Source of the DNA: Climacium dendroides
Taxonomy: Eukaryota; Streptophyta; Bryopsida; Hypnales; Climaciaceae
Direction of reading: 5' to 3'
Assembly: GCA_950106755.1 (NCBI GenBank)
Contig: OX467092.1
Location: 496,001-560,000, forward strand
DNA: 64,000 nucleotides
This document shows, piece by piece, positions 1 to 64,000 of the stretch. Position 1 is the first letter of the stretch. Each line of letters begins with the position of its first letter. Both the position numbers and the translations under genes were made by a program. Under the pieces are notes generated by a model. The model was not told where the DNA came from. It ran no database searches and saw nothing but the letters and a program-made list of their open reading frames with translations.

Positions 1-456
1 AAATCTCATTCTAGGAGTTAAAGTATGTTGGCCCTATCAAGCAAGGTTAAAAATAGTTTTTTCTTTTAACTTCAAACATTATAATCTTTCAATCTATGCA
101 ATCAAAATTTCTAAATTTTTTTCTCTACACATTTCTACGGTAGTCTACTATGAGTTTGTATGGTTGAAGAAATAAATAATTTTTTTTCTCATTGCCCTAA
201 AAAGTGATAGTTTTGCCCAAATTGTGCCACAGTCGTTTAAGGGTTAATCAAATTTTGAGAAGTACAATTTAGATGGGGCCAAATTTTATATCACAAGAAT
301 AATGTTGGTCAAAATATAAACAAAATTAAGCAGAAGATCGTCCCCACATGCCTTACTCAAAACTGCTAAAAGGACATAAGACCCTTCCTGGTCCTACAGA
401 GGTTTAATGAACAGCAAAGAAGGCGAGATCGCTGAACATGGTGATATGTGCATTAC

Positions 457-1429
457 CAGGCCGGGCATGAGGAGCATCGGACCCCCAAAGTCACCAGGCC
501 AGTGACCATCAGGTGCTTGGATAGTCGAGTAGAATCGCAAGGCTCGACGGAGCGTCGTGGTGACAGCCTCTTCAGTGAGATCAGCGCGGTTCTCGATCTT
601 CATCTGTGCTGGGAGCTCCGGAAGTGGATTCTCCTTCGCAAACTGGATCCAAAAATACTCCGTGTTATGACACACCGAGAGCACCAAGTACAACGATACC
701 TGGACATTCATTTTCTTCAAAGAAAGATGAAGTTCGCATGACAGGATTGGCAACATTTAAACCAAAGCCTTTGCGACGACATAGAAATGAACTGATTGTT
801 CAAGCAACCTCTGCTGCTATTCTTTAGATGTCCGGGTCCTTAATTAATGTGCAAAAAGAAAGCATCCTTTGAAATAACCTTTTTTCACGATTTCCAAAAC
901 CAGAGAAGACTCTCCACACGTCTACAGAATCAAAAGCCGATGACGTTCCTCTATTACTATCTTGCTTCATGATCGAGGATCTTATCGCAAAGTCGTGAAA
1001 TTTCTCAGGGTCTTTCCAATTTAGCTGCTCGATTAGGCAAATCTCGAATTGCACCTTAATCTTCTTGACAACAACGACAAGCAATGAACGGTCTCCATAG
1101 CACATGAGCGCATTCTCCGTGCGCTCACTCCTAAAAACTCAGCTACCCCCAGCCAATGTACTGTCCTTCGGCCGGACGGAATCAGATAGAAAGACTCCGT
1201 GCGAACACTCAAAATTCCGATCGATACAAACCTGCATGCGCATGAGCAAGTCGCTGCTCTGACGTTGCTCAAAGCGATTCTCTGTGAACGCAATGCGCGC
1301 CTTGTCCACTGCCGCGCGCTCCGCCAAGTCGCCAGCCTGCGCATCGTACTCCCACACTTGGCGCCCTTGGAACTTGTTCAAACTCCGCAACCACGGCCCC
1401 CCGCCCTCCGCAATCTTCAACCTCCACAT
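457..1429 (-). CDS. Oxidosqualene cyclase (cycloartenol synthase-like), first two exons
   Basis: Two exons read on the minus strand. Exon 1 (1429-1232, 66 codons) starts with ATG and encodes [18 protein letters not shown], ending SSDLLMRMQ before a GTTTGT donor. Exon 2 (642-457, 62 codons) follows an AG acceptor, runs FAKENP...[18 protein letters not shown], then [11 protein letters not shown] and LMPGL, and ends at a GTAATG donor. This is the conserved N-terminus of plant oxidosqualene cyclases, which fold 2,3-oxidosqualene into sterol or triterpene skeletons at the ER membrane. Both junctions are in phase 0 and neither exon has a stop. The catalytic DCTAE region and QW repeats would lie in later exons beyond the left edge; positions 1-456 look like intron 2. 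These exons do not separate cycloartenol synthase from other triterpene synthases. Whether the gene is complete cannot be seen. Confidence 0.85.
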
Positions 1430-1626
1430 TTTTACGCCTCCACCGATGCAGCTTAAACCTTCACTGCTCACGATTTAGCAAGCAATCGCAAGTGAGCAAT
1501 GTCGGCTTCTGCGATCGTGAGTCATCTTCAACACAGAAACGCAAACACAAATGCCAACACGAGGAGCATCAGCATCCCCGGTAAGCCTGTCCTGTGTGAA
1601 CTGTGAACTAATATAGTGAAGGTTTA

Positions 1627-1634
1627 TATTTATA
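1627..1634 (-). promoter_or_regulatory. Candidate TATA box of the oxidosqualene cyclase gene
   Basis: TATAAATA on the minus strand, about 200 bp upstream of the cyclase ATG (1429). The spacing leaves room for a 5' leader of roughly 170 nt. Called from sequence and position only. Confidence 0.4.
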
Positions 1635-1768
1635 AAAGTGGTCGTAATACAAGGTAAGAGACAACATTATATACTATTCGAAGAGGTATGGTATCTAGCT
1701 CTCTAGAATAGGTGTGACGTTATGTGTGACGTTACTGTAACTATTAACTGCATGGATAAGTGAGTAGT

Positions 1769-1990
1769 TAAGGTAGTGGGCTCATGAAGCGACCCTTTAC
1801 GGCTTGGTCGGCCTTTTTGATGTTATGCATGAAATTATTTGTCTTTATTTTTCACTCGAAGAAAATTTGATTTGGAACCTAATCCAAGTGGTTTCATAAT
1901 TTTTCAGAGTATTTATGAATTATTTATAAATTTCCAAAGAATTTTATCATAGGTATTTATTTATGATCCCTCGGCCTTGCAAAACCCACA
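1769..1990. repeat. Diverged copy of a MITE-like sequence also found at 13.76-14.05 kb
   Basis: Starts TAAGGTAGTGGGCTC, close to the TAAGGTAGGTGGCTCT end of the 13.76-kb element. It shares scattered blocks with it in the same order (a CGACCCTT block, then a ...CCTAATCC.AGT.G.TTCAT block). No clean terminal inverted repeat or target duplication is visible in this copy. Confidence 0.3.
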
Positions 1991-2624
1991 CATATGTAGT
2001 CTGAAAGCAAGCACTTTAGCATGCAAAAAGCAATAGACAAGGCTCCTAAATGCAATTTGTACTAAACTTAACTCCGAAAGTGTCAAAGCCTATTTTTGGT
2101 CAAAAATCACTCAAAATTGCAATTATGGTCAATTCATCTAAGGCAACAAAAAAAATAGTTAAAAAAATATAACCATTGGATCTTATACTTTACTTGTATG
2201 AGATCATGTGGTAAAAATTTCATGAAGTTTGACCATATGGATTAAAAGATATGAACATTCAAATTTTGAGTGAAACTTTTTTTTTTGGATGCACATATGT
2301 CAAGATTCCTCATTCAAAGTCATATTACTGTCAATGCTCCTCTCTTCAATTGACGAACATGGAATATCAAATCAACCCAATGGCAAGCCTCGATTTATAG
2401 AACCATCGACCAACACGACTCTTCACAAACATTCCCTCTCTCTTCTACAAATATAGACAAAATCTAGGTTGTCACATCGGGCGGGTTGGGATCATCGGAC
2501 ATCCCGGACGGACAGACAAACCGGACGGGACGGACAGACGGTCCAAACCCTATTTCGGAATTCGGGCAGGAAATTCTGCCTAAAATCCAAATTTTTCTTA
2601 AACCTGACCGCATATATCTGACAT

Positions 2625-3916
2625 TGTCACGCCCCTATCTACTTGGGGTGCCCAATGTACCTAAGTGCACAAGGGGGGACCTTGGGAGTGACTTCCCAAG
2701 CCTTGCAATAGACTAGGTAGGGAGAATGGAGAGACTCCCAATCAAACAGGGCGCAATGGTGCCTTGGTTTTGAAGTAAACATGAGAGTATCAAACATTCT
2801 TGAAAATCTCTTGACAATACGCTTCTAATGGTGCAAAGAACACACAATTTGGAGTTGTGAGCGAAAAGTTATGGCCGCTCAAAGTTGACTGCGTCCTAGT
2901 GGCGCTGGGACACTTGAGGGCTAGGTGTGAGGGGTTCCCAATGAATTCCACAATAAAGTATGGCATGTGGCATATCATTGGAAAGATATGAATACAAGGA
3001 ACCTAGAATGAAAAGCATTACGAGGTTCTAAGACATGAGTCAAAAGTTATGGCCAAAAGAAGAGCCGTGGTGAAGGCGTGACGCCTCCCCCGGTGCATCC
3101 GAATCTTTAGAGGGCCATAACTTTGTGAGAACTTGTCCAAATGAGACGTGTGAGCAGTCCATCGGCATCTACTCGTCGTGTAGATGTCTGAAATGGGCTC
3201 GCATGTTGGATTTGGAGTTCGGAGCGCAAAGTTACGCCAGTTGGAAGTTCGGGAGTCCAAACGGTGACGTAACTTGGCGATTTGGGTTGGAAGTGGGTGG
3301 TCTTCCACAACTCAAGGTTATACAAGGACTTCCTTTGACCTAGGATGGGGGGGTCTGCCAAATACCACAGAGAGTACTATAGGAGGGGTTGGTCTCCCTC
3401 CTCACTTCCTCTTGAAGCCTTGGTGAGTCTCGGTGACTCATGGTTGATAGTGGTGACTTCACCACCACCTCAAGGCACCATGGGACACTTGTGTGTGTCC
3501 TGTGGCATCAGTTGGGTGGAGTCCCGCTCCTTGCTAGGCCTCCTTGGATGTGTCCCGAGTTGTGAGTGCCGGTTACCTCTAGTGAATGAGTAGCAAATGC
3601 AAAAAGGGCTAGCATGGAGTGGGGTGACACTCAAGGGCGGTTAGGACCATGGTGAGTAGTGCCACCATGGGTCCTTGCACATTAAGGTGGAAGTTCCGCC
3701 GCATGTTACTAAGTAACATGCCCAATGTCACGATGGGAGTGTGTGCTAGTAGTCCCGGTGACTGGGACTCGGCAAATGAGTTGGAAATGGGGACTAACAC
3801 TATGGATGCTTGGCATGTGCAATGTTAGGCAGTTGGTGACCAAGTGATGCTGTAAGTAGACTGGGGTGAACCTAGTGAGCTGCTGAGAGCTGGTAGGTGT
3901 CATTTGGGTCGCGACA
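2625..3916 (+). repeat. 5' LTR of the truncated gypsy element
   Basis: Bounded by TG (TGTCACGCCCC) and CA (CGCGACA), 1,292 bp, followed two bases later by the primer-binding site. With no right LTR in the window, the left edge rests on the TG terminus alone and cannot be cross-checked. Confidence 0.65.
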
Positions 3917-3918
3917 TT

Positions 3919-3930
3919 TGGTATCAGAGC
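3919..3930 (+). promoter_or_regulatory. Primer-binding site, tRNA-iMet type
   Basis: TGGTATCAGAGC directly after the LTR matches the 3' end complement of plant initiator tRNA-Met, the usual primer of Copia elements and chromoviruses. Confidence 0.85.
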
Positions 3931-3964
3931 AGGGCTACGTTGGTGTGTAGTAAGTCTTGGAGCC

Positions 3965-6045
3965 ATGGTGAAAGCCAAGACAGGTGAAGCTAGAGCTTCA
4001 AGACAAGGGCGTCAAACACGTAGTCAAGGTTTGGAGGCTAATGAGCCTTCCTTGGAGGAAACTCAAGGAGGGGATTCTCTTCATTTGGAGCAAATGGGAC
4101 AAGAATTGACTCCCATTGAGGAAGAGAATGTGGAAACTAGTGCCAAGGAAGGTGACACCGCCACTAGTCCCGGGAAACCTCAACGTGATCGCAAACGGAA
4201 AGGGAGTGACCTCATGTTTGAGGAACTTGTCAAAACACTTCAAGTGATGCAAGGTGAAATCAAAGAGCTAAAGGAGAAAGGTTCTACCTCTTCTTCTCAC
4301 AAATTATGCAAAACCAACATGCCATCTTCTTTCACAGGCATTGGCAAGGCCCACAAAGTGAAGGACTTTCTGGTGGAATTGGAGTTGTACTTTGAAGCTC
4401 AAAGAGCACCTGAAGAAGACAAGATCACCATCGCGGTGACCTTTCTCAAGGATCATGCTTTGCTTTGGTGGACTCACTTTTGTGGGGAAAGTCGTGAGGT
4501 GGTAGACAACTTGACTTGGGCTGATTTCAAGGAATGCATTAGCGACCGCTTCACCCCAGAATACCAAGACATTCGAGATGGAGTGGCACTTGTAAGACTC
4601 AAGCAAACAGGGAGTCTTAGGGAGTATGTGCGGGAGTTTAATGTACACTTGAATGTGCTTCCAAGGCTAGATGAGTTAGCCAAGAAAATCATTTTCTTCA
4701 ATGGGTTGCAAAGTTGGGCAGAACGTGCATTGTTTAGAATGCCCCAACTTCCAAAAACTTGTGCGGAGTTGTTGAAGCTGGCGGAAATGATTGGTGATGA
4801 TGAGGGCCAAAACAAGAAGGCTAAAGATGGGCCTTCAACAGGTGAGTCAAGCAAACACTCCAAGCGTAAGTTGAGGCGTCATGTGTGGATGAAGAGCAAG
4901 CATGATGGGGATGGAGCCAAGTCAAGTGGGTCAAAAGAAGGACAAGCTAAGGGCATTGACAAAGGGGGTGACAAAACCAAAAGGGATGTGAGCCAAATGA
5001 CTTGTTACAATTGTGGAGAGAAGGGCCACTTGTCCCGGGGTTGCACCAAACCTAAGGTGAGTGTTCAAAATGCACGCTCTTACATTGGAGAGCATGTTTT
5101 TCAAGGTGGCTTCTTGGCTAAGGCAAATCAACCCAAGTTGAGTCCCCGCTTGTTGTTCTTAAAAGGATCCATAAGTAAGCATGATGTTTCACTCCTGGTG
5201 GATACAGGTGCAACTCACTCATTCATGAACCCAAGACTTGCTTTGGAGTTGGGCTTGCAAATCAAGGAGTCTTGCAAGCCCATCAAAGTGCAGTTTGCCA
5301 AAGGTAAGCCACACAAGACAAATAAGGTGGCAACAAACGTGGAAGTGAAGTGTGGGAAGTTCACCTTTGTGGAGGACTTCACGGTGTGTGATATGGATGG
5401 GGTAGATCTCATCTTAGGAAATACTTTCCTAGATACTTATGAAGTAGACATAAGAAGGCGGCCATCTTTGAAGGTGGTTGCCAATGTAGATGGCAAAGAA
5501 ATAGAGTTAGAAATAACTAAGTCACCCAAGATGTTGGGGACTCAAATCCATCTAGTAGTTTTGGAAGAACTTAGTAATACTAAGTTCTTAATTGTTATAT
5601 GTACTGGTGTGGTTGGAGAGGAAAAGAAGTTGGCTAATAGGGTCAATTCCCCTCCAAAGTGTGTAACAAGTGTAATCCATAAGTTTATGGATGTTTTGAC
5701 AACAGAGTTGCCTGATGCCTTGCCTCCTTAAAGTGAAGTGGATCACAAAATTGAGGTGGTGCCTGAATCACAACCACCATCCAAGGCACCTTACCGGTTG
5801 AATCAAAGGGAGTTGAAAGAGTTGAAACACCAACTCAATGAGCTTTTGGCTAAAGGATACATTCGCAAGAGCAAGTCACCTTATGGAGCGCCAGTCTTGT
5901 TTGTGGACAAGAAGAATGGAAAACTTTGCATGTGTGTAGATTATAGGGCGCTCAATAAGATCACTATTAAGAACAACTATCCTTTACCTCGAATTGATGA
6001 TCTCTTTGATAGGTTAGCAGGGGTGGTGTACTTTAGCCGCATTGG
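3965..6045 (+). pseudogene. Gag-protease-reverse transcriptase polyprotein, broken
   Basis: The frame opens at ATG 3965. Gag occupies about residues 1-330 with the SFTGIGKAHKVKDFL region. A CCHC knuckle CYNCGEKGHLSRGC follows at about residue 350, then an aspartic protease with LLVDTGATHSF at about residue 415. An in-frame TAA at 5729-5731 separates protease from reverse transcriptase, and the same frame continues with [34 protein letters not shown] and [13 protein letters not shown]. Homology stops at about 6045, before the YxDD catalytic motif, so no active enzyme can be made. The single stop with no frameshift suggests mild sequence decay plus one large truncation. Confidence 0.85.
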
Positions 6046-6785
6046 TTTAGGGCTTGGAATCCACGCCCTAAATTCAAATAAATTGTCTCCAGCGAGTCAT
6101 CAAAAAAATTTGAAAGGAAATTACATTTACCATTTCTAAATTCTTTTAACCTTGCCTTTGAAGAGGTTCTAATTTTTATCCATGCAAACCAAAGCGGAAA
6201 ATATGGAGTTCAAAACGAACAACAAAATACAAGTTCTAAATGGATTCGAAATGTACAATCTATGGCCATTTCTTAGAAAAAAGTATTTTTTTTTTAAAAA
6301 TGAACAAAAATCAAAATAGCCGTCATGGTTGTACTTTCATTCTAAGGTTCATTAAGTGCTAATTCAAAACAGTAGAAAAAATGTCAAGTGAAAAGAGTAA
6401 TGCATACAAGAACTTCAAAATTCAAGGCTCAGCCATATCTGCATGAACTGAAGGGCTCATAGAAAAATTAAATTAAATTATTTTCTTTGTTAGGTGTCCA
6501 ATCATAGATTATTGGATTATCATTGAAGAGCATGATTCTAATTTCTACCTATTTGTCCTTCCTCATTTGTACTTCCCTTGCATGTTTTTTCTGACTTTCT
6601 CAAACAAAGTACAACCCCATCTATTTTTGCATGAACTTGGTCCACGTGGAAAAATTCAGTTACATTATTTTTTTAAAGAGGTGCCTATAGATTATCATCA
6701 AAGAGGGCGTTTCCAACTTCTACGTTAATTTCTTTTTCCATTTGCACTTCCATTGCATTTTTTTTCAACTTTCTCAGACAGTCCA
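6046..6785. other. AT-rich noncoding DNA between the gypsy break and the satellite
   Basis: No coding region, LTR or RNA gene is supported. The break at about 6045 is abrupt, passing from conserved RT codons to unrelated AT-rich sequence. Loose internal similarity (for example TTCTACCTATTTG against TTCTACGTTAATTTC) may be old duplications. Confidence 0.5.
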
Positions 6786-7450
6786 TGTTTAAAAAAATAA
6801 ATAAGTGACACACATATTTCTGTTAACGTAAACTCTTAAAATTGTCTGTACTTTGTAATACCAATGTCATGATTCTCAATCAAGGCCAATTTAAATGGGC
6901 CCAACAAATTTGTCCACAAGTTCTAAATTTTTTTTGGTTGTGGGTTTGGTCAATGCATGTGTGGAAAAAAAATTTAATTAGTGACCCACATGTTTTTTTA
7001 AACCTAAAATCTTAAAATTGACTGTACTTTGTAGTACCAATATCATGAAATTCAATCAAGGCCAATTATTTAAAATGAACCCAACAAATTTGTCCACAAG
7101 TTCTAAATTTTTTTTGGTTGTGGGTTTGGTCAATGCATGTGTGGAAAAAAATTAAATTAGTGACCCACATGTTTTTTTAAACCTAAACTCTTAAAATTGA
7201 CTGTACTTTGTAGTACCAATGTCATGAAATTCAATGAAGGCCAATTATTTAAAATGGGCCCAACAAATTTGTCCACAAGTTCTAAATTTTTTTTGGTTGT
7301 GGATTTGGTCGATGCATGTGTGAAAAAAATAAATCGGTGACCCACATGTTTTTTTAAAACCTAAACTCTTAAAATTGACTGTACTTTGTAGTACCAATGT
7401 CATGAAATTCAATGAAGGCCAATTTAAATTGGCCCAACAAATTTGTTCAC
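6786..7450 (+). repeat. Satellite array, unit about 175-180 bp (left part)
   Basis: Nearly four tandem copies. The word CCAACAAATT recurs at about 6901, 7081, 7260 and 7434. Each unit contains GTCCACAAGTTCTAAATT, GTGACCCACATG, AAACTCTTAAAATTG and GTACTTTGTAGTACCAATG in that order. The array is interrupted at 7450 by the Mutator-like element and resumes at 22943. Confidence 0.9.
7441..7450. repeat. Target-site duplication, left copy
   Basis: ATTTGTTCAC, identical to 22943-22952. It corresponds to the AATTTGTCCAC part of the satellite unit, so it is duplicated host sequence. Confidence 0.85.
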
Positions 7451-7512
7451 CAATGACGCTAGCGTGCGAGCCTTGAGCGGCGAGCTTATGAGCTGCGAGC
7501 GTAAGCCTTGCG
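7451..7512 (+). repeat. Left terminal and subterminal repeat of the Mutator-like element
   Basis: Begins CAATGACGCTAGCGTGCGAG. It continues with repeated GAGC words (CCTTGAGC, GGCGAGC, TTATGAGC, TGCGAGC, TTGCGAGC), a likely transposase-binding cluster. Confidence 0.65.
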
Positions 7513-7889
7513 AGCGTGGAGCCCCAAAAATTATAAAATCCACCTCCCCCCCCCAAAAAAAAAAGTTAAAAATTTTTGTTCTAAAAAAAGACTTGTACTT
7601 ACTATTTTTAGTAAAATTTGGGTCCTATGACCAAGCCACCTATGACCGTGAATTTTAAAAAAAATATTATTTCAATAATTACCATTTGATATGTGAAAAT
7701 TTTCTTCAACATTAATATACAGTTAAGCATGTACTTCCAACTCTATAATGCAACTATGTATGCAATCACCAATCATTTATAGGAAAAGATATAATTAGTT
7801 TAGCAAAGAACACTATAAAAAATATTTGATGGACATTACCTAGCCTCCACTATAGCTGCTCTAGAAGAACTCTTAAGACTTAGCTCAAT

Positions 7890-7992
7890 ATGGAGATTGC
7901 GTCCAACGGCATAATTTTGGGCCTCACGGGATTCGAACCCGGGCCATCACATTTCAGTCTCATGGACCTCTCGCTAATATACTCCAACTTAA
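7890..7992 (-). repeat. tRNA-derived SINE-like sequence
   Basis: On the minus strand a pol III B-box-like GGTTCGAATCC lies about 35 bp after an A-box-like TTAGCGAGAGG. This is the spacing of tRNA-related SINEs. No full cloverleaf or CCA-adjacent acceptor stem can be formed, so it is not a functional tRNA gene. No tail or target duplication was identified. Confidence 0.4.
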
Positions 7993-8524
7993 TGGCGTGA
8001 TTACTCAATTGAAAAAAATAAATATAAAGCATAGAAGACGTCTTCCTAGAAAATGGGTAAGCAACCATAAAAGATAAATGACATGAAAGACAAAAGGAAA
8101 ACAAAAGAAAGAAATGGGAAGTAAAATGTGAAAAGCAGGATACTAAATTATACAAAATAGAAAAATAAAATGAAATACAAGTAACAGTGGAGGAAAAAAA
8201 ATAGTATGGACTTAGGATAGGAAAAAAATAAAAAAACATACAATTGCATGACGAAACAAATGACAGTCAATATCAAGAAGAATGGAAATACTAATGGAAA
8301 GCCAAGGTAAAAAAAGGGGAAAGACATGTGAAATACAATTCAAGAAGAGAAAAAGAAACAAGAAGGAAAAGAAAATGTCATTCATATTCATATTTGCATA
8401 ACTACATTACCGATTTCAATTGTAGTTTTCAAGCTTCCATTTTTCTTTACTTCCCATCAATTCAATGGTATTTTAAATATATTAAAAAAATACCATTCAA
8501 ATACATATGAAGTTTAATACGTGC

Positions 8525-11500
8525 CTACTGTGGCATAGTGATTATTCCTGCTCGAAGTAAAAGAAGTTTCAACTCATTGAAACTATAACTTGGTGCATGA
8601 ATGAATTTGTCGTCATGGATGTCCATCTTGCAGAAATATCGATACAAGTAATATAGGTGCTTGCAATTCACATACTGTTGACGTCCTCCAATAGCTAAAG
8701 TAGACATGTTCACAAAGTCTGGGCATGTGCAGGAAGGGAACATACCCACGGTTACTCGATACACATTTCTGTTCTGATCTATCCCAGTCTCCACAGATAT
8801 GATTGCTCCTAGTCCCGGGAAAGGAAGCAAGGTCACTCCCAAAATTTGACCTCTAACATTGCCTGCACTCTCCCACTTATTGCGTTGTTCTGTAGTTGGT
8901 GCATTTGCTATTCGCCGTATGGTTCGATTGTTCCTCACTGTAGGATACACATCTGCATTTGTTGGCGAGACTTCATCATACACAATACTTTCAAAAATCT
9001 TTGACATGCTGAACAAACGACGTGGTGACAATGTAGGTTGTTCTTGCAACCGGAAGCCAGCATGTTGCAACAATAAAGTCTCGTCTCGACTGAGGTTTGT
9101 TCCTGTCAAAATAGGCCAAATTTCTGGCACATCCGGCCAATCTATTACCCACTTACGCTTCGTACCCTTCACACATCGTTCAATATCATCTGCACAGAAC
9201 CAGAAGTCTGCAAATACCTCTCGTTTTGTTCCGTAATCTTCTTTTCTACCACGATAAGTTGGAGCTGCTGTTCCCTTTCGTCCTCTTGCAATTCAAGTAG
9301 TGCACTTCATATTTGACCCTCGCTGCTGAGCTTGACACTTAGCATTAGATTTGTGACTAATCCTTGCAATGTGCCACTTTGATGTGTCACAGTCACTTTC
9401 AAATGCGATTGTGACATGGTTATACCTATTTGACTCTGGTTCTTTTTCTTTGCCTTCCGAAGAGTTTATAGGAGGAATAGTAGACCTTGTTCGGACACGA
9501 GGTTGAGAGAAATTTACTTTGTCTGGTCGATGTGAGTCTCCTGCATCGCCAATTGGAACGTCCAATTTCCTCTTCGTGCTCCCAAATATCTCTTCTCCTT
9601 CCAAATGTGGTATACGACTTCCAATTCCTTCAGACCTAGGTAGGGAATTCAATGCTTCTGCCATTTTCTTAGGGTCTCCACTTCGTCTTGCAGCTCTCAA
9701 CTTCAACTCCCCCTTTGACGGACCGGATTCAGAGGCATGGCCTCTCAAATATGCACGGTAGTTTGTCATTTGCATCCACGCACGGATGCTATCATCACAT
9801 GTGGCATCAAACAAATTGTTTCCTCGGTTGCCAGACATTTGAAGCCATTTATTATGAACTGTCTCTGATAGATTGCACGAAGGCATATCTGCCATCTCTT
9901 CTAGATTCAAATCCTAGACATGCAACCAATAACCAAAATTACTTCTCATAATTACTTTCATTCATTCGACCTACAGAAAATACTGAAGACCATTAATTAT
10001 GTGCATGTATAGTTCAAATGGCATAAAAGGCATTCCTAAATAATTAATTAGAAAACACATACTATTTATGCTGAAACAAAATAATACATCATCAATATAC
10101 AATTCATTTTTTATATCGAATATGACTACAACTTGCTTGTACGGTAACAACTTCACATATAGAAAAGTTAATATTCTCTTACCATTTGCATGAACCCCCC
10201 CCACTGTCGGTATCTGAAATGCCAAAATGCCAACCAATGCTCCAAGTGATGAAGTGCATCTTCCGTGGCAGCACCTGATGATAACCACCATGAACGAATT
10301 GCTAGGTAACGTGTCTCTGCCTCCTCCATAGTTTTAGCATCTTTATATTGTTTGCAGAGTGTATTGTGCTGTTGTTGAAATACTTCCTTAATATGTTTCT
10401 GAGTATGTTTTTGGAGAGAAGTACTCCAATGTAGTAAGCATGTCCTCTCCCTATTCTCCATTTTCTCATTGGCACATCCACTTCCATAGACAATTCGAAC
10501 TGCATTCCAATTGGCCATAGCACTATCTGCCATGAACCCTTTGAAGTTTGGGTGATCTAGTCCATGTCTTGACATGAATACATTCAATGACCTCCAGAAT
10601 TGCACTTGAATTTCCGTATCTTCTGACTGCATATCGCATGTTGCAATGGTCATTACCTTTTTGTACTCGGAATCGTACACGTGGCAAGCCATTGTAGTCC
10701 AGTCCTTCACACGCTTCACGTGATCAAACATCATCCATGCATTCTGCAGATTCCCCCCTGGCTGCATGCGCTTCACCAAGTCTACTCTACTACCAGGTCC
10801 TTCGGTCAGCATCTTGAAAAGGTATACCTTCTCCTTTCCTTGACCAGGAAAAACGCTATCATGAATGAATTCAAACTTTGAATCTCTCTTCATGGTCATA
10901 ATGTTGTCTATGATTCCTCCTCTATTGATTGAGCGAAATGAAGAAATCACATTCCGAATGTTTGGACTGCTCAAATACTGGAAACGATCCATCACTTCCT
11001 CCAATTCCTCCCCTTGCAACATCTTCTTCTCTCCATTTCCGTTGTGGAATAGATAGTTTGTAAGGAAGTCTTTGCTTGCTGATAGAGCAATGGCGGAGTT
11101 CGTGGCCGTTGGTGTTTTGGCCACTTGCTCTGCAATCAATTCACTAATCTTCTCTGTAGAATCTCTATACATGCCTTTGGCAGTAGGGTGAGCATGATGT
11201 CCAAAATGAATAGCGGCCCTAGTCATTTTTGGATTCTCACTATAGCAGTAGTACATCCTAGCATCACAGGTGCTTAGACACGTAGGAGTTTTCCTACAAA
11301 GTTTACAAACCAGAGTACAGTCTTTAGGAGGAGTATCCCCTATTGTGAAAGCGAAGGTTGTTGCACCAGTCCACTCAGTTTCGTTGCGCTTTGAAGCCCT
11401 CTTCAGATAGTCACACTCTACATTTAGACAAACAAGATGACCAGCGCAGTATGACTTACGGAACTTCAACTTGTCGGAGTTGTGGATGTTTGTAGTCACC

Positions 11501-12342
11501 AACTTGCACCATGGGTGTCCATCATATCTCTTGTCCATTCCTTCCAAGTTCTTGGCCGCTGATGAAGAAGCAGATGAACGACATGGAGGCAACTCAAATA
11601 TGACATTTCCATTGAACATGGGTGGAAGAAACTGTACGCAATGGTGCTTCATGCTGTTCAAGTCCGTCGTTGACAATTCATTTCATGAACGATGCATTCT
11701 GCCTAATCCCCTCAAAGACTCCATTATACTGACTCGGTTCTCTATATTTGGTGGCAATGGAGGACGGGACAGTTTAGTTTCACCTCCACTGTCTGATGGG
11801 TTGCTTGACACTGGCTTCACTGAAGCATTTCCCTGCCATGCAACTTCAATTTTGCATGCAGTTCTCTAGACTGTTAAGTCAGGGGACTCTCCTTCGGATT
11901 CACTGGACAACTCTATGATGGTATCTAACTTCTCAATTTTAACTGGGCGAAGACCTGAGTTATCAAAAAAGACTGGCAGAGCTTGACGACTAGGACTGCA
12001 TGAAACCATATGAGCAACATATGGCATATCTACAGAAGAGTTATTTGACTGCCTACTTTGAATTTCGGTTGATGCATTTACCATAGACAATGGTAGCCCA
12101 TAAGCTCTATAGTTTCCAATAGGAAGATACCAACACTGACTTCCTTCCTCTATAGACTTCAATATTGGAATTGACTGCTGTACTTCTCCTGATTCAGACA
12201 TTCTCTCTTCTTCTACATAGATGGACGACTCCACAAATCTAAAACGGACATGCAAGAGATGGCTCAGAACTCTAGCGTGTCCACCCTCATCAACTGGAAA
12301 CACTAGGGGAATGTCATGGCCATCTACACGGATGCAAGCCAT
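8525..12342 (-). pseudogene. Mutator-type transposase with SWIM zinc finger, decayed
   Basis: Two exons. The first runs from ATG 12342 to 10183 and ends FMQM before GTAAGAG. The second runs 9913-8525 after TAG/G; the junction is phase 0. The N-terminal half has a Cys/His-rich region (CAGHLVCLNVECDYL, then Cys pairs and HFGHHAHP), like the GCM/FLYWCH/WRKY-type fingers of Mutator transposases. The RNase H-fold core includes GFMADSAMANWNAV and a C..H motif in RTCLLHW. The C-terminal SWIM finger is SCTCPDF...NCKHLYYLYRYF (about 8640-8750). Three in-frame stops break it (TAG 11866-11868, TGA 11683-11685, TGA 9293-9295), with no frameshift. The frame is otherwise open for about 1,190 codons. The break is probably recent and the element may need a transposase in trans. 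Introns hiding one of these stops cannot be excluded. Confidence 0.75.
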
Positions 12343-12637
12343 GATACAATCTTCACTTGAAAACAATAGTCAAGATCAACTATAAATTAGTCTTTGGTGT
12401 TCTGAGTATGAATACTCACTCTTTTATAGTGCATTTTCATGCATATTGATTTTACTATACAACTACAGAAAACTGAATAGGATACTAGGAAGTAGTTAAA
12501 CTTCAAATTTACCAGACATTAACAACTGTCTTGCAACTTCTACAACATTCTCATAATAGGGCCCCACAGTTAAACATTTATTGATGTTGGCGGCTATGCC
12601 TGGCACACTTATACTACGTATAGAATAAGTACTTGTG

Positions 12638-12803
12638 CACCAATTTCAAATAATAGAATAATTGGCAACTAAGCCTAGTACTCTAGTAGGCTCAGATTGT
12701 CTACAATAGAATTATTTGCGCAACAATTTCAAAAAATAGAATAATTGGCAACTAAGCCTAATTCTCTAGTAGACTCAGATTGTCTACAATAGAATTCTTT
12801 GAT
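12638..12803 (+). repeat. Tandem duplication, 83-bp unit, two copies
   Basis: CAMCAATTTCAAA.AATAGAATAATTGG begins at 12638 and 12721. Both copies run through GGCAACTAAGCCTA and CTCAGATTGTCTACAATAG with few differences. Confidence 0.75.
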
Positions 12804-13758
12804 TTCTTTCTGCACCAATTATTTGAAAGTTGATAACATGACTACCACTGAGGTATACAGTACAAAAATATAATAGAATAACCTATTTTCCACATACAAT
12901 AAAAAGGGATTGCATTGCAATTTTATGTACATAAATGAACACATCCATTTGTACTGTCTATGCTTCAGTAATTAGAACTGCTTCTAAAGCACTTCCTAAA
13001 GAAAGAAGATGGTTTATATATTCCCTCGGATTGCCTCATGGGGATTGCATATATGTTTCTTCAAATTCCCTCATGGATGGCCCAAATGTCTACATTCATT
13101 ACAATTGTGATGAATAAGAAACTAACTTCTGATTGTGAGTTCTAGGCTAAACTTTATTTATAATCCTATTTAACTTTCATAGTTTCTGGTAACTATAAAT
13201 CATGCCCAATGTTATGGATATAGTACAATAAACAATGAAATAAGCCAATCAACCTGCCTCTTTAATTAGGTTCCTTCATCATGGCAAGTTCCTTTATCAT
13301 TCATTGGCTTCGGCATACGGTGGCACACACCATTTTATAAGCCCAAGCCATTAACCTTACACAAATCCACATAACCCACATAGTTGCATCCTTTGACAGG
13401 AAATGAAAATATTTATCTAGTGTAGACTGTGAAGAGAGTATAGTGGTATCGTAAAACTTAATTTTTCTATTCACTGTAGTGGGAATGTAATTATTCGTAT
13501 AGAGTAAAAATTGAAGATAATAGTCAGAAGAGAACTAATCAGCATAGCATTCGTGAACATTCTGTGAAATTATGAATGAATCTTTCTATTCCATATTTGA
13601 CAGTAGTCATAATGATTATTCTTTCATTTTGTATTCAACAAAATGCACTTCAAGTTTTTGGTTTCATGAAGTTCGGACCTGCATTAGAAAATTGATTCAT
13701 TTCTAAGTATGCTTTGAGTTGTGGCAACGGCACAGGGCACTCCAATATTCTCATGATA

Positions 13759-14054
13759 TAAGGTAGGTGGCTCTTAAACCGACCCTTAAAGAGGTCATTG
13801 CATTTTTGGGAAAGCTAAATAGATCGAAACAATTTTTAGTGAATTGGCGTAGAAAAAAAAATTTAATTGACATCTAATCCCAGTCGATTCATATTCTCTA
13901 GACCTTTGTGGAATTAGTTACAGATTTATGAAGCTGGAAAATAGTGGTTTATAAATCCGACTCCCTTCTAAAATGTACGCATTTGATACACTCAAGAAGT
14001 AAAATCTACCAAATCGGTTTTAGGAGCGGGTCCAGATTAGAGCCACCTACCTTA
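13759..14054. mobile_element. MITE-like insertion with inverted ends
   Basis: About 296 bp with inverted ends: TAAGGTAGGTGGCTCTTAA at the left, TAAGGTAGGTGGCTCTAAT read from the right on the minus strand. The inner part is AT-rich and noncoding. The target duplication is unclear. A diverged relative may lie at 1769-1990. Confidence 0.55.
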
Positions 14055-14855
14055 CGGTTCCGGGTGCAATTTGAGAGTATCGACTGACGGGCATTAAAAT
14101 GACACTCCTCTTCATGTAAAGGAAAACCTGAATTCATAAGTAGAATACACATTTGACTGAGATTCAACAGTAAATAGCCGAGCTCATCCAAATGCATGCA
14201 CCGAATTCATAACCACAAACCAAATTTCATTGACATTCTTCCGTAAACAGCCGAGCTTGCACATGCAAATGAGCTTTTTTTTAAATCAGCATATTCTCAA
14301 TTCAAACGTCCAAAATTACAGCACATGACGACGTCGCATGCAGGACGTGCCATCTCAGGATCTAAACTCGCTAAAAGTGAAGGCCACCGAAAATTCTTTT
14401 CCCCTGAACTAGCTGTACTCCATGTGCACCATTATGAGAGTGGAATCTCCTGCCATACTGGAATGACGGACCGCATGTGGCCATACTGAAATCGAGGGAA
14501 GGAATGTTCTATATTTGAAATGCGTTTCCGGAGGTTCTTCCTGGGAATCTTCCGTAAGAACTTCCTTCCTCCAACTTCGATTGCCAGTATATAATTACTG
14601 TGTCTCCCATACATCCTCAAGTGCTTGCTTCGTGCCTTCAGTACTTGAGCACAGTCGTCCGAGGTACAAGGTCCACGAGTTTCCCGTAGTATCCCTGAAG
14701 TCCCCTTCGGTAAGTGTTCTCTCTTGTCTTACTGTAGTTTTCAGTTCCCATTTCCCGTTCATTGAAGCTTCATTGAGTTGCTCTTCTACTGTAGCTGAAG
14801 GCTTGTAGTCCTGCAGGTGGCTTCGAACTTCGGCGGTACGCTCCATCTTCCGAGA

Positions 14856-17800
14856 ATGCGGAACACTAGGAGACGACAGCGGGTGCAGTCGGAAGAGGTG
14901 GATCCGGCACCGACTTTAAATGACGCTCACAACAACCAGGTTAGCATGGTACTTCCATTTTGATGTCTAGCTCTCATTGCGGAAGATCGCCCAGTCTTCG
15001 TTTCGATCAGTAATATGAACTCGATCATTAGATTCTAGTTCAATATCATGAACCGCTAGTTCCAAGTTCGAAGCCGACGTTCCAAGTTCTCGATCAGTTG
15101 GGCTTCTGCGAGGTTATAGCGGGGGTTATAGAACTGAGAAGTTGGAGAGATAGTTTGGCACAGTGATCACAATGCAAGTTAAGTGCGCAGATCGATCCCA
15201 CTTACGATGTCCACTGCAATGGAATGACAGACAATGATTGTTTGTTTGGGACGGACCGGACTTAGTCGCCAAACTGCAACTCATCAACAACAGTAGTTTA
15301 CGTCGGCAGTTGAACGTCCTAGTTTTGAATTCCTCCCACGGCTTCTAGCTTAGGTTGCGTGCTGGAGTCGAACTGAGTCTAAGTTCATCTCTCCAGTTTA
15401 ATTTCCGAGTCCACCATACAGAGAAAGAATGATAAAAATGGGCAATCTCGTCTGGCCGTAGTCATTGCAGGAGCTTACGATCCCACTTACGATGTCGGCA
15501 GCTCCGTAGGTAAAAAATTAAAAAATCAATCTTTTAGATCGAGGCAGAATTCGAGCAAGGCCACAGAGCCAAAAGGTCCGGAATATGCTGGAGGTAAGAA
15601 GGGCAAAGTGACCAGCAAGACAGGAATTGGGGGTAGCGTGAGCTACCCCAAAGAACCCTGTCGGGTCCGATAGGGTTCCCTGGGGTAGCTCACGCTACCC
15701 CCAATTCCTGTCTTGCAGTACTGCAATGAGGATTCAACATGGTCCTTCGATTCTTTATTTTTTTTATTTTCCATTCCTCCGATCTTGTCATGAGCAGTTG
15801 ATTGGGTACAGCACGCTTCGTTTACCATTCCTCCGATCTTTGTCATGAGCAGTTGATTGGGTACAACACGCTTCGTTTTCCATTCCTCCGATCTTGTCAT
15901 GAGCAATTGATTGGGTACAGCACGCTTCGGTAGCAATATAGTAGTGATGATAAATACTAGTACGTATACTAATTGATTTAAAAAAGTCAAAATTTTTTAT
16001 TCTTGATGAATATTTTTACCAAGTGTGGTTGTACATTTTTTCCTCCTAGAATAATACTAAGATTTATTATTTTCACGAATATTTTTACCAAGTGTGGTTG
16101 TAGAGTTTTCCTACTTAGAATGATACTAGGATTTATTATTTTCGTGAAAATACCTACAAGGAGTGAAAAGTTATAGCATTTCTAAAGCAGTTAGTGTTAC
16201 ATATTATTTCATCAAATTACAATGAAAAAAATAAAAACCTAAAAATATGAATTCAGAAATGGTGAACACAACACTAAATGCAAAGCAATTGAAATTTTGA
16301 GTGGGTGTGGTAGAAGTTCAAGTAAAACTATTAGTAACATAACACTAAATACCATCATTAGTGTAGTCGACGTGACTTCAAGTTCATTGAGAAATTCATG
16401 GTCAATGCAAACGCCGTGGACGAAAACGCACACGCCATGAAAAAGCAAGACCAAAACCAAGGGTAGCGTGAACTACACCAAGGAACCCTATCGGACCCGA
16501 CAGGGTTCCTTGGGGTAGCTCACGGTACTCCTATTTCTCGTCTTGCTATCCTAGTCTCCATGGTGAGGGACACCGAATATGGACGTTAGTAGTGGGTTTA
16601 CAGTACGTTTCAGCAGCCATGTTTGGGTGCATTGACCGGGAATGACCTCAAGTGATGTCCACGTGATTTTGTTTTGATTCTATTGAAAAAAAGTTGGATT
16701 TTGACTTCATTTTCCTCCAAGTCAAATTTAGTTTCTTGTCATACCTTTACTGGAAAAATCACCAAAAATTAATTGTTTATTCTTTATGGAAGTTTACGAA
16801 ATCCATTGTGAGGAAGCAATGAAGGGAACTACTGTAAATTAGTCGTTTACTTTGACCTTTAATGTATTTATTAGATATGAAGTGTCCAACCTCTACCTTT
16901 AAGTTTCTGTGAGTGATGGACTGCAAGACAAAAAAATAGGGTAGCGTAAGGTACTATATAAACCCCCGTTGGACCCGACAGGGTTTATGGTGGTGGGTGG
17001 CATTACACTTCATTGTGGTCTTGTAGAAAGAAGTATATTTTTAATTTTAGGAATGTTTCAATGTGCATGAGTTCTATTTTTTTAATTGTTTCGATTCCTT
17101 GAGTTTCCTCCTTCTATGATTATAAGGAAGGGGTAGGCATATGTCATAAGAGGGCTTTCCCTATTTTCATGCAAATTACAGAATTTATAAATATTTGGTA
17201 TTCTAGCTATGGGAATGCTGAAATGGAAGTCAAGTAAGTTTGAGATGTCAGTTTCTGTTTTTAATATTGATTTTTTCTTCTTACTTTTTATTGATGTACA
17301 CTTAGTATTATTTTTTAAAAATTTATTCGATTGTAACTAACATTGGCCTACCTTATTATTAAAATGGTTTTGCAGATGAATACACATGAGAGTCTGAACG
17401 ACCATGCCCTTTTACCAATACCTTCCAATATGGCAATCCATATTGCAGATGTTGCGGAAACTTCGGAACCTAGGACTTCAGAAGATAGAAACATCAACAT
17501 TGCTAGCGAGTCATTGCCTCATGAAGACACTGACTTGGTAAGCCTTGGAGACATTCTTGATGCTTGTGATCGAGCAGCTGATCAATTAGATGAACCTTGT
17601 TGCAGTAGGTTCAGTGATTCCAAAAAACAAAAACGAAAACAACCAGTGTTCTCTCCTGAGAGTTCTGAGACTGAGTATAGTAGCTCTAATTGTCAAACAT
17701 CAATCTCCATTTCTAGTTTACCAATTGAGGATATTAGAGATACTACTGGAAGCTTCGGATTAGGCAGGCACGATATTGTCCTCATCCACTTGAGTTCTGA

Positions 17801-20800
17801 TTCAAATGCTAGTGTAGAAATTGATTGAGTTTGAAAGGAATAGAGGCAGCTACAGTGTTGCAGCATTTGTATTACTTAGTCATTGGTGTTATTATGATAC
17901 GGGCGAATATGTATTACTTGTACAATCTTTTGTATTGAGAATTTTCTTACCATCATAGTAAAGATTTGTTTTGCAAGTTTAACTTGGAACTTCTGGAGGA
18001 CTTCCTTGTATTTCGTAATTGCTCTAAAAAATATACATGATCTTGCAGATGGAGGAGTCACCAATTAATCTGTCACAGGCAGAGGAAGTTCATTCAACTC
18101 CACCTACCAGTGAAAGAGGTCAACCAGAAATTGGCACTGAGGAAGAAGGAGATGTTGAGGTGAATGATGTTGATGAAGAGGAGGAGAAGGAGTTGCTCGA
18201 AGATGAACTCCGACGGTTGCAGAAGGTAGACTCTGTGGCCACCATCGAGAGTTTGAGGATGAGGCCTCAGAAACACTCCCGAATGCGCATACCTTTGTGC
18301 AGATTGGTACCCATGCTAATGGTTAGGCCCACCCTCTCTTGTGATCTTGTAAAACTTGAACAAGAGTTTGTTCATGGATATCGAGATGGAGCCGCAGTTT
18401 TTTATGTTTCCACAACTAATGAGGCGGGGGAGTCTTCTGAATTCTCGACAGATGAAATGGATGCTTGGGGTCCTTTGTGGAAATCAGAGAATGACATCTT
18501 CAATGAGTACTTAGATTCATTACCAGAGTTGAGGTACTTGAAGAACTCGAAGTTTTTTATCTGTGATGGAAATCACCGTCGCTTGGCGTGGATGAATCAT
18601 ATCTCGAGGCTGCATGTGGCGAATCGAGCTTGGCACATTTCAGTAGACAGCATCATTTTGGACACGAAAGGGAGAATAGAGCTTGTCATGCAGATTATGC
18701 ATGACATCAATAAGTAAGCGTGTATCATATGATGTTTGATTGAACTTAATCTTTGACTTTTATTATTTTGTTATTCAATTTATTCATATGTATGAAATGA
18801 TTTTGTAGCCTAATGTGAATTGTAGGTCAACGGAGGATTCCCATGTGAAGACCAGTCTAGTTCATACTCTTTATCGTGTTCAAAAGTATGGGCTTCTTCC
18901 CATGGAGAAGTTCAATGAAATGTTGAGACCTTCTGAGAGGAAACGTTGTGGTACGCAATCAGTGAGAAAAACATGGTACTCAATGCCAATGGAGGTCTTC
19001 ACGGCTTTTGTTTTTTGGGTAAGAGTGAGAATGTTCTAACTATTTTATATATCTTTCATTTTAGGTCATTACAATATAGGAAGGGCTGAAGAATGTGCAA
19101 ATTTGGTATAATTGAAATTGTGCTGATGTTATTTTTTAGCAAGAGATAACTCAAGGAGCGGATGCCGTAGTACGGAAGTACAATGAAGTGACAGCATCTG
19201 AAGATAAAAGTGATGAAGGGGTGGCTAATGCCATGAGGGTTGGAGCTAAGGAGAAGGCGGCAAAGTTGTACGTGAAAATGGGAAAATTGCTTGCGGTGGC
19301 AAATCCTACTCACGGTCTAGGATTTCTGGAAGAGGTGATGAAGATTTATGATGTAAAAAACGGTTGTCTTATTTTTTATTATTGTGATTTATTTAATGCT
19401 GAAATTTTTTTATTTCCTTGTGAAGGTTGAAAAGCATTGGACCACAAATGAGGTTCCTGAAATGACATTGGAAAAGCTACAAATGGTAGCCACTTGCAAT
19501 ACCTCTGCAGCACAGAAGACAAAGTTGTTGAAGTGGTGGAACTCGTCTATGCCTTCACGGGATGCCAGACGTTTCCCTCCAAAGCCAGTTTCTGAAGATA
19601 AATTGGGGCCTTTCCTCAATAAATGGGTTTGGTGGACAGGGGTAAGTGTTTGTATTTATGTAAATGATATTTCATGTATATAATGACAAAATCATGAAGT
19701 ACTACATTTTGCAGTTTTGGTTTTTCATGTATACGAAACGATAATGGAGTTGTACTGATAAGAATATAATGCAGATTGAGGATAGTGCGGTAGAGTACTT
19801 TGACAATGTAGTCAATAAAAATGGCCTAAAAATCAATATGGCATCCCCACTTCAACCGGAGTATCTTCCAGAGTATATAGAAGGATGGCGAAGGAAGATT
19901 TGGGATCAAGGTTTTGGCCCGGCTTTGAAGGGATCAAACCCTTTTAAGAAGTCGGAGACCTTCTCAAATTTTGATGGATCAAATGATGCTGTTCGTAGAG
20001 TTCTTTTCCGGTATGTTTATGTAAATATGAATTTTATGTTTCCTTACTTTCTTCGAAGGATGAGCATACGTAATTATTTGTTCAGTGAATTTGTGTTATT
20101 TGTAACAAAGAATTCGGCTATGTGATTGTTACTAATTTTTTGAATGTTCTTATTGTAGGTATTTCAAGTACGAGCTTTTAGGGAAGAACGCCATACCTAG
20201 GGAGGATCTTCCTCCATTTCTAACCACATGGTTGGACCGGAGTTCTAAAGAGTGCATGTTCACGTCAAGCCAACTGAAGACATTCACGACGGCTCATCTG
20301 AGTGGTGGTGCGTGGTATCTAGATTGTTTGTTGACATTTACTCATCCATCGGAAGTAGAACTTCGGAAATCACTAGATGGTCTTGGCGTCATTGACTTGG
20401 AGGTTCCCGAATTCAATAACTACACTGATCAACAGAAGAAGAAAGCAATTGCAAGGAGAATGGTTGCTGACAAGAAGAAAGAGAACAAAGAGCAAGAGAT
20501 TCGTGAGAACAAGGAGAAGAAAGAAGCGGACCGTCTTATGAAGTTAGCAGAGAAGGAGAAGGAGAAAGAAGAGGGCAAGGGGAAAGGGAAAGGCAAGAAG
20601 AAAGAAGAAGGCAATAAACAAGTACCGGCGTCTTCAACGGTTGATCAGAACTAGCACATGCAAAGTGGATCCCAAAGTGGGTTGAAGAGGAAGGCGATAC
20701 TTCCAGATTTCACAGAGGACATCGTAACACAAGGTACTCAAGCCATAGTTCTTAGTGATGATGCAGACGTGACTTCAGAGGAATTGATCTTGAACGTCTC

Positions 20801-22362
20801 TATAGTGGACGTGATGGATAACATGGAGTCCGAGGTGCCCAAGTGCTATACTGAAGTGACGACCTTTTTGAAGAAGGTAACCATGATGCTTTGTCTAGAA
20901 CTATGAATCCTTTTTTTTGTGGACCTTTGAAAAAAAGTTGTATAAATAATTGATTGTTTACATAAATTCGTTTCTGCAGTTGGCACCAGGGAAGTCCCGT
21001 ATGTATGGAGGTAAAGTGAGCCAAGCACCTTTAGTGGACCTCATCTTCTTTGACTGCCAAGAGAATTTACCTGTCCCAGATGTATCTTCTCCAGAGAAAG
21101 CAATACCTTCATGGAATTCAGATCCAGAATATGAAGCCATTCAATCGGCCTTCTTCTTTGCAGATATGCACTTACAAGACCATGGTTGCATGATAGTATT
21201 TCAGTCGTGGTGTGCCGATTCAAAGGGCATTATTGCAGGATTGTGCGAGTCTTATCCTTCACTGGTAATGAAGAAGGAATGGTTGGGTATCAATCGTATG
21301 CATTTAACTTCAGCTGTGGAGGACTCGGAAACGGTTAGTGTTTTTCAAATATTTTCATAATTTTAATGGAAACTGGCATTGACAGATGGTTGTATTCTTT
21401 TCTAATACATAATTTTTTTGTGACTGTAGACTTTGAAGTTTGGAATCACTCTCTTGGTGAAGGACCTCGGTGATAAAGAGAACTCAGGGTTCTCTTTGAA
21501 GCGATCACAAGCAATGCAGAAGGCAAAAGTAGACCTACGCAAGGATGATACATTAATTAACTACACAACTGAAGAGAGCATGTTGGTCAATCCACTAACC
21601 AAAATTCCATGGCGAGGGCCTCGCGAAAAGGATGCTAGGTTCTTCCAATTCCTTATAGAGGGGACAACTGAAGAAGGCGACTTGGTTTTCGACTGCACAG
21701 CATCCACTGGTTAGTTTTCATTTTAGTAACTGGATTTTCATATATGTGTTCATATAATGATTCATTGATATGAATTGCATTTTGTAATTTGTAGGTGCAT
21801 CAATTACAGCATGTCGCGGCACGGGACGACACATAGTGGCTTTAGAGGAAGACAACACTGTTTTTCACGGCGTCCTTGAACCTATGAAAAGGAACACTGA
21901 AGAAGATGTGATAATAACTGAAACGCAACTGCCACTGCCGGCTGCATCTTCACAAGATCCGGATGCAATGATAGTGGTTCCTCGGAAATTTCCTCGCCGA
22001 ACTAAACCTAGTAAGTAAGTTTTTTATATTTTTCAAGTGCTATTTGACATCCTAGTTCTTCTATTTCGTGACTCTAATATTCTATATGTTTTTTTTGTAG
22101 GCGTAAGAAACTGATGTCTACAGATGCATTGAGGAAGAGACGCAAACTAGTACTAAGTCCAGAGAAGCCTTTTGATCTTCCAGTTTATGCTGAGCAATTA
22201 GCATCAGCATTTGCAAACTTTGGTAGCTTAGAACCAAAACGTAGAAAAGATACCTATGCTCTTAATATTCTGCAATTTATAGATGAATCGGCAGCAGAGG
22301 GGAAAGAGACTTTAGAGTCTGAGAGTAGCTTGGCATCTGCAACTCAGTCCACTACAACCTAG
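14856..22362 (+). CDS. ParB-like domain fused to a DNA-methyltransferase-like domain, transposon cargo gene
   Basis: Exons inferred from GT/AG sites with consistent phases: 14856-14939, 15422-15509, 15538-15593, 17376-17537, 18049-18713, 18826-19018, 19140-19352, 19426-19641, 19775-20010, 20159-20876, 20980-21333, 21430-21709, 21795-22014, 22101-22362; about 1,248 residues. Exon 5 starts acidic (EEEEKELLEDELRRL) and then has KFFICDGNHRRLAWMNH, the DGxHR signature of ParB-N/sulfiredoxin folds. A central region of unknown fold contains W-rich stretches. A Lys/Glu-rich coiled coil lies at about 20430-20620. The C-terminal half resembles a beta-class N4/N6 methyltransferase: VDLIFFDCQENL at the DPPY position, then EGDLVFDCTASTGAS and GTGRHIVALEED for the SAM-binding loop. 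One in-frame TAG (20652-20654) interrupts exon 10. The DPPY catalytic motif is replaced, so methylation activity is doubtful. ParB-methyltransferase fusions are known from phages and bacteria; the plant role is unknown. Exons 1-3 are less certain. Confidence 0.65.
15615..15716. repeat. 102-bp foldback repeat, copy 1 (nearly perfect)
   Basis: The arms GCAAGACAGGAATTGGGG... and their reverse complement pair over almost the whole 102 bp. Each arm also holds its own small palindrome, GGGGTAG...CTACCCC. It lies in intron 3 of the ParB-methyltransferase gene, 22 bp after the donor. Confidence 0.85.
15771..15930 (+). repeat. Tandem repeat, 54-55 bp unit, three copies
   Basis: Copies start CCATTCCTCCGATCTT at 15771, 15825 and 15880. 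All contain ATTGGGTACARCACGCTTCG. It lies within intron 3 of the ParB-methyltransferase gene. Confidence 0.85.
16000..16160 (+). repeat. Tandem repeat, 69-bp unit, two and a part copies
   Basis: GAATATTTTTACCAAGTGTG begins at 16008 and 16077, with a partial third unit at about 16146. It lies in intron 3 of the ParB-methyltransferase gene. Confidence 0.75.
16445..16546. repeat. 102-bp foldback repeat, copy 2
   Basis: Same length and order as copy 1: GCAAGAC at the left, GTCTTGC at the right, GGGTAGCGTGAACTAC and GGGGTAGCTCACGGTAC in the arms. Arm pairing is less perfect than in copy 1. Confidence 0.8.
16923..17024. repeat. 102-bp foldback repeat, copy 3 (decayed)
   Basis: Also exactly 102 bp, with GCAAGAC and GGTAGCG at the left and GTCTTGT at the right. 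The central GACCCGACAGGGTTT is shared with copy 2. Arm complementarity is clearly weaker. Confidence 0.7.
17538..17828 (+). other. Open extension of exon 4, possible retained intron or alternative C-terminus
   Basis: Exon 4 can end at a good GTAAGC donor (17538), but the same frame stays open for 96 more codons to TGA 17826-17828. The extension has coding-like, Ser/acidic-rich composition (SPESSETEYSSSN). Either the gene makes a short alternative product of about 227 residues, or exons 1-4 form a separate gene and the ParB gene begins at 18049. The acceptor directly before 18049 favours one spliced gene. Confidence 0.45.
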
Positions 22363-22879
22363 ATTTATGAGATTGATATATCTCATGAGTCAAATTGTTA
22401 TGTATTCATTTACAGTATGATTTGATTTGATTGTGTGTTTTATGGCTACATCTTTAGTATGATTCATTCCCCTTCAACATTTTGCATTTTATGTTTTCTG
22501 TCAAAATTAACTCTTGAACGTCGGATAGGGTCCCGTAGAAATCAATGATTCTAGAACCGTGTGACATCATTTACTTTAACAATACCAAAAATAATTATTG
22601 GGAGTCAAAGTATTGTAGAAAATCTCTCTTTTCCACCTTTAATTATGTCGATGAATAGTTGCAGTTACGTCCTACATATGAGATTATTTTGTCATTCATT
22701 AGACATTTGACGTCTTGTATGGCCTTTCTGGGTTGAACACAATTGGTTGTTGCAATTTTTTATTTCATTTAAGTTTGTAAGTAAGTAAAATTTCAGAAGA
22801 ATGAGCTCAAATCTTCCCCAAAAAAATACACTTACATCCACGGTCATAGGTCCCCTACATTTTTTTAATAAAAAATCTT

Positions 22880-22942
22880 TCCCGCTCATAGGCTCACAGG
22901 CTCATGGGCTCATGCTCACAAGCTCGCCTGCTAGCAACCCTG
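22880..22942 (-). repeat. Right terminal and subterminal repeat of the Mutator-like element
   Basis: Read on the minus strand it begins CAGGGTTGCTAGCAGGCGAG and continues with TTGTGAGC, ATGAGCCC, ATGAGCC and GTGAGCC. This mirrors the GAGC-rich left end. Confidence 0.65.
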
Positions 22943-22952
22943 ATTTGTTCAC
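22943..22952. repeat. Target-site duplication, right copy
   Basis: ATTTGTTCAC, identical to 7441-7450, followed by AAGTTCTAAATT, the next bases of the satellite unit. Confidence 0.85.
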
Positions 22953-23850
22953 AAGTTCTAAATTTTTTTTGGTTGTGGGTTTGGTCAATGCATGTGTGGA
23001 AAAAAATTAAATTAGTGACCCACATGTTTTTTTAAACCTAAACTCTTAAAATTGACTGTACTTTGTAGTACCAATGTCATGAAATTCAATCAAGGTCAAT
23101 TATTTAAAATGAGCCCAACAAATTTGTCCACAAGTTCTAAATTTTGTTTGGTTGTGGGTTTGGTCGATGCATGTGGGAAAAAAATAAACCAGTGACCCAC
23201 ATGTTTTTTAAAACCTAAACTCTTAAAATTGATTGTACTTTGTAGTACCAATGTCATGAAATTCAATGAAGGCCAATTATTTAAAATGGGCCCAACAAAT
23301 TTGTCCACAAGTTCTAAATTTTTTTTGGTTGTGGATTTGGTCGATGCATGTGTGAAAAAATTAAATCAGTGACCCACATGTTTTTTTAAACGTAAACTCT
23401 TAAAATTGACTGTACTTTGTAGTACCAATGTCATGAAATTCAATCAAGGCCAATTTAAATGGGCCCAACAAATTTGTCCACAAGTTCTAAATTTTTTTTG
23501 GATGTGGATTTGGTCAATGCATGTGTGGAAAAAAATTAAATTAGTGACCCACATGTTTTTTTAAACCTAAACTCTTAAAATTGACTGTACTTTGTAGTAC
23601 CAATGTCATGAAATTCAATGAAGGCCAATTTAAATGGGCCCAACAAATTTGTTCACAAGTTCTAAATTTTTTTTGGTTGTGGGTTTGGTCAATGCGTGTG
23701 TGGAAAAAATTAAATTAGTGACCCACATGTTTTTTTAAACCTAAACTCTTAAAATTGACTATACTTTGTAGTACTAACATCATGAAATTCAATGAAGGCC
23801 AATTTAGATGGGCTCAAAAAATTTGTCCACAAGTTCTAAATCACTTGAAC
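22943..23850 (+). repeat. Satellite array, unit about 175-180 bp (right part)
   Basis: Five copies of the same unit as at 6786-7450, in the same orientation, continuing directly from the target duplication of the Mutator-like element. Confidence 0.9.
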
Positions 23851-24295
23851 TATAGATCATCATATTTAACAATTTCTAGTTTCATGTGACATTCATTATA
23901 ATAGATTGAAATTGTTTCAACCAAAGTATAATAAATGTACTTAGTAGTAGCCTTATTAATATGATGTTGAGAGTCATAATTATGATGTAGTGTCACCACA
24001 AATCACTTAAAATAAATAACGCTTCATCATGAATTCAATTTACTAGCCTCAGTCATTATGATGTTGGTACCCATAATTACAATTTAAGGTCACTACAAAC
24101 TCCCATTAAGCGAATAACGCTTCACAATAAATATCTTAACACACTTCACAATCAAGCATTGAAATTCAAGGTACTAGTGATGATATTCATAGTGTACTAT
24201 GAATATAGTGTCATTGTACCAAACAAATGTTTATTAAATATTGTTGAGGTCAAAGTAATTCTACTTAATGATAATGGTTAGTAGTATGTAATGTT
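23851..24295. other. Spacer between direct and inverted satellite blocks
   Basis: AT-rich, noncoding, about 445 bp. It contains a loose duplication of about 100 bp (ATGATGTTG...CATAATTA...AATAACGCTTCA seen twice). Confidence 0.55.
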
Positions 24296-25065
24296 TTTCC
24301 AAATGCATTGACCAAATCCACATCCAAAAAAAATTTAGAACTTGTGGACAAATTTGTTGGGCCCATTTAAATTGGCCTTCATTGAATTTCATGACATTGG
24401 TACTACAAAGTACAGTCAATTTTAAGAATTTAGGTTTAAAAAAACATGTGGGTCACTAATTAAATTTTTTTTCCACACATGCATTGACCAAACCCACAAC
24501 CAAAAAAAATTTAGAACTTGTGGACAAATTTGTTGGGCCTATTTAAATTGGCCTTCATTGAATTTCATGACATTGGTACTACAAAGTACAGTCAATTTTA
24601 AGAGTTTAGGTTTAAAAAAATATGTGGGTCACTAATTTAATTTTTTTCCACACATGCATTGACCAAACCCACAACCAAAAAAAATTTAGAACTTGTGGAC
24701 AAATTTGTTGGGCCCATTTTAAATAATTGGCCTTGATTGAATTTCATGACATTGGTACTACAAAGTACAGTCAATTTTAACACATGCATTGCCCAAACCC
24801 ACATCCAAATTTTTTTTGAAACTTCATGACATTGTAGGTCACCGATTTATTTTTTTCAAAAACATGTGGGTCACCGATTTATTTTTTTCAAACATGCATT
24901 GAACAAACCCACAACCAAAAAAAATTTAGAACTTGTGGATAAATTTTTTGAGCCCATCTAAATATGCCTTGATTGAATTTCATGACATTGTACCTACCAA
25001 AAAGTACAGTCAATTTTCAGAGTTTAGTTTTAAAAAAACATGCGGGTCACCAATTTATGTTAGTA
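24296..25065 (-). repeat. Satellite array, inverted orientation
   Basis: Four or so copies of the same satellite unit read on the minus strand (AATTTAGAACTTGTGGACAA, CATGTGGGTCAC). The last copies are shortened and rearranged (24780-24900 has partial units). With 22943-23850 it forms a large inverted repeat. Confidence 0.85.
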
Positions 25066-25920
25066 ATGTGTGTAAATGCCCTAGGCATTAGAATGTGGTG
25101 TTTGCAGAACTTTGTAGTCAAACGAAACCTAACCAAGTTGCTATTTTCAGTAGTAAGTTTAATATTTCCAAAGAAACTTTGTGAAGTCTAGTTTTAGCAT
25201 CAAACAACTATGGAGTAGATTTTAAGCAACTATAGAGTAGATTTTAAGAAGCCATAAGTTCATTGGAGTTATACATGTTAGGCTTTGTAACCTCAAAATT
25301 TTTTGGTCACTAGTTTTTTAGATTTGACTTGTGAAAAGAGGGTTGAAATTTTTTTGCAGTTTGAAAACCTTCATGGTCAAACATTATAATCTTTTATTGT
25401 ATAAGTGATATTGTTGTCTTTTCTTTTCCTATGAGATCTATAACATGTCAAGTTTGAATTAGTATGGTTACAATTTTAAAAAAATTGATACAACTTATGG
25501 AAATGTTGGCATTTTGTTCAATTTCAAACAAATTCCAAATTACTCAAAATAGGCCTTAGCCTTTATATCTCCATCGATTCTAATTGATATTGATATCCAT
25601 CTATGCGCACACCATGTCCACTTATCTTCCATTCAGAGATACTCGTGAGACACCCTTTCAATCTTGCATCTGAGTATAGGCCTTGGGTATATAATGTGTA
25701 GGTATCAATCATGAGACACCCTTTCAATCTCGTATTCGAGTATAGGCCCAGGATATCAAACATATCAAGGAGGGTATCAAACAAATCAAGGGCGGGTATC
25801 AAATAGATCAGGGGCGAAAAGGTTGGGAGGTCACTTTTTTCCTTCGACGTAATCGAGGCTTCACTTGCTAATGAGAATATGACACGTGTCAGATATGCTG
25901 TAACAGCATTGAGGTGGCAA
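25066..25920. other. Noncoding DNA with small tandem repeats
   Basis: No gene supported. Positions 25640-25750 hold two copies of a unit with GAGACACCCTTTCAATCT and GAGTATAGGCC. They are followed by about three short units of TATCAAAYAKATCARGGGCG type (25755-25818). Confidence 0.5.
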
Positions 25921-27083
25921 GTTGTCGCAGCATAGAGTAATTAAATTCCCTATTATACCCTCAAAAATCATCCTAGAGCATAACAAAATGACCCTAAAGA
26001 TCGAACCCACGAGATCCTGTGAAGTAGCTAACTCTATTAAGGAGATAAACCTAATTAAACCCTTCAATTCTACTTTCCGGTTATACCTTGGAAAACCGGA
26101 ACGTTCAAAACCCAACCGGAAGACTACGACCGGACCGTATCCTACTTCCGGTTTTACTAGTTCCACGGTCTCTGGACTAACTTCTCAATTCTGGACCATT
26201 CTATTTCCGGTCCTAAGTGTCTACGGAGCGGATCTGTTCCGGTCCATCCTTCCTAAACCTGGTTTAGTTTTGCCTCTGTTTTACCATCAGAGGGTTCGCC
26301 GCTTGCTTTTGAAAGTGGTAGGCCCACCACTCCTTCCGTAACTTATAGTGGCTGAAGACCCACTCTCCTATTCACTAATCTTCTAACTAACACGGATCCG
26401 GTTTGGTCCTTCACAGCAATCCGGATCACAGGTCACACAAAGACCCTCCGTACGATCCTCTCATACTACAACGACTTTGATGCTGATCCGTTCCGTACTA
26501 ATTTCGGTGGCTACAAGTACACCCGTTTGTTCCATCAACTACAAAAGTTCTTCCGTTTTACCCATAACGGGAGCAAGACCTCACAAGAGTCAGGATACTC
26601 GACCAGATTTCCCACTCAAGAGTTCTAGCGTAGCTAAGGAATCCCTCCCTATCCGCCTAGCCTAATCAACGACTTTCTTACCCGGAATACTAAAACTTTT
26701 GTAATTGTTGAGGCACTGGAATCCACTTCTAGCTCTTCATAACCTACTCATATGTACTTAGAACCGGAAACATCCATCAAAGGGAGAACTCTGCCCACAC
26801 ATCCGTGCATACCACCTTACTTCAACTCTGTACACTCTTGCCAACACTCGGGAGGAACACACAAAATAAAATCAATGGAAATACACAAGGAAATGCCAAA
26901 AAGAACTCTCTTAGTCTCCAGCTCAGAGACTGTATTATATACAAAAAGTGAAAAGTGAAAAGTGAATACATGATTTCCGCCTTTGAAGGCGCTGACAATC
27001 CGGTCCTACCTTATCCTAACCGGATTCTATTCTGGTTCATACCCTATAAGTCCGGTTCCTAATTCCTATTTTTACAATACTTT

Positions 27084-28790
27084 CTATTCCGTCTCATATA
27101 CTCGGGATCCAATGGTAGGGCTTTCGGCGGGTCTCTCCAACTGCTCAAACACTTCTGTTGGATTCCGGTTCCGTTCCCCATCCGCAGGTGGAGCCGGTTG
27201 TTCTTCCTCAGTTTCCGGGGAGTCTAAGTCGATCAGCTGCGGTCCGGTCAAGGGAGTCTTTTTCTGTGCCCTACTTGACTGAGGCGTCTTGTCCTTCCCT
27301 GGTTCCTGAGCTGTCTCTTCCGGAAAAAAGTCCGGAAGTAAAATCTCAGAGAGCTGGATCGGAATCTCCGTCAATTTCTGGTTGCTCTCCACGATCCGGT
27401 CCACTGACTCCCGTGCCTTGGACAGGAGCTTCTCTATCTGCTCCTCAAAATCAGTGAGGATGTGCACCACCCTGGTTTCGGATATCTTCTTGTCTTTGTG
27501 CACCTCCTCTTCGAACAGGCGCGCCTTGGTGACCGCGGCTCCGGGTTCTCCGAGCACGTCCTTCACCTCCTCGGCCAGCTTCTTCATTTCTCCCGCCATT
27601 TCCCTTGTTGCGTTGGCGTTTTTGAGCAAGGCGAAAAGTTTGGCCTTGAGGGTGTCCAACTCATCATGTTGCCGCTTGCTTTCCTCCTTCATCTTCCGGA
27701 GCTCATTCGGATTGATGACACACTCAGCTACCCGCTGCGGCAACTGACTGTCCCGTTCCGCTCCAATTAACTCCACAATCTCCCCGAGCGTCCGTTTCTT
27801 AACTTCCCAATCTGCCCGGATTCCGCAGAGGATCCCGATCAACGCGTCAAACGGATCTCCGGATCCTGATCCGGATGCCACATCCGGTCCGGGTGGAGTC
27901 TCCCCTTTGCGCGAATGAGGTTGAACCGGAGGCGTCCTTCGATTCCGGATCGGCGTGGTCTTCTACCTTTTGGAAGGGACACACGGTTCCTCCTCTTCCT
28001 CTTCTTCTTCTTCTTCTTCTTCTTCGTCCTCTTTCTCGGTTTCGTTTCCGGAATCCGCTTCTTGGTCGGACTCGGATTCACCGTACTTCATAGTTCGCTC
28101 CTGGGCCTTCCACACCTTCAGCTCCACTTTCGTCAACAGTTCCTGTTGCTGATAGAGGTGGTAAACATAAGGGCACAGTGGGGTAGCCCTACTTTTCCCC
28201 ACTCTTGTAGTAAGTTGGGATACCAGATCAAAGAAGATCCGGCCCCAGTCTACTTTCCGGGTTCCGCTTAGCGCTCCGAAGATCGTGTTAGCCAGGGTGA
28301 TGGTCAACCTGGTGGGTTTTTCCGGATGCAAAACCGGAACCAGGAACTGGAGCAAGCGACGCTCCCGGTCATCGAGGCAATCCTCTACCGCGTAGCCATT
28401 CTTCGGATTTACAATGCTTCCGAACTTGCCCTGGACAAAGTCATCCTTCCGGTTGGCAAGCCCGAGTCCTCCCGGCTAGAACCCGTACACGTCCCGCCAC
28501 AAAGCCTCGGTCCATTGGACCGGATTCCCTCTCAGGGTGTTATCGAATTGATTCGATACGCCACTCAAGATTTCCCTAATCATTCTCTCATCTTTGAAAC
28601 CCCAAGGTTTCAAAGATAATCCCTGACAACCCATCGACGCTAAGTCCTCCCTAAGCTCTCCCTTTTCCGGATCCTTGGTCGGCATGACCGGAACCACTTT
28701 TCTCAGCCTTACTTCACTCGGAGGCGGGGTGCTAGAGCCTGGTCTCTTCCGGTTCAACCGCGGCATGAGGTTAGCTCTACCTGGTTTCAC
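27084..28790 (-). pseudogene. Gag-like/putative plant transposon protein with two in-frame TAG stops
   Basis: One frame of about 569 codons broken by TAG at 28476-28478 and TAG at 27963-27965, with no frameshift. Between the stops lies the conserved core DFVQGKFGSIVNP...ERRLLQFL...NTIFGALSGTRKVDWGRIFF and PYVYHLYQQQELL. This is the pattern of the uncharacterised plant transposon protein domain often found in Athila-type and gag-only elements. A long Glu run (about 27975-28020) and a coiled coil (about residues 330-400; ELRKMKEESKRQHDELDTL) follow. Function is unknown. The 701-codon frame at 44350-46455 shares the gTR-DW motif, so the two may be distantly related. Confidence 0.55.
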
Positions 28791-29078
28791 TCTCTACGGT
28801 CCTAAAAGAGAGCGCTCATACTCTGATATTCCGCTCCACCTGCAAACCAATCTCCTGGCGCGTCCACACTCTCAGTCTCTCACGGTTCCGTATCCGCTCT
28901 CACTTTGTGTCTCACCCGCTCGTGCCCGGAGGCGATCTCTTTGTCTCACACCTCTCACTCATTACCGAGTCCTCTTGTACTTTCCCTCCTTGCCGCAGTA
29001 AACGGAAAAGCATCAGGCGCTAAATCAGGAAACGACAACACGTGAAAAATCAGAGACCTGAAAATGGGCAGGGTCAGG

Positions 29079-29087
29079 CTTTATATA
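29079..29087 (-). promoter_or_regulatory. TATA box of the CCGG-rich element gene
   Basis: TATATAAAG on the minus strand about 290 bp upstream of the first ATG (28790), in a short stretch free of other features. Confidence 0.45.
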
Positions 29088-29515
29088 GTCCTGACTCCCT
29101 GGGCTGTCTTTATGACCGGTCGGATATCCGGTCCGGTTCTCTCTAATCCGGTTCCATCTAATCCGGTTAAGGAGAATCCGATTGGAAACTTAATCTGATC
29201 CGCTTCTACCTAAAACCGGATTAGCTTTGTAAGGTACTCCCGTGACCATTTTTGATTTATTTTTTCTCCTTTTTGATGGATCCGGATCCGTATTTCTAAT
29301 TTCCGTTCCACTTAAAAAGATAAACAAAGAAAATTCAAAAATATGAATTGTCACACAAGTGCATAGTCAGCAATAAGTAGCACCTTCCAGAAATCAGGGG
29401 CCACAGGGGGGAAGCTCGTTGTGGATGAAAATTGGAGGATGTATCTCCAAAGCAGGGAATCGTCTCTCCAGCCGGGGCCGGTTGTCGTCTAGGGTTTGGC
29501 GCTCGCTTCTGCAGT

Positions 29516-30562
29516 GCATGATTTTTTTGCAGTTTCTTCTGCGTGCGCTTCATCCTCTTCTGTGGCGCTTCTTCCTTCTTCCTTCTGAGGGTTTAGGGTC
29601 AGTGTGTATTTCTTTCAGTCTGTTTTAGAAGACGTCACGGTGGGGGAGCTGTGTTTTGAAGGAGCTCACAATGGAAGACCTGTGTTTTGAAGGAACTCAT
29701 GGTCGGGAAAATTGGAAGCTGCTGCAGAAGAGGTCGGGGTTCAAATCTGCAAGTTAGGTCTTCTACTCGTGGTAGGTGAGTACTTCAGGTTTTCCTTTTT
29801 GATGATTAGGAATGTAGGTTTTAGGGTTTCTTTTCTCCTGCTACGTTTTAGAACACTGAATGCTGAAAGTGCATGATTTTTTTGCAGTTTCTTCTGTCTA
29901 CGTGCGCTTCATCCTCTTCTATGGCGCTTCTTCCTTCTTCCTTCTGAGGGTTTAGGGTCAGTGTGTATTTCTTTCAGTCTGTTTTAGAAGACGTCACGGT
30001 GGGGGAGCTGTGTTTTGAAGGAGCTCACAATGGAAGACCTGTGTTTTGAAGGAACTCATGGTCAGGAAAATTGGAAGCTGCTGCAGAAGAGGTCGGGGTT
30101 CAAATCTGCAAGTTAGGTCTTCTAATCATGGCAGGTGAGTACTTCAGGTTTTCCTTTTTGATGATTAGGAATGTAGGTTTTCTTGTTTCTTTTCTCCTGC
30201 CACGTTTTAGAACACTGAATGCTGAAAGTGCATGATTTTTTTGTAGTTTCTTCTGTCTGCGTGCGCTTCATTCTTTTCTGTGGCGCTTCTTCCTTCTTCC
30301 TTCTGAGGGTTTAGGGTCAGTGTGTATTTCTCTTAGTCTGTTTTAGAAGACGTCACGGTAGGGGAGCTGTATTTTGAAGGAGCTCACAGTGGGAGACCTG
30401 TGTTTTGAAGAAAGCTGCTGAAGAAAAGGTCGGGGTTCAAATCTGCAAGGTTTCTAATCATGGCAGGTGAGTACTTCAGGTTTTCCTTTTTGATGATTAG
30501 GAATGTAGGTTTTCTTGTTTTTTTTCTCCTGCCACGGTTTAGAACACTGAATGCTGAAAGTA
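29516..30562 (+). repeat. Tandem repeat, about 355-bp unit, three copies
   Basis: GCATGATTTTTTTGCAG (or TTGTAG) begins at 29516, 29871 and 30230. Each unit carries GAGGGTTTAGGGTCAGTG, GAAGACGTCACGGT, AAATCTGCAAG and a splice-donor-like GGTGAGTACTTCAGG. Units are 355, 359 and about 330 bp. The last two donors are preceded by ATGGCAG. The block lies upstream of locus A and may supply its first exon. Confidence 0.85.
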
Positions 30563-31853
30563 GTTATAAGTTATTGAAGATTCTTTTAAATGATGGAGGA
30601 GGAGGTTCAACATTAGGGTTCCAATCTTTGGTAGTTGCTGGATACAAAGTCTGAGAAGGAACCATTTTGCATACTAGCTCAGCTTCATTTTAATGCATAG
30701 GGTAAATGTACCATTCAACCAATTGAATAGATGCAGCTTCTCCTTTGCAGCAGAAAGCAATAACTCAGGCTAATATGCGTGCAGCAAAAAAAATTACAAC
30801 TTCTACGCAGCAGGGTCACTATGTACTTGTGTTTGCTTCGGGTTTGGTTTGTTTAGATTTCCAATATCTTAGGGTCTATATATGCTTGGATTTGCTTAGG
30901 GTTTGCTTCATCATGGATTTCTGAGGTTCTTGTTGTCTGCCGAATTCATGTTTGTATACGGACATTGTTTGTTACTGTAGTTTTTTTATTTCAGAGTTTG
31001 TTGCTCTTATCATAGGGTTTGGCTGAGGGTCTATCTGTTCATAGGTTTGCTTAGGGTCTGTATGTGTTTTGGATTTGTGTGAGAAATTCCGAAAGAGTTC
31101 AGAAGTAGGCTTGCCCTTAAAACCCTAAAATATGACAAAATGCAAATTAGCGTGAGCCGCGTTGATTTAACAATATACTATCAGAGAAGCCAGACAATTT
31201 GACATAGCTAGGTAGCCTACAGGATAAATAGTTTGGAGATCACAGTGATGAACTGGAGTCCGTCACCTAAAACAAAAAACTGCATATCAACGCGAGCTGC
31301 GCTAATCTGCAATGTCCCCCTCAAAACATAAACTGACTAAGACCATATAATTGAACTATAATCATGGAATTCTGCCACGGTAATATCTCCAAACATGCGA
31401 ATCAGAGTGGCCCAATCTGAAGCATAGTAACACAATTCCATAGTATTTAAAAACCCTGCACTATTGATCAACGCGAGACGCACTGATCTGCAACGTCTCC
31501 CCTCGAAAAAACAGACCACCCCAGAGTACATAAAATAAATCCAAATATATGAATTCCACTAAGCAAATATATAACAACTATACACATCAACGCGACCCGC
31601 GCTGAATCGTCAGGTCTTATCGTAAAAGATAAGAAAGTAGGCAAATTGAGGTCATGAGGACAAAGAACCAAACCCAATAAAAACTAACCTCACCTTCATA
31701 AGTAGAGAATACCTCAACATCTACAATAGATAAGCAATGCCACAAGGCCGAAACGAACAACCTACAAACCATACGCAGATTAGTGCAACTCGCGCTGAAC
31801 CGATAAGTGCATTCATAACAAGCCACCTGACATATTATTATTCTTTTCGCAGA
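30563..31853 (+). other. Upstream region and presumed 5'UTR intron of locus A
   Basis: No coding region. It ends with a TTTTCGCAG acceptor directly before the ATG of locus A (31854), so much of it is probably an intron in the 5' leader. Five locus-A palindromes lie at 31146-31802. The donor may be GGTGAGTA at about 30467 in the last 355-bp unit. Confidence 0.45.
31146..31802 (+). repeat. Locus A palindromes, five copies in the 5'UTR intron
   Basis: 24-bp imperfect palindromes at 31146-31169, 31286-31309, 31467-31490, 31586-31609 and 31779-31802. Consensus half-sites are CAGCGCGA and TCGCGCTG, flanked by AT on the left and ATTTG-like bases on the right. Centre-to-centre spacing is 119-192 bp, and the sequence between copies is unrelated. 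Confidence 0.8.
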
Positions 31854-33320
31854 ATGGATCAACACAGGGAAGCACTGGAAATGTACTTTGACAGATGTGA
31901 TATTCAGTACCCTGAAGACCCCAACGAGATAGATGGATCCTTCATCGAGGGCGAGTACTGGGAGTTCAAACATCTGGAGAGGGTTGAAGCGTGGGGATTC
32001 CACATGATCCCCTTCAGAAACAATTTCTGCTTCGCGTACAAGTTCAAGAATGCGAAGGTGTTTCTAAACCTCTCTTACGAGGAGATGGTAAAAGATCTAG
32101 AAACGGACACCCTCCCCATGGTTAGAGTGAAGTGTGTGACAATGTTTCCCAACGTTGTCTCTCAAGACCAGTACCACTTCACAATCTGCCTAAACTCCAT
32201 CCTCATTCCGTATGTGATGACACCCCTCCTCGCAAGCCTAGAACCCACGCCGTTCTGGGACGAAATAAAGGAGTTGGAGAAAAAAATTGATAACAATGAG
32301 TGGCAGAATTCAGATGGCATGCCCCTGAATCACAAGAAGCTCTGCAGCAAGATCCGTGCCTTGTTCAAGGACTTCGATCAACTCAAAGGGAAGCTGGCAA
32401 TGCAGACCAAGTTAAGCAGGCCGAGATCCGTCTCAATGGACACCTCCAGATAGGGTGTGAGTCAAGGCTCCAGACTCAACAGCACGCAGGAATCCGGAGG
32501 CGCTCGGGGAACCAGAAATTCGAGAAAGTCGGTAGAGAAAACCCCGGAAAATAAGAAAGGGAAGAAAAGTAAGGCCTCCCCGTCCGTGCAGGCACCTCTG
32601 GCAAGGTCCTCTGAGGTATCTAAAGTTGCGGAGGTAAGTTACGTCGACGAGATGGCACATGTCCCTCATTCTCGAGCAACGGAAAGAAAGCCAAACTATG
32701 AAGAAGTAAGCAAAGTATACAAGAAGTTCTGGACCACTTGTGAGGACGCCTACATCTTCAAGACTGATGACAAGAAAGAGATTGACATCTCTCAACTAGT
32801 CCCACCTCCGGCAACATTCAACATCCGCTCGAAGGAGGACCGAATTGTCGAGGATTTAGTGAACTGGCTACTAAATATGCCCGACAAGAGCACGAGACAA
32901 ACGCTCTGCGTCATGTCGGTTGGATACAATGAAAAACCGAAGGAGTGGGCAGAGATTGAAAAAGGCGATTTCTACATCATCAATGGGCAGCACAACATGG
33001 CCGCCAGTAAGTGGATGATGGATGATGCCAACAAGGTGGACCGCACGGAGAGGGAACACTTCCGGAAATGGAAGTGCTTTGTGGTTTAGTCAAATGACAC
33101 AGAGAAGCTTAGGTTCATCTTCGCGTTCTACAATAGGACAAACCATTTCCAGGTTGCACAGCCGTCATGGGCAACGAATATCCTCGGAGCGCGGTCAGTG
33201 TGGGAGGCTATGGGGAAGCCAAGAAATCCTACGCAGGCAGTGTCCGTCGGGACCAACACGGCTACAAGACACACGGTTGAAGCAAGAAGAAACAGAGAGT
33301 CCTTTTAAGTATATATGCAT

Positions 33321-33344
33321 TTCAGCGCGGTTCACGCTGATGTG
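33321..33344 (+). repeat. Locus A palindrome in intron 1
   Basis: TTCAGCGCGG...CACGCTGATGTG: one copy, between exon ends 33308 and 33431. The matching locus B intron (60698-60823) holds two. Confidence 0.75.
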
Positions 33345-34796
33345 TCAAGTTTGGCTCAAGTCAACTAGCAATGCCAATTCAAATATCATTAACCACCTTG
33401 TCTAATGAAAGTGTTGTGCACGATCCTCAGGACTTCGAGAAAGCCGTCTTCTTGCGGTTCTCGATGATTGACGTCAACAAGAACCTCCGAATCGCAAAGA
33501 CAAAGTCCAAAGAGGAGAAGCTAAAGCTCACGAATGAGCTCAAGCTAATCACGGCCCCAGAGGAAGTGTACAAGCTCTGGAGCGAGGTTATCACTGCAGC
33601 CGCATTCGAAGAGCTCATCAACCCAGACACGCGGAGAAAGTTCAATGCAAGGGAAGGATAGAACCTAGATAACTACCTTCTAAACCGAGAATTCTTCAAG
33701 CATCTGGGAAACCTGAGCTACGACGAATTGGCGACACTCGCCAAGCATATGCTGAACCAGATGGGAGAGAAACGCACCTTGCCTTATCCGAAGGTGACGG
33801 TGAAGGCCGTGTCGTCTGTGCTGTAGAGTTGCTATACCGCCAGGGAGTGGTCGGAGAGGCGGAAGCGCAAGCACTTGGTGAAGAAAGAGCTTCACCAAAT
33901 CGATCATGAGCTTGGACTTATGAATGCCAAGAATGAAATCATCAAGGACAATTGGAAAGCATTCAAGACGTCGCGAATGTTTTCCAGAGCCACGATGGAC
34001 GTGCTCCTCGACCGACCTGGAGAGGCCTACTTCGGGAGAGCAAAATCCGTCAGCCAAAAGAATAAGACTTGTGCGGAGCTCTCCCCACAAGCATTCGAAT
34101 TTTTCAACGTATTTCTTCATCACAAGAATAAATTCGAGAAACCTACGGCCAAGGGTTATTACCGCCCATACGTTGAAAGCACTAATAGTTTCATGGAGTG
34201 GCCAGCGAGAGCATGGGATCCAGACACGTCGAAGAGAATGGCGTTGGGCGTGATCGACTTTAGGACATTACCTGGAGTCAAGAATAAGGGGAGCTCCATT
34301 GTGGACAGCCCTTACTTCAAGGAAGTAATGATGTCACTCTGCAAAATGCATGACCCGGTACTTCAGAATGTTCCCTCCTGGCTCTTTATTTGCGGCGATG
34401 AGAAGGAACAGGCACAGGTCCTGCACTTCGTGGAGTCGGACGAGATTCTGGCTTCCTTGTTATTGGACTACGCCACGTACAATGCGGGAAAGAATGACCA
34501 CCTCGGAGATATTTCGGTGTCGAATAAGCCGCCAAAGGTATTTCTGGTGTTTCTTCAGCATCTCAGCAACGCAATTGGAGTGGGTATTCCAGAGCAGTAC
34601 GAATGCCCGGACTCCAATCGGTACGTGAAGGCACGTGCCTACAGCGAGCTCAAATACCGGCTCCATAGCTTGGAGTTGCGCATGGAGTTCTATTTGTGGC
34701 TCGTGAAGAGTTTCTGCACTCCAGGGGGTTGCATCTTCTCCTATTTTGCGGGAGGCAAACTTACATGCGCTACAATGGTATGTCCCTTAACTGCCG

Positions 34797-34885
34797 ATTA
34801 GCGCGACTAGCGCTAATTTGTTTCCTTCCTCTTCAATTTCATGGTTTCACGCACTCGTCAATTCAGAGCAAGTCGCGTTGAATTG
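34797..34885 (+). repeat. Locus A palindromes, two copies in intron 2
   Basis: 34797-34820 (ATTAGCGCGACTAGCGCTAA core) and 34862-34885 (TTCAGAGCAAGTCGCGTTGA core). The matching locus B intron also holds two. Confidence 0.8.
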
Positions 34886-35957
34886 TCACTATCTACAATT
34901 GTATTCTAACCCTCTGCTTCTCTCTCTTGCAGATGTCATTTGTAGACGTGTACGCTGTTGGATTCGCAGTGGAATCCCCTAACTGGGAGAAAATCTGTTC
35001 GAAGGCCTACACATTGGACAAGGCAGATTTTCTCGACACTGGGTATCCCATCCAAAGTGGTGAAGGTCCCAGTTCCTCCTCCAAGCGGAAATTGAGATCA
35101 AGTCAGGAGTCTCCAGCTAAAAAGAAGGCGGCTCCAGTCTACGATGATGTAGAAGACATTTCCACCGATGAGGAGGAAGACGACATTATGGAGATGGATG
35201 ATCATAATGTAGGCATTGAAGAGATGCCCACACCAACAAGACGACACACCGACGTGCCGGGGTCGTCTACTTCATCCATGCTTCCGCCCTTATTGCAGAC
35301 ACCGTGGACGCCCACTCCTTCTAGACGGCCACAGAAGAAGAGGAAGGCAAATCCCATCACCAGTGTCGTCCAGCAGTTGGCCGAAATTCAAAAGTCAACC
35401 GCAGAATCTCTGGCGGCTCTGCAGAAGCAGACGGAGAATTCACAAAAGCAGATGGAGCTAGCATTGGCTCAAATGAGAGCCGACAATGCAAACAAGCAGC
35501 TTTTGAACATGGAGATGCACCAACGCAACACGGACTGGATGAAGGAGGAGTCCCGGCGGAACAGGGAGATCATACAGTTGTTAATGTCGAGGGTTAGAAT
35601 CCAACCTCTTGCTGAGCTACAGCCCGCGACGCAGTCGCCTCCGTTGATGCTGCAAGGCCAACCCTCTAGTTCCAACATCAGCAATGCCTCAAGCCCGGTG
35701 CACTCGGACAATGCGCCTCCACCTCTTCTTGGTGCGGATCCTGTCTCGATGCCACTTCCGCTAGCGGAGGAAGCTCCAGAGGCCATTGAACAGAGTGGTG
35801 TCGACGTCGGCAAGGGAGACACTGCAATGGAGGACGTTGGCATTGGGCACATCCTGCCAATGGATGATTCCGGGTCGACGCAAGCAAGTTCTGACCAACC
35901 CACCGAGGAACCACCTGCAGGTTGTGCCCAATGACCATTCAGTGTCCTGTGTGTAGT

Positions 35958-35981
35958 CTCAGTGCGACTCGCGTTGAATTG
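35958..35981 (+). repeat. Locus A palindrome in intron 3
   Basis: CTCAGTGCGACTCGCGTTGA core, between exon ends 35920 and 36152. The matching locus B intron holds one (41049-41073). Confidence 0.75.
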
Positions 35982-36477
35982 TATTGTAGTCTTTGGGCTA
36001 GAGATTCAATTGTAGATACAACATGCCGATTAGAAGCAATTCAGGTGGTACAGAAAATGTAGGACTAGTTTTGTAAATAAAAACTCATTTCATGAAATTG
36101 TAATAAATGGATTTCTCACGAAAACTATTTTTCCTGATTCTTGAATCGCAGGCCACCTGAATGTCGATTGCTTGCCTGAGAAAGGCCCTTCTGTTGTCGC
36201 ACATTCTCTTCCACCAATGCCTTCACCACACCCGAACGTAGATGAGGCACAACCAATGGATGAGCAATCGGTACTTCCTAGTCCTGCACTATTGGTAGTG
36301 GAAAACCAAGATGAACCTTCAGGTTCTACGCAGAGGAAGGTAAAATGCGCCCTCTTGTTTTGATGGACTCATTACTCTTCTACCTTCATTTTGAGCAATG
36401 ATGCCTTCTAGAATTCGTGTCATTTGGCGTGATTGGACACAATTGCTGCCGTTTGTTACCAAGGGTCCGATCTGCAG

Positions 36478-37143
36478 GGCTCTGATAAGGGATCCTCGGA
36501 GGGAGTCCATAGGTCATTGAGATCCGGGATGGCAGGGAAGTGGTTGAACGTCATCCTGGACCTCAATGGCATTCTATGTGTCACAGAAGATTGGAAGTCC
36601 AAGGGATCAGGGAATGCGTACAACCAGAAGTCGGAGCCACACTCGGCCACAATCGGGGCCATTGTAGGACCCAAGGCTGTCTACGTCAGGCCCAACACCT
36701 CCTCGTTCTTGAAGGAGTTAGGCAAGATAGCATTCGTCTCAGTGTGGAGTTCCATGAAGAAGTCCACCACTAATGAGATCTGCGCTTATCTGTTCCGAGA
36801 TGGAGGGTTGCCCTTCCAAGTTCTCGGGCAGGACGCATGCAAAACGTTGAAGCGCTGAGATGGAGCCGGCACGTGGATCCCCTATAAGGAACCGGGAACC
36901 GACAAAGCATTGTTCCTCAAGAACCTGGACGTGCTTTTCGCCGACTCCCGAACCAACTTCACTCCTGACAATACAATCGTAGTCGACGACAGCTGCCGGA
37001 AGCACATCATAAACAAACCGGAAAATGTTGTAGTCTCGGAGTCCTGGAGTAATAAGGGCAATGGAGACAAGGACACGTTCCTTCTTGGGGTTCTACTTCC
37101 TTGGTTTAACACAATATTCATTAAAATGAGAGTTTTCCAGTGA
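36478..37143 (+). pseudogene. Locus A C-terminal exon: FCP1/NIF-type HAD phosphatase-like domain
   Basis: KWLNVILDLNGILCVTEDW is HAD motif I, VYVRPNTSSFLKELGKIAFVSVWSSM-type sequence covers motif II, and NTIVVDDSCRKHIINKPENV is motif III with paired Asp. This is the FCP1-homology (NIF) fold, which dephosphorylates proteins such as the RNA polymerase II tail. The second motif I Asp, the general acid, is Asn here (DLNG), as in some plant FCP1-like proteins, so activity may be lost. TGA at 36856-36858 cuts the domain. The exon is in phase with the preceding linker exon (acceptor CTGCAG/GGC), which supports a fusion and not a separate gene. Confidence 0.7.
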
Positions 37144-37544
37144 AATGGGAGTTGAAGAAGAGACTTTCAACCATGAATTTAATATACTTGTACATCAATG
37201 ACTACCAGGAAAGCATTGCAATGACACAGAAAGCGCATACGGAAGGTACAGATTCCAAAATCGAAGGTCAAAATTGTGACTTCTTCATAATTTATAGGAA
37301 GTCATCAAATATACATGTATTGGATGTATGCACTATAAATATAGAGTAATCCATGTACTAAACTACTACTTCCATCATGGACTACACTTGTATAAGATAC
37401 ATATGATGTAAAATGTAGGGTTCAGGAAGCACTACGACTAAGCATTGGGACTTTTGTGAAATTGGCAATTGCGTCGAGAAGATGAAGGCTTCGTGACCAA
37501 AAGGTTATGAGCTTGCCTTTATCAACAGCAGAGAGAAACGTAGG

Positions 37545-37695
37545 GATTGTCAAAGCCCGGAAATTGAAGAGTTGAATACCAACTGTTACCCGACCTAATA
37601 TTCTCAGACATTGCACTAGAGAAAGTGCAATGCAAAAGATTATTTGGTGAGGCAACAGTTGTTATTCAACTCTACAACATCCGGGCTACGACAAC
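37545..37695. repeat. Foldback repeat 1
   Basis: The left arm AGCCCGGAAATTGAAGAGTT and following GAATACCAACTGTTAC pair with GGCAACAGTTGTTATTCAAC...CATCCGGGCT at 37651-37690. An inner hairpin, TTGCACT...AGTGCAA, lies at about 37610-37632. Confidence 0.7.
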
Positions 37696-37730
37696 GTACT
37701 GTCCATAATGACTATGAGGTCCACGATTGC

Positions 37731-38010
37731 CAGAGCCCCGGAAATTGTAGAATCGAATACCAGCTGTTCCCCTAGTTGAGCCAATTCGTGGTAGAAGAAA
37801 GCAAACATTATATAACTTTAACTCTCAGATATTCTTCGAATGTACTCTCACACACCACAATGTCCAAAAAGCAATGTATGAGTGTACGTTCAAAGAATAG
37901 CTGAGAGTAAAGGTTATATAATGTTTCCTTTCTCTTCTACCACGACTTGGCTCAACTATGCACATAGTCAGGTCTAAGACATCGACTCTACAACTTCCGA
38001 GTTTCGACAA
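37731..38010. repeat. Foldback repeat 2, same family, longer arms
   Basis: It starts GCCCCGGAAATTGTAGAATC, like foldback 1, and pairs with GACTCTACAACTTCCGAG near 38000. The inner arms CATTATATAACTTTAACTCT and AGAGTAAAGGTTATATAATG are complementary. Total about 280 bp. Confidence 0.75.
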
Positions 38011-38089
38011 CCCCATACATTATTCTCTACTATTGATAAAATTGGGCTCAAGGCCTTACTAAGGTTTAGGGTTTTTATTTTTCTACTCT

Positions 38090-38326
38090 CTATACAAACT
38101 TAGGGATTGTTGAGCCTACATGTACATAATTAGGACCTCTTCTACATACAATTGTACATGAGCTACAAGATGCAGTCCTCAATTTCTCCCGAGCCTTTAG
38201 AATTTCTTCTCTCCGACTGTATCCCCCCTTGTTAATCTGTCCGAGGTTGCTTCCATTGCGCTTATAACGACCTTCTCTTCTAGATGCCCCAACTGGGAAT
38301 TGAAACAGCAGTACAAAACGATCCAC
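38090..38326 (-). pseudogene. Fragment related to the 38.7-39.3 kb small basic protein
   Basis: Encodes RYKRNGSNLGQINKGGYSRR then EEILKAREKLRTA. This aligns with RHQRWNEYKKPNTGYSQGPEILKAREL near the end of the neighbouring frame, in the same order and strand. The upstream part is in another frame (38504-38280), so this copy looks broken. No known family recognised. Confidence 0.3.
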
Positions 38327-38685
38327 TGCGTTTCTGTTTCTTCAAACTCCCTTGTTCCAACGGAACCTGTGGACGTGGAATGGACTGCCCAAGAGCAATA
38401 ACTGCAACCGATTTTCCAAGCGGACTATTTGGAAACTTGAATTTCTCTTCCACTATGGACGTTGGATAATTCGCGTCTCCATAAAGCTCACGCCCATCAC
38501 CCAATAGTTTAGGGTCATCTCAGACCATCACCCATATATTGTTATAGAACATCATTACCGAGCAGTCCTAAATGTATAATGTATGAACCCCTAATATTGA
38601 CGAAAGACTATCACTTATAAATTCCCAACGTATACTTCTTTGTAGACTGTCACTCTACAATATGAACACATAATATGAACAAGTA

Positions 38686-39282
38686 TTATATGTGTGATTT
38701 ACATCGCTGTAACTCCCTCGCCTTGAGAATCTCAGGCCCCTGACTGTATCCTGTATTTGGCTTCTTGTACTCATTCCACCGTTGATGCCTCTGCCGTTGT
38801 AAGAACATGCGGTCCGATGTGTCAAGATGACGAGCATCGCTTCGAATTCTCTGCACCCCATCATGTGTCTTAGACATCCGGACGCTCCCTGACATGACAT
38901 ACCTGGGACGGCGTCTTGCACTATCACAAGCAGCTCCGATATGAGTATCACGAGATCCACCAGTATCATGAGATCCACGAGAGATCCCTGACTTGTTCCT
39001 TGGTGCAGGAATTTGTGTTGTGGCCTCGTCATAAAGCTTCTTTTTTGGTGCCATGTCTGATGCCACCGGCGATAACTCAGAAGCAAGTGGCCCCCTGAAG
39101 CGCAAAGGAGAAGGTGAGCAGGACTTTGGCAGACGTGGGCCGTTATTAGGCGGACTATCCACCACACCGTCATCCACGGGCTTAGTAGAATAGTCCATTG
39201 TGGAGTTTGCTGTTGCCGCCGAGCACAGAAAGTTCCCCCTGCTCAGGATTGCATATTGTCCATAGTCCAATATAGAATCCAC
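38686..39282 (-). CDS. Small basic protein of unknown function
   Basis: A 198-codon frame with ATG at 39282. It is rich in Ser, Pro and Arg, has a possible nuclear signal MAPKKKLYDE at its middle, and ends near YSQGPEILKARELQR. A shorter paralogue lies just downstream on the same strand (38090-38326), which argues that the frame is or was coding. No domain recognised. It lies between the 3' ends of loci A and B and may belong to either duplicated unit. Confidence 0.4.
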   Translation of the reverse strand: MDSILDYGQYAILSRGNFLCSAATANSTMDYSTKPVDDGVVDSPPNNGPRLPKSCSPSPLRFRGPLASELSPVASDMAPKKKLYDEATTQIPAPRNKSGISRGSHDTGGSRDTHIGAACDSARRRPRYVMSGSVRMSKTHDGVQRIRSDARHLDTSDRMFLQRQRHQRWNEYKKPNTGYSQGPEILKARELQRCKSHI

Positions 39283-39560
39283 CGACGCAACGCACGGAAG
39301 GTGATCATCTCCATCAGCTGAATTCCATATGTTCAGACTCTAGAAGCAAATCATATTTATATCATGACCACGAAATAGAACTGCATAGCTTTGAGAACAT
39401 GAAACACCATCCACAAACAAACCTAGAACGTGAATCAATCACACCATCCAAGCAACTAGGAAGCTGCAATCGACCTAATTTGAGAGGCGAGCACTAAACC
39501 ATGACTATTTTATTAGAAGCATAAGGATTGAAATTACAAATCTCCAGAAGGTAGGCCTAA

Positions 39561-39585
39561 GTCAGTTCGACTCGAGCTAAATTAG
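39561..39585 (-). repeat. Locus B palindrome downstream of the FCP1-like exon
   Basis: GTCAGTTCGACTCGAGCTAA core, about 160 bp past the stop at 39742. It is the only clear copy outside a presumed intron. Confidence 0.6.
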
Positions 39586-39741
39586 ACCAGAGCATGGAAA
39601 TCGAGAACCTATGCCTCCCTTAGCGTAGTCCTAACGAATGCAAGAAGATGCCTGCACGACCTCCATCAACTTATCGTACTCCCTCTTTTGTTTTCTATCG
39701 TCACAGAGCATGCGGCGTCCAATTCGATTGGCTGCATTCTC

Positions 39742-40392
39742 TCAGAAGGACTTAAGTCCCTCTTCACGAGCCACGTGAAGATTCTGGAACCAAGGGAGCA
39801 GGACATCCAAGAGGAAAGTGTCCTTCACACCGTTACCTCTGTATGACCATGACTCCGGTAAAATGACGTTTTCAGCATTGTTAAGAATGTGCTTCATGGG
39901 ACTGTCATCCACTATCACGGTATTTTGGGACGAGAACCTCCCCCGGTAGCCACTGAACAAGGTCTCCAAGTTTTTAAGGAAGAGTTCCTTATTTGTGCCT
40001 GGCTCTCTGAATGTTGTAATTCTCAAGTTTTTTTCCCTACATTTCAGAGTCGTACAAGAGGTCTGTCCTAGTTTGACTACCGGTAGGTCGAGCCCCTTAA
40101 AGAGATAGGCGGCCACTTCATCAGTGGTGGAAGTCTTCATATTGCTCCACACTGAAATTGTAGCTATCTCTCCTATCACATGTAAGAAATCAGAACACCC
40201 GAGACGGACATACACTAGCTTTGGCCCCACAACTATTAGCTCAATAGCAGAGTGCGGTTGGAATGCGTCCCCAGTCTGTTTGGCCCAGCCCTTATACTTG
40301 TGATCTTCACAGGCGCACAATACCCCATTGAGGTCCAGGACGACATTGATCCACTTGTCTACAGCCCTGGACTCCAATGGAAGATTGACCAC
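39742..40392 (-). CDS. Locus B FCP1/NIF-type HAD phosphatase-like domain
   Basis: Open for 216 codons. It has KWINVVLDLNGVLCACEDHK (HAD motif I), SVWSNMKTSTTDEVAAYLF (motif II region) and NTVIVDDSPMKHILNNAENV (motif III, paired Asp). As in locus A the second motif I Asp is Asn. In contrast to locus A this domain has no internal stop. Sequence identity to locus A is spread along the whole domain. It is most likely the C-terminal part of the fusion; a free-standing protein is possible, since the preceding splice junction is unclear. Confidence 0.65.
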   Translation of the reverse strand: MVNLPLESRAVDKWINVVLDLNGVLCACEDHKYKGWAKQTGDAFQPHSAIELIVVGPKLVYVRLGCSDFLHVIGEIATISVWSNMKTSTTDEVAAYLFKGLDLPVVKLGQTSCTTLKCREKNLRITTFREPGTNKELFLKNLETLFSGYRGRFSSQNTVIVDDSPMKHILNNAENVILPESWSYRGNGVKDTFLLDVLLPWFQNLHVAREEGLKSF

Positions 40393-41048
40393 CTCCTTAT
40401 GTCTTGGAAGATCACGTGGAGGATTAGATTCTTGATAAATAATGGACGAATGTGGAGCTAGTTATTATCCTGCATTCATAGCCTCTGGACATTGTGCTAA
40501 TTGAAACGGTCGATCAGATTTGTAGGTGTCATTAAACAAACACAGAATTCAGAATGTAAAATTCAAGACATACCTTCTGCTGCGAGGTCTCGGCTGTCTC
40601 CGCAGTAACATCCCTTGTCGTAGCGGTCGGCTCGAGTATCATGACCTCGAGAAGATCGGCATCAGGTATGACATTGTCTTCAAGTACAAGAGCAGCAGTA
40701 TTTAAGGATTCAGGCTTGTCCTCTTTGAAGGTGACATTCTGATTCGTCAGCTCGAAGACAACGTCAGGCACATGCTTCGATGAGGTCGGTTCGGAAGTGA
40801 GTACACCTGATGCAACAATAGGTGGCAACAAATCTACAACATTGACAGCGCCTGCAAGTCAGGAGTGTACAAAGGAAGTGTTGTAAGGAATCCGAGTATT
40901 ACCGCTTTACATAAAAATGTTTTGATGTACATACACAATGTCTAAAAATTTTGAACTCCATGGTTCAGTCCACTAGAAGTTCAGCTATGTCAAAATTGTT
41001 GAGTTGTCTATGAGATAACTCTAAAACTACATACAACCCACGTCAAAA

Positions 41049-41073
41049 ACCAGATCGAGTTGAGCTAAAACTG
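41049..41073 (-). repeat. Locus B palindrome in intron 3
   Basis: CAGATCGAGTTGAGCTAAAA core, just after the donor at 41105. One copy, as in the matching intron of locus A. Confidence 0.65.
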
Positions 41074-42059
41074 TACAAGAACACCGAGTGATCATTGAGG
41101 TGCACCTGAGCCAGACTCTTGGCTAGGAGACGTGGTTGGCTGGTCGGGGGTCTCCACCACATCACCACTGCCTGCCTCTGGAGGAGCACACTGCGCCTCC
41201 ACAAGTACCGGTGCCGCAACCGCGGATGATGGTGGAGGAGGTGGTGTCCTAGGCGGTGGATGCGAGGGTGGTGCAGGCACCGCGAACTCTGTTGGGCCTA
41301 CCTGACCTGAAGGTGGGGCCGAAGACGACGCTGATGGTTGGTTTTCAAGCCTCAGTTGAGGTGCCGCAGGCTGGACCTCGGCCATGGGCCTCCCACCCTT
41401 CATCCACAAAATCAAGGCGTCTAACTTGTCGTTAGCTTCCTTGGAATCTTGCAGCATGAACGTCTGCATGCTATCCAGCCTCTTGTTCATCTGTTGCTGC
41501 TGTAGGATGTTCTCCGCCCGATCTTGGAGCTGCTTCTCCTCGATCTTAGCAAACCTCCTCTCGAGGATGTCATCCACGAGTGAAGTCTTCCTTCTCTTCC
41601 GTGGATGGGTGGACGACGGAGTTGACGACGGTTGCGTCTCAATCGCGTCTCCAGTTGATGCAGAGGAGCCACGATGCTCTGTTGGTGTTGCACGAACAGG
41701 CGATGAAGGAGGATCCGGCATTTCATCTTGCTGGCAATCCTCTACGTCGTCATCGGAGCTTGAGATCACTTCAAGCTCCACAATAGGTCTCTTGCTCCGA
41801 CGACCAGTGGATGGAGAATCCCACGGGGCCCTCCGCATTGTCTTCGCGGGCGAAGGTGTCGAATGAGACTCCCGCTGCCTACTTGACTTAGGCTCCTCCA
41901 CTCTGTAGCCCGACTCCAAAAAGTCAGCCCTGTCAAGCAACATGGCCGTGGTAACGATGTCGTTCCAGAAGAGGAAGTCCTCTTTAACTCCAACTGCGAA
42001 TACATTCACGGAACTCATCTGCGGTGACGGAAACGAGCGTTTAGCATCAGTAAACTATC

Positions 42060-42117
42060 ATATCAGTTCGACTGGAGCTAAATCAACGGACAATTAAGCT
42101 CAATTCGAACTGAAGCG
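42060..42117 (-). repeat. Locus B palindromes, two copies in intron 2
   Basis: TCAGTTCGACTGGAGCTAAA at about 42062 and TTAAGCTCAATTCGAACTGA at about 42094, in the intron between 42018 and 42165. The matching intron of locus A also has two. Confidence 0.75.
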
Positions 42118-42570
42118 ACACTCATAGTGAGTTCGAAAGAATGTGAGGGAAGAGGGCGTATCACCGCAGCACATGTGAACTTCCCTCCGGCAAAGACCGA
42201 GAACACACTATCACCAGCCTTGTAGAAGGACTTCACCACCCACAAGTAGAATTCCATGCGAAGCTCTACGTTGTATATGCGGAATTCCAGTTCATTGTAC
42301 CCGCGCGGCGTGTTGAAAACCGGTGTGTCCAGAGCCCAAAATGCATTCGGGATTTTGACGTCCGTGTAGTACTCGGGTTTGAATAAGAACATGAGCAGGA
42401 CCTTGGCATGGGACTTTGCCTTTGCCGACGACATGTCACCTAGACGCTCGTAGTCCCCGGGCATGTAGTCCACATACTCGGACCTAAACTTGTGCAACTC
42501 CTCGTGGTTCTGCACAAATGCGGTTACTTGCGTCTGCTCCACTGCATCCGCACAGATAAAAAGCCAAACT

Positions 42571-42575
42571 GGGAC
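42571..42575. repeat. Target-site duplication, left copy
   Basis: GGGAC, identical to 59754-59758. Removing the element and one copy restores the open exon of locus B. Confidence 0.92.
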
Positions 42576-44312
42576 TGTAGTATAGTTTTTCTAAGACAAA
42601 ACCAAGGCAATTCCAAAAAGGTTTGTTCAAGGGAAAGCTCAAATTAGCTTAGTGTTTTAATTAGCTAATGTCACTTTGTAGGTAAATTATGTTGTTAATC
42701 TTAATGTATTAAGGTATTTGGTATATTTCATATTCTATTTAGGTATGGGAAAGGAGTTCTCTTTCTAATTTCCGTCCAATTATAAATATAAAATTCTAAC
42801 CACTAAATCCGTCTCGGTCTTATCTTAAAATAAAATGTAAATTTAAAAGTGTGAATTAAGGGCACCTGCATCCACAAATCTCATACTTTGAATTCACAAA
42901 AAAATAATACAAATATATCCATTTGCAACCTGCATCACACAATACATATTTTGAACTTTGAAAATTCGGTTTAACCGAGAGTTCATTAATTGTTTTTCAT
43001 AAATATGATTTCAACATGTAAGTCGCTTTGAGCGCTAATGACTCAATTACTTTAAGTAAATAAAACACATACCCTTTTTAGGGATTAAAAACAACCAAGG
43101 ACATCGCTTTAAGCGAATGCATTAACACCCAAATGCTTTAAGCAATTCTAAAATTTCCCTTAAGGGATATACAATATGCTTTGTTAAATTATTTAAAGAG
43201 CTTCAAATTCTTTCCTTTTCAAGTCTCCGGTCTTCATTCGATTTTGTTTTTTCCTATCTTTAGCTTTAAGCTTCCTCGATATACATCAACGAGTTATCTT
43301 GGATCTCCTTTTTTTCTCCAATTGCAATACTAACTCTAAATTATGCTTTCTAAATTTACACAACTAAATATAAATTCTAATAAATAAAATAAAATAAATT
43401 TAAATGCACATTCAAACATTCAATCTTATACACATGTCTTCAATTGGAATACCATTTATTAATTATATGAATAATCATTCAATATTTAGAATGTACATCA
43501 TTTGTTTGTAATTGTTCAATAACTTCTATTCACTAGAAATGTAAAATCATTTTCCAACTCAAAATAAATCTCAATCTTAAGTTTTGTTTTAAACATACAT
43601 GTCCATTTAAAATACAAAAATATTCCAATACTTTAATGAAAATAATTACCGATCGATGGTAAATTATTAAATTTGAAAATAAAGTCCAATCTCTGAATCA
43701 CTCAAATCCAAATCACTCCTTGGTTTATAAACAATTTCCAATCACTGGAATTATTAAGTCAATCACTAACTTAATATTTTATTTCTCTTCTACTTCAAAT
43801 TTTGCTTTGAGCATTGACATAAAAATTCTCTTAAGAGATAAATTATAACTGATGAACAAAATCCACTCCACACATAATCCAATTCTCTTAAAGAGACTTT
43901 CCAAAATAAAAATGCTCAAGGCAATAATCCTCACGATTAAACTTCATGCTTTTAGCAATAAATACCATCACTTAAGTGATTAATCCACACAAAAACGGAA
44001 TAACATCTATGAATCTATAACACAACGCAAGAAAAATGTGACCTCACGTCACTAACACAAGAGAGAATTAAAAAGAGAGGGAAAAGAATGAGAGAAGAGA
44101 AACTATTTATCATGATCTTCCTTAAACACCCCTTCCAATCTCTTGATAAAAACCCGTCAAAGTCCATAACCGCTCAAGCCAAAAAGTCTTTTCACACTTT
44201 AACTTCAAATATCATCACATTGACACTTAATTACCCAAAACTTAAAACATATAATCCATTTCACACTCAAAAAACAAAATTTAACTAAAAAAATAAAATT
44301 GTCTTAACTACA
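42576..44312 (-). repeat. 3' LTR of the Athila/Tat-like element
   Basis: 1,737 bp. The plus strand reads TGTAGTATAG... to ...CTTAACTACA. It is co-linear with 58017-59753 without indels; three substitutions separate the copies. Rich in short palindromes centred on TTAA (for example TCTCTTAAGAGA, CGCTTTAAGCG, CACTTAAGTG). Confidence 0.95.
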
Positions 44313-44331
44313 TAGCCCCACACTCTATCTT
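44313..44331 (-). promoter_or_regulatory. Polypurine tract
   Basis: Minus strand AAGATAGAGTGTGGGGCTA ends directly at the 3' LTR. Purine-rich, and correctly placed for plus-strand priming. Confidence 0.65.
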
Positions 44332-44349
44332 TTGACGTCCTTGTCAAAA

Positions 44350-46455
44350 TTAAGTCTTTCGTCCTTTGTCATGATCCTTTTGTTGTCGATGTAACCATTG
44401 CTTGGAATGCTCGTATCCCGTGTTGATTTGCTCATCAGACCGCACCTCACGTTGATTTAAACGACCTTGCTTCAAATAAAATCGTTGTAGAGCTCCATGA
44501 CGCACATCCAATTCATTCACCAAGCATGGATGAGCTCCCGCAATAAAATGCACGATAGCCATCACTTCTAACAATCTGCAAATTCGGCTTGATCGATCCT
44601 GCATTTTAATAAGGAACCACAATTCTTTGTTGCCCTCCTTCCAATTATTAATATCAATGGTCACCTTCCACTCCAAACACCAAGTTGCTAAAGCAGAGGC
44701 AAACACAGCCGCCCGGAAACAAACAGGATCTTTGTGATGTCGATGTAACTCGAAAAATCGGTTATAAGTATTATAACAATCTTGGTAGGATTGAAAAGAT
44801 CCCACAATTTTTGGCCAATTATACTCCACACTGGCAATGGTCGAATCAGCGGACCATTTATAACGACGTTCACAAGGACAAAAATGTGGATCTGCCAAGA
44901 CTGCTGGTGGTGGCTCCACAGTCCATGCCAATAATGGATCTTGACCTTTCTCTAGAAGAAACTTGTCCACGGATTTAGACTCTCGTTCTTGCCGAATTAG
45001 ACCATAGTCCTTCAAAATCCATTCAATGGCTCTCCAAGACACATAAGGAATCTCCTTCAAGCCATTAAACATCAAATGATATTGGCCCAAATATTCAAGA
45101 TCCAAAATGTCTGCATTCATAGGGCCCTTAGTGAGCATGGTTGAAGTAGGAGATGAATCAGACTCTACCTCAATGGTTTGCACTACCTGGTCATGCACCT
45201 CCACTTTAGATGGATTTGCGTGAAAAATATATTCTGCTAGTTGCAATTTCATATTCTCCATTTCTCGTTGATAACATTGTAACTCCTCCTCTTTTTTCGC
45301 AAGTAATAGTTGGTGGAAGTCTTGATCTTTCAAAAATTTACCAATATACTCTTTTTGGTTTGCAATCATCTTGGTATCTTTACCGTTTTGCTCTTTTAAT
45401 ACTGAAGTCAGTTCCATCAAAACAGAATTCTTTTCACCGAGACGCTTGTTAGAGTTCATGATAGCACGATTCTGATCTCGCATCTCTTGATTCTCCTTCT
45501 TCAATGTTATAACTCCCTCCTCTTTTTGCTCATCAATAGTTGTGGATAATGGCACTTGGTGTTGCAACATCATGCGACTTACTTCATTCACAATCTGTTG
45601 GGTCACTTCTTGTGGAAGACTATTGGCCATTGGGGTCTTCTTTGTCCGCTTTGCCTTAGCCTTTTGTCTTTCTCCTTCCACCTCTGGTTGAACCAAATCT
45701 CGTTTTAGTGTACCACTTGGTGAAATTGCCTCCAACACCTTCTCTTTTTCACGTGAAGAACTAACATCACAATGTAATGCTATAATTGGAGTCATAATAT
45801 TTGACCTCAAAGCTTGTTCACAAAAATAAGTAATGATATTCTTTGAAGGATTGGTTAATACCAATTCTCCTTTCTTTGCAGCTCTCACTTCACGAAAAAA
45901 GTTGATAAAAAGTACTGCAGCCCAATCGAGTCTTGTCCCATGCCACACCATATAGGACATCCGTACCACAAGTGGCGGTAGAGATGCAGCATGATGCTCC
46001 AAACACATATAACGATTAATGAAGGAAAACCAATCATTCCAATGTGTTTTGGTTGTGGAGAAATCCCACAGATCCGTCTCTGGATCATAATTCTCTGCAC
46101 AATCTGGAAAGATTTGATTAAGAACCTTGTCTGATAACATCTGCTTAGGTTTGATTGGTGTAGCTCCCACAGCTCCAGGTATACCAAAAATATCCGCTAT
46201 GATTTGTTTTGTGATTAATAATTTATGGCCCTTCAACTCCACCGAAAAATTATTGATATCATTTGTCATGGTCTGCAAAAATGAAGCAACCATATCCTCT
46301 TTATAGAATCGTGGAGGTCTTGGTAATTGCACAAACTTCAACAATCCGGTTGCCTCCAAATTTTTGGCATTAAAAGACAGTCGTTTTGAAAAGTCATCCA
46401 ATGGAACTCCCTCCATTGATGGTCGCCGCTTCACGGGAGTGGATTTACTCGTCAT
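44350..46455 (-). CDS. Post-pol frame of the Athila/Tat-like element, unknown function
   Basis: An intact frame of 701 codons between pol and the 3' LTR, in sense with pol. The N-terminal third has RPPRFYKEDMVASFLQTM, ITKQIIADIFGIPG and a GTRLDWAAVLFINFF stretch like the uncharacterised plant transposon protein domain. A central coiled coil follows (KKENQEMRDQNRAIMNSNK, then KKEEELQCYQREMENMKLQ). The C-terminal part is Trp-rich. In Athila elements this position holds the env-like frame, but I see no clear signal peptide or membrane segment, so an envelope role is not supported. A second gag-like or accessory role is possible. Confidence 0.6.
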   Translation of the reverse strand: MTSKSTPVKRRPSMEGVPLDDFSKRLSFNAKNLEATGLLKFVQLPRPPRFYKEDMVASFLQTMTNDINNFSVELKGHKLLITKQIIADIFGIPGAVGATPIKPKQMLSDKVLNQIFPDCAENYDPETDLWDFSTTKTHWNDWFSFINRYMCLEHHAASLPPLVVRMSYMVWHGTRLDWAAVLFINFFREVRAAKKGELVLTNPSKNIITYFCEQALRSNIMTPIIALHCDVSSSREKEKVLEAISPSGTLKRDLVQPEVEGERQKAKAKRTKKTPMANSLPQEVTQQIVNEVSRMMLQHQVPLSTTIDEQKEEGVITLKKENQEMRDQNRAIMNSNKRLGEKNSVLMELTSVLKEQNGKDTKMIANQKEYIGKFLKDQDFHQLLLAKKEEELQCYQREMENMKLQLAEYIFHANPSKVEVHDQVVQTIEVESDSSPTSTMLTKGPMNADILDLEYLGQYHLMFNGLKEIPYVSWRAIEWILKDYGLIRQERESKSVDKFLLEKGQDPLLAWTVEPPPAVLADPHFCPCERRYKWSADSTIASVEYNWPKIVGSFQSYQDCYNTYNRFFELHRHHKDPVCFRAAVFASALATWCLEWKVTIDINNWKEGNKELWFLIKMQDRSSRICRLLEVMAIVHFIAGAHPCLVNELDVRHGALQRFYLKQGRLNQREVRSDEQINTGYEHSKQWLHRQQKDHDKGRKT

Positions 46456-49400
46456 CCTGTTTTAAGAATAATAAATACATCCAGCTACTTTAAACATCTC
46501 CACAAATCCTTCAAGTATTGAATTCCCAGTTGATCCTTGTATTACCCATTCATACATTTAATTTTGATAACTTTCTTTTCAATGTACCACCATCCTTCTT
46601 TTTAAAAATTTCAAGCTATATTTAATTAATTAAATTGTATTCTCCAAATTTATTTATTTATTAAAGTTATCAATAGAATTACAGTTATCAATCAAAACCT
46701 CAACTTGGTTCAACCATTCTAACAAACTAGATGGCACTTAAAGTGAGTACTCCAAAATATTTAAATTGAATAATATATGTTTCTACTTTATAAACTAACT
46801 CTTCAAATTTAACTATCCATAGAGTTCTTACAAAACACTTATAACAAAGTTTTGCTTTAAGCATAATAAAACTAATTCTTTTAAGAGAGATATATAATAA
46901 AATTGCTCAAGGCAATAAATATCTGAATTCTCTTAGAGAGAAAAAAAAAATTTTAAAATTAAAAAAAAAAAAAAAAAAATTTAAAATACAAATTTTCCAT
47001 TAATACATTTCAAAAAACATTTCCTTAAATCTACATACTTTGACAACTATATAATTTTACTTCAAATATTACCTACTTTTAAGCTAGACAAAAAGTTTTA
47101 ATTATAATTGAATTAAAAATAATTAAATTTAAAATTGCTTGAAAATATTAATTATTGCAATATTCATTCAATCTTACACTTAAGTGATAATACTCTATTC
47201 CTACGCTTATAGCGATTTAAAAAAAAAAAAAAAATTATTTATTTTATTTTTATTATTAATTTAAAAATTATTTAATTGATATTATTTTTTTAATAATTTT
47301 TTTTTAATAATGTATACTTAAAGTAATCCTTAAATATGCTTGAGCAATCATTAAATCTTTGCTTTGGTTAATCCAATAATTTGATAATCACTTAAGTGAA
47401 CTTCTAATAATATTCTCTGAAATTTTTTAATTTTATTTAATTTATTTAATTTTTTAATTTTTAATTTATTTTATTTTATTTATTTTATGATATTAATATT
47501 TAAATTCTCTTAAGAGTCTCTTTTAAATTATCTCTTTTAAGAGAAAACTTAAATTTGGCTATAATAACATAACACCAACTTGAAAATCTATATTACACCA
47601 TAATTGAAAAGTTTGACAACAATGTCCATACCCTTGAGGGAAAATGCTCACTTGATTTTCACTAAAAATATAATAATCACTCACTTCAGTGATGTTATAG
47701 AACTACACTCATAGCTTTAAGCTTGGAGAAATTCACTTAAGTGGAAAAGAAAAAATCGCTTATAGCATAAGACTTTAATTTATCAATTTGCTTAAAACAA
47801 TTGCTTATTATTTTATTTTATTTTGTTTTTAACACTTATAGCGTACACCACTTCATTATCTTTTGAGAAAAATATAATTGGTTTAACCAAATAATTCACA
47901 TAAAGTTTAAAACTTTTATGATCACATTGTCCATTCTATGGATTTTAAAAACACTTCTCTTAAAGAGATAACCATGTTGCTTTGAACAAAATAAATCAAA
48001 ACAAGCTTATGGAATCACCAAAGGTTTTAACCACTTCTCTTGAAGAGAAATCTAGCACAATCTTTTAAAAGATACACAATATCGCTTTAAGCGAAATAAC
48101 CCCAAACAACTGCATATACTCATCAAAAATTTAAAACACCTCTCTTAGAGAGAAATTCAATTCAATCTCTTCAGAGATAAACAATTACACATAAAATTAA
48201 ACACAAATTGAATTTTTTTATTTTTTTTATTTCCAACCATGGCTTCTTACCTTAGTGGTGAATCACTTTAAGAGGGAAGGAAGGCCCGACCTTGTCCCAT
48301 ACCCAGTCACATAGGCCTTCCTCTTCGGCTAAAGGGCTCACTACTTTCGCGTGGGAGGGCCTCAACCTTTTACCCTTTAGCTCCCGAGATGATTTATTGC
48401 ACAAAATTTGAATGAGGATCACCAAGGAGTTTTGTGCTAACTCCAAGATGTCGGATTAGATCACACTCTCATTCAAATTCCCACTTTTATAGCTCATTGT
48501 TTTTTTTTGTTTTTTTTTATTATATGATAAATTATATATATATAATAAAATAAGTTTATATATATATATTTATATATTAAGAGAATTTTGAAATATGTAA
48601 CATATCATCCAAAATTAATCAATAACATAGAAGTTTAAAATCAAATATTGCACAAAGTTTTAAATCGAATATTCCTTCATCCAAATAAATAAATAAATTT
48701 TATATGTTCACAACCTGTTGATCAGCCTGTGGCTGGAACCCAACAAAAACGCTAAGAAGTGAGTACAATTCCTCAGGGTCCTGCTGATCCCTTGGTCTGT
48801 TCAATTCTTCACACTGCTCAACCCGGAACTTTCACTCCACCAAGTATTTATTCACCAAGGATGAGTGTTTGATGACATTCGACCCACAACAAAGAATGCA
48901 GGAATAATGGAGACTGAAGAGGCTCTTTGGCTTTTCTCTATTGAAAGAGTCATGAACCATCTACATGTTGTATTGTACCTGAGCTTGAGTTTTTTTTTTC
49001 AGTCGAAGACTTCTGCGCCTCCTCCGGTTGCTGTTCCGGTTGATTTCTCCTCAGGCTCCCTCAGGCATCGCTCCGTTCCGATCAACTCCGCTCCGACAGG
49101 CGGCTCCGTTGATGTCGCTCCCACAGGCTCCGCTGCTGCTCCGACCAGTACAGACTTCCGCTCCCTCCGTTCAGACTTCTGCTCGATCAGGCTTCCGCTC
49201 CGTTCTCACTCAGTCACGATTCTCGGGCAATCGTCACCAATCGCCCTCCGGTCTCCTCCACCGAAACCGCAGGTCGCCTCCAACACCTCCCGACTCCTCC
49301 GCCAACTGCTTCGACGATCACTCACCACTCAATGCCTCCATGAAAAAAATAAAAAATAAAAAAACAGCCCCGAACTGCACACCGCCTCCACGACAGCAAC

Positions 49401-50066
49401 AACCACCGCACCAGACCAGCTTCACCAAGCTTCCACCCAAGTCGCCGCACCAATTAGCTTCCGATCAGATCGCTGCAGTCAGGCGCCGCTCCACCGCTCA
49501 GTCCGTTGCTGCAATTTCCGGCAGGTAACTTCAGCGACTGATAACTTATGAAATACTTGCCCGATTTAAGAAATTTTAGTGCCTATTTTGACTCATTTTG
49601 TCTCCTCTTTCGAATGGTATAAAGCACGCCCTCTAACTCCTAGACTGTCAAAAGTTATCGCGGTTTGAAGATCCCAGCAGCCATACTACCTCCGATTAGT
49701 CTTGCAAAACTCCCAACTGATCCCTTGCTCAACTTCTAATACCTCTCTCAAACTTCACACAGGATCACAAGCGTACTTGCAACAGCACCAACCTTCACAG
49801 ATCAGCCCTTGCACAACCTCAGATGTATCACAGAGTTGCCTCAACATGGCTTATATAATGCATAACTGGTTGGTTGTGGCAAGAAGATGGCAGTAACAAC
49901 TTTTGAAAACTCAAAGTCACTAGTTACACTCTTAGTTATTTTTAAAATTCTCACACTAACTTGTTTTATTTTTTTTATTTACTTTTTTTCTTTTTTTCTT
50001 TTTTTAAAGATTTATTTATTACAGAGATTTATTGTGTTGTATTTATTTAGCCTTTTTTTTTCTTTT

Positions 50067-50108
<42 letters not shown>

Positions 50109-50571
50109 CTCTGTTTATTTATTTATTTTTAATTTGTTTTTAATAATAATAATAATATATTATTTTTAATATTTTTATATATTTTTATATATTTTATATA
50201 TTTTATATATTTTTATATATTTTATATATTTTATATCTTTTAAAATTTTATTCCTAAGTATTATTTACGCTTCCAAATTTATCATGTTTTCAAAAATTAC
50301 ACAATAAAGCAAAGTCTCCCACACGCTTAAATTAAAACTTGTCCCTAAGTTTTATTAAATATAAATAATCTACAAAAGACAATAACCGTTGTTAGTAATA
50401 ATTGAATCATCCCAAAGTTGTAGGTTCCATTAGAAGGAAAATTAATCACTAGCCTAAAAATGAATTAATGAATTAATTAAATTTGAAAGGGCTAAGTTGA
50501 ACTTTTCTACCCTTGGTTATTTATTATCAGTCTAAATTATAATCATGTGATTAAGGTAAACAAATTTAAGA
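46456..50571. other. Long noncoding spacer of the retrotransposon, with a GC-richer island
   Basis: Mostly very AT-rich, with homopolymer runs (46945-46980, 47220-47300) and an ATT microsatellite at 50077-50106. Positions 46850-48180 repeat the TTAA-centred short palindromes of the LTRs. A GC-richer island at 48860-49540 has repeated CTCCG words and overlapping open frames that I do not recognise. It may be a captured or nested sequence, but no borders were found. Confidence 0.45.
50077..50106. repeat. ATT microsatellite
   Basis: About ten ATT units in the spacer between the pol and post-pol frames, followed by a TTTTATATAT-type simple region to about 50235. Confidence 0.9.
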
Positions 50572-53500
50572 TTATTGATAATAAAATTTAAGGCGATTTC
50601 CATTGTAACGGGTAAGATGTACTTTCCCTTCAAAATCTTCTAGTTCAAAAGAACCATTATCAAAACTCCTTAGAATTTTATAAGGACCAAACCAACGCAT
50701 TTGGAATTTGCCTGGGAACTTTTGAAAACGACTATCAAACAAAAGAACCAAATCATTGGTTTTTAGGATTTTAGGTTTTAATTTACTATCATAAAAACTC
50801 TTCCGTCGATTTTGAATGCTAGCCATATTTAAGTATGCTTGAGCACGGGTTTCATCTAATTTTTCTAGCATTGCATAACGTTCTTCTAAAGATTCTTTGT
50901 CACCAAGTTTATGATCAAGGGCTGTTCTCAAAGATTGCAGTTCTAATTCTATGGGTAAAATAGCCTCTTGGCCATAAACCAACTGAAAAGGGGTATGTTT
51001 TGTCGTTACTTTGTAGGCAGTCCTATAAGCCCATAAAGCGTCAAAAAGTCTTGCATCCCAGTCCGTATTTGACCCTTGCACAATTTTAGTAATAATTTTA
51101 CATAAAATCCCATTTGTTTTTTCAGTTTGTCCATTAGCCCTGGGATGGTAAGGTGTAGTCTTTCTATGTTTTATTAAATATTTGTTGGTTAAATTTTCAA
51201 TAGTAGAATTTATAAAATGGGTCCCTCGATTGCTTACCAATTCTCTTGGACACCCAAACCTAATAATTATATTCTCATATAGAAATTTCGCAACCGTTTG
51301 TGCATCATCTGTTCTTGTAGCTTAAGCTTCCGCCCATTTAGTCATATATTCAGTTGCTACAAGAATATATCTCTTCCTACCGTTTCTACTAGGGGGTTTT
51401 ATGGGTCCAACAAAGTCAATCCCCCATTTTTCGAATGGCGTTTGGGCCAAAATAGGGGTTAGGGGCATTGCCGAAGTGGCAGTAGGCTTCCCAATCCTTT
51501 GACAAGGATCGCATTTTTTAACGAATTTGGCGGCATCTTTAAACATAGATGGCCACCAGTATCCAGAGTGAAGGGCCTTTTTAGCAGTAACAAATCCTGC
51601 AAAATGTCCTCCACAACTGGATTCATGGCAACATTTTAACACATCTTCTATTTCACTTGGATTTATACATCTACGTAAAACACCATCATGGCCCAATTTG
51701 AATAATATTCCATCTAATAAGGTATAAGGTGTAGATCGTTGTATTAATCTCGCTTTTTGTTTATCAGTGAAATTAGAAGGAAACTCTCTTGTGGACAAAT
51801 AGTTTATAATTTCTGCATATTCTAGAGGAATGACATCTACTTGAAAAAGTTGGGCATCTGGATAATTATCATCAATAGGTTCAGTGCCAACTTGTTCATT
51901 AAGTCTAGAAAGGTGATCTGCATTTACATGTGATTTTCCAGGTCTAACATTAATGGTAAAATCAAATTCTTGTAATAAAAGTATCCATCTAGCAATTCGG
52001 CCACTTAATTGGGGTTTATTTACCATGTATTTTAAGGCATCATGGTCCACATGAAAAGTAAACTTATAACCCAACAAATAATGGCGGAATTTTTGAACAG
52101 AAAAAATCATTCCCAAAGCCTCACGTTCCGTCACAGAATAATTCCTCTCAGCAGAAGTAAGCTGCCTACTTGCATAGTAGATAGGGTGATCATGTTTTTT
52201 ATCATCTTTTTGACTAAGAACCGTGCCAATTGCAAAATTAGAAGCATCAACATAAACCTCAAAATCTTTATCCCAATTTGGACTAACTAAAATTGGACTA
52301 TTTATTAGCTTAAGTTTTAAGGCTTGGAATGCTTTAGTGCATTGCTCAGTCCAAACTAGAGGTTGTTCACTCTTTTTTAGCAAGTGTGTTAGAGGTAAGG
52401 CAATAGTGGCATATTTATGAATAAATCTTCGATAATAGCCAACATGGCCTAAAAATCCCTTAACTCCAGTGATAGTATTTGGGACCGGTAAATTTGCAAT
52501 GATTGCAACTTTATCAAGATCAGTAGCAATTTCTTGTTTGGATACTATGTGTCCCAATAATTTTCCAAAAGATACTGCAAACTGAGATTTAGCCGAGCTA
52601 ATAGAAATCCCAAACTTTTCACATTGTTCAAAACATTTGGCTAAATAGGTAGCATGATTAGACTTACTACTAAAAACACAGAAATCATCTAAGAAAATTT
52701 CCATAAATTTTCGTAAATATTCATGAAAAGCTATAGTCATTAATCTTTGAAAAGTAGCAGGCGCATTACAAAGACCAAAAGGCATTACTTGACATGCAAA
52801 AGTTCCCCAATCCGTAGTAAAGGTGGTCAACAATTGATATTTTAAGGCAATTTGAATCTGATTATACCCTGAAAATCCATCCATCATTGAATAACACTCA
52901 TACCCTGCCACTGTATCTAACATGGTATCTGTAAAGGGTAAGGGGAAATAGTCTTTACGAGTAGCGCTATTCAGTTTTCTATAGTCTTGACAAATACGTA
53001 ACTTGCCATTTTTCTTAGGAACAATGACAATTGAAGATACCCACTCACTATAAGGTACTGGATAAATAAATCCACATTCTAATAATTTATCAATTTCTTC
53101 TTTTACCAACAAAGAATATTTAGGGTTCATTCTGTATTGTCTATGACGTACAGGTTTAACATTATCTTCTAAAATAATTTTGTGCTCACAAATTTCTGGA
53201 GGAACTCCTTTAAGATCCTTATAAGTCCAAGCAAAAGCACTCTTATGTCTTTTAAAGAAATTTTTCCAGTATTTCCATTCAACCTTAGTCATTTTAGAAT
53301 AGACCCTTATGTTTTTTGGATCCCCTTCCGTTCCCAAATTCATTTCCTTACATATATCTTTTAAACTTCCTAAATTAAGAGGAATTTTGTCATTATCAAA
53401 AAACATTTGTTCTAATTCGTTTGTATCTGGATCTAAATGCGGTTCTAGCTCAGATTCTTTTACGGTTTCAACCATTCCAACCTCAGAAGTTTGCCAAGCT

Positions 53501-56500
53501 AGAATTGCATCATCAGAATCATCATAGGTTGTTAATGGGGTAAAATATTCTCCAGGTTCAACACACTGATAGGGAAAAGGACTTTCAGATATATTTTTAG
53601 AAGATTCTTCAAAAGAGGTATTATACTCATTATCAGAAGAATTTGCTGACGTAATACTCGATCCATCATCTTGGGTTTCCCCATGATAAATAATCGGGAA
53701 CATAGGTAGTGTTAGTTTTTGTTTTCCTTTTCCAATAGTTATTAGGCCCTTTCCCCAATCATCTTTTACATTGGCCATATGTAACCAAGGTCGGCCAAGT
53801 AAAATTGAATAGGAAGAAATGGCATTTGGAACTTTGAATATAATGTAATCAACTTTATATTCCAAGTTACCAATAAAAGTAGAAATCTGAGATAACATAC
53901 CTAAAGCTTTAACTCTACTTTGATCCGCCATTCGTAAAATTATGGGCGTAGGGGTCATTGTTGTTAATCCTAATTCATCCATAGTTTCTTTACTCATAAG
54001 GTTAACGCTAGATCCTCCATCAATTTGAGCTCCTGAGATTAGGGTGCCATCAATTCTTAATTCAATAGTTGGAGCACCCGGATCTAAGGAAACATCATGA
54101 ATTTCATTTTCCTTAACCCTCTTTTTTACTAAAGCATGGCTAAGTTCACTCCTACACTTAGGTGAAATAGCTAGAAGTTGCTTTAGTGATATTTGTGGTT
54201 GTATAGAGTCCAAATTCTCTAGAATATTATAAGATTTCATTCCTACTACCAATCTCATCAAACGTTTATTAATTCTTTTAAATTTAGGACTATTCTTACT
54301 AGATAATGAAATTGGGAGTCTTTTCATAGGTATTTTAATTGTAGATGGAATTAAAGGTGCAATGGGAATTTTTGACATTGGTACATTGTTTCCTAAACTT
54401 TTTGTGGTTTGTGGTGAAGGCACATGTGATAAAAAAGGTTGATTTTTCAAGGATGAAATTGGTGACAATGAATCTCCATCTAAATATTCATGTTCACTTC
54501 GATCATCCTCTGAATTAGTTTGAAAGTCTCCTTTTGAATTTAATTTATTTTTTAAGGTAGCACTACGAGTATTAACTACAAAGGTAGGTTGTTTAAGTTG
54601 GAGTCCCATTGTTTGAGTCTGTAAGGTTTTAGATATTTTATGAACTTCTTTTTCTTTAGATTCATCCTTAAATGTCACTTGTTTCCCTTGATTCCAATCT
54701 CTCTCAGAAGGTGGAAACTTAGGAAGATCCTCGCGACAATCATTAGCTATATGTCCTGGCTTTCTACATCTTCCACATAAAGGGACATAACCTTCTTGCT
54801 TTCTAGGATTAGGACAATCATTGGCGTAATGGCCTAATTCACCACATCTATAACATACCACATGTTTCCCTTTTTGTGGTGGGTTATATTGGTGTGTATT
54901 CGGATTATAAGGTGGTCCGTTCCAAATAGGTGGTGAATTATATTCATCATTCCATCTGGGACGATTATCATTTGGTTTATAAGGGGGGTTAGCTCTAGGT
55001 CTTGTGAATGGTCTTTTATTCATGTTAGCTTGATTTCCTCCTTTATTAATCCAAGGCCTATTATTAGGAGAACTTTCCACCTGTTGAACACTTTGTAGAT
55101 TCCAACATTTGGTAATGTTATGATTTCCACCACAATAAGAACACTTAAGGATTTGGTTTGGAGGAGATGGACATTCATTAGCCATATGTCCATAACCCTT
55201 ACAGGTTGAACACCATACATTAGAGCGGGTATTATTAGGTTTAAAGCATTTAGGTCTACCCCCCGCTAATTTTACCTCCATGTTTTGTAATTGTTGAGTA
55301 AGTTTTTCTATTCTATCCAAATTAGGGTCAACAATTGGTTTTTCATTGGATGCCTGTTCTACAATAGCTTTCGATGGGGCTGCAACCATAGGTTGAGGCT
55401 GGGGTCTCGTATAAGGTGGTGGATATAAAGATATATTTTGGTTCATAATTGGACGAATTCGCCCTTGTAATTGATTTGGTGTCACTCTAGGTTGAGGTTC
55501 TAAAGTTGGATAAATTGATTGGTCTGCATATGGCATATAGTCTTCATCAATCCTAGACTCTTCCCATATTTTTGCATGACGCAAGCCTTCTAGTAAAGTG
55601 TTAGGGCGTTTTTCTTTAGTATAAAGTTTTAATTCATAGGGGTACAAGCCCCCCACAAATAAACTTGTTAGAAAATCTTCAGGCATATTGTGATTAGTCC
55701 ATCTATTTAATAAATCTTCCATTCTGCCATAATAGGAATCTACACTCTCTTCTATTCCCATTTTTATATGTCTTAGTCTTTCTCGTAAACTTTCGTTAAA
55801 TCCAATCGGTCGAAATTGTGCAAGAAAGGCATTTTTTAAAGCATCCCAATTTACAAAAGTAGCTTGATTTTGTCTTTGATACCAAGCAAAAGCATTGGCT
55901 TGTAGGGTTGCGGGAAATGTGACCAAATAATCTTCTTGGGGAATTCTATTAGCTTGACAACATGCTATAAATCTAGATAAATGAAAATTAGGATCAGTTC
56001 CTATTTGGCCATAATAAATAGGCATAGGGGCAAGATTCAAAGGTCTTTGATTTGCCATTGAGTTATTTTGATTTTGGCTCGACGGAGGTAAAGGAGGAGT
56101 AGAAGGTGAATTATTCGAATTTGATGAGGAAGTAGAGTACTCTCTAGAGCTATCAGACTCTTGATTACCTCTAGGAAAATTTAAAGGATCAAAATCTTCT
56201 AAATCTCCTATAGAGTCAAAAACAAAAGATTTGCTTTTTTGTAAATTTGTAGGCACAAAATTTTGTTTAATAACTTGGACTCCCTCTCTAATAGTTTGTA
56301 TATTAGATTCTGCTTGACTAAACTCTTCGTTTAGAAGAAGTGTGGTATTTAAATCGTCATCACTTTGTTTAGAAGTATAAGTAGGAGTACTAAGGAGACG
56401 TTCTAGTTCTTGGGCAATTTTCTTATTTTCCTCTTCACTCTCTGTTCTGTCTCGTTGGTTTTGAATTTTAATTTCATCTCCCTCATTTTGAGTAAAATTA

Positions 56501-56685
56501 ATCTTTGGTGAAGAAGAAGGAGATATTGAAGGTGACGTTTGATGACCTTCTTCACGATGAGAATGAGAGTGTAATTTATCACATGATGGTAATCCCCTTC
56601 GACGATCCCAAACTTTGGCACGTTTATCCCTAGCGAGTTTTTGTAATTCTTTTTTAAGTTTAGATGGAGAAGGTACTCCCGACAT
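50572..56685 (-). pseudogene. Gag-pol polyprotein of the Athila/Tat-like element, integrase broken
   Basis: One frame from ATG 56685 to 50572, open for 1,787 codons to a TAA at 51320-51322, then open again in the same frame. Gag: [18 protein letters not shown]. Zinc knuckles: [28 protein letters not shown] and two more. Protease: [11 protein letters not shown]. Reverse transcriptase: [20 protein letters not shown] and FLDDF at the YxDD position. RNase [17 protein letters not shown]. Integrase: an HHCC finger ending CDPCQRIG, then WGIDFVGP for the first acidic residue. The stop falls inside the integrase core. Beyond it the second catalytic Asp is Asn (SNRGTHF, codon 51229-51231), while the Glu motif RANGQTEKTNG is kept. 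This copy cannot make active integrase. Confidence 0.92.
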
Positions 56686-56829
56686 TAATTTTCTCCATTC
56701 AATGGAAACAAAATCTCACCAAATATACATATATATGTATTTTCAGAATTAATTTAATTTAGTTTAATTTTAAACTTTTATTTATTTATTTTGAATTTAT
56801 TTTTTCTTTCTATTTTTTGTTTTTGTTTT

Positions 56830-56834
<5 letters not shown>

Positions 56835-56881
<47 letters not shown>
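56835..56881. repeat. TA microsatellite
   Basis: About 23 TA dinucleotides in a row, in the leader between the pre-gag frames and gag. Confidence 0.95.
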
Positions 56882-56885
<4 letters not shown>

Positions 56886-56894
56886 TTTTAAATT

Positions 56895-57389
56895 TTAAAG
56901 ACAAATTAATTTAAAATTTAGATGGGGAGATTTTCTTTTTGACTGTAAAAATTCAGGGATAAAAGGGGTGGATAAGAGATTAATTGGTCCATAAATCAAG
57001 ACATATGTTTTTCTCTCAATTTTGACTCCATTCCAACCCGCATAAATCCTTGGTACTTGGTTCTTAGTAATTGCTTTTAATTTTCTATATTGTAGAAATA
57101 GATAATGTAGTGAAGAATCTAAAAGTAGTTCTCCTTCTAAAACTTTTACTCTATTATTAAATTCTTCACTTCCATTCCAAAGTTTATTAAGAATAATACG
57201 TTTTATATCCAAAGGCAATACATCAATTTGATCACAAAGATCTTTATTTCTAGGATAATTTCCAATGATTCTAAATCCTTCACCCAAATATGCTCCCTTA
57301 TAAAGCCTATATAATGCCTTGAAAAGACATGGCCCAGAAAAGAAATCTTCTAAAATTTCTGGGACTTCCCAAGGAAAAGTATAATTCAT
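56895..57389 (-). CDS. Pre-gag small frame of the retrotransposon, unknown function
   Basis: 164 codons, ATG at 57389, starting MNYTFPWEVPEILEDFFSGP and with RIYAGWNGVKIERKTYVLIY near its end. Fully open and in sense with gag-pol. No known domain recognised. Its position between the primer site and gag resembles the ORF1 of Ogre/Tat elements, whose role is also unknown. Confidence 0.5.
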   Translation of the reverse strand: MNYTFPWEVPEILEDFFSGPCLFKALYRLYKGAYLGEGFRIIGNYPRNKDLCDQIDVLPLDIKRIILNKLWNGSEEFNNRVKVLEGELLLDSSLHYLFLQYRKLKAITKNQVPRIYAGWNGVKIERKTYVLIYGPINLLSTPFIPEFLQSKRKSPHLNFKLICL

Positions 57390-57459
57390 CTACACAAAAT
57401 TATTACGACTTTGCCAAGACCTCCCTTTACTATTTTCATATACTTCCACATTACCTAGT

Positions 57460-57843
57460 TTAATTTATTGTATGGAAATAAATAAGGGTGTCAATAACAA
57501 TTCGCAGTTGTTTTAATTCTGGAAGAGATGTAGGTCTAATTTGTAAAATTTCAAGAAGTCTAATAGTATTCAAAAATTCAGGTTCATACGGCAATGGTTT
57601 TATGGGTTTGCAATTTAAATTTTGTCTAGACCGGTTTAGAGTATCAAAGTCTTGTTTCTTTCTACAAGTTTTCTTAACATGACCATTAGCGCCACAAAAA
57701 TGACATTTAATATTTTCTCTATGAGTTTTATTTTTAATCTTTGTTTTAGTAATGTTTTTTGATTTATTTTCAAGGCTTTTCCTACATAAAAAATCTAATG
57801 TACTTTGAATCGGAAAATTACTCCTAGAACTACTATGATCCAT
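57460..57843 (-). CDS. Pre-gag CCHC zinc-knuckle protein of the retrotransposon
   Basis: 127 codons, ATG at 57843. It is Ser/Lys-rich, with a single knuckle CHFCGANGHVKKTC of the retroviral CX2CX4HX4C type near residue 48. It lies 150 bp inside the primer site and is in sense with gag-pol. Likely a nucleic-acid-binding accessory protein. A separate knuckle protein ahead of gag is unusual. Confidence 0.55.
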   Translation of the reverse strand: MDHSSSRSNFPIQSTLDFLCRKSLENKSKNITKTKIKNKTHRENIKCHFCGANGHVKKTCRKKQDFDTLNRSRQNLNCKPIKPLPYEPEFLNTIRLLEILQIRPTSLPELKQLRIVIDTLIYFHTIN

Positions 57844-57995
57844 TATTTCTTATATTTATCATAGAATTTGATTTGATTTGATTATGATCAAATTTGAAAT
57901 CCTTATTCACCACTAATCTTTTCATTAAATTCTTCTAGACTTAATTTCAAAAAGAAAGATTCTACCTACATTTTAGCTACCACTTAGCCGAGCTT

Positions 57996-58013
57996 TCCCC
58001 GGCAGCGACGCCA
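57996..58013 (-). promoter_or_regulatory. Primer-binding site, tRNA-Asp type
   Basis: Minus strand TGGCGTCGCTGCCGGGGA, three bases inside the 5' LTR. It matches the complement of the plant tRNA-Asp 3' end with two mismatches. tRNA-Asp is a usual primer of Athila elements. Confidence 0.75.
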
Positions 58014-58016
58014 AAA

Positions 58017-59753
58017 TGTAGTATAGTTTTTCTAAGACAAAACCAAGGCAATTCCAAAAAGGTTTGTTCAAGGGAAAGCTCAAATTAGCTTAGTGTTTTA
58101 ATTAGCTAATGTCACTTTGTAGGTAAATTATGTTGTTAATCTTAATGTATTAAGGTATTTGGTATATTTCATATTCTATTTAGGTATGGGAAAGGAGTTC
58201 TCTTTCTAATTTCCGTCCAATTATAAATATAAAATTCTAACCACTAAATCCGTCTCGGTCTTATCTTAAAATAAAATGTAAATTTAAAAGTGTGAATTAA
58301 GGGCACCTGCATCCACAAATCTCATACTTTGAATTCACAAAAAAATAATACAAATATATCCATTTGCAACCTGCATCACACAATACATATTTTGAACTTT
58401 GAAAATTCGGTTTAACCGAGAGTTCATTAATTGTTTTTCATAAATATGATTTCAACATGTAAGTCGCTTTGAGCGCTAATGACTCAATTACTTTAAGTAA
58501 ATAAAACACATACCCTTTTTAGGGATTAAAAACAACCAAGGACATCGCTTTAAGCGAATGCATTAACACCCAAATGCTTTAAGCAATTCTAAAATTTCCC
58601 TTAAGGGATATACAATATGCTTTGTTAAATTATTTAAAGAGCTTCAAATTCTTTCCTTTTCAAGTCTCCGGTCTTCATTCGATTTTGTTTTTTCCTATCT
58701 TTAGCTTTAAGCTTCCTCGATATACATCAACGAGTTATCTTGGATCTCCTTTTTTTCTCCAATTGCAATACTAACTCTAAATTATGCTTTCTAAATTTAC
58801 ACAACTAAATATAAATTCTAATAAATAAAATAAAATAAATTTAAATGCACATTCAAACATTCAATCTTATACACATGTCTTCAATTGGAATACCATTTAT
58901 TAATTATATGAATAATCATTCAATATTTAGAATGTACATCATTTGTTTGTAATTGTTCAATAACTTCTATTCACTAGAAATGTAAAATCATTTTCCAACT
59001 CAAAATAAATCTCAATCTTAAGTTTTGTTTTAAACATACATGTCCATTTAAAATACAAAAATATTCCAATACTTTAATGAAAATAATTACCGATCGATGG
59101 TAAATTATTAAATTTGAAAATAAAGTCCAATCTCTGAATCACTCAAATCCAAATCACTCCTTGGTTTATAAACAATTTCCAATCACTGGAATTATTAAGT
59201 CAATCACTAACTTAATATTTTATTTCTCTTCTACTTCAAATTTTGCTTTGAGCATTGACATAAAAATTCTCTTAAGAGATAAATTATAACTGATGAACAA
59301 AATCCACTCCACACATAATCCAATTCTCTTAAAGAGACTTTCCAAAATAAAAATGCTCAAGGCAATAATCCTCACGATTAAACTTCATGCTTTTAGCAAT
59401 AAATACCATCACTTAAGTGATTAATCCACACAAAAACGGAATAACATCTATGAATCTATAACACAATGCAAGAAAAATGTGACCTCACGTCACTAACACA
59501 AGAGAGAATTAAAAAGAGAGAGAAAAGAATGAGAGAAGAGAAACTATTTATCATGATCTTCCTTAAACACCCCTTCCAATCTCTTGATAAAAACCCGTCA
59601 AAGTCCATAACTGCTCAAGCCAAAAAGTCTTTTCACACTTTAACTTCAAATATCATCACATTGACACTTAATTACCCAAAACTTAAAACATATAATCCAT
59701 TTCACACTCAAAAAACAAAATTTAACTAAAAAAATAAAATTGTCTTAACTACA
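58017..59753 (-). repeat. 5' LTR of the Athila/Tat-like element
   Basis: 1,737 bp, same ends as the other LTR. It carries T, A and T (59467, 59521, 59612) where the 3' LTR has C, G and C. Two of the three differences are CpG to TpG. Confidence 0.95.
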
Positions 59754-59758
59754 GGGAC
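59754..59758. repeat. Target-site duplication, right copy
   Basis: GGGAC, identical to 42571-42575. Confidence 0.92.
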
Positions 59759-60730
59759 CTCCTCCAGCAGGGGCTTGCGCTTCCCCATCAACGACAGCAT
59801 GACGGTGTTGAAGTAGGGAATCGCGATTGTGCCCTTCTGCTTGGACAACACTCCCGAAATCAAACGGAAGTCAATGACCCCCACTTTCAGATCAGCTGGA
59901 GTGTCCACAGTCCACACACCGGTTGGCCATGCCGTGTGTCTGTCGTCCTTGATGTTGTATGGCGCATAGTACGCCACTGTTGACGGCGGGACGAAATTCT
60001 TTCTCTCTCTCAGGAAGACCTTGAAGAACTCAGCAGCATGCTTAGAAATTTCTTCTGTGGACTTATTCTTGGACTTCAACTGCTTAATCTCCGAGAAGAA
60101 CTCCTTGCCAGGCCTTTCGAGGAGAACATTCATTGTGGCCGAGGTCACGAAATGTTTGGACTTAAACTCCTTCCATTTCTCCGGCACGACCTCATTGTCC
60201 GCGTTCAGGAGTCCGAGTGACGGGTCAATTTTATTCAACTCCTTCTTCACGAACTGTTTTCGTTTGCGCCTCTCAATCCAGGCACTCGATGAGTAGCAAC
60301 TTTCCAAAACTGATGATGACTGCTTGATCGTCACTTTTGGATGAGGCTGCTTTCTTTTGTCGCCAGACTTATTCAAAATATGGTTGGCGAGCTTCTTCAG
60401 GTCCTCATACGTGAGATTCCCGAAGAATTTGAAATACTCCTTATTGAGCATTCCGTTCTCCGTTTTCCATGAAGGCTTGGCGTTGAACTTCTTGAGCGTG
60501 TCTGGGTCAACAAGCTCGCCATGTGCCGCACTAGAGATGACCTCACTCCAGAGGTTGAAGACTTCATCTGGTGCTGTGATAATTTTTACCTCGTTGGTTA
60601 TCACCAGACTATTTTTTGCATCTTTTCCTTTAGCCTTGGTCTGACCCTTTGCAACGTCGATCATGGAGAACCGCATCTGCATGGCCTTTAGGAATTCCTG
60701 CAACGAATTGTCACATTGTCTGACAGTTAA

Positions 60731-60818
60731 TGAATGAGCTGGACTGGAGCTGAACTACTACGGGGTTTGGTGGGAGGGACATATCCCAGTGCAAATTCAA
60801 CTCGAGTCGAGGTGAATG
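60731..60818 (-). repeat. Locus B palindromes, two copies in intron 1
   Basis: ATGAGCTGGACTGGAGCTGA at about 60733 and TTCAACTCGAGTCGAGGTGA at about 60796. The second ends a few bases from the splice donor (60823). Confidence 0.7.
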
Positions 60819-62305
60819 CTTACCGCGTATTTCATCTTATTGATGTGCACCTCCTTGGACTGTCGGGAGCTTGTAACGGATCCAGAGGAGGTGTCATCCT
60901 TGGGGTTCCGCGGTTTCCCCATCTCCTCCTAGACCTTCCGTGCCCCAAGAATGTTCGTGGCCCACAATGGCTGGATTGCTTGAAAGTGGTTCACGCGGTT
61001 GTAATACGTTGAAATGGATCGCAAAATTTCAGCGTCCTCGGTCCACACAATGTAGCAACTCCATGCTCGGTAGTTGTCGACGATCTCGGGTGCGACATTG
61101 TACTTGGGGTCCTGCATTAGTTTGCTTGTCCACACATTGTGCTGCCCGTTTATAATGTAGAAATCGCCGTCCTTGATTTCTTCCCACGAGTCATCACCGT
61201 CTCTTGTGGGCTTGTTCACGGGCATCAGGCAGAGGGTCTGCCGATTGCTGTGGTCTGTCATATTTACAAGCCAGTGCATCATGTCTTCGACGATGTGATC
61301 CTCTTTGCTTCAGATGTTCAGCGTGGCTGGTGCCTGAATAAGTTTGTCGATGGGAAGGGTCTTCTTCTCCATCTTGTACAGGAACACGTCCGTGCAAGCA
61401 GTCCAGAACCTCTTATAGGCCTTGTTGGACTCTTCGTAGTCCGGCTTCCTGTTCACCCGCAAGGACTCGGGAATGTCACTGAAGTCGCAGGCGATGTCGT
61501 CAACGTCGGACTGATCACCCGATTTGTCCATGGACTTCTGCTGGGAGGAAGAGGCAAGGTTACTGGTTTGCCTTTGTTGTCTCCCGGGATCAGCAGGCTT
61601 TTTGTTTCGTTGCCCCCTCCTCTGTGTATTCGCAGGAGGTTGCTTGTCAGTGGAGATCTGACTCCCTCCTTGGCTCTCCACATTCAAGGACACGGTGCGG
61701 GCAGTTTTGCTTTCCCGCTCTATGGTTATTTTTGTTTTTAGACAAGCAAAGTCTTGGAACATTTGCCTGAGCTTCCTGCATAGTTTGTGGCCTGATATTG
61801 GATCTCCGTTTTCTTTCAAGAAGACCCTCTCGTTCACCTTCTCCTCGAGCTCCCTCATGTGGTCCTGGAACGACGTAGTTTCAAGACTTTGGATGAGATT
61901 TGTCACGCGGAATGGTATTTTCTCGGAGTTGAAGTGGATGGTGAAGTTGTATTGATCTTTGGCGGGGACACCCAAGACAACCGTTTGACAGTGAATTTTA
62001 ATCGTTGGCGGAATGTCTTCTACCACGTCCTTCACTTGCTCTTCGTAGGACATGGGGAGGAAGCAGCTCATCCCCCTGTATTTCACGCAAAAGGCAATGA
62101 GCTCTGTACAGGGGATCATGGTAAGGCTCCAGCACTCGACCCTCTCGGGGTATGTGAATTCCCAGTAGTCCCCGTCGTCGAGGAAGTCGTCCCCGTCATC
62201 CTCACTGACCTTCAGGACTTCTGTCCTTGTGAAGTATTGTTGCAACTTTTCAACTTGGCTGTCCATCTACACGTTGTAGTGTGGTCAACGTGTTAGCTTA
62301 TTTAT

Positions 62306-63141
62306 TTAGCTCGATTCGAGTTGATCGCCTTTCATCACTACCTCTACTCAGGTCATCTATCTGGTTCTCACTTCTTAATTGTGCCCGTCAGTTTACATGG
62401 ACATTACTCTCGGAGGTGCACCTTCTTATATTTAGCGGAGGCTCAGTGGTGTTTTAATGGGTTTTTGTCTATACCTCAGCGCAGTGTTTTTTTGTTTCTG
62501 TTATGAGTGGGCTTATCATTTAGGTTTCCCTTGCGATATCAGTGATTTTTTCATTCTGTCGTTTTTTCCAGTGTTTCTCCCGACTAGTGATTTTACGTGA
62601 TGTCCTCTGTCTGTTTTTTCCGATTTTCGCTATCTCATAATACATAGTCTTTTATATGGATCATCTTTTTTAGGTGACTATGGTGTGTTTGGTTTATGAT
62701 CAGCTCGATTCGAGCTGATCGTCAATGAGCTTCTTGCGTCATAGAGTGACCCCCATGTTCTCTCTACCTGATTAAATCCCCTCGTTGTTTGGTTCATTGT
62801 TTCATTTTGTTGTTGATTATTCTCTATTTGATTTTCTTTGGTTGTTTTAGTTCGATTCGAGCAGTATTATTATTTATTTACATTGAACTACTATTTATAT
62901 TCTACATGAAGTCGACTCTGATTTTTAGGTTTTTTAGACGTTCATCATTTTCTAATGAGCTCGATTCGAGCTGATTCTACAGGTTGCTACAACGTTCAGC
63001 ATGTTCTCGCAACGGTCCTACGACTAGTAATTAGCTCGAGTCGAACTGATTATGTGGTTCTAATTCCTGCATATTCAGCTCGAACCCATCTGATTATGTA
63101 CATTGCACTTTTGATATTCAATGGTGTTCGAGCTGAATTTG
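62306..63141 (-). repeat. Locus B palindromes, seven copies in the 5'UTR intron
   Basis: Copies at about 62306-62329, 62698-62720, 62845-62868, 62953-62976, 63028-63054, 63072-63097 and a partial one at 63119-63141. The copy at 62698-62720 is a perfect 23-bp palindrome: GATCAGCTCGA, a central T, then TCGAGCTGATC. Consensus half-site CAGCTCGA. The sequence between copies is unrelated. Confidence 0.8.
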
Positions 63142-64000
63142 CATTGTAGTGTGACAATAGTGACCCTCAAACTAACCATACCCTAAACCCTCATTACAAT
63201 GTTATTAAACCCTATGCAAACCCTCGTCCCAGTGCAACCACTCTTTTGTTTCAAATTTCCTACGAAAGAGTCCTAACCTATCAAATAACACAATGGCAAC
63301 CTTTTGATACTTGTCTCCTTCCACAAATGAGAAAATCCTTGAAGCTGCTACCACAAATGTATCCAAATCGCACTGCTGCAAATCCAAGAGTGCAAAACAA
63401 GTAGTGAGAAAACAAGAAAAGTGCAATTGCAACTACTCAGTCACATGCAATTATTTTGGGAGACAGGCAATTCATTCGTCCCCAAGTTCAACAGAATTGG
63501 AACATCAAGATGCACTACTGAAGTCGCTGATTACACAATAGAAACAAATTCCCCGCTTACAGAGTCTACATCCAAATAAAAGCAGACCAGAAAATTGCAT
63601 CCAAACAAGTTGCACGCTTACACATCCAAAACAAACCAGATCAAAAGAAGAATGGAAGACTAGGTTACAATGACCTCGCAATGACCTTGGAATTGCACCT
63701 ACCTTGACCTCGCTAACTAAGCGAAACAGAACAATAGCCAGAAACAAACAAGCAAATGAAGCAACCAAAAATTCTTACCTTGCGCTTGATGAACACTCCT
63801 CCTTGTGCAGCCAAGCAATCTTCACACGAACCCACGTAGTGTCAATGCGCACCCACGAAGTCTCCAAGCGCAGACTACAACAAAAACACCTCCACTTCCA
63901 ATGGCTCCTAAACCCTAGCATGAAAATGTGTCCGTCCTTGACATTGTGTAGCTGACATCACGTGCTTTGTTCACAGTGCGTACCAGAAACTCACAAACTC
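63142..64000 (-). other. Upstream region of locus B with a possible 5'UTR exon
   Basis: No coding region supported. On the minus strand AGCGCAAG/GTAAGAAT near 63780 is a good donor that could end a leader exon and open the intron that closes at 62267. A short imperfect repeat of CACGWAGTSTC type lies at 63825-63865. Confidence 0.35.

What the first reader, a model, noticed from the sequence alone, without database searches (positions are those of the whole stretch)
31146..63141. Two locus-specific families of intronic 24-bp palindromes with different half-sites
Locus A has nine copies with half-site CAGCGCGA and locus B has about thirteen with CAGCTCGA. Nearly all lie in introns, at matching positions: 5'UTR intron (5 and 7), intron 1 (1 and 2), intron 2 (2 and 2), intron 3 (1 and 1). 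Flanking intron sequence is not conserved, yet every copy in a locus shares that locus's half-site. Positions are old, but sequences changed together, as expected if a site co-evolves with a locus-encoded binding protein or is homogenised. The host gene encodes a ParB-like domain, and ParB proteins bind palindromic parS sites. The site count and intron placement are seen; the binding idea is inference.
Basis: partly seen in the sequence, partly recalled or inferred. Interest (0 to 1): 0.92.

Follow-up and report, generated by a model that had tools for sequence, protein, structure and literature searches.

The report
Moss transposon's own family-specific control sites
Large jumping-DNA elements in what appears to be a moss genome carry about twenty copies of a short mirror-image DNA site each, in introns and upstream regions; the site's core differs from family to family, as expected if each family makes a protein that recognises its own copies.

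Summary
Locus A is a partial and locus B a complete copy (nested in A) of a ~19.6 kb DNA transposon with inverted terminal repeats, 4-bp target duplications, a divergent DUF7869 transposase gene and a five-exon accessory gene ending in an NIF/FCP1-like domain. The palindromes (19-bp core, 8-3-8) recur in fixed places: upstream of the transposase, upstream of the accessory gene, and soon after the 5' splice sites of its introns 1-3. Four families use different cores: TCAGCGCG (A), TCAGCTCG (B), TCAACTCG (D), TCAGGTnG (F, with one exception). All 62 exact sites in 24 fetched loci lie in or near element sequence. Sites mutate 3-4 times less than noncoding DNA within 150 bp, but not significantly less than more distant noncoding DNA. 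Between A and B the transposase (86-91%) is conserved, while the accessory protein (29-55%) and site cores diverged. Best reading: operators of an element-encoded regulator, most likely the accessory protein, working like Arabidopsis VANDAL/VANC anti-silencing with unrelated proteins. Binding and anti-silencing are inferred. ParB was not supported; a hypomethylation footprint was not found; whole-genome half-site counts could not be run.

The parts
30809..37107 (+). Locus A: part of a family-A element (accessory gene and 5' region); further pieces at 6044-7450 and 22943-25815; no transposase match in the window; resumes beyond the nested B element at C41:569862
   Evidence: blastn to copies C1:10503903-10523550 and C2; tblastn of transposase
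31147..31798 (+). Five family-A palindromes in the accessory gene's 5' region (31147, 31287, 31468, 31587, 31780)
31854..33308 (+). Exon 1 (N-terminal domain and INGQHN motif), with in-frame stops
33322..33340 (+). Intron 1 palindrome, TCAGCGCGGTTCACGCTGA
33431..34777 (+). Exon 2, middle domain, with in-frame stops
34798..34881 (+). Intron 2 palindromes (34798, 34863)
34933..35920 (+). Exon 3, low-complexity/coiled region
35959..35977 (+). Intron 3 palindrome
36535..37107 (+). NIF/FCP1-like part, interrupted by insertion of element B
   Evidence: Pfam PF03031 E=2.3e-7 on a typed 107-aa piece; junction
37104..37107 (.). Target-site duplication GTTT (other copy at C41:569858-569861)
37108..64000 (-). 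Element B, complete, nested in A; continues to C41:569857 (36,750 bp, including a 17,178-bp LTR retrotransposon)
37108..37132 (.). Terminal inverted repeat of B (one end), AACACAATATTCATTAAAATGAGAG
39562..39580 (-). B palindrome downstream of the NIF exon
39772..40356 (-). B NIF/FCP1-like part
   Evidence: Pfam E=4.2e-14 on a typed 206-aa piece; tblastn
41050..41068 (-). B intron 3 palindrome, degraded (score 14)
42063..42113 (-). B intron 2 palindromes (42063, 42095)
42150..42575 (-). B exon 2, distal part (tblastn range)
42576..59753 (-). Ty3-type LTR retrotransposon inside B exon 2: LTRs 42576-44312 and 58017-59753, 99.8% identical, TSD GGGAC
59754..60697 (-). B exon 2, proximal part
60735..60815 (-). 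B intron 1 palindromes (60735, 60797)
60824..62266 (-). B exon 1, with in-frame stops
62306..63136 (-). Seven family-B palindromes in the accessory gene's 5' region (62306, 62700, 62847, 62956, 63031, 63075, 63118)

Best explanation
The palindromes are operator sites of a family of ~19.6 kb DNA transposons, bound as DNA by a protein that the element itself encodes, most probably the accessory (NIF-domain) protein. Bound upstream of the transposase, upstream of its own gene and in its own introns, the protein would keep the element's genes active or counteract silencing, specifically for copies carrying the matching core. Families diverge when the protein's specificity and the site core change together; new cores spread through the element by duplication or conversion of short site units. 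SHOWN: element anatomy, site positions, family-specific cores, fewer substitutions in the sites than in noncoding DNA beside them, and the contrast between conserved transposase and diverged accessory protein. INFERRED: that a protein binds, that it is the accessory protein, and that the effect is activation or anti-silencing.
For: Transposon: matching inverted ends with TSD ACAT (C1 copy) and GTTT (B), B nested in A's NIF exon. Same slots: array upstream of the transposase in A, B and D; accessory 5' region in A, B and D, and an array about 3 kb upstream of the gene in F; introns 1-3 in all four. Read by eye, the first intronic site begins roughly 8-40 nt after the 5' splice site in A, D and F (introns 1-3) and in B intron 1. 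Cores: position 6 G in 34 of 38 half-sites (A, C1 copy), T in 36 of 38 (B), T in 52 of 52 (D, with position 4 = A in 41 of 52); F TCAGGTnG. Constraint, substitutions other than C/G transitions: A 5/999 in sites vs 95/4573 in noncoding DNA at 1-50 bp (Fisher p=1.9e-4) and 36/1778 at 51-150 bp (p=9e-4); B 5/818 vs 68/3553 (p=0.006) and 34/1756 (p=0.009). Not the transposase: A and B transposases are 86-91% identical while cores differ and accessory exons are 29-55%; sites lie at least 2.2 kb from either end of the complete A and B elements. DNA rather than RNA: on the sense strand G.U mismatches (60) are no commoner than A.C (72) in 179 sites. Other species: 2 of 4 metagenomic homologues whose ORF seems to run into intron 1 end in FSSTR(A/P), which TTCAGCTCGACTCGA would encode. 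VANDAL21 parallel: motif arrays upstream of the transposase and in accessory-gene introns, one-base motif types between subfamilies, transposase much more conserved than VANC (PMC5735166; passages and sections).
Against: No binding data. No recognisable DNA-binding domain in the accessory protein; its fold prediction failed. The constraint is relative to noncoding DNA nearby: against noncoding DNA more than 150 bp away it is weaker and not significant (A 117/10348, p=0.075; B 111/11566, p=0.45), although sites are as low as coding sequence. Expected trace of anti-silencing not found: transitions at CG and CHG sites are 5-10% in and far from sites, with no dip near them. Exceptions to one core per family: hybrid sites downstream of A's NIF exon, B-type intron 3 site in F. 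Cores do not track accessory-protein distance: D (30-49% to A) has a core closer to B's than the nearer F (32-61% to A) has. In D alone G.U (12) exceeds A.C (7). Array and accessory gene could have been swapped in as one block, so their association need not mean functional matching.
Confidence: 0.5

Rival explanations
1. The palindromes are transposase-binding sites, like the subterminal repeats of CACTA or Ac elements (recalled), used in transposition or autoregulation.
For: An array sits in the transposase gene's 5' region; the transposase model gives integrase and DDE-transposase rows, Mos1, TnsB and IstA rows reaching into its N-terminal half.
Against: In the complete A and B elements the sites start about 3.7 kb from one end and stop about 2.2-2.5 kb from the other. 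The transposase is 86-91% identical between A and B although cores changed in each slot. Many sites lie in introns of the other gene.
Confidence: 0.15
2. The sites bind a host transcription factor or chromatin protein, recruited by the element as promoter or intronic enhancer.
For: Upstream and intronic positions are typical of regulatory sites; constraint says nothing about who binds.
Against: All 62 exact sites examined are in or beside elements, so no host use was seen in the listed matches, which cover about 15% of the genome. A single host factor does not explain concerted switches to four cores.
Confidence: 0.16
3. The sites act as RNA hairpins near 5' splice sites, controlling splicing or stability.
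For: Intronic sites start roughly 8-40 nt after the 5' splice site; an 8-bp stem with a 3-nt loop is possible.
Against: No overall preference for G.U over A.C mismatches on the sense strand (60 vs 72). The largest arrays lie upstream of the two genes.
Confidence: 0.05
4. No function: the sites are a repeat unit homogenised within each family by tandem duplication and gene conversion.
For: Array units recur at about 85 bp (three sites of A) and 108 bp (F); most F sites share an AATTGCAC-like flank. Homogenisation probably spreads new cores. The substitution rate in sites is not significantly below that of noncoding DNA more than 150 bp away.
Against: Sites mutate 3-4 times less than noncoding DNA within 150 bp in both families tested, and hold their slots while the surrounding sequence is unalignable between A and B.
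Confidence: 0.13

Closest known systems
VANDAL21/VANDAL6 transposons and their VANC anti-silencing proteins (Arabidopsis; PMC5735166, PMC10398659)
   Same: Accessory gene beside the transposase; motif arrays upstream of the transposase and in accessory-gene introns; one-base motif types between subfamilies; transposase far more conserved than the accessory protein; some sites in tandem units.
   Different: Transposase carries DUF7869 (VANDALs are Mutator-like, recalled); the accessory protein carries an NIF/FCP1-like domain and no match to the VANC domains DUF1985 or DUF287; the site is a 19-bp palindrome, not the 9-base YAGTATTAY; binding and hypomethylation are shown for VANC, not here.
En/Spm TnpA and MuDR MURA (as described in a passage of PMC10398659)
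   Same: Element-encoded protein linked to loss of methylation on its own family.
   Different: As recalled, TnpA sites are 12-bp subterminal motifs; here sites are palindromes at least 2.2 kb from the ends of the complete A and B elements.
Bacterial ParB-parS (recalled)
   Same: Clustered palindromes near a gene for a candidate binder; an INGQH motif reminiscent of ParB-like folds.
   Different: No ParB profile match at E<=10; eukaryotic intron-containing gene.

Membership tests
TIR DNA transposon | Terminal inverted repeats with target-site duplication | tested here: met
   AACAC(A/T)ATATTCA-like ends; TSD ACAT (C1 copy) and GTTT (B in A)
TIR DNA transposon | DDE/RNase H-like transposase | tested here: inconclusive
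VANDAL/VANC | Motif arrays upstream of transposase and in accessory-gene introns | tested here: met
VANDAL/VANC | Motif type differs between related families | tested here: met
   exceptions in A and F
VANDAL/VANC | Transposase more conserved than accessory protein | tested here: met
   86-91% vs 29-55% between A and B
VANDAL/VANC | VANC domains (DUF1985, DUF287) in the accessory protein | tested here: not met
   No such Pfam match in 10 homologues at E<=10; 3 of 10 have NIF
VANDAL/VANC | Protein binds motif and removes DNA methylation | not testable with these tools
   Indirect deamination test showed no dip near sites
ParB-parS | ParB domain in the protein | tested here: not met
   No ParB match by Pfam or PDB sequence profile at E<=10; fold prediction uninformative
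Subterminal transposase-binding repeats | Sites within a few hundred bp of the ends | tested here: not met
   At least 2.2 kb from either end in the complete A and B elements

The most novel reading that the evidence does not exclude
Moss DNA transposons independently evolved a VANC-like, sequence-specific self-recognition system from unrelated parts: an accessory protein with a Pol II CTD-phosphatase-like domain binds intronic and upstream palindromes of its own family only, counteracting silencing, and families diversify by concerted switching of the palindrome core together with the protein.
Probability: 0.37. Interest if true: 0.85.

Novelty: new variant of a known kind. Interest (0 to 1): 0.66.

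Why it matters
If true, self-directed anti-silencing by transposons arose more than once in land plants, from different proteins, and reached the same layout: sites upstream of the transposase and in the accessory gene's own introns. Four families with different cores at the same slots give a natural series for asking how a protein and some twenty scattered sites change specificity together. P. patens, a laboratory moss, encodes homologues with the same layout, so the idea can be tested at the bench. It would also give a role to an otherwise unexplained transposon-borne NIF/FCP1-like domain.

Tried and rejected
ParB/methyltransferase identity: searched and not supported; the fold of the accessory protein was too poor to search. 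Transposase superfamily not named: a paper search for DUF7869 found 0 papers; a search for 4 of 5 terms around Academ matched 589 papers by loose word-start matching, of which 10 were listed and none opened.

Hypomethylation footprint: transitions in CG/CHG context near sites were not lower than elsewhere. Copies may have decayed mostly after silencing, so this is weak evidence either way.

Constraint against distant noncoding DNA: not significant in either family (run when checking this report). For that reason the odds of the best explanation were lowered from 0.55 to 0.50, those of the no-function rival raised from 0.10 to 0.13, of the host-factor rival from 0.15 to 0.16, and the novel case lowered from 0.40 to 0.37.

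RNA hairpin: no overall wobble preference. Satellite as carrier of the sites: the ~174-bp array of copy C1 holds no half-site with up to one mismatch. Viral origin: 15 stretches in viral contigs matched a peptide pattern, none encoded a relative. Homologue tails: P0006 and P0008 show no clear site.

Prior description: paper searches listed no title that I recognised as describing these elements; only PMC5735166 (abstract, section 5 part 1, section 9, passages) and PMC10398659 (abstract, passages) were opened. Papers outside that open-licence library were not searched.
Full report
OBSERVATION. The conserved unit is a 19-bp core, TCARCKCGA-N-TCGMGYTGA, i.e. two 8-bp arms and a 3-bp centre, with weaker symmetrical flanks.

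THE LOCI ARE TRANSPOSONS. The genome (412.6 Mb, 123 contigs; window = C41:496001-560000) holds related copies. The C1 copy runs from 10503903 to 10523550 (19,648 bp) with ends AACACAATATTCA and AACATAATATTCA and TSD ACAT. Element B (window 37108 to C41:569857) lies inside the NIF exon of element A, with TSD GTTT. B is 36,750 bp long because a 17,178-bp Ty3-type LTR retrotransposon (99.8% identical LTRs, TSD GGGAC) sits in its exon 2; without it B is about 19.6 kb. Element A in the window is partial: no transposase match was found there.

FOUR FAMILIES, SAME SLOTS, DIFFERENT CORES. A: TCAGCGCG. B: TCAGCTCG. D (C2:10294-10332k): TCAACTCG. F (L027, L032, L033): TCAGGTnG, best sites within GTGCAATTCAGGT...ACCTGAATTGCAC. 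Sites recur in introns 1, 2 and 3 in all four. Read by eye, the first one begins roughly 8-40 nt after the 5' splice site in A, D and F, and in B intron 1. F is the weakest case. A generic 8-3-8 scan gives 5, 4 and 6 sites in L032, L027 and L033 against 1.35, 1.5 and 0.55 in shuffles, and some rows of each are spurious. At F-score >=13, L032 has 5 against 1 in ten shuffles. Some F sites are degraded, and intron 3 of both F loci keeps a perfect B-type site. In single reference elements position 6 is G in 34 of 38 half-sites (A), T in 36 of 38 (B) and T in 52 of 52 (D). Over all copies at score >=15 both arms agree with the family type in 49 of 64 (A), 71 of 77 (B) and 38 of 38 (D) sites. The score treats G and T alike at that position; A or C there costs a point, so such sites are under-sampled.

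RESTRICTION TO THE ELEMENTS. The scan pattern had 1,030 forward and 1,009 reverse matches, against 2 and 4 for the reversed control. Only 100 places were listed. All 100 fall into the 24 loci fetched, which hold 62 distinct sites: 34 inside DNA aligned to the A or B element, 27 within 1.5 kb and 1 within 1.6 kb of a transposase or accessory match. The rest of the genome was not examined.

CONSTRAINT. Leaving out C/G transitions, substitutions against the family consensus in A are 5/999 in sites, 95/4573 in noncoding DNA at 1-50 bp (p=1.9e-4), 36/1778 at 51-150 bp (p=9e-4), 117/10348 beyond 150 bp (p=0.075) and 175/25697 in coding sequence (p=0.69). In B they are 5/818, 68/3553 (p=0.006), 34/1756 (p=0.009), 111/11566 (p=0.45) and 150/25792 (p=0.81). 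So sites change as slowly as coding sequence and 3-4 times more slowly than noncoding DNA beside them, but the contrast with distant noncoding DNA is not significant. Sites were defined on the consensus, which may favour well-kept sites slightly. Sample: 5 A and 9 B copies, most of them partial.

WHO READS THE SITES. Between A and B the transposase is 86-91% identical and the element ends 82-92% at DNA level. Accessory exons are 29-55%, the transposase 5' region is unalignable up to about the start codon, and the core has switched in each slot. This points away from the transposase and towards the accessory protein, but a block exchange of array plus accessory gene would give the same picture. 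Against an RNA reading: G.U 60 vs A.C 72 mismatches over A, B and D (in D alone 12 vs 7).

WHAT IT WORKS LIKE. VANDAL21 in Arabidopsis has the same layout: VANC21 motifs upstream of the transposase and in introns of VANC21 and VANB21, C- and T-type motifs in subfamilies, spread by tandem repeats, transposase much more conserved (PMC5735166). There, binding and loss of methylation are shown. Here they are inferred, and one indirect test was negative: transitions at CG and CHG sites were 5-10% in every distance class. The parts are not related by domain as far as Pfam shows, so this is likeness of layout, not membership.

OTHER MOSSES. Of four metagenomic homologues whose reading frame seems to run into intron 1 (P0006, P0008, P0009, P0010), two carry FSSTRPE and FSSTRAK a few residues past the presumed splice point; TTCAGCTCGACTCGAGCTAAA encodes FSSTRAK (translation by hand). 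Their DNA and their species were not seen.

LIMITS. Protein and further pattern searches of the genome failed from then on. The ParB and methyltransferase labels remain unproven. Confidence: transposon identity about 0.97; element-encoded binder about 0.65; accessory protein as that binder with an activating or anti-silencing role 0.50. The last was lowered from 0.55.

Noticed in passing
42576-59753: Young Ty3-type LTR retrotransposon (LTRs 1,737 bp, 99.8% identical, TSD GGGAC) with a 1,787-aa gag-pol-like ORF.
   Followed up: partly
6791-7450, 22943-25061; C41:562-564k: A ~174-bp satellite array is part of both A and B elements (about 80% alike between families) and is partly inverted in the window; role unknown.
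   Followed up: partly
29513-30561: Three tandem copies of a ~355-bp unit (85-92% alike) just upstream of locus A.
   Followed up: no
L013:6232-7563: A distant relative of the accessory gene's middle domain (about 29% identity) just outside the left end of the C2 family-A element.
   Followed up: no
3968-5728: Ty3 gag-protease ORF.
   Followed up: no
L027:4363, L033:3134: Family F keeps a perfect B-type palindrome in intron 3 while its other sites are TCAGGT-type: the main exception to one core per family.
   Followed up: partly
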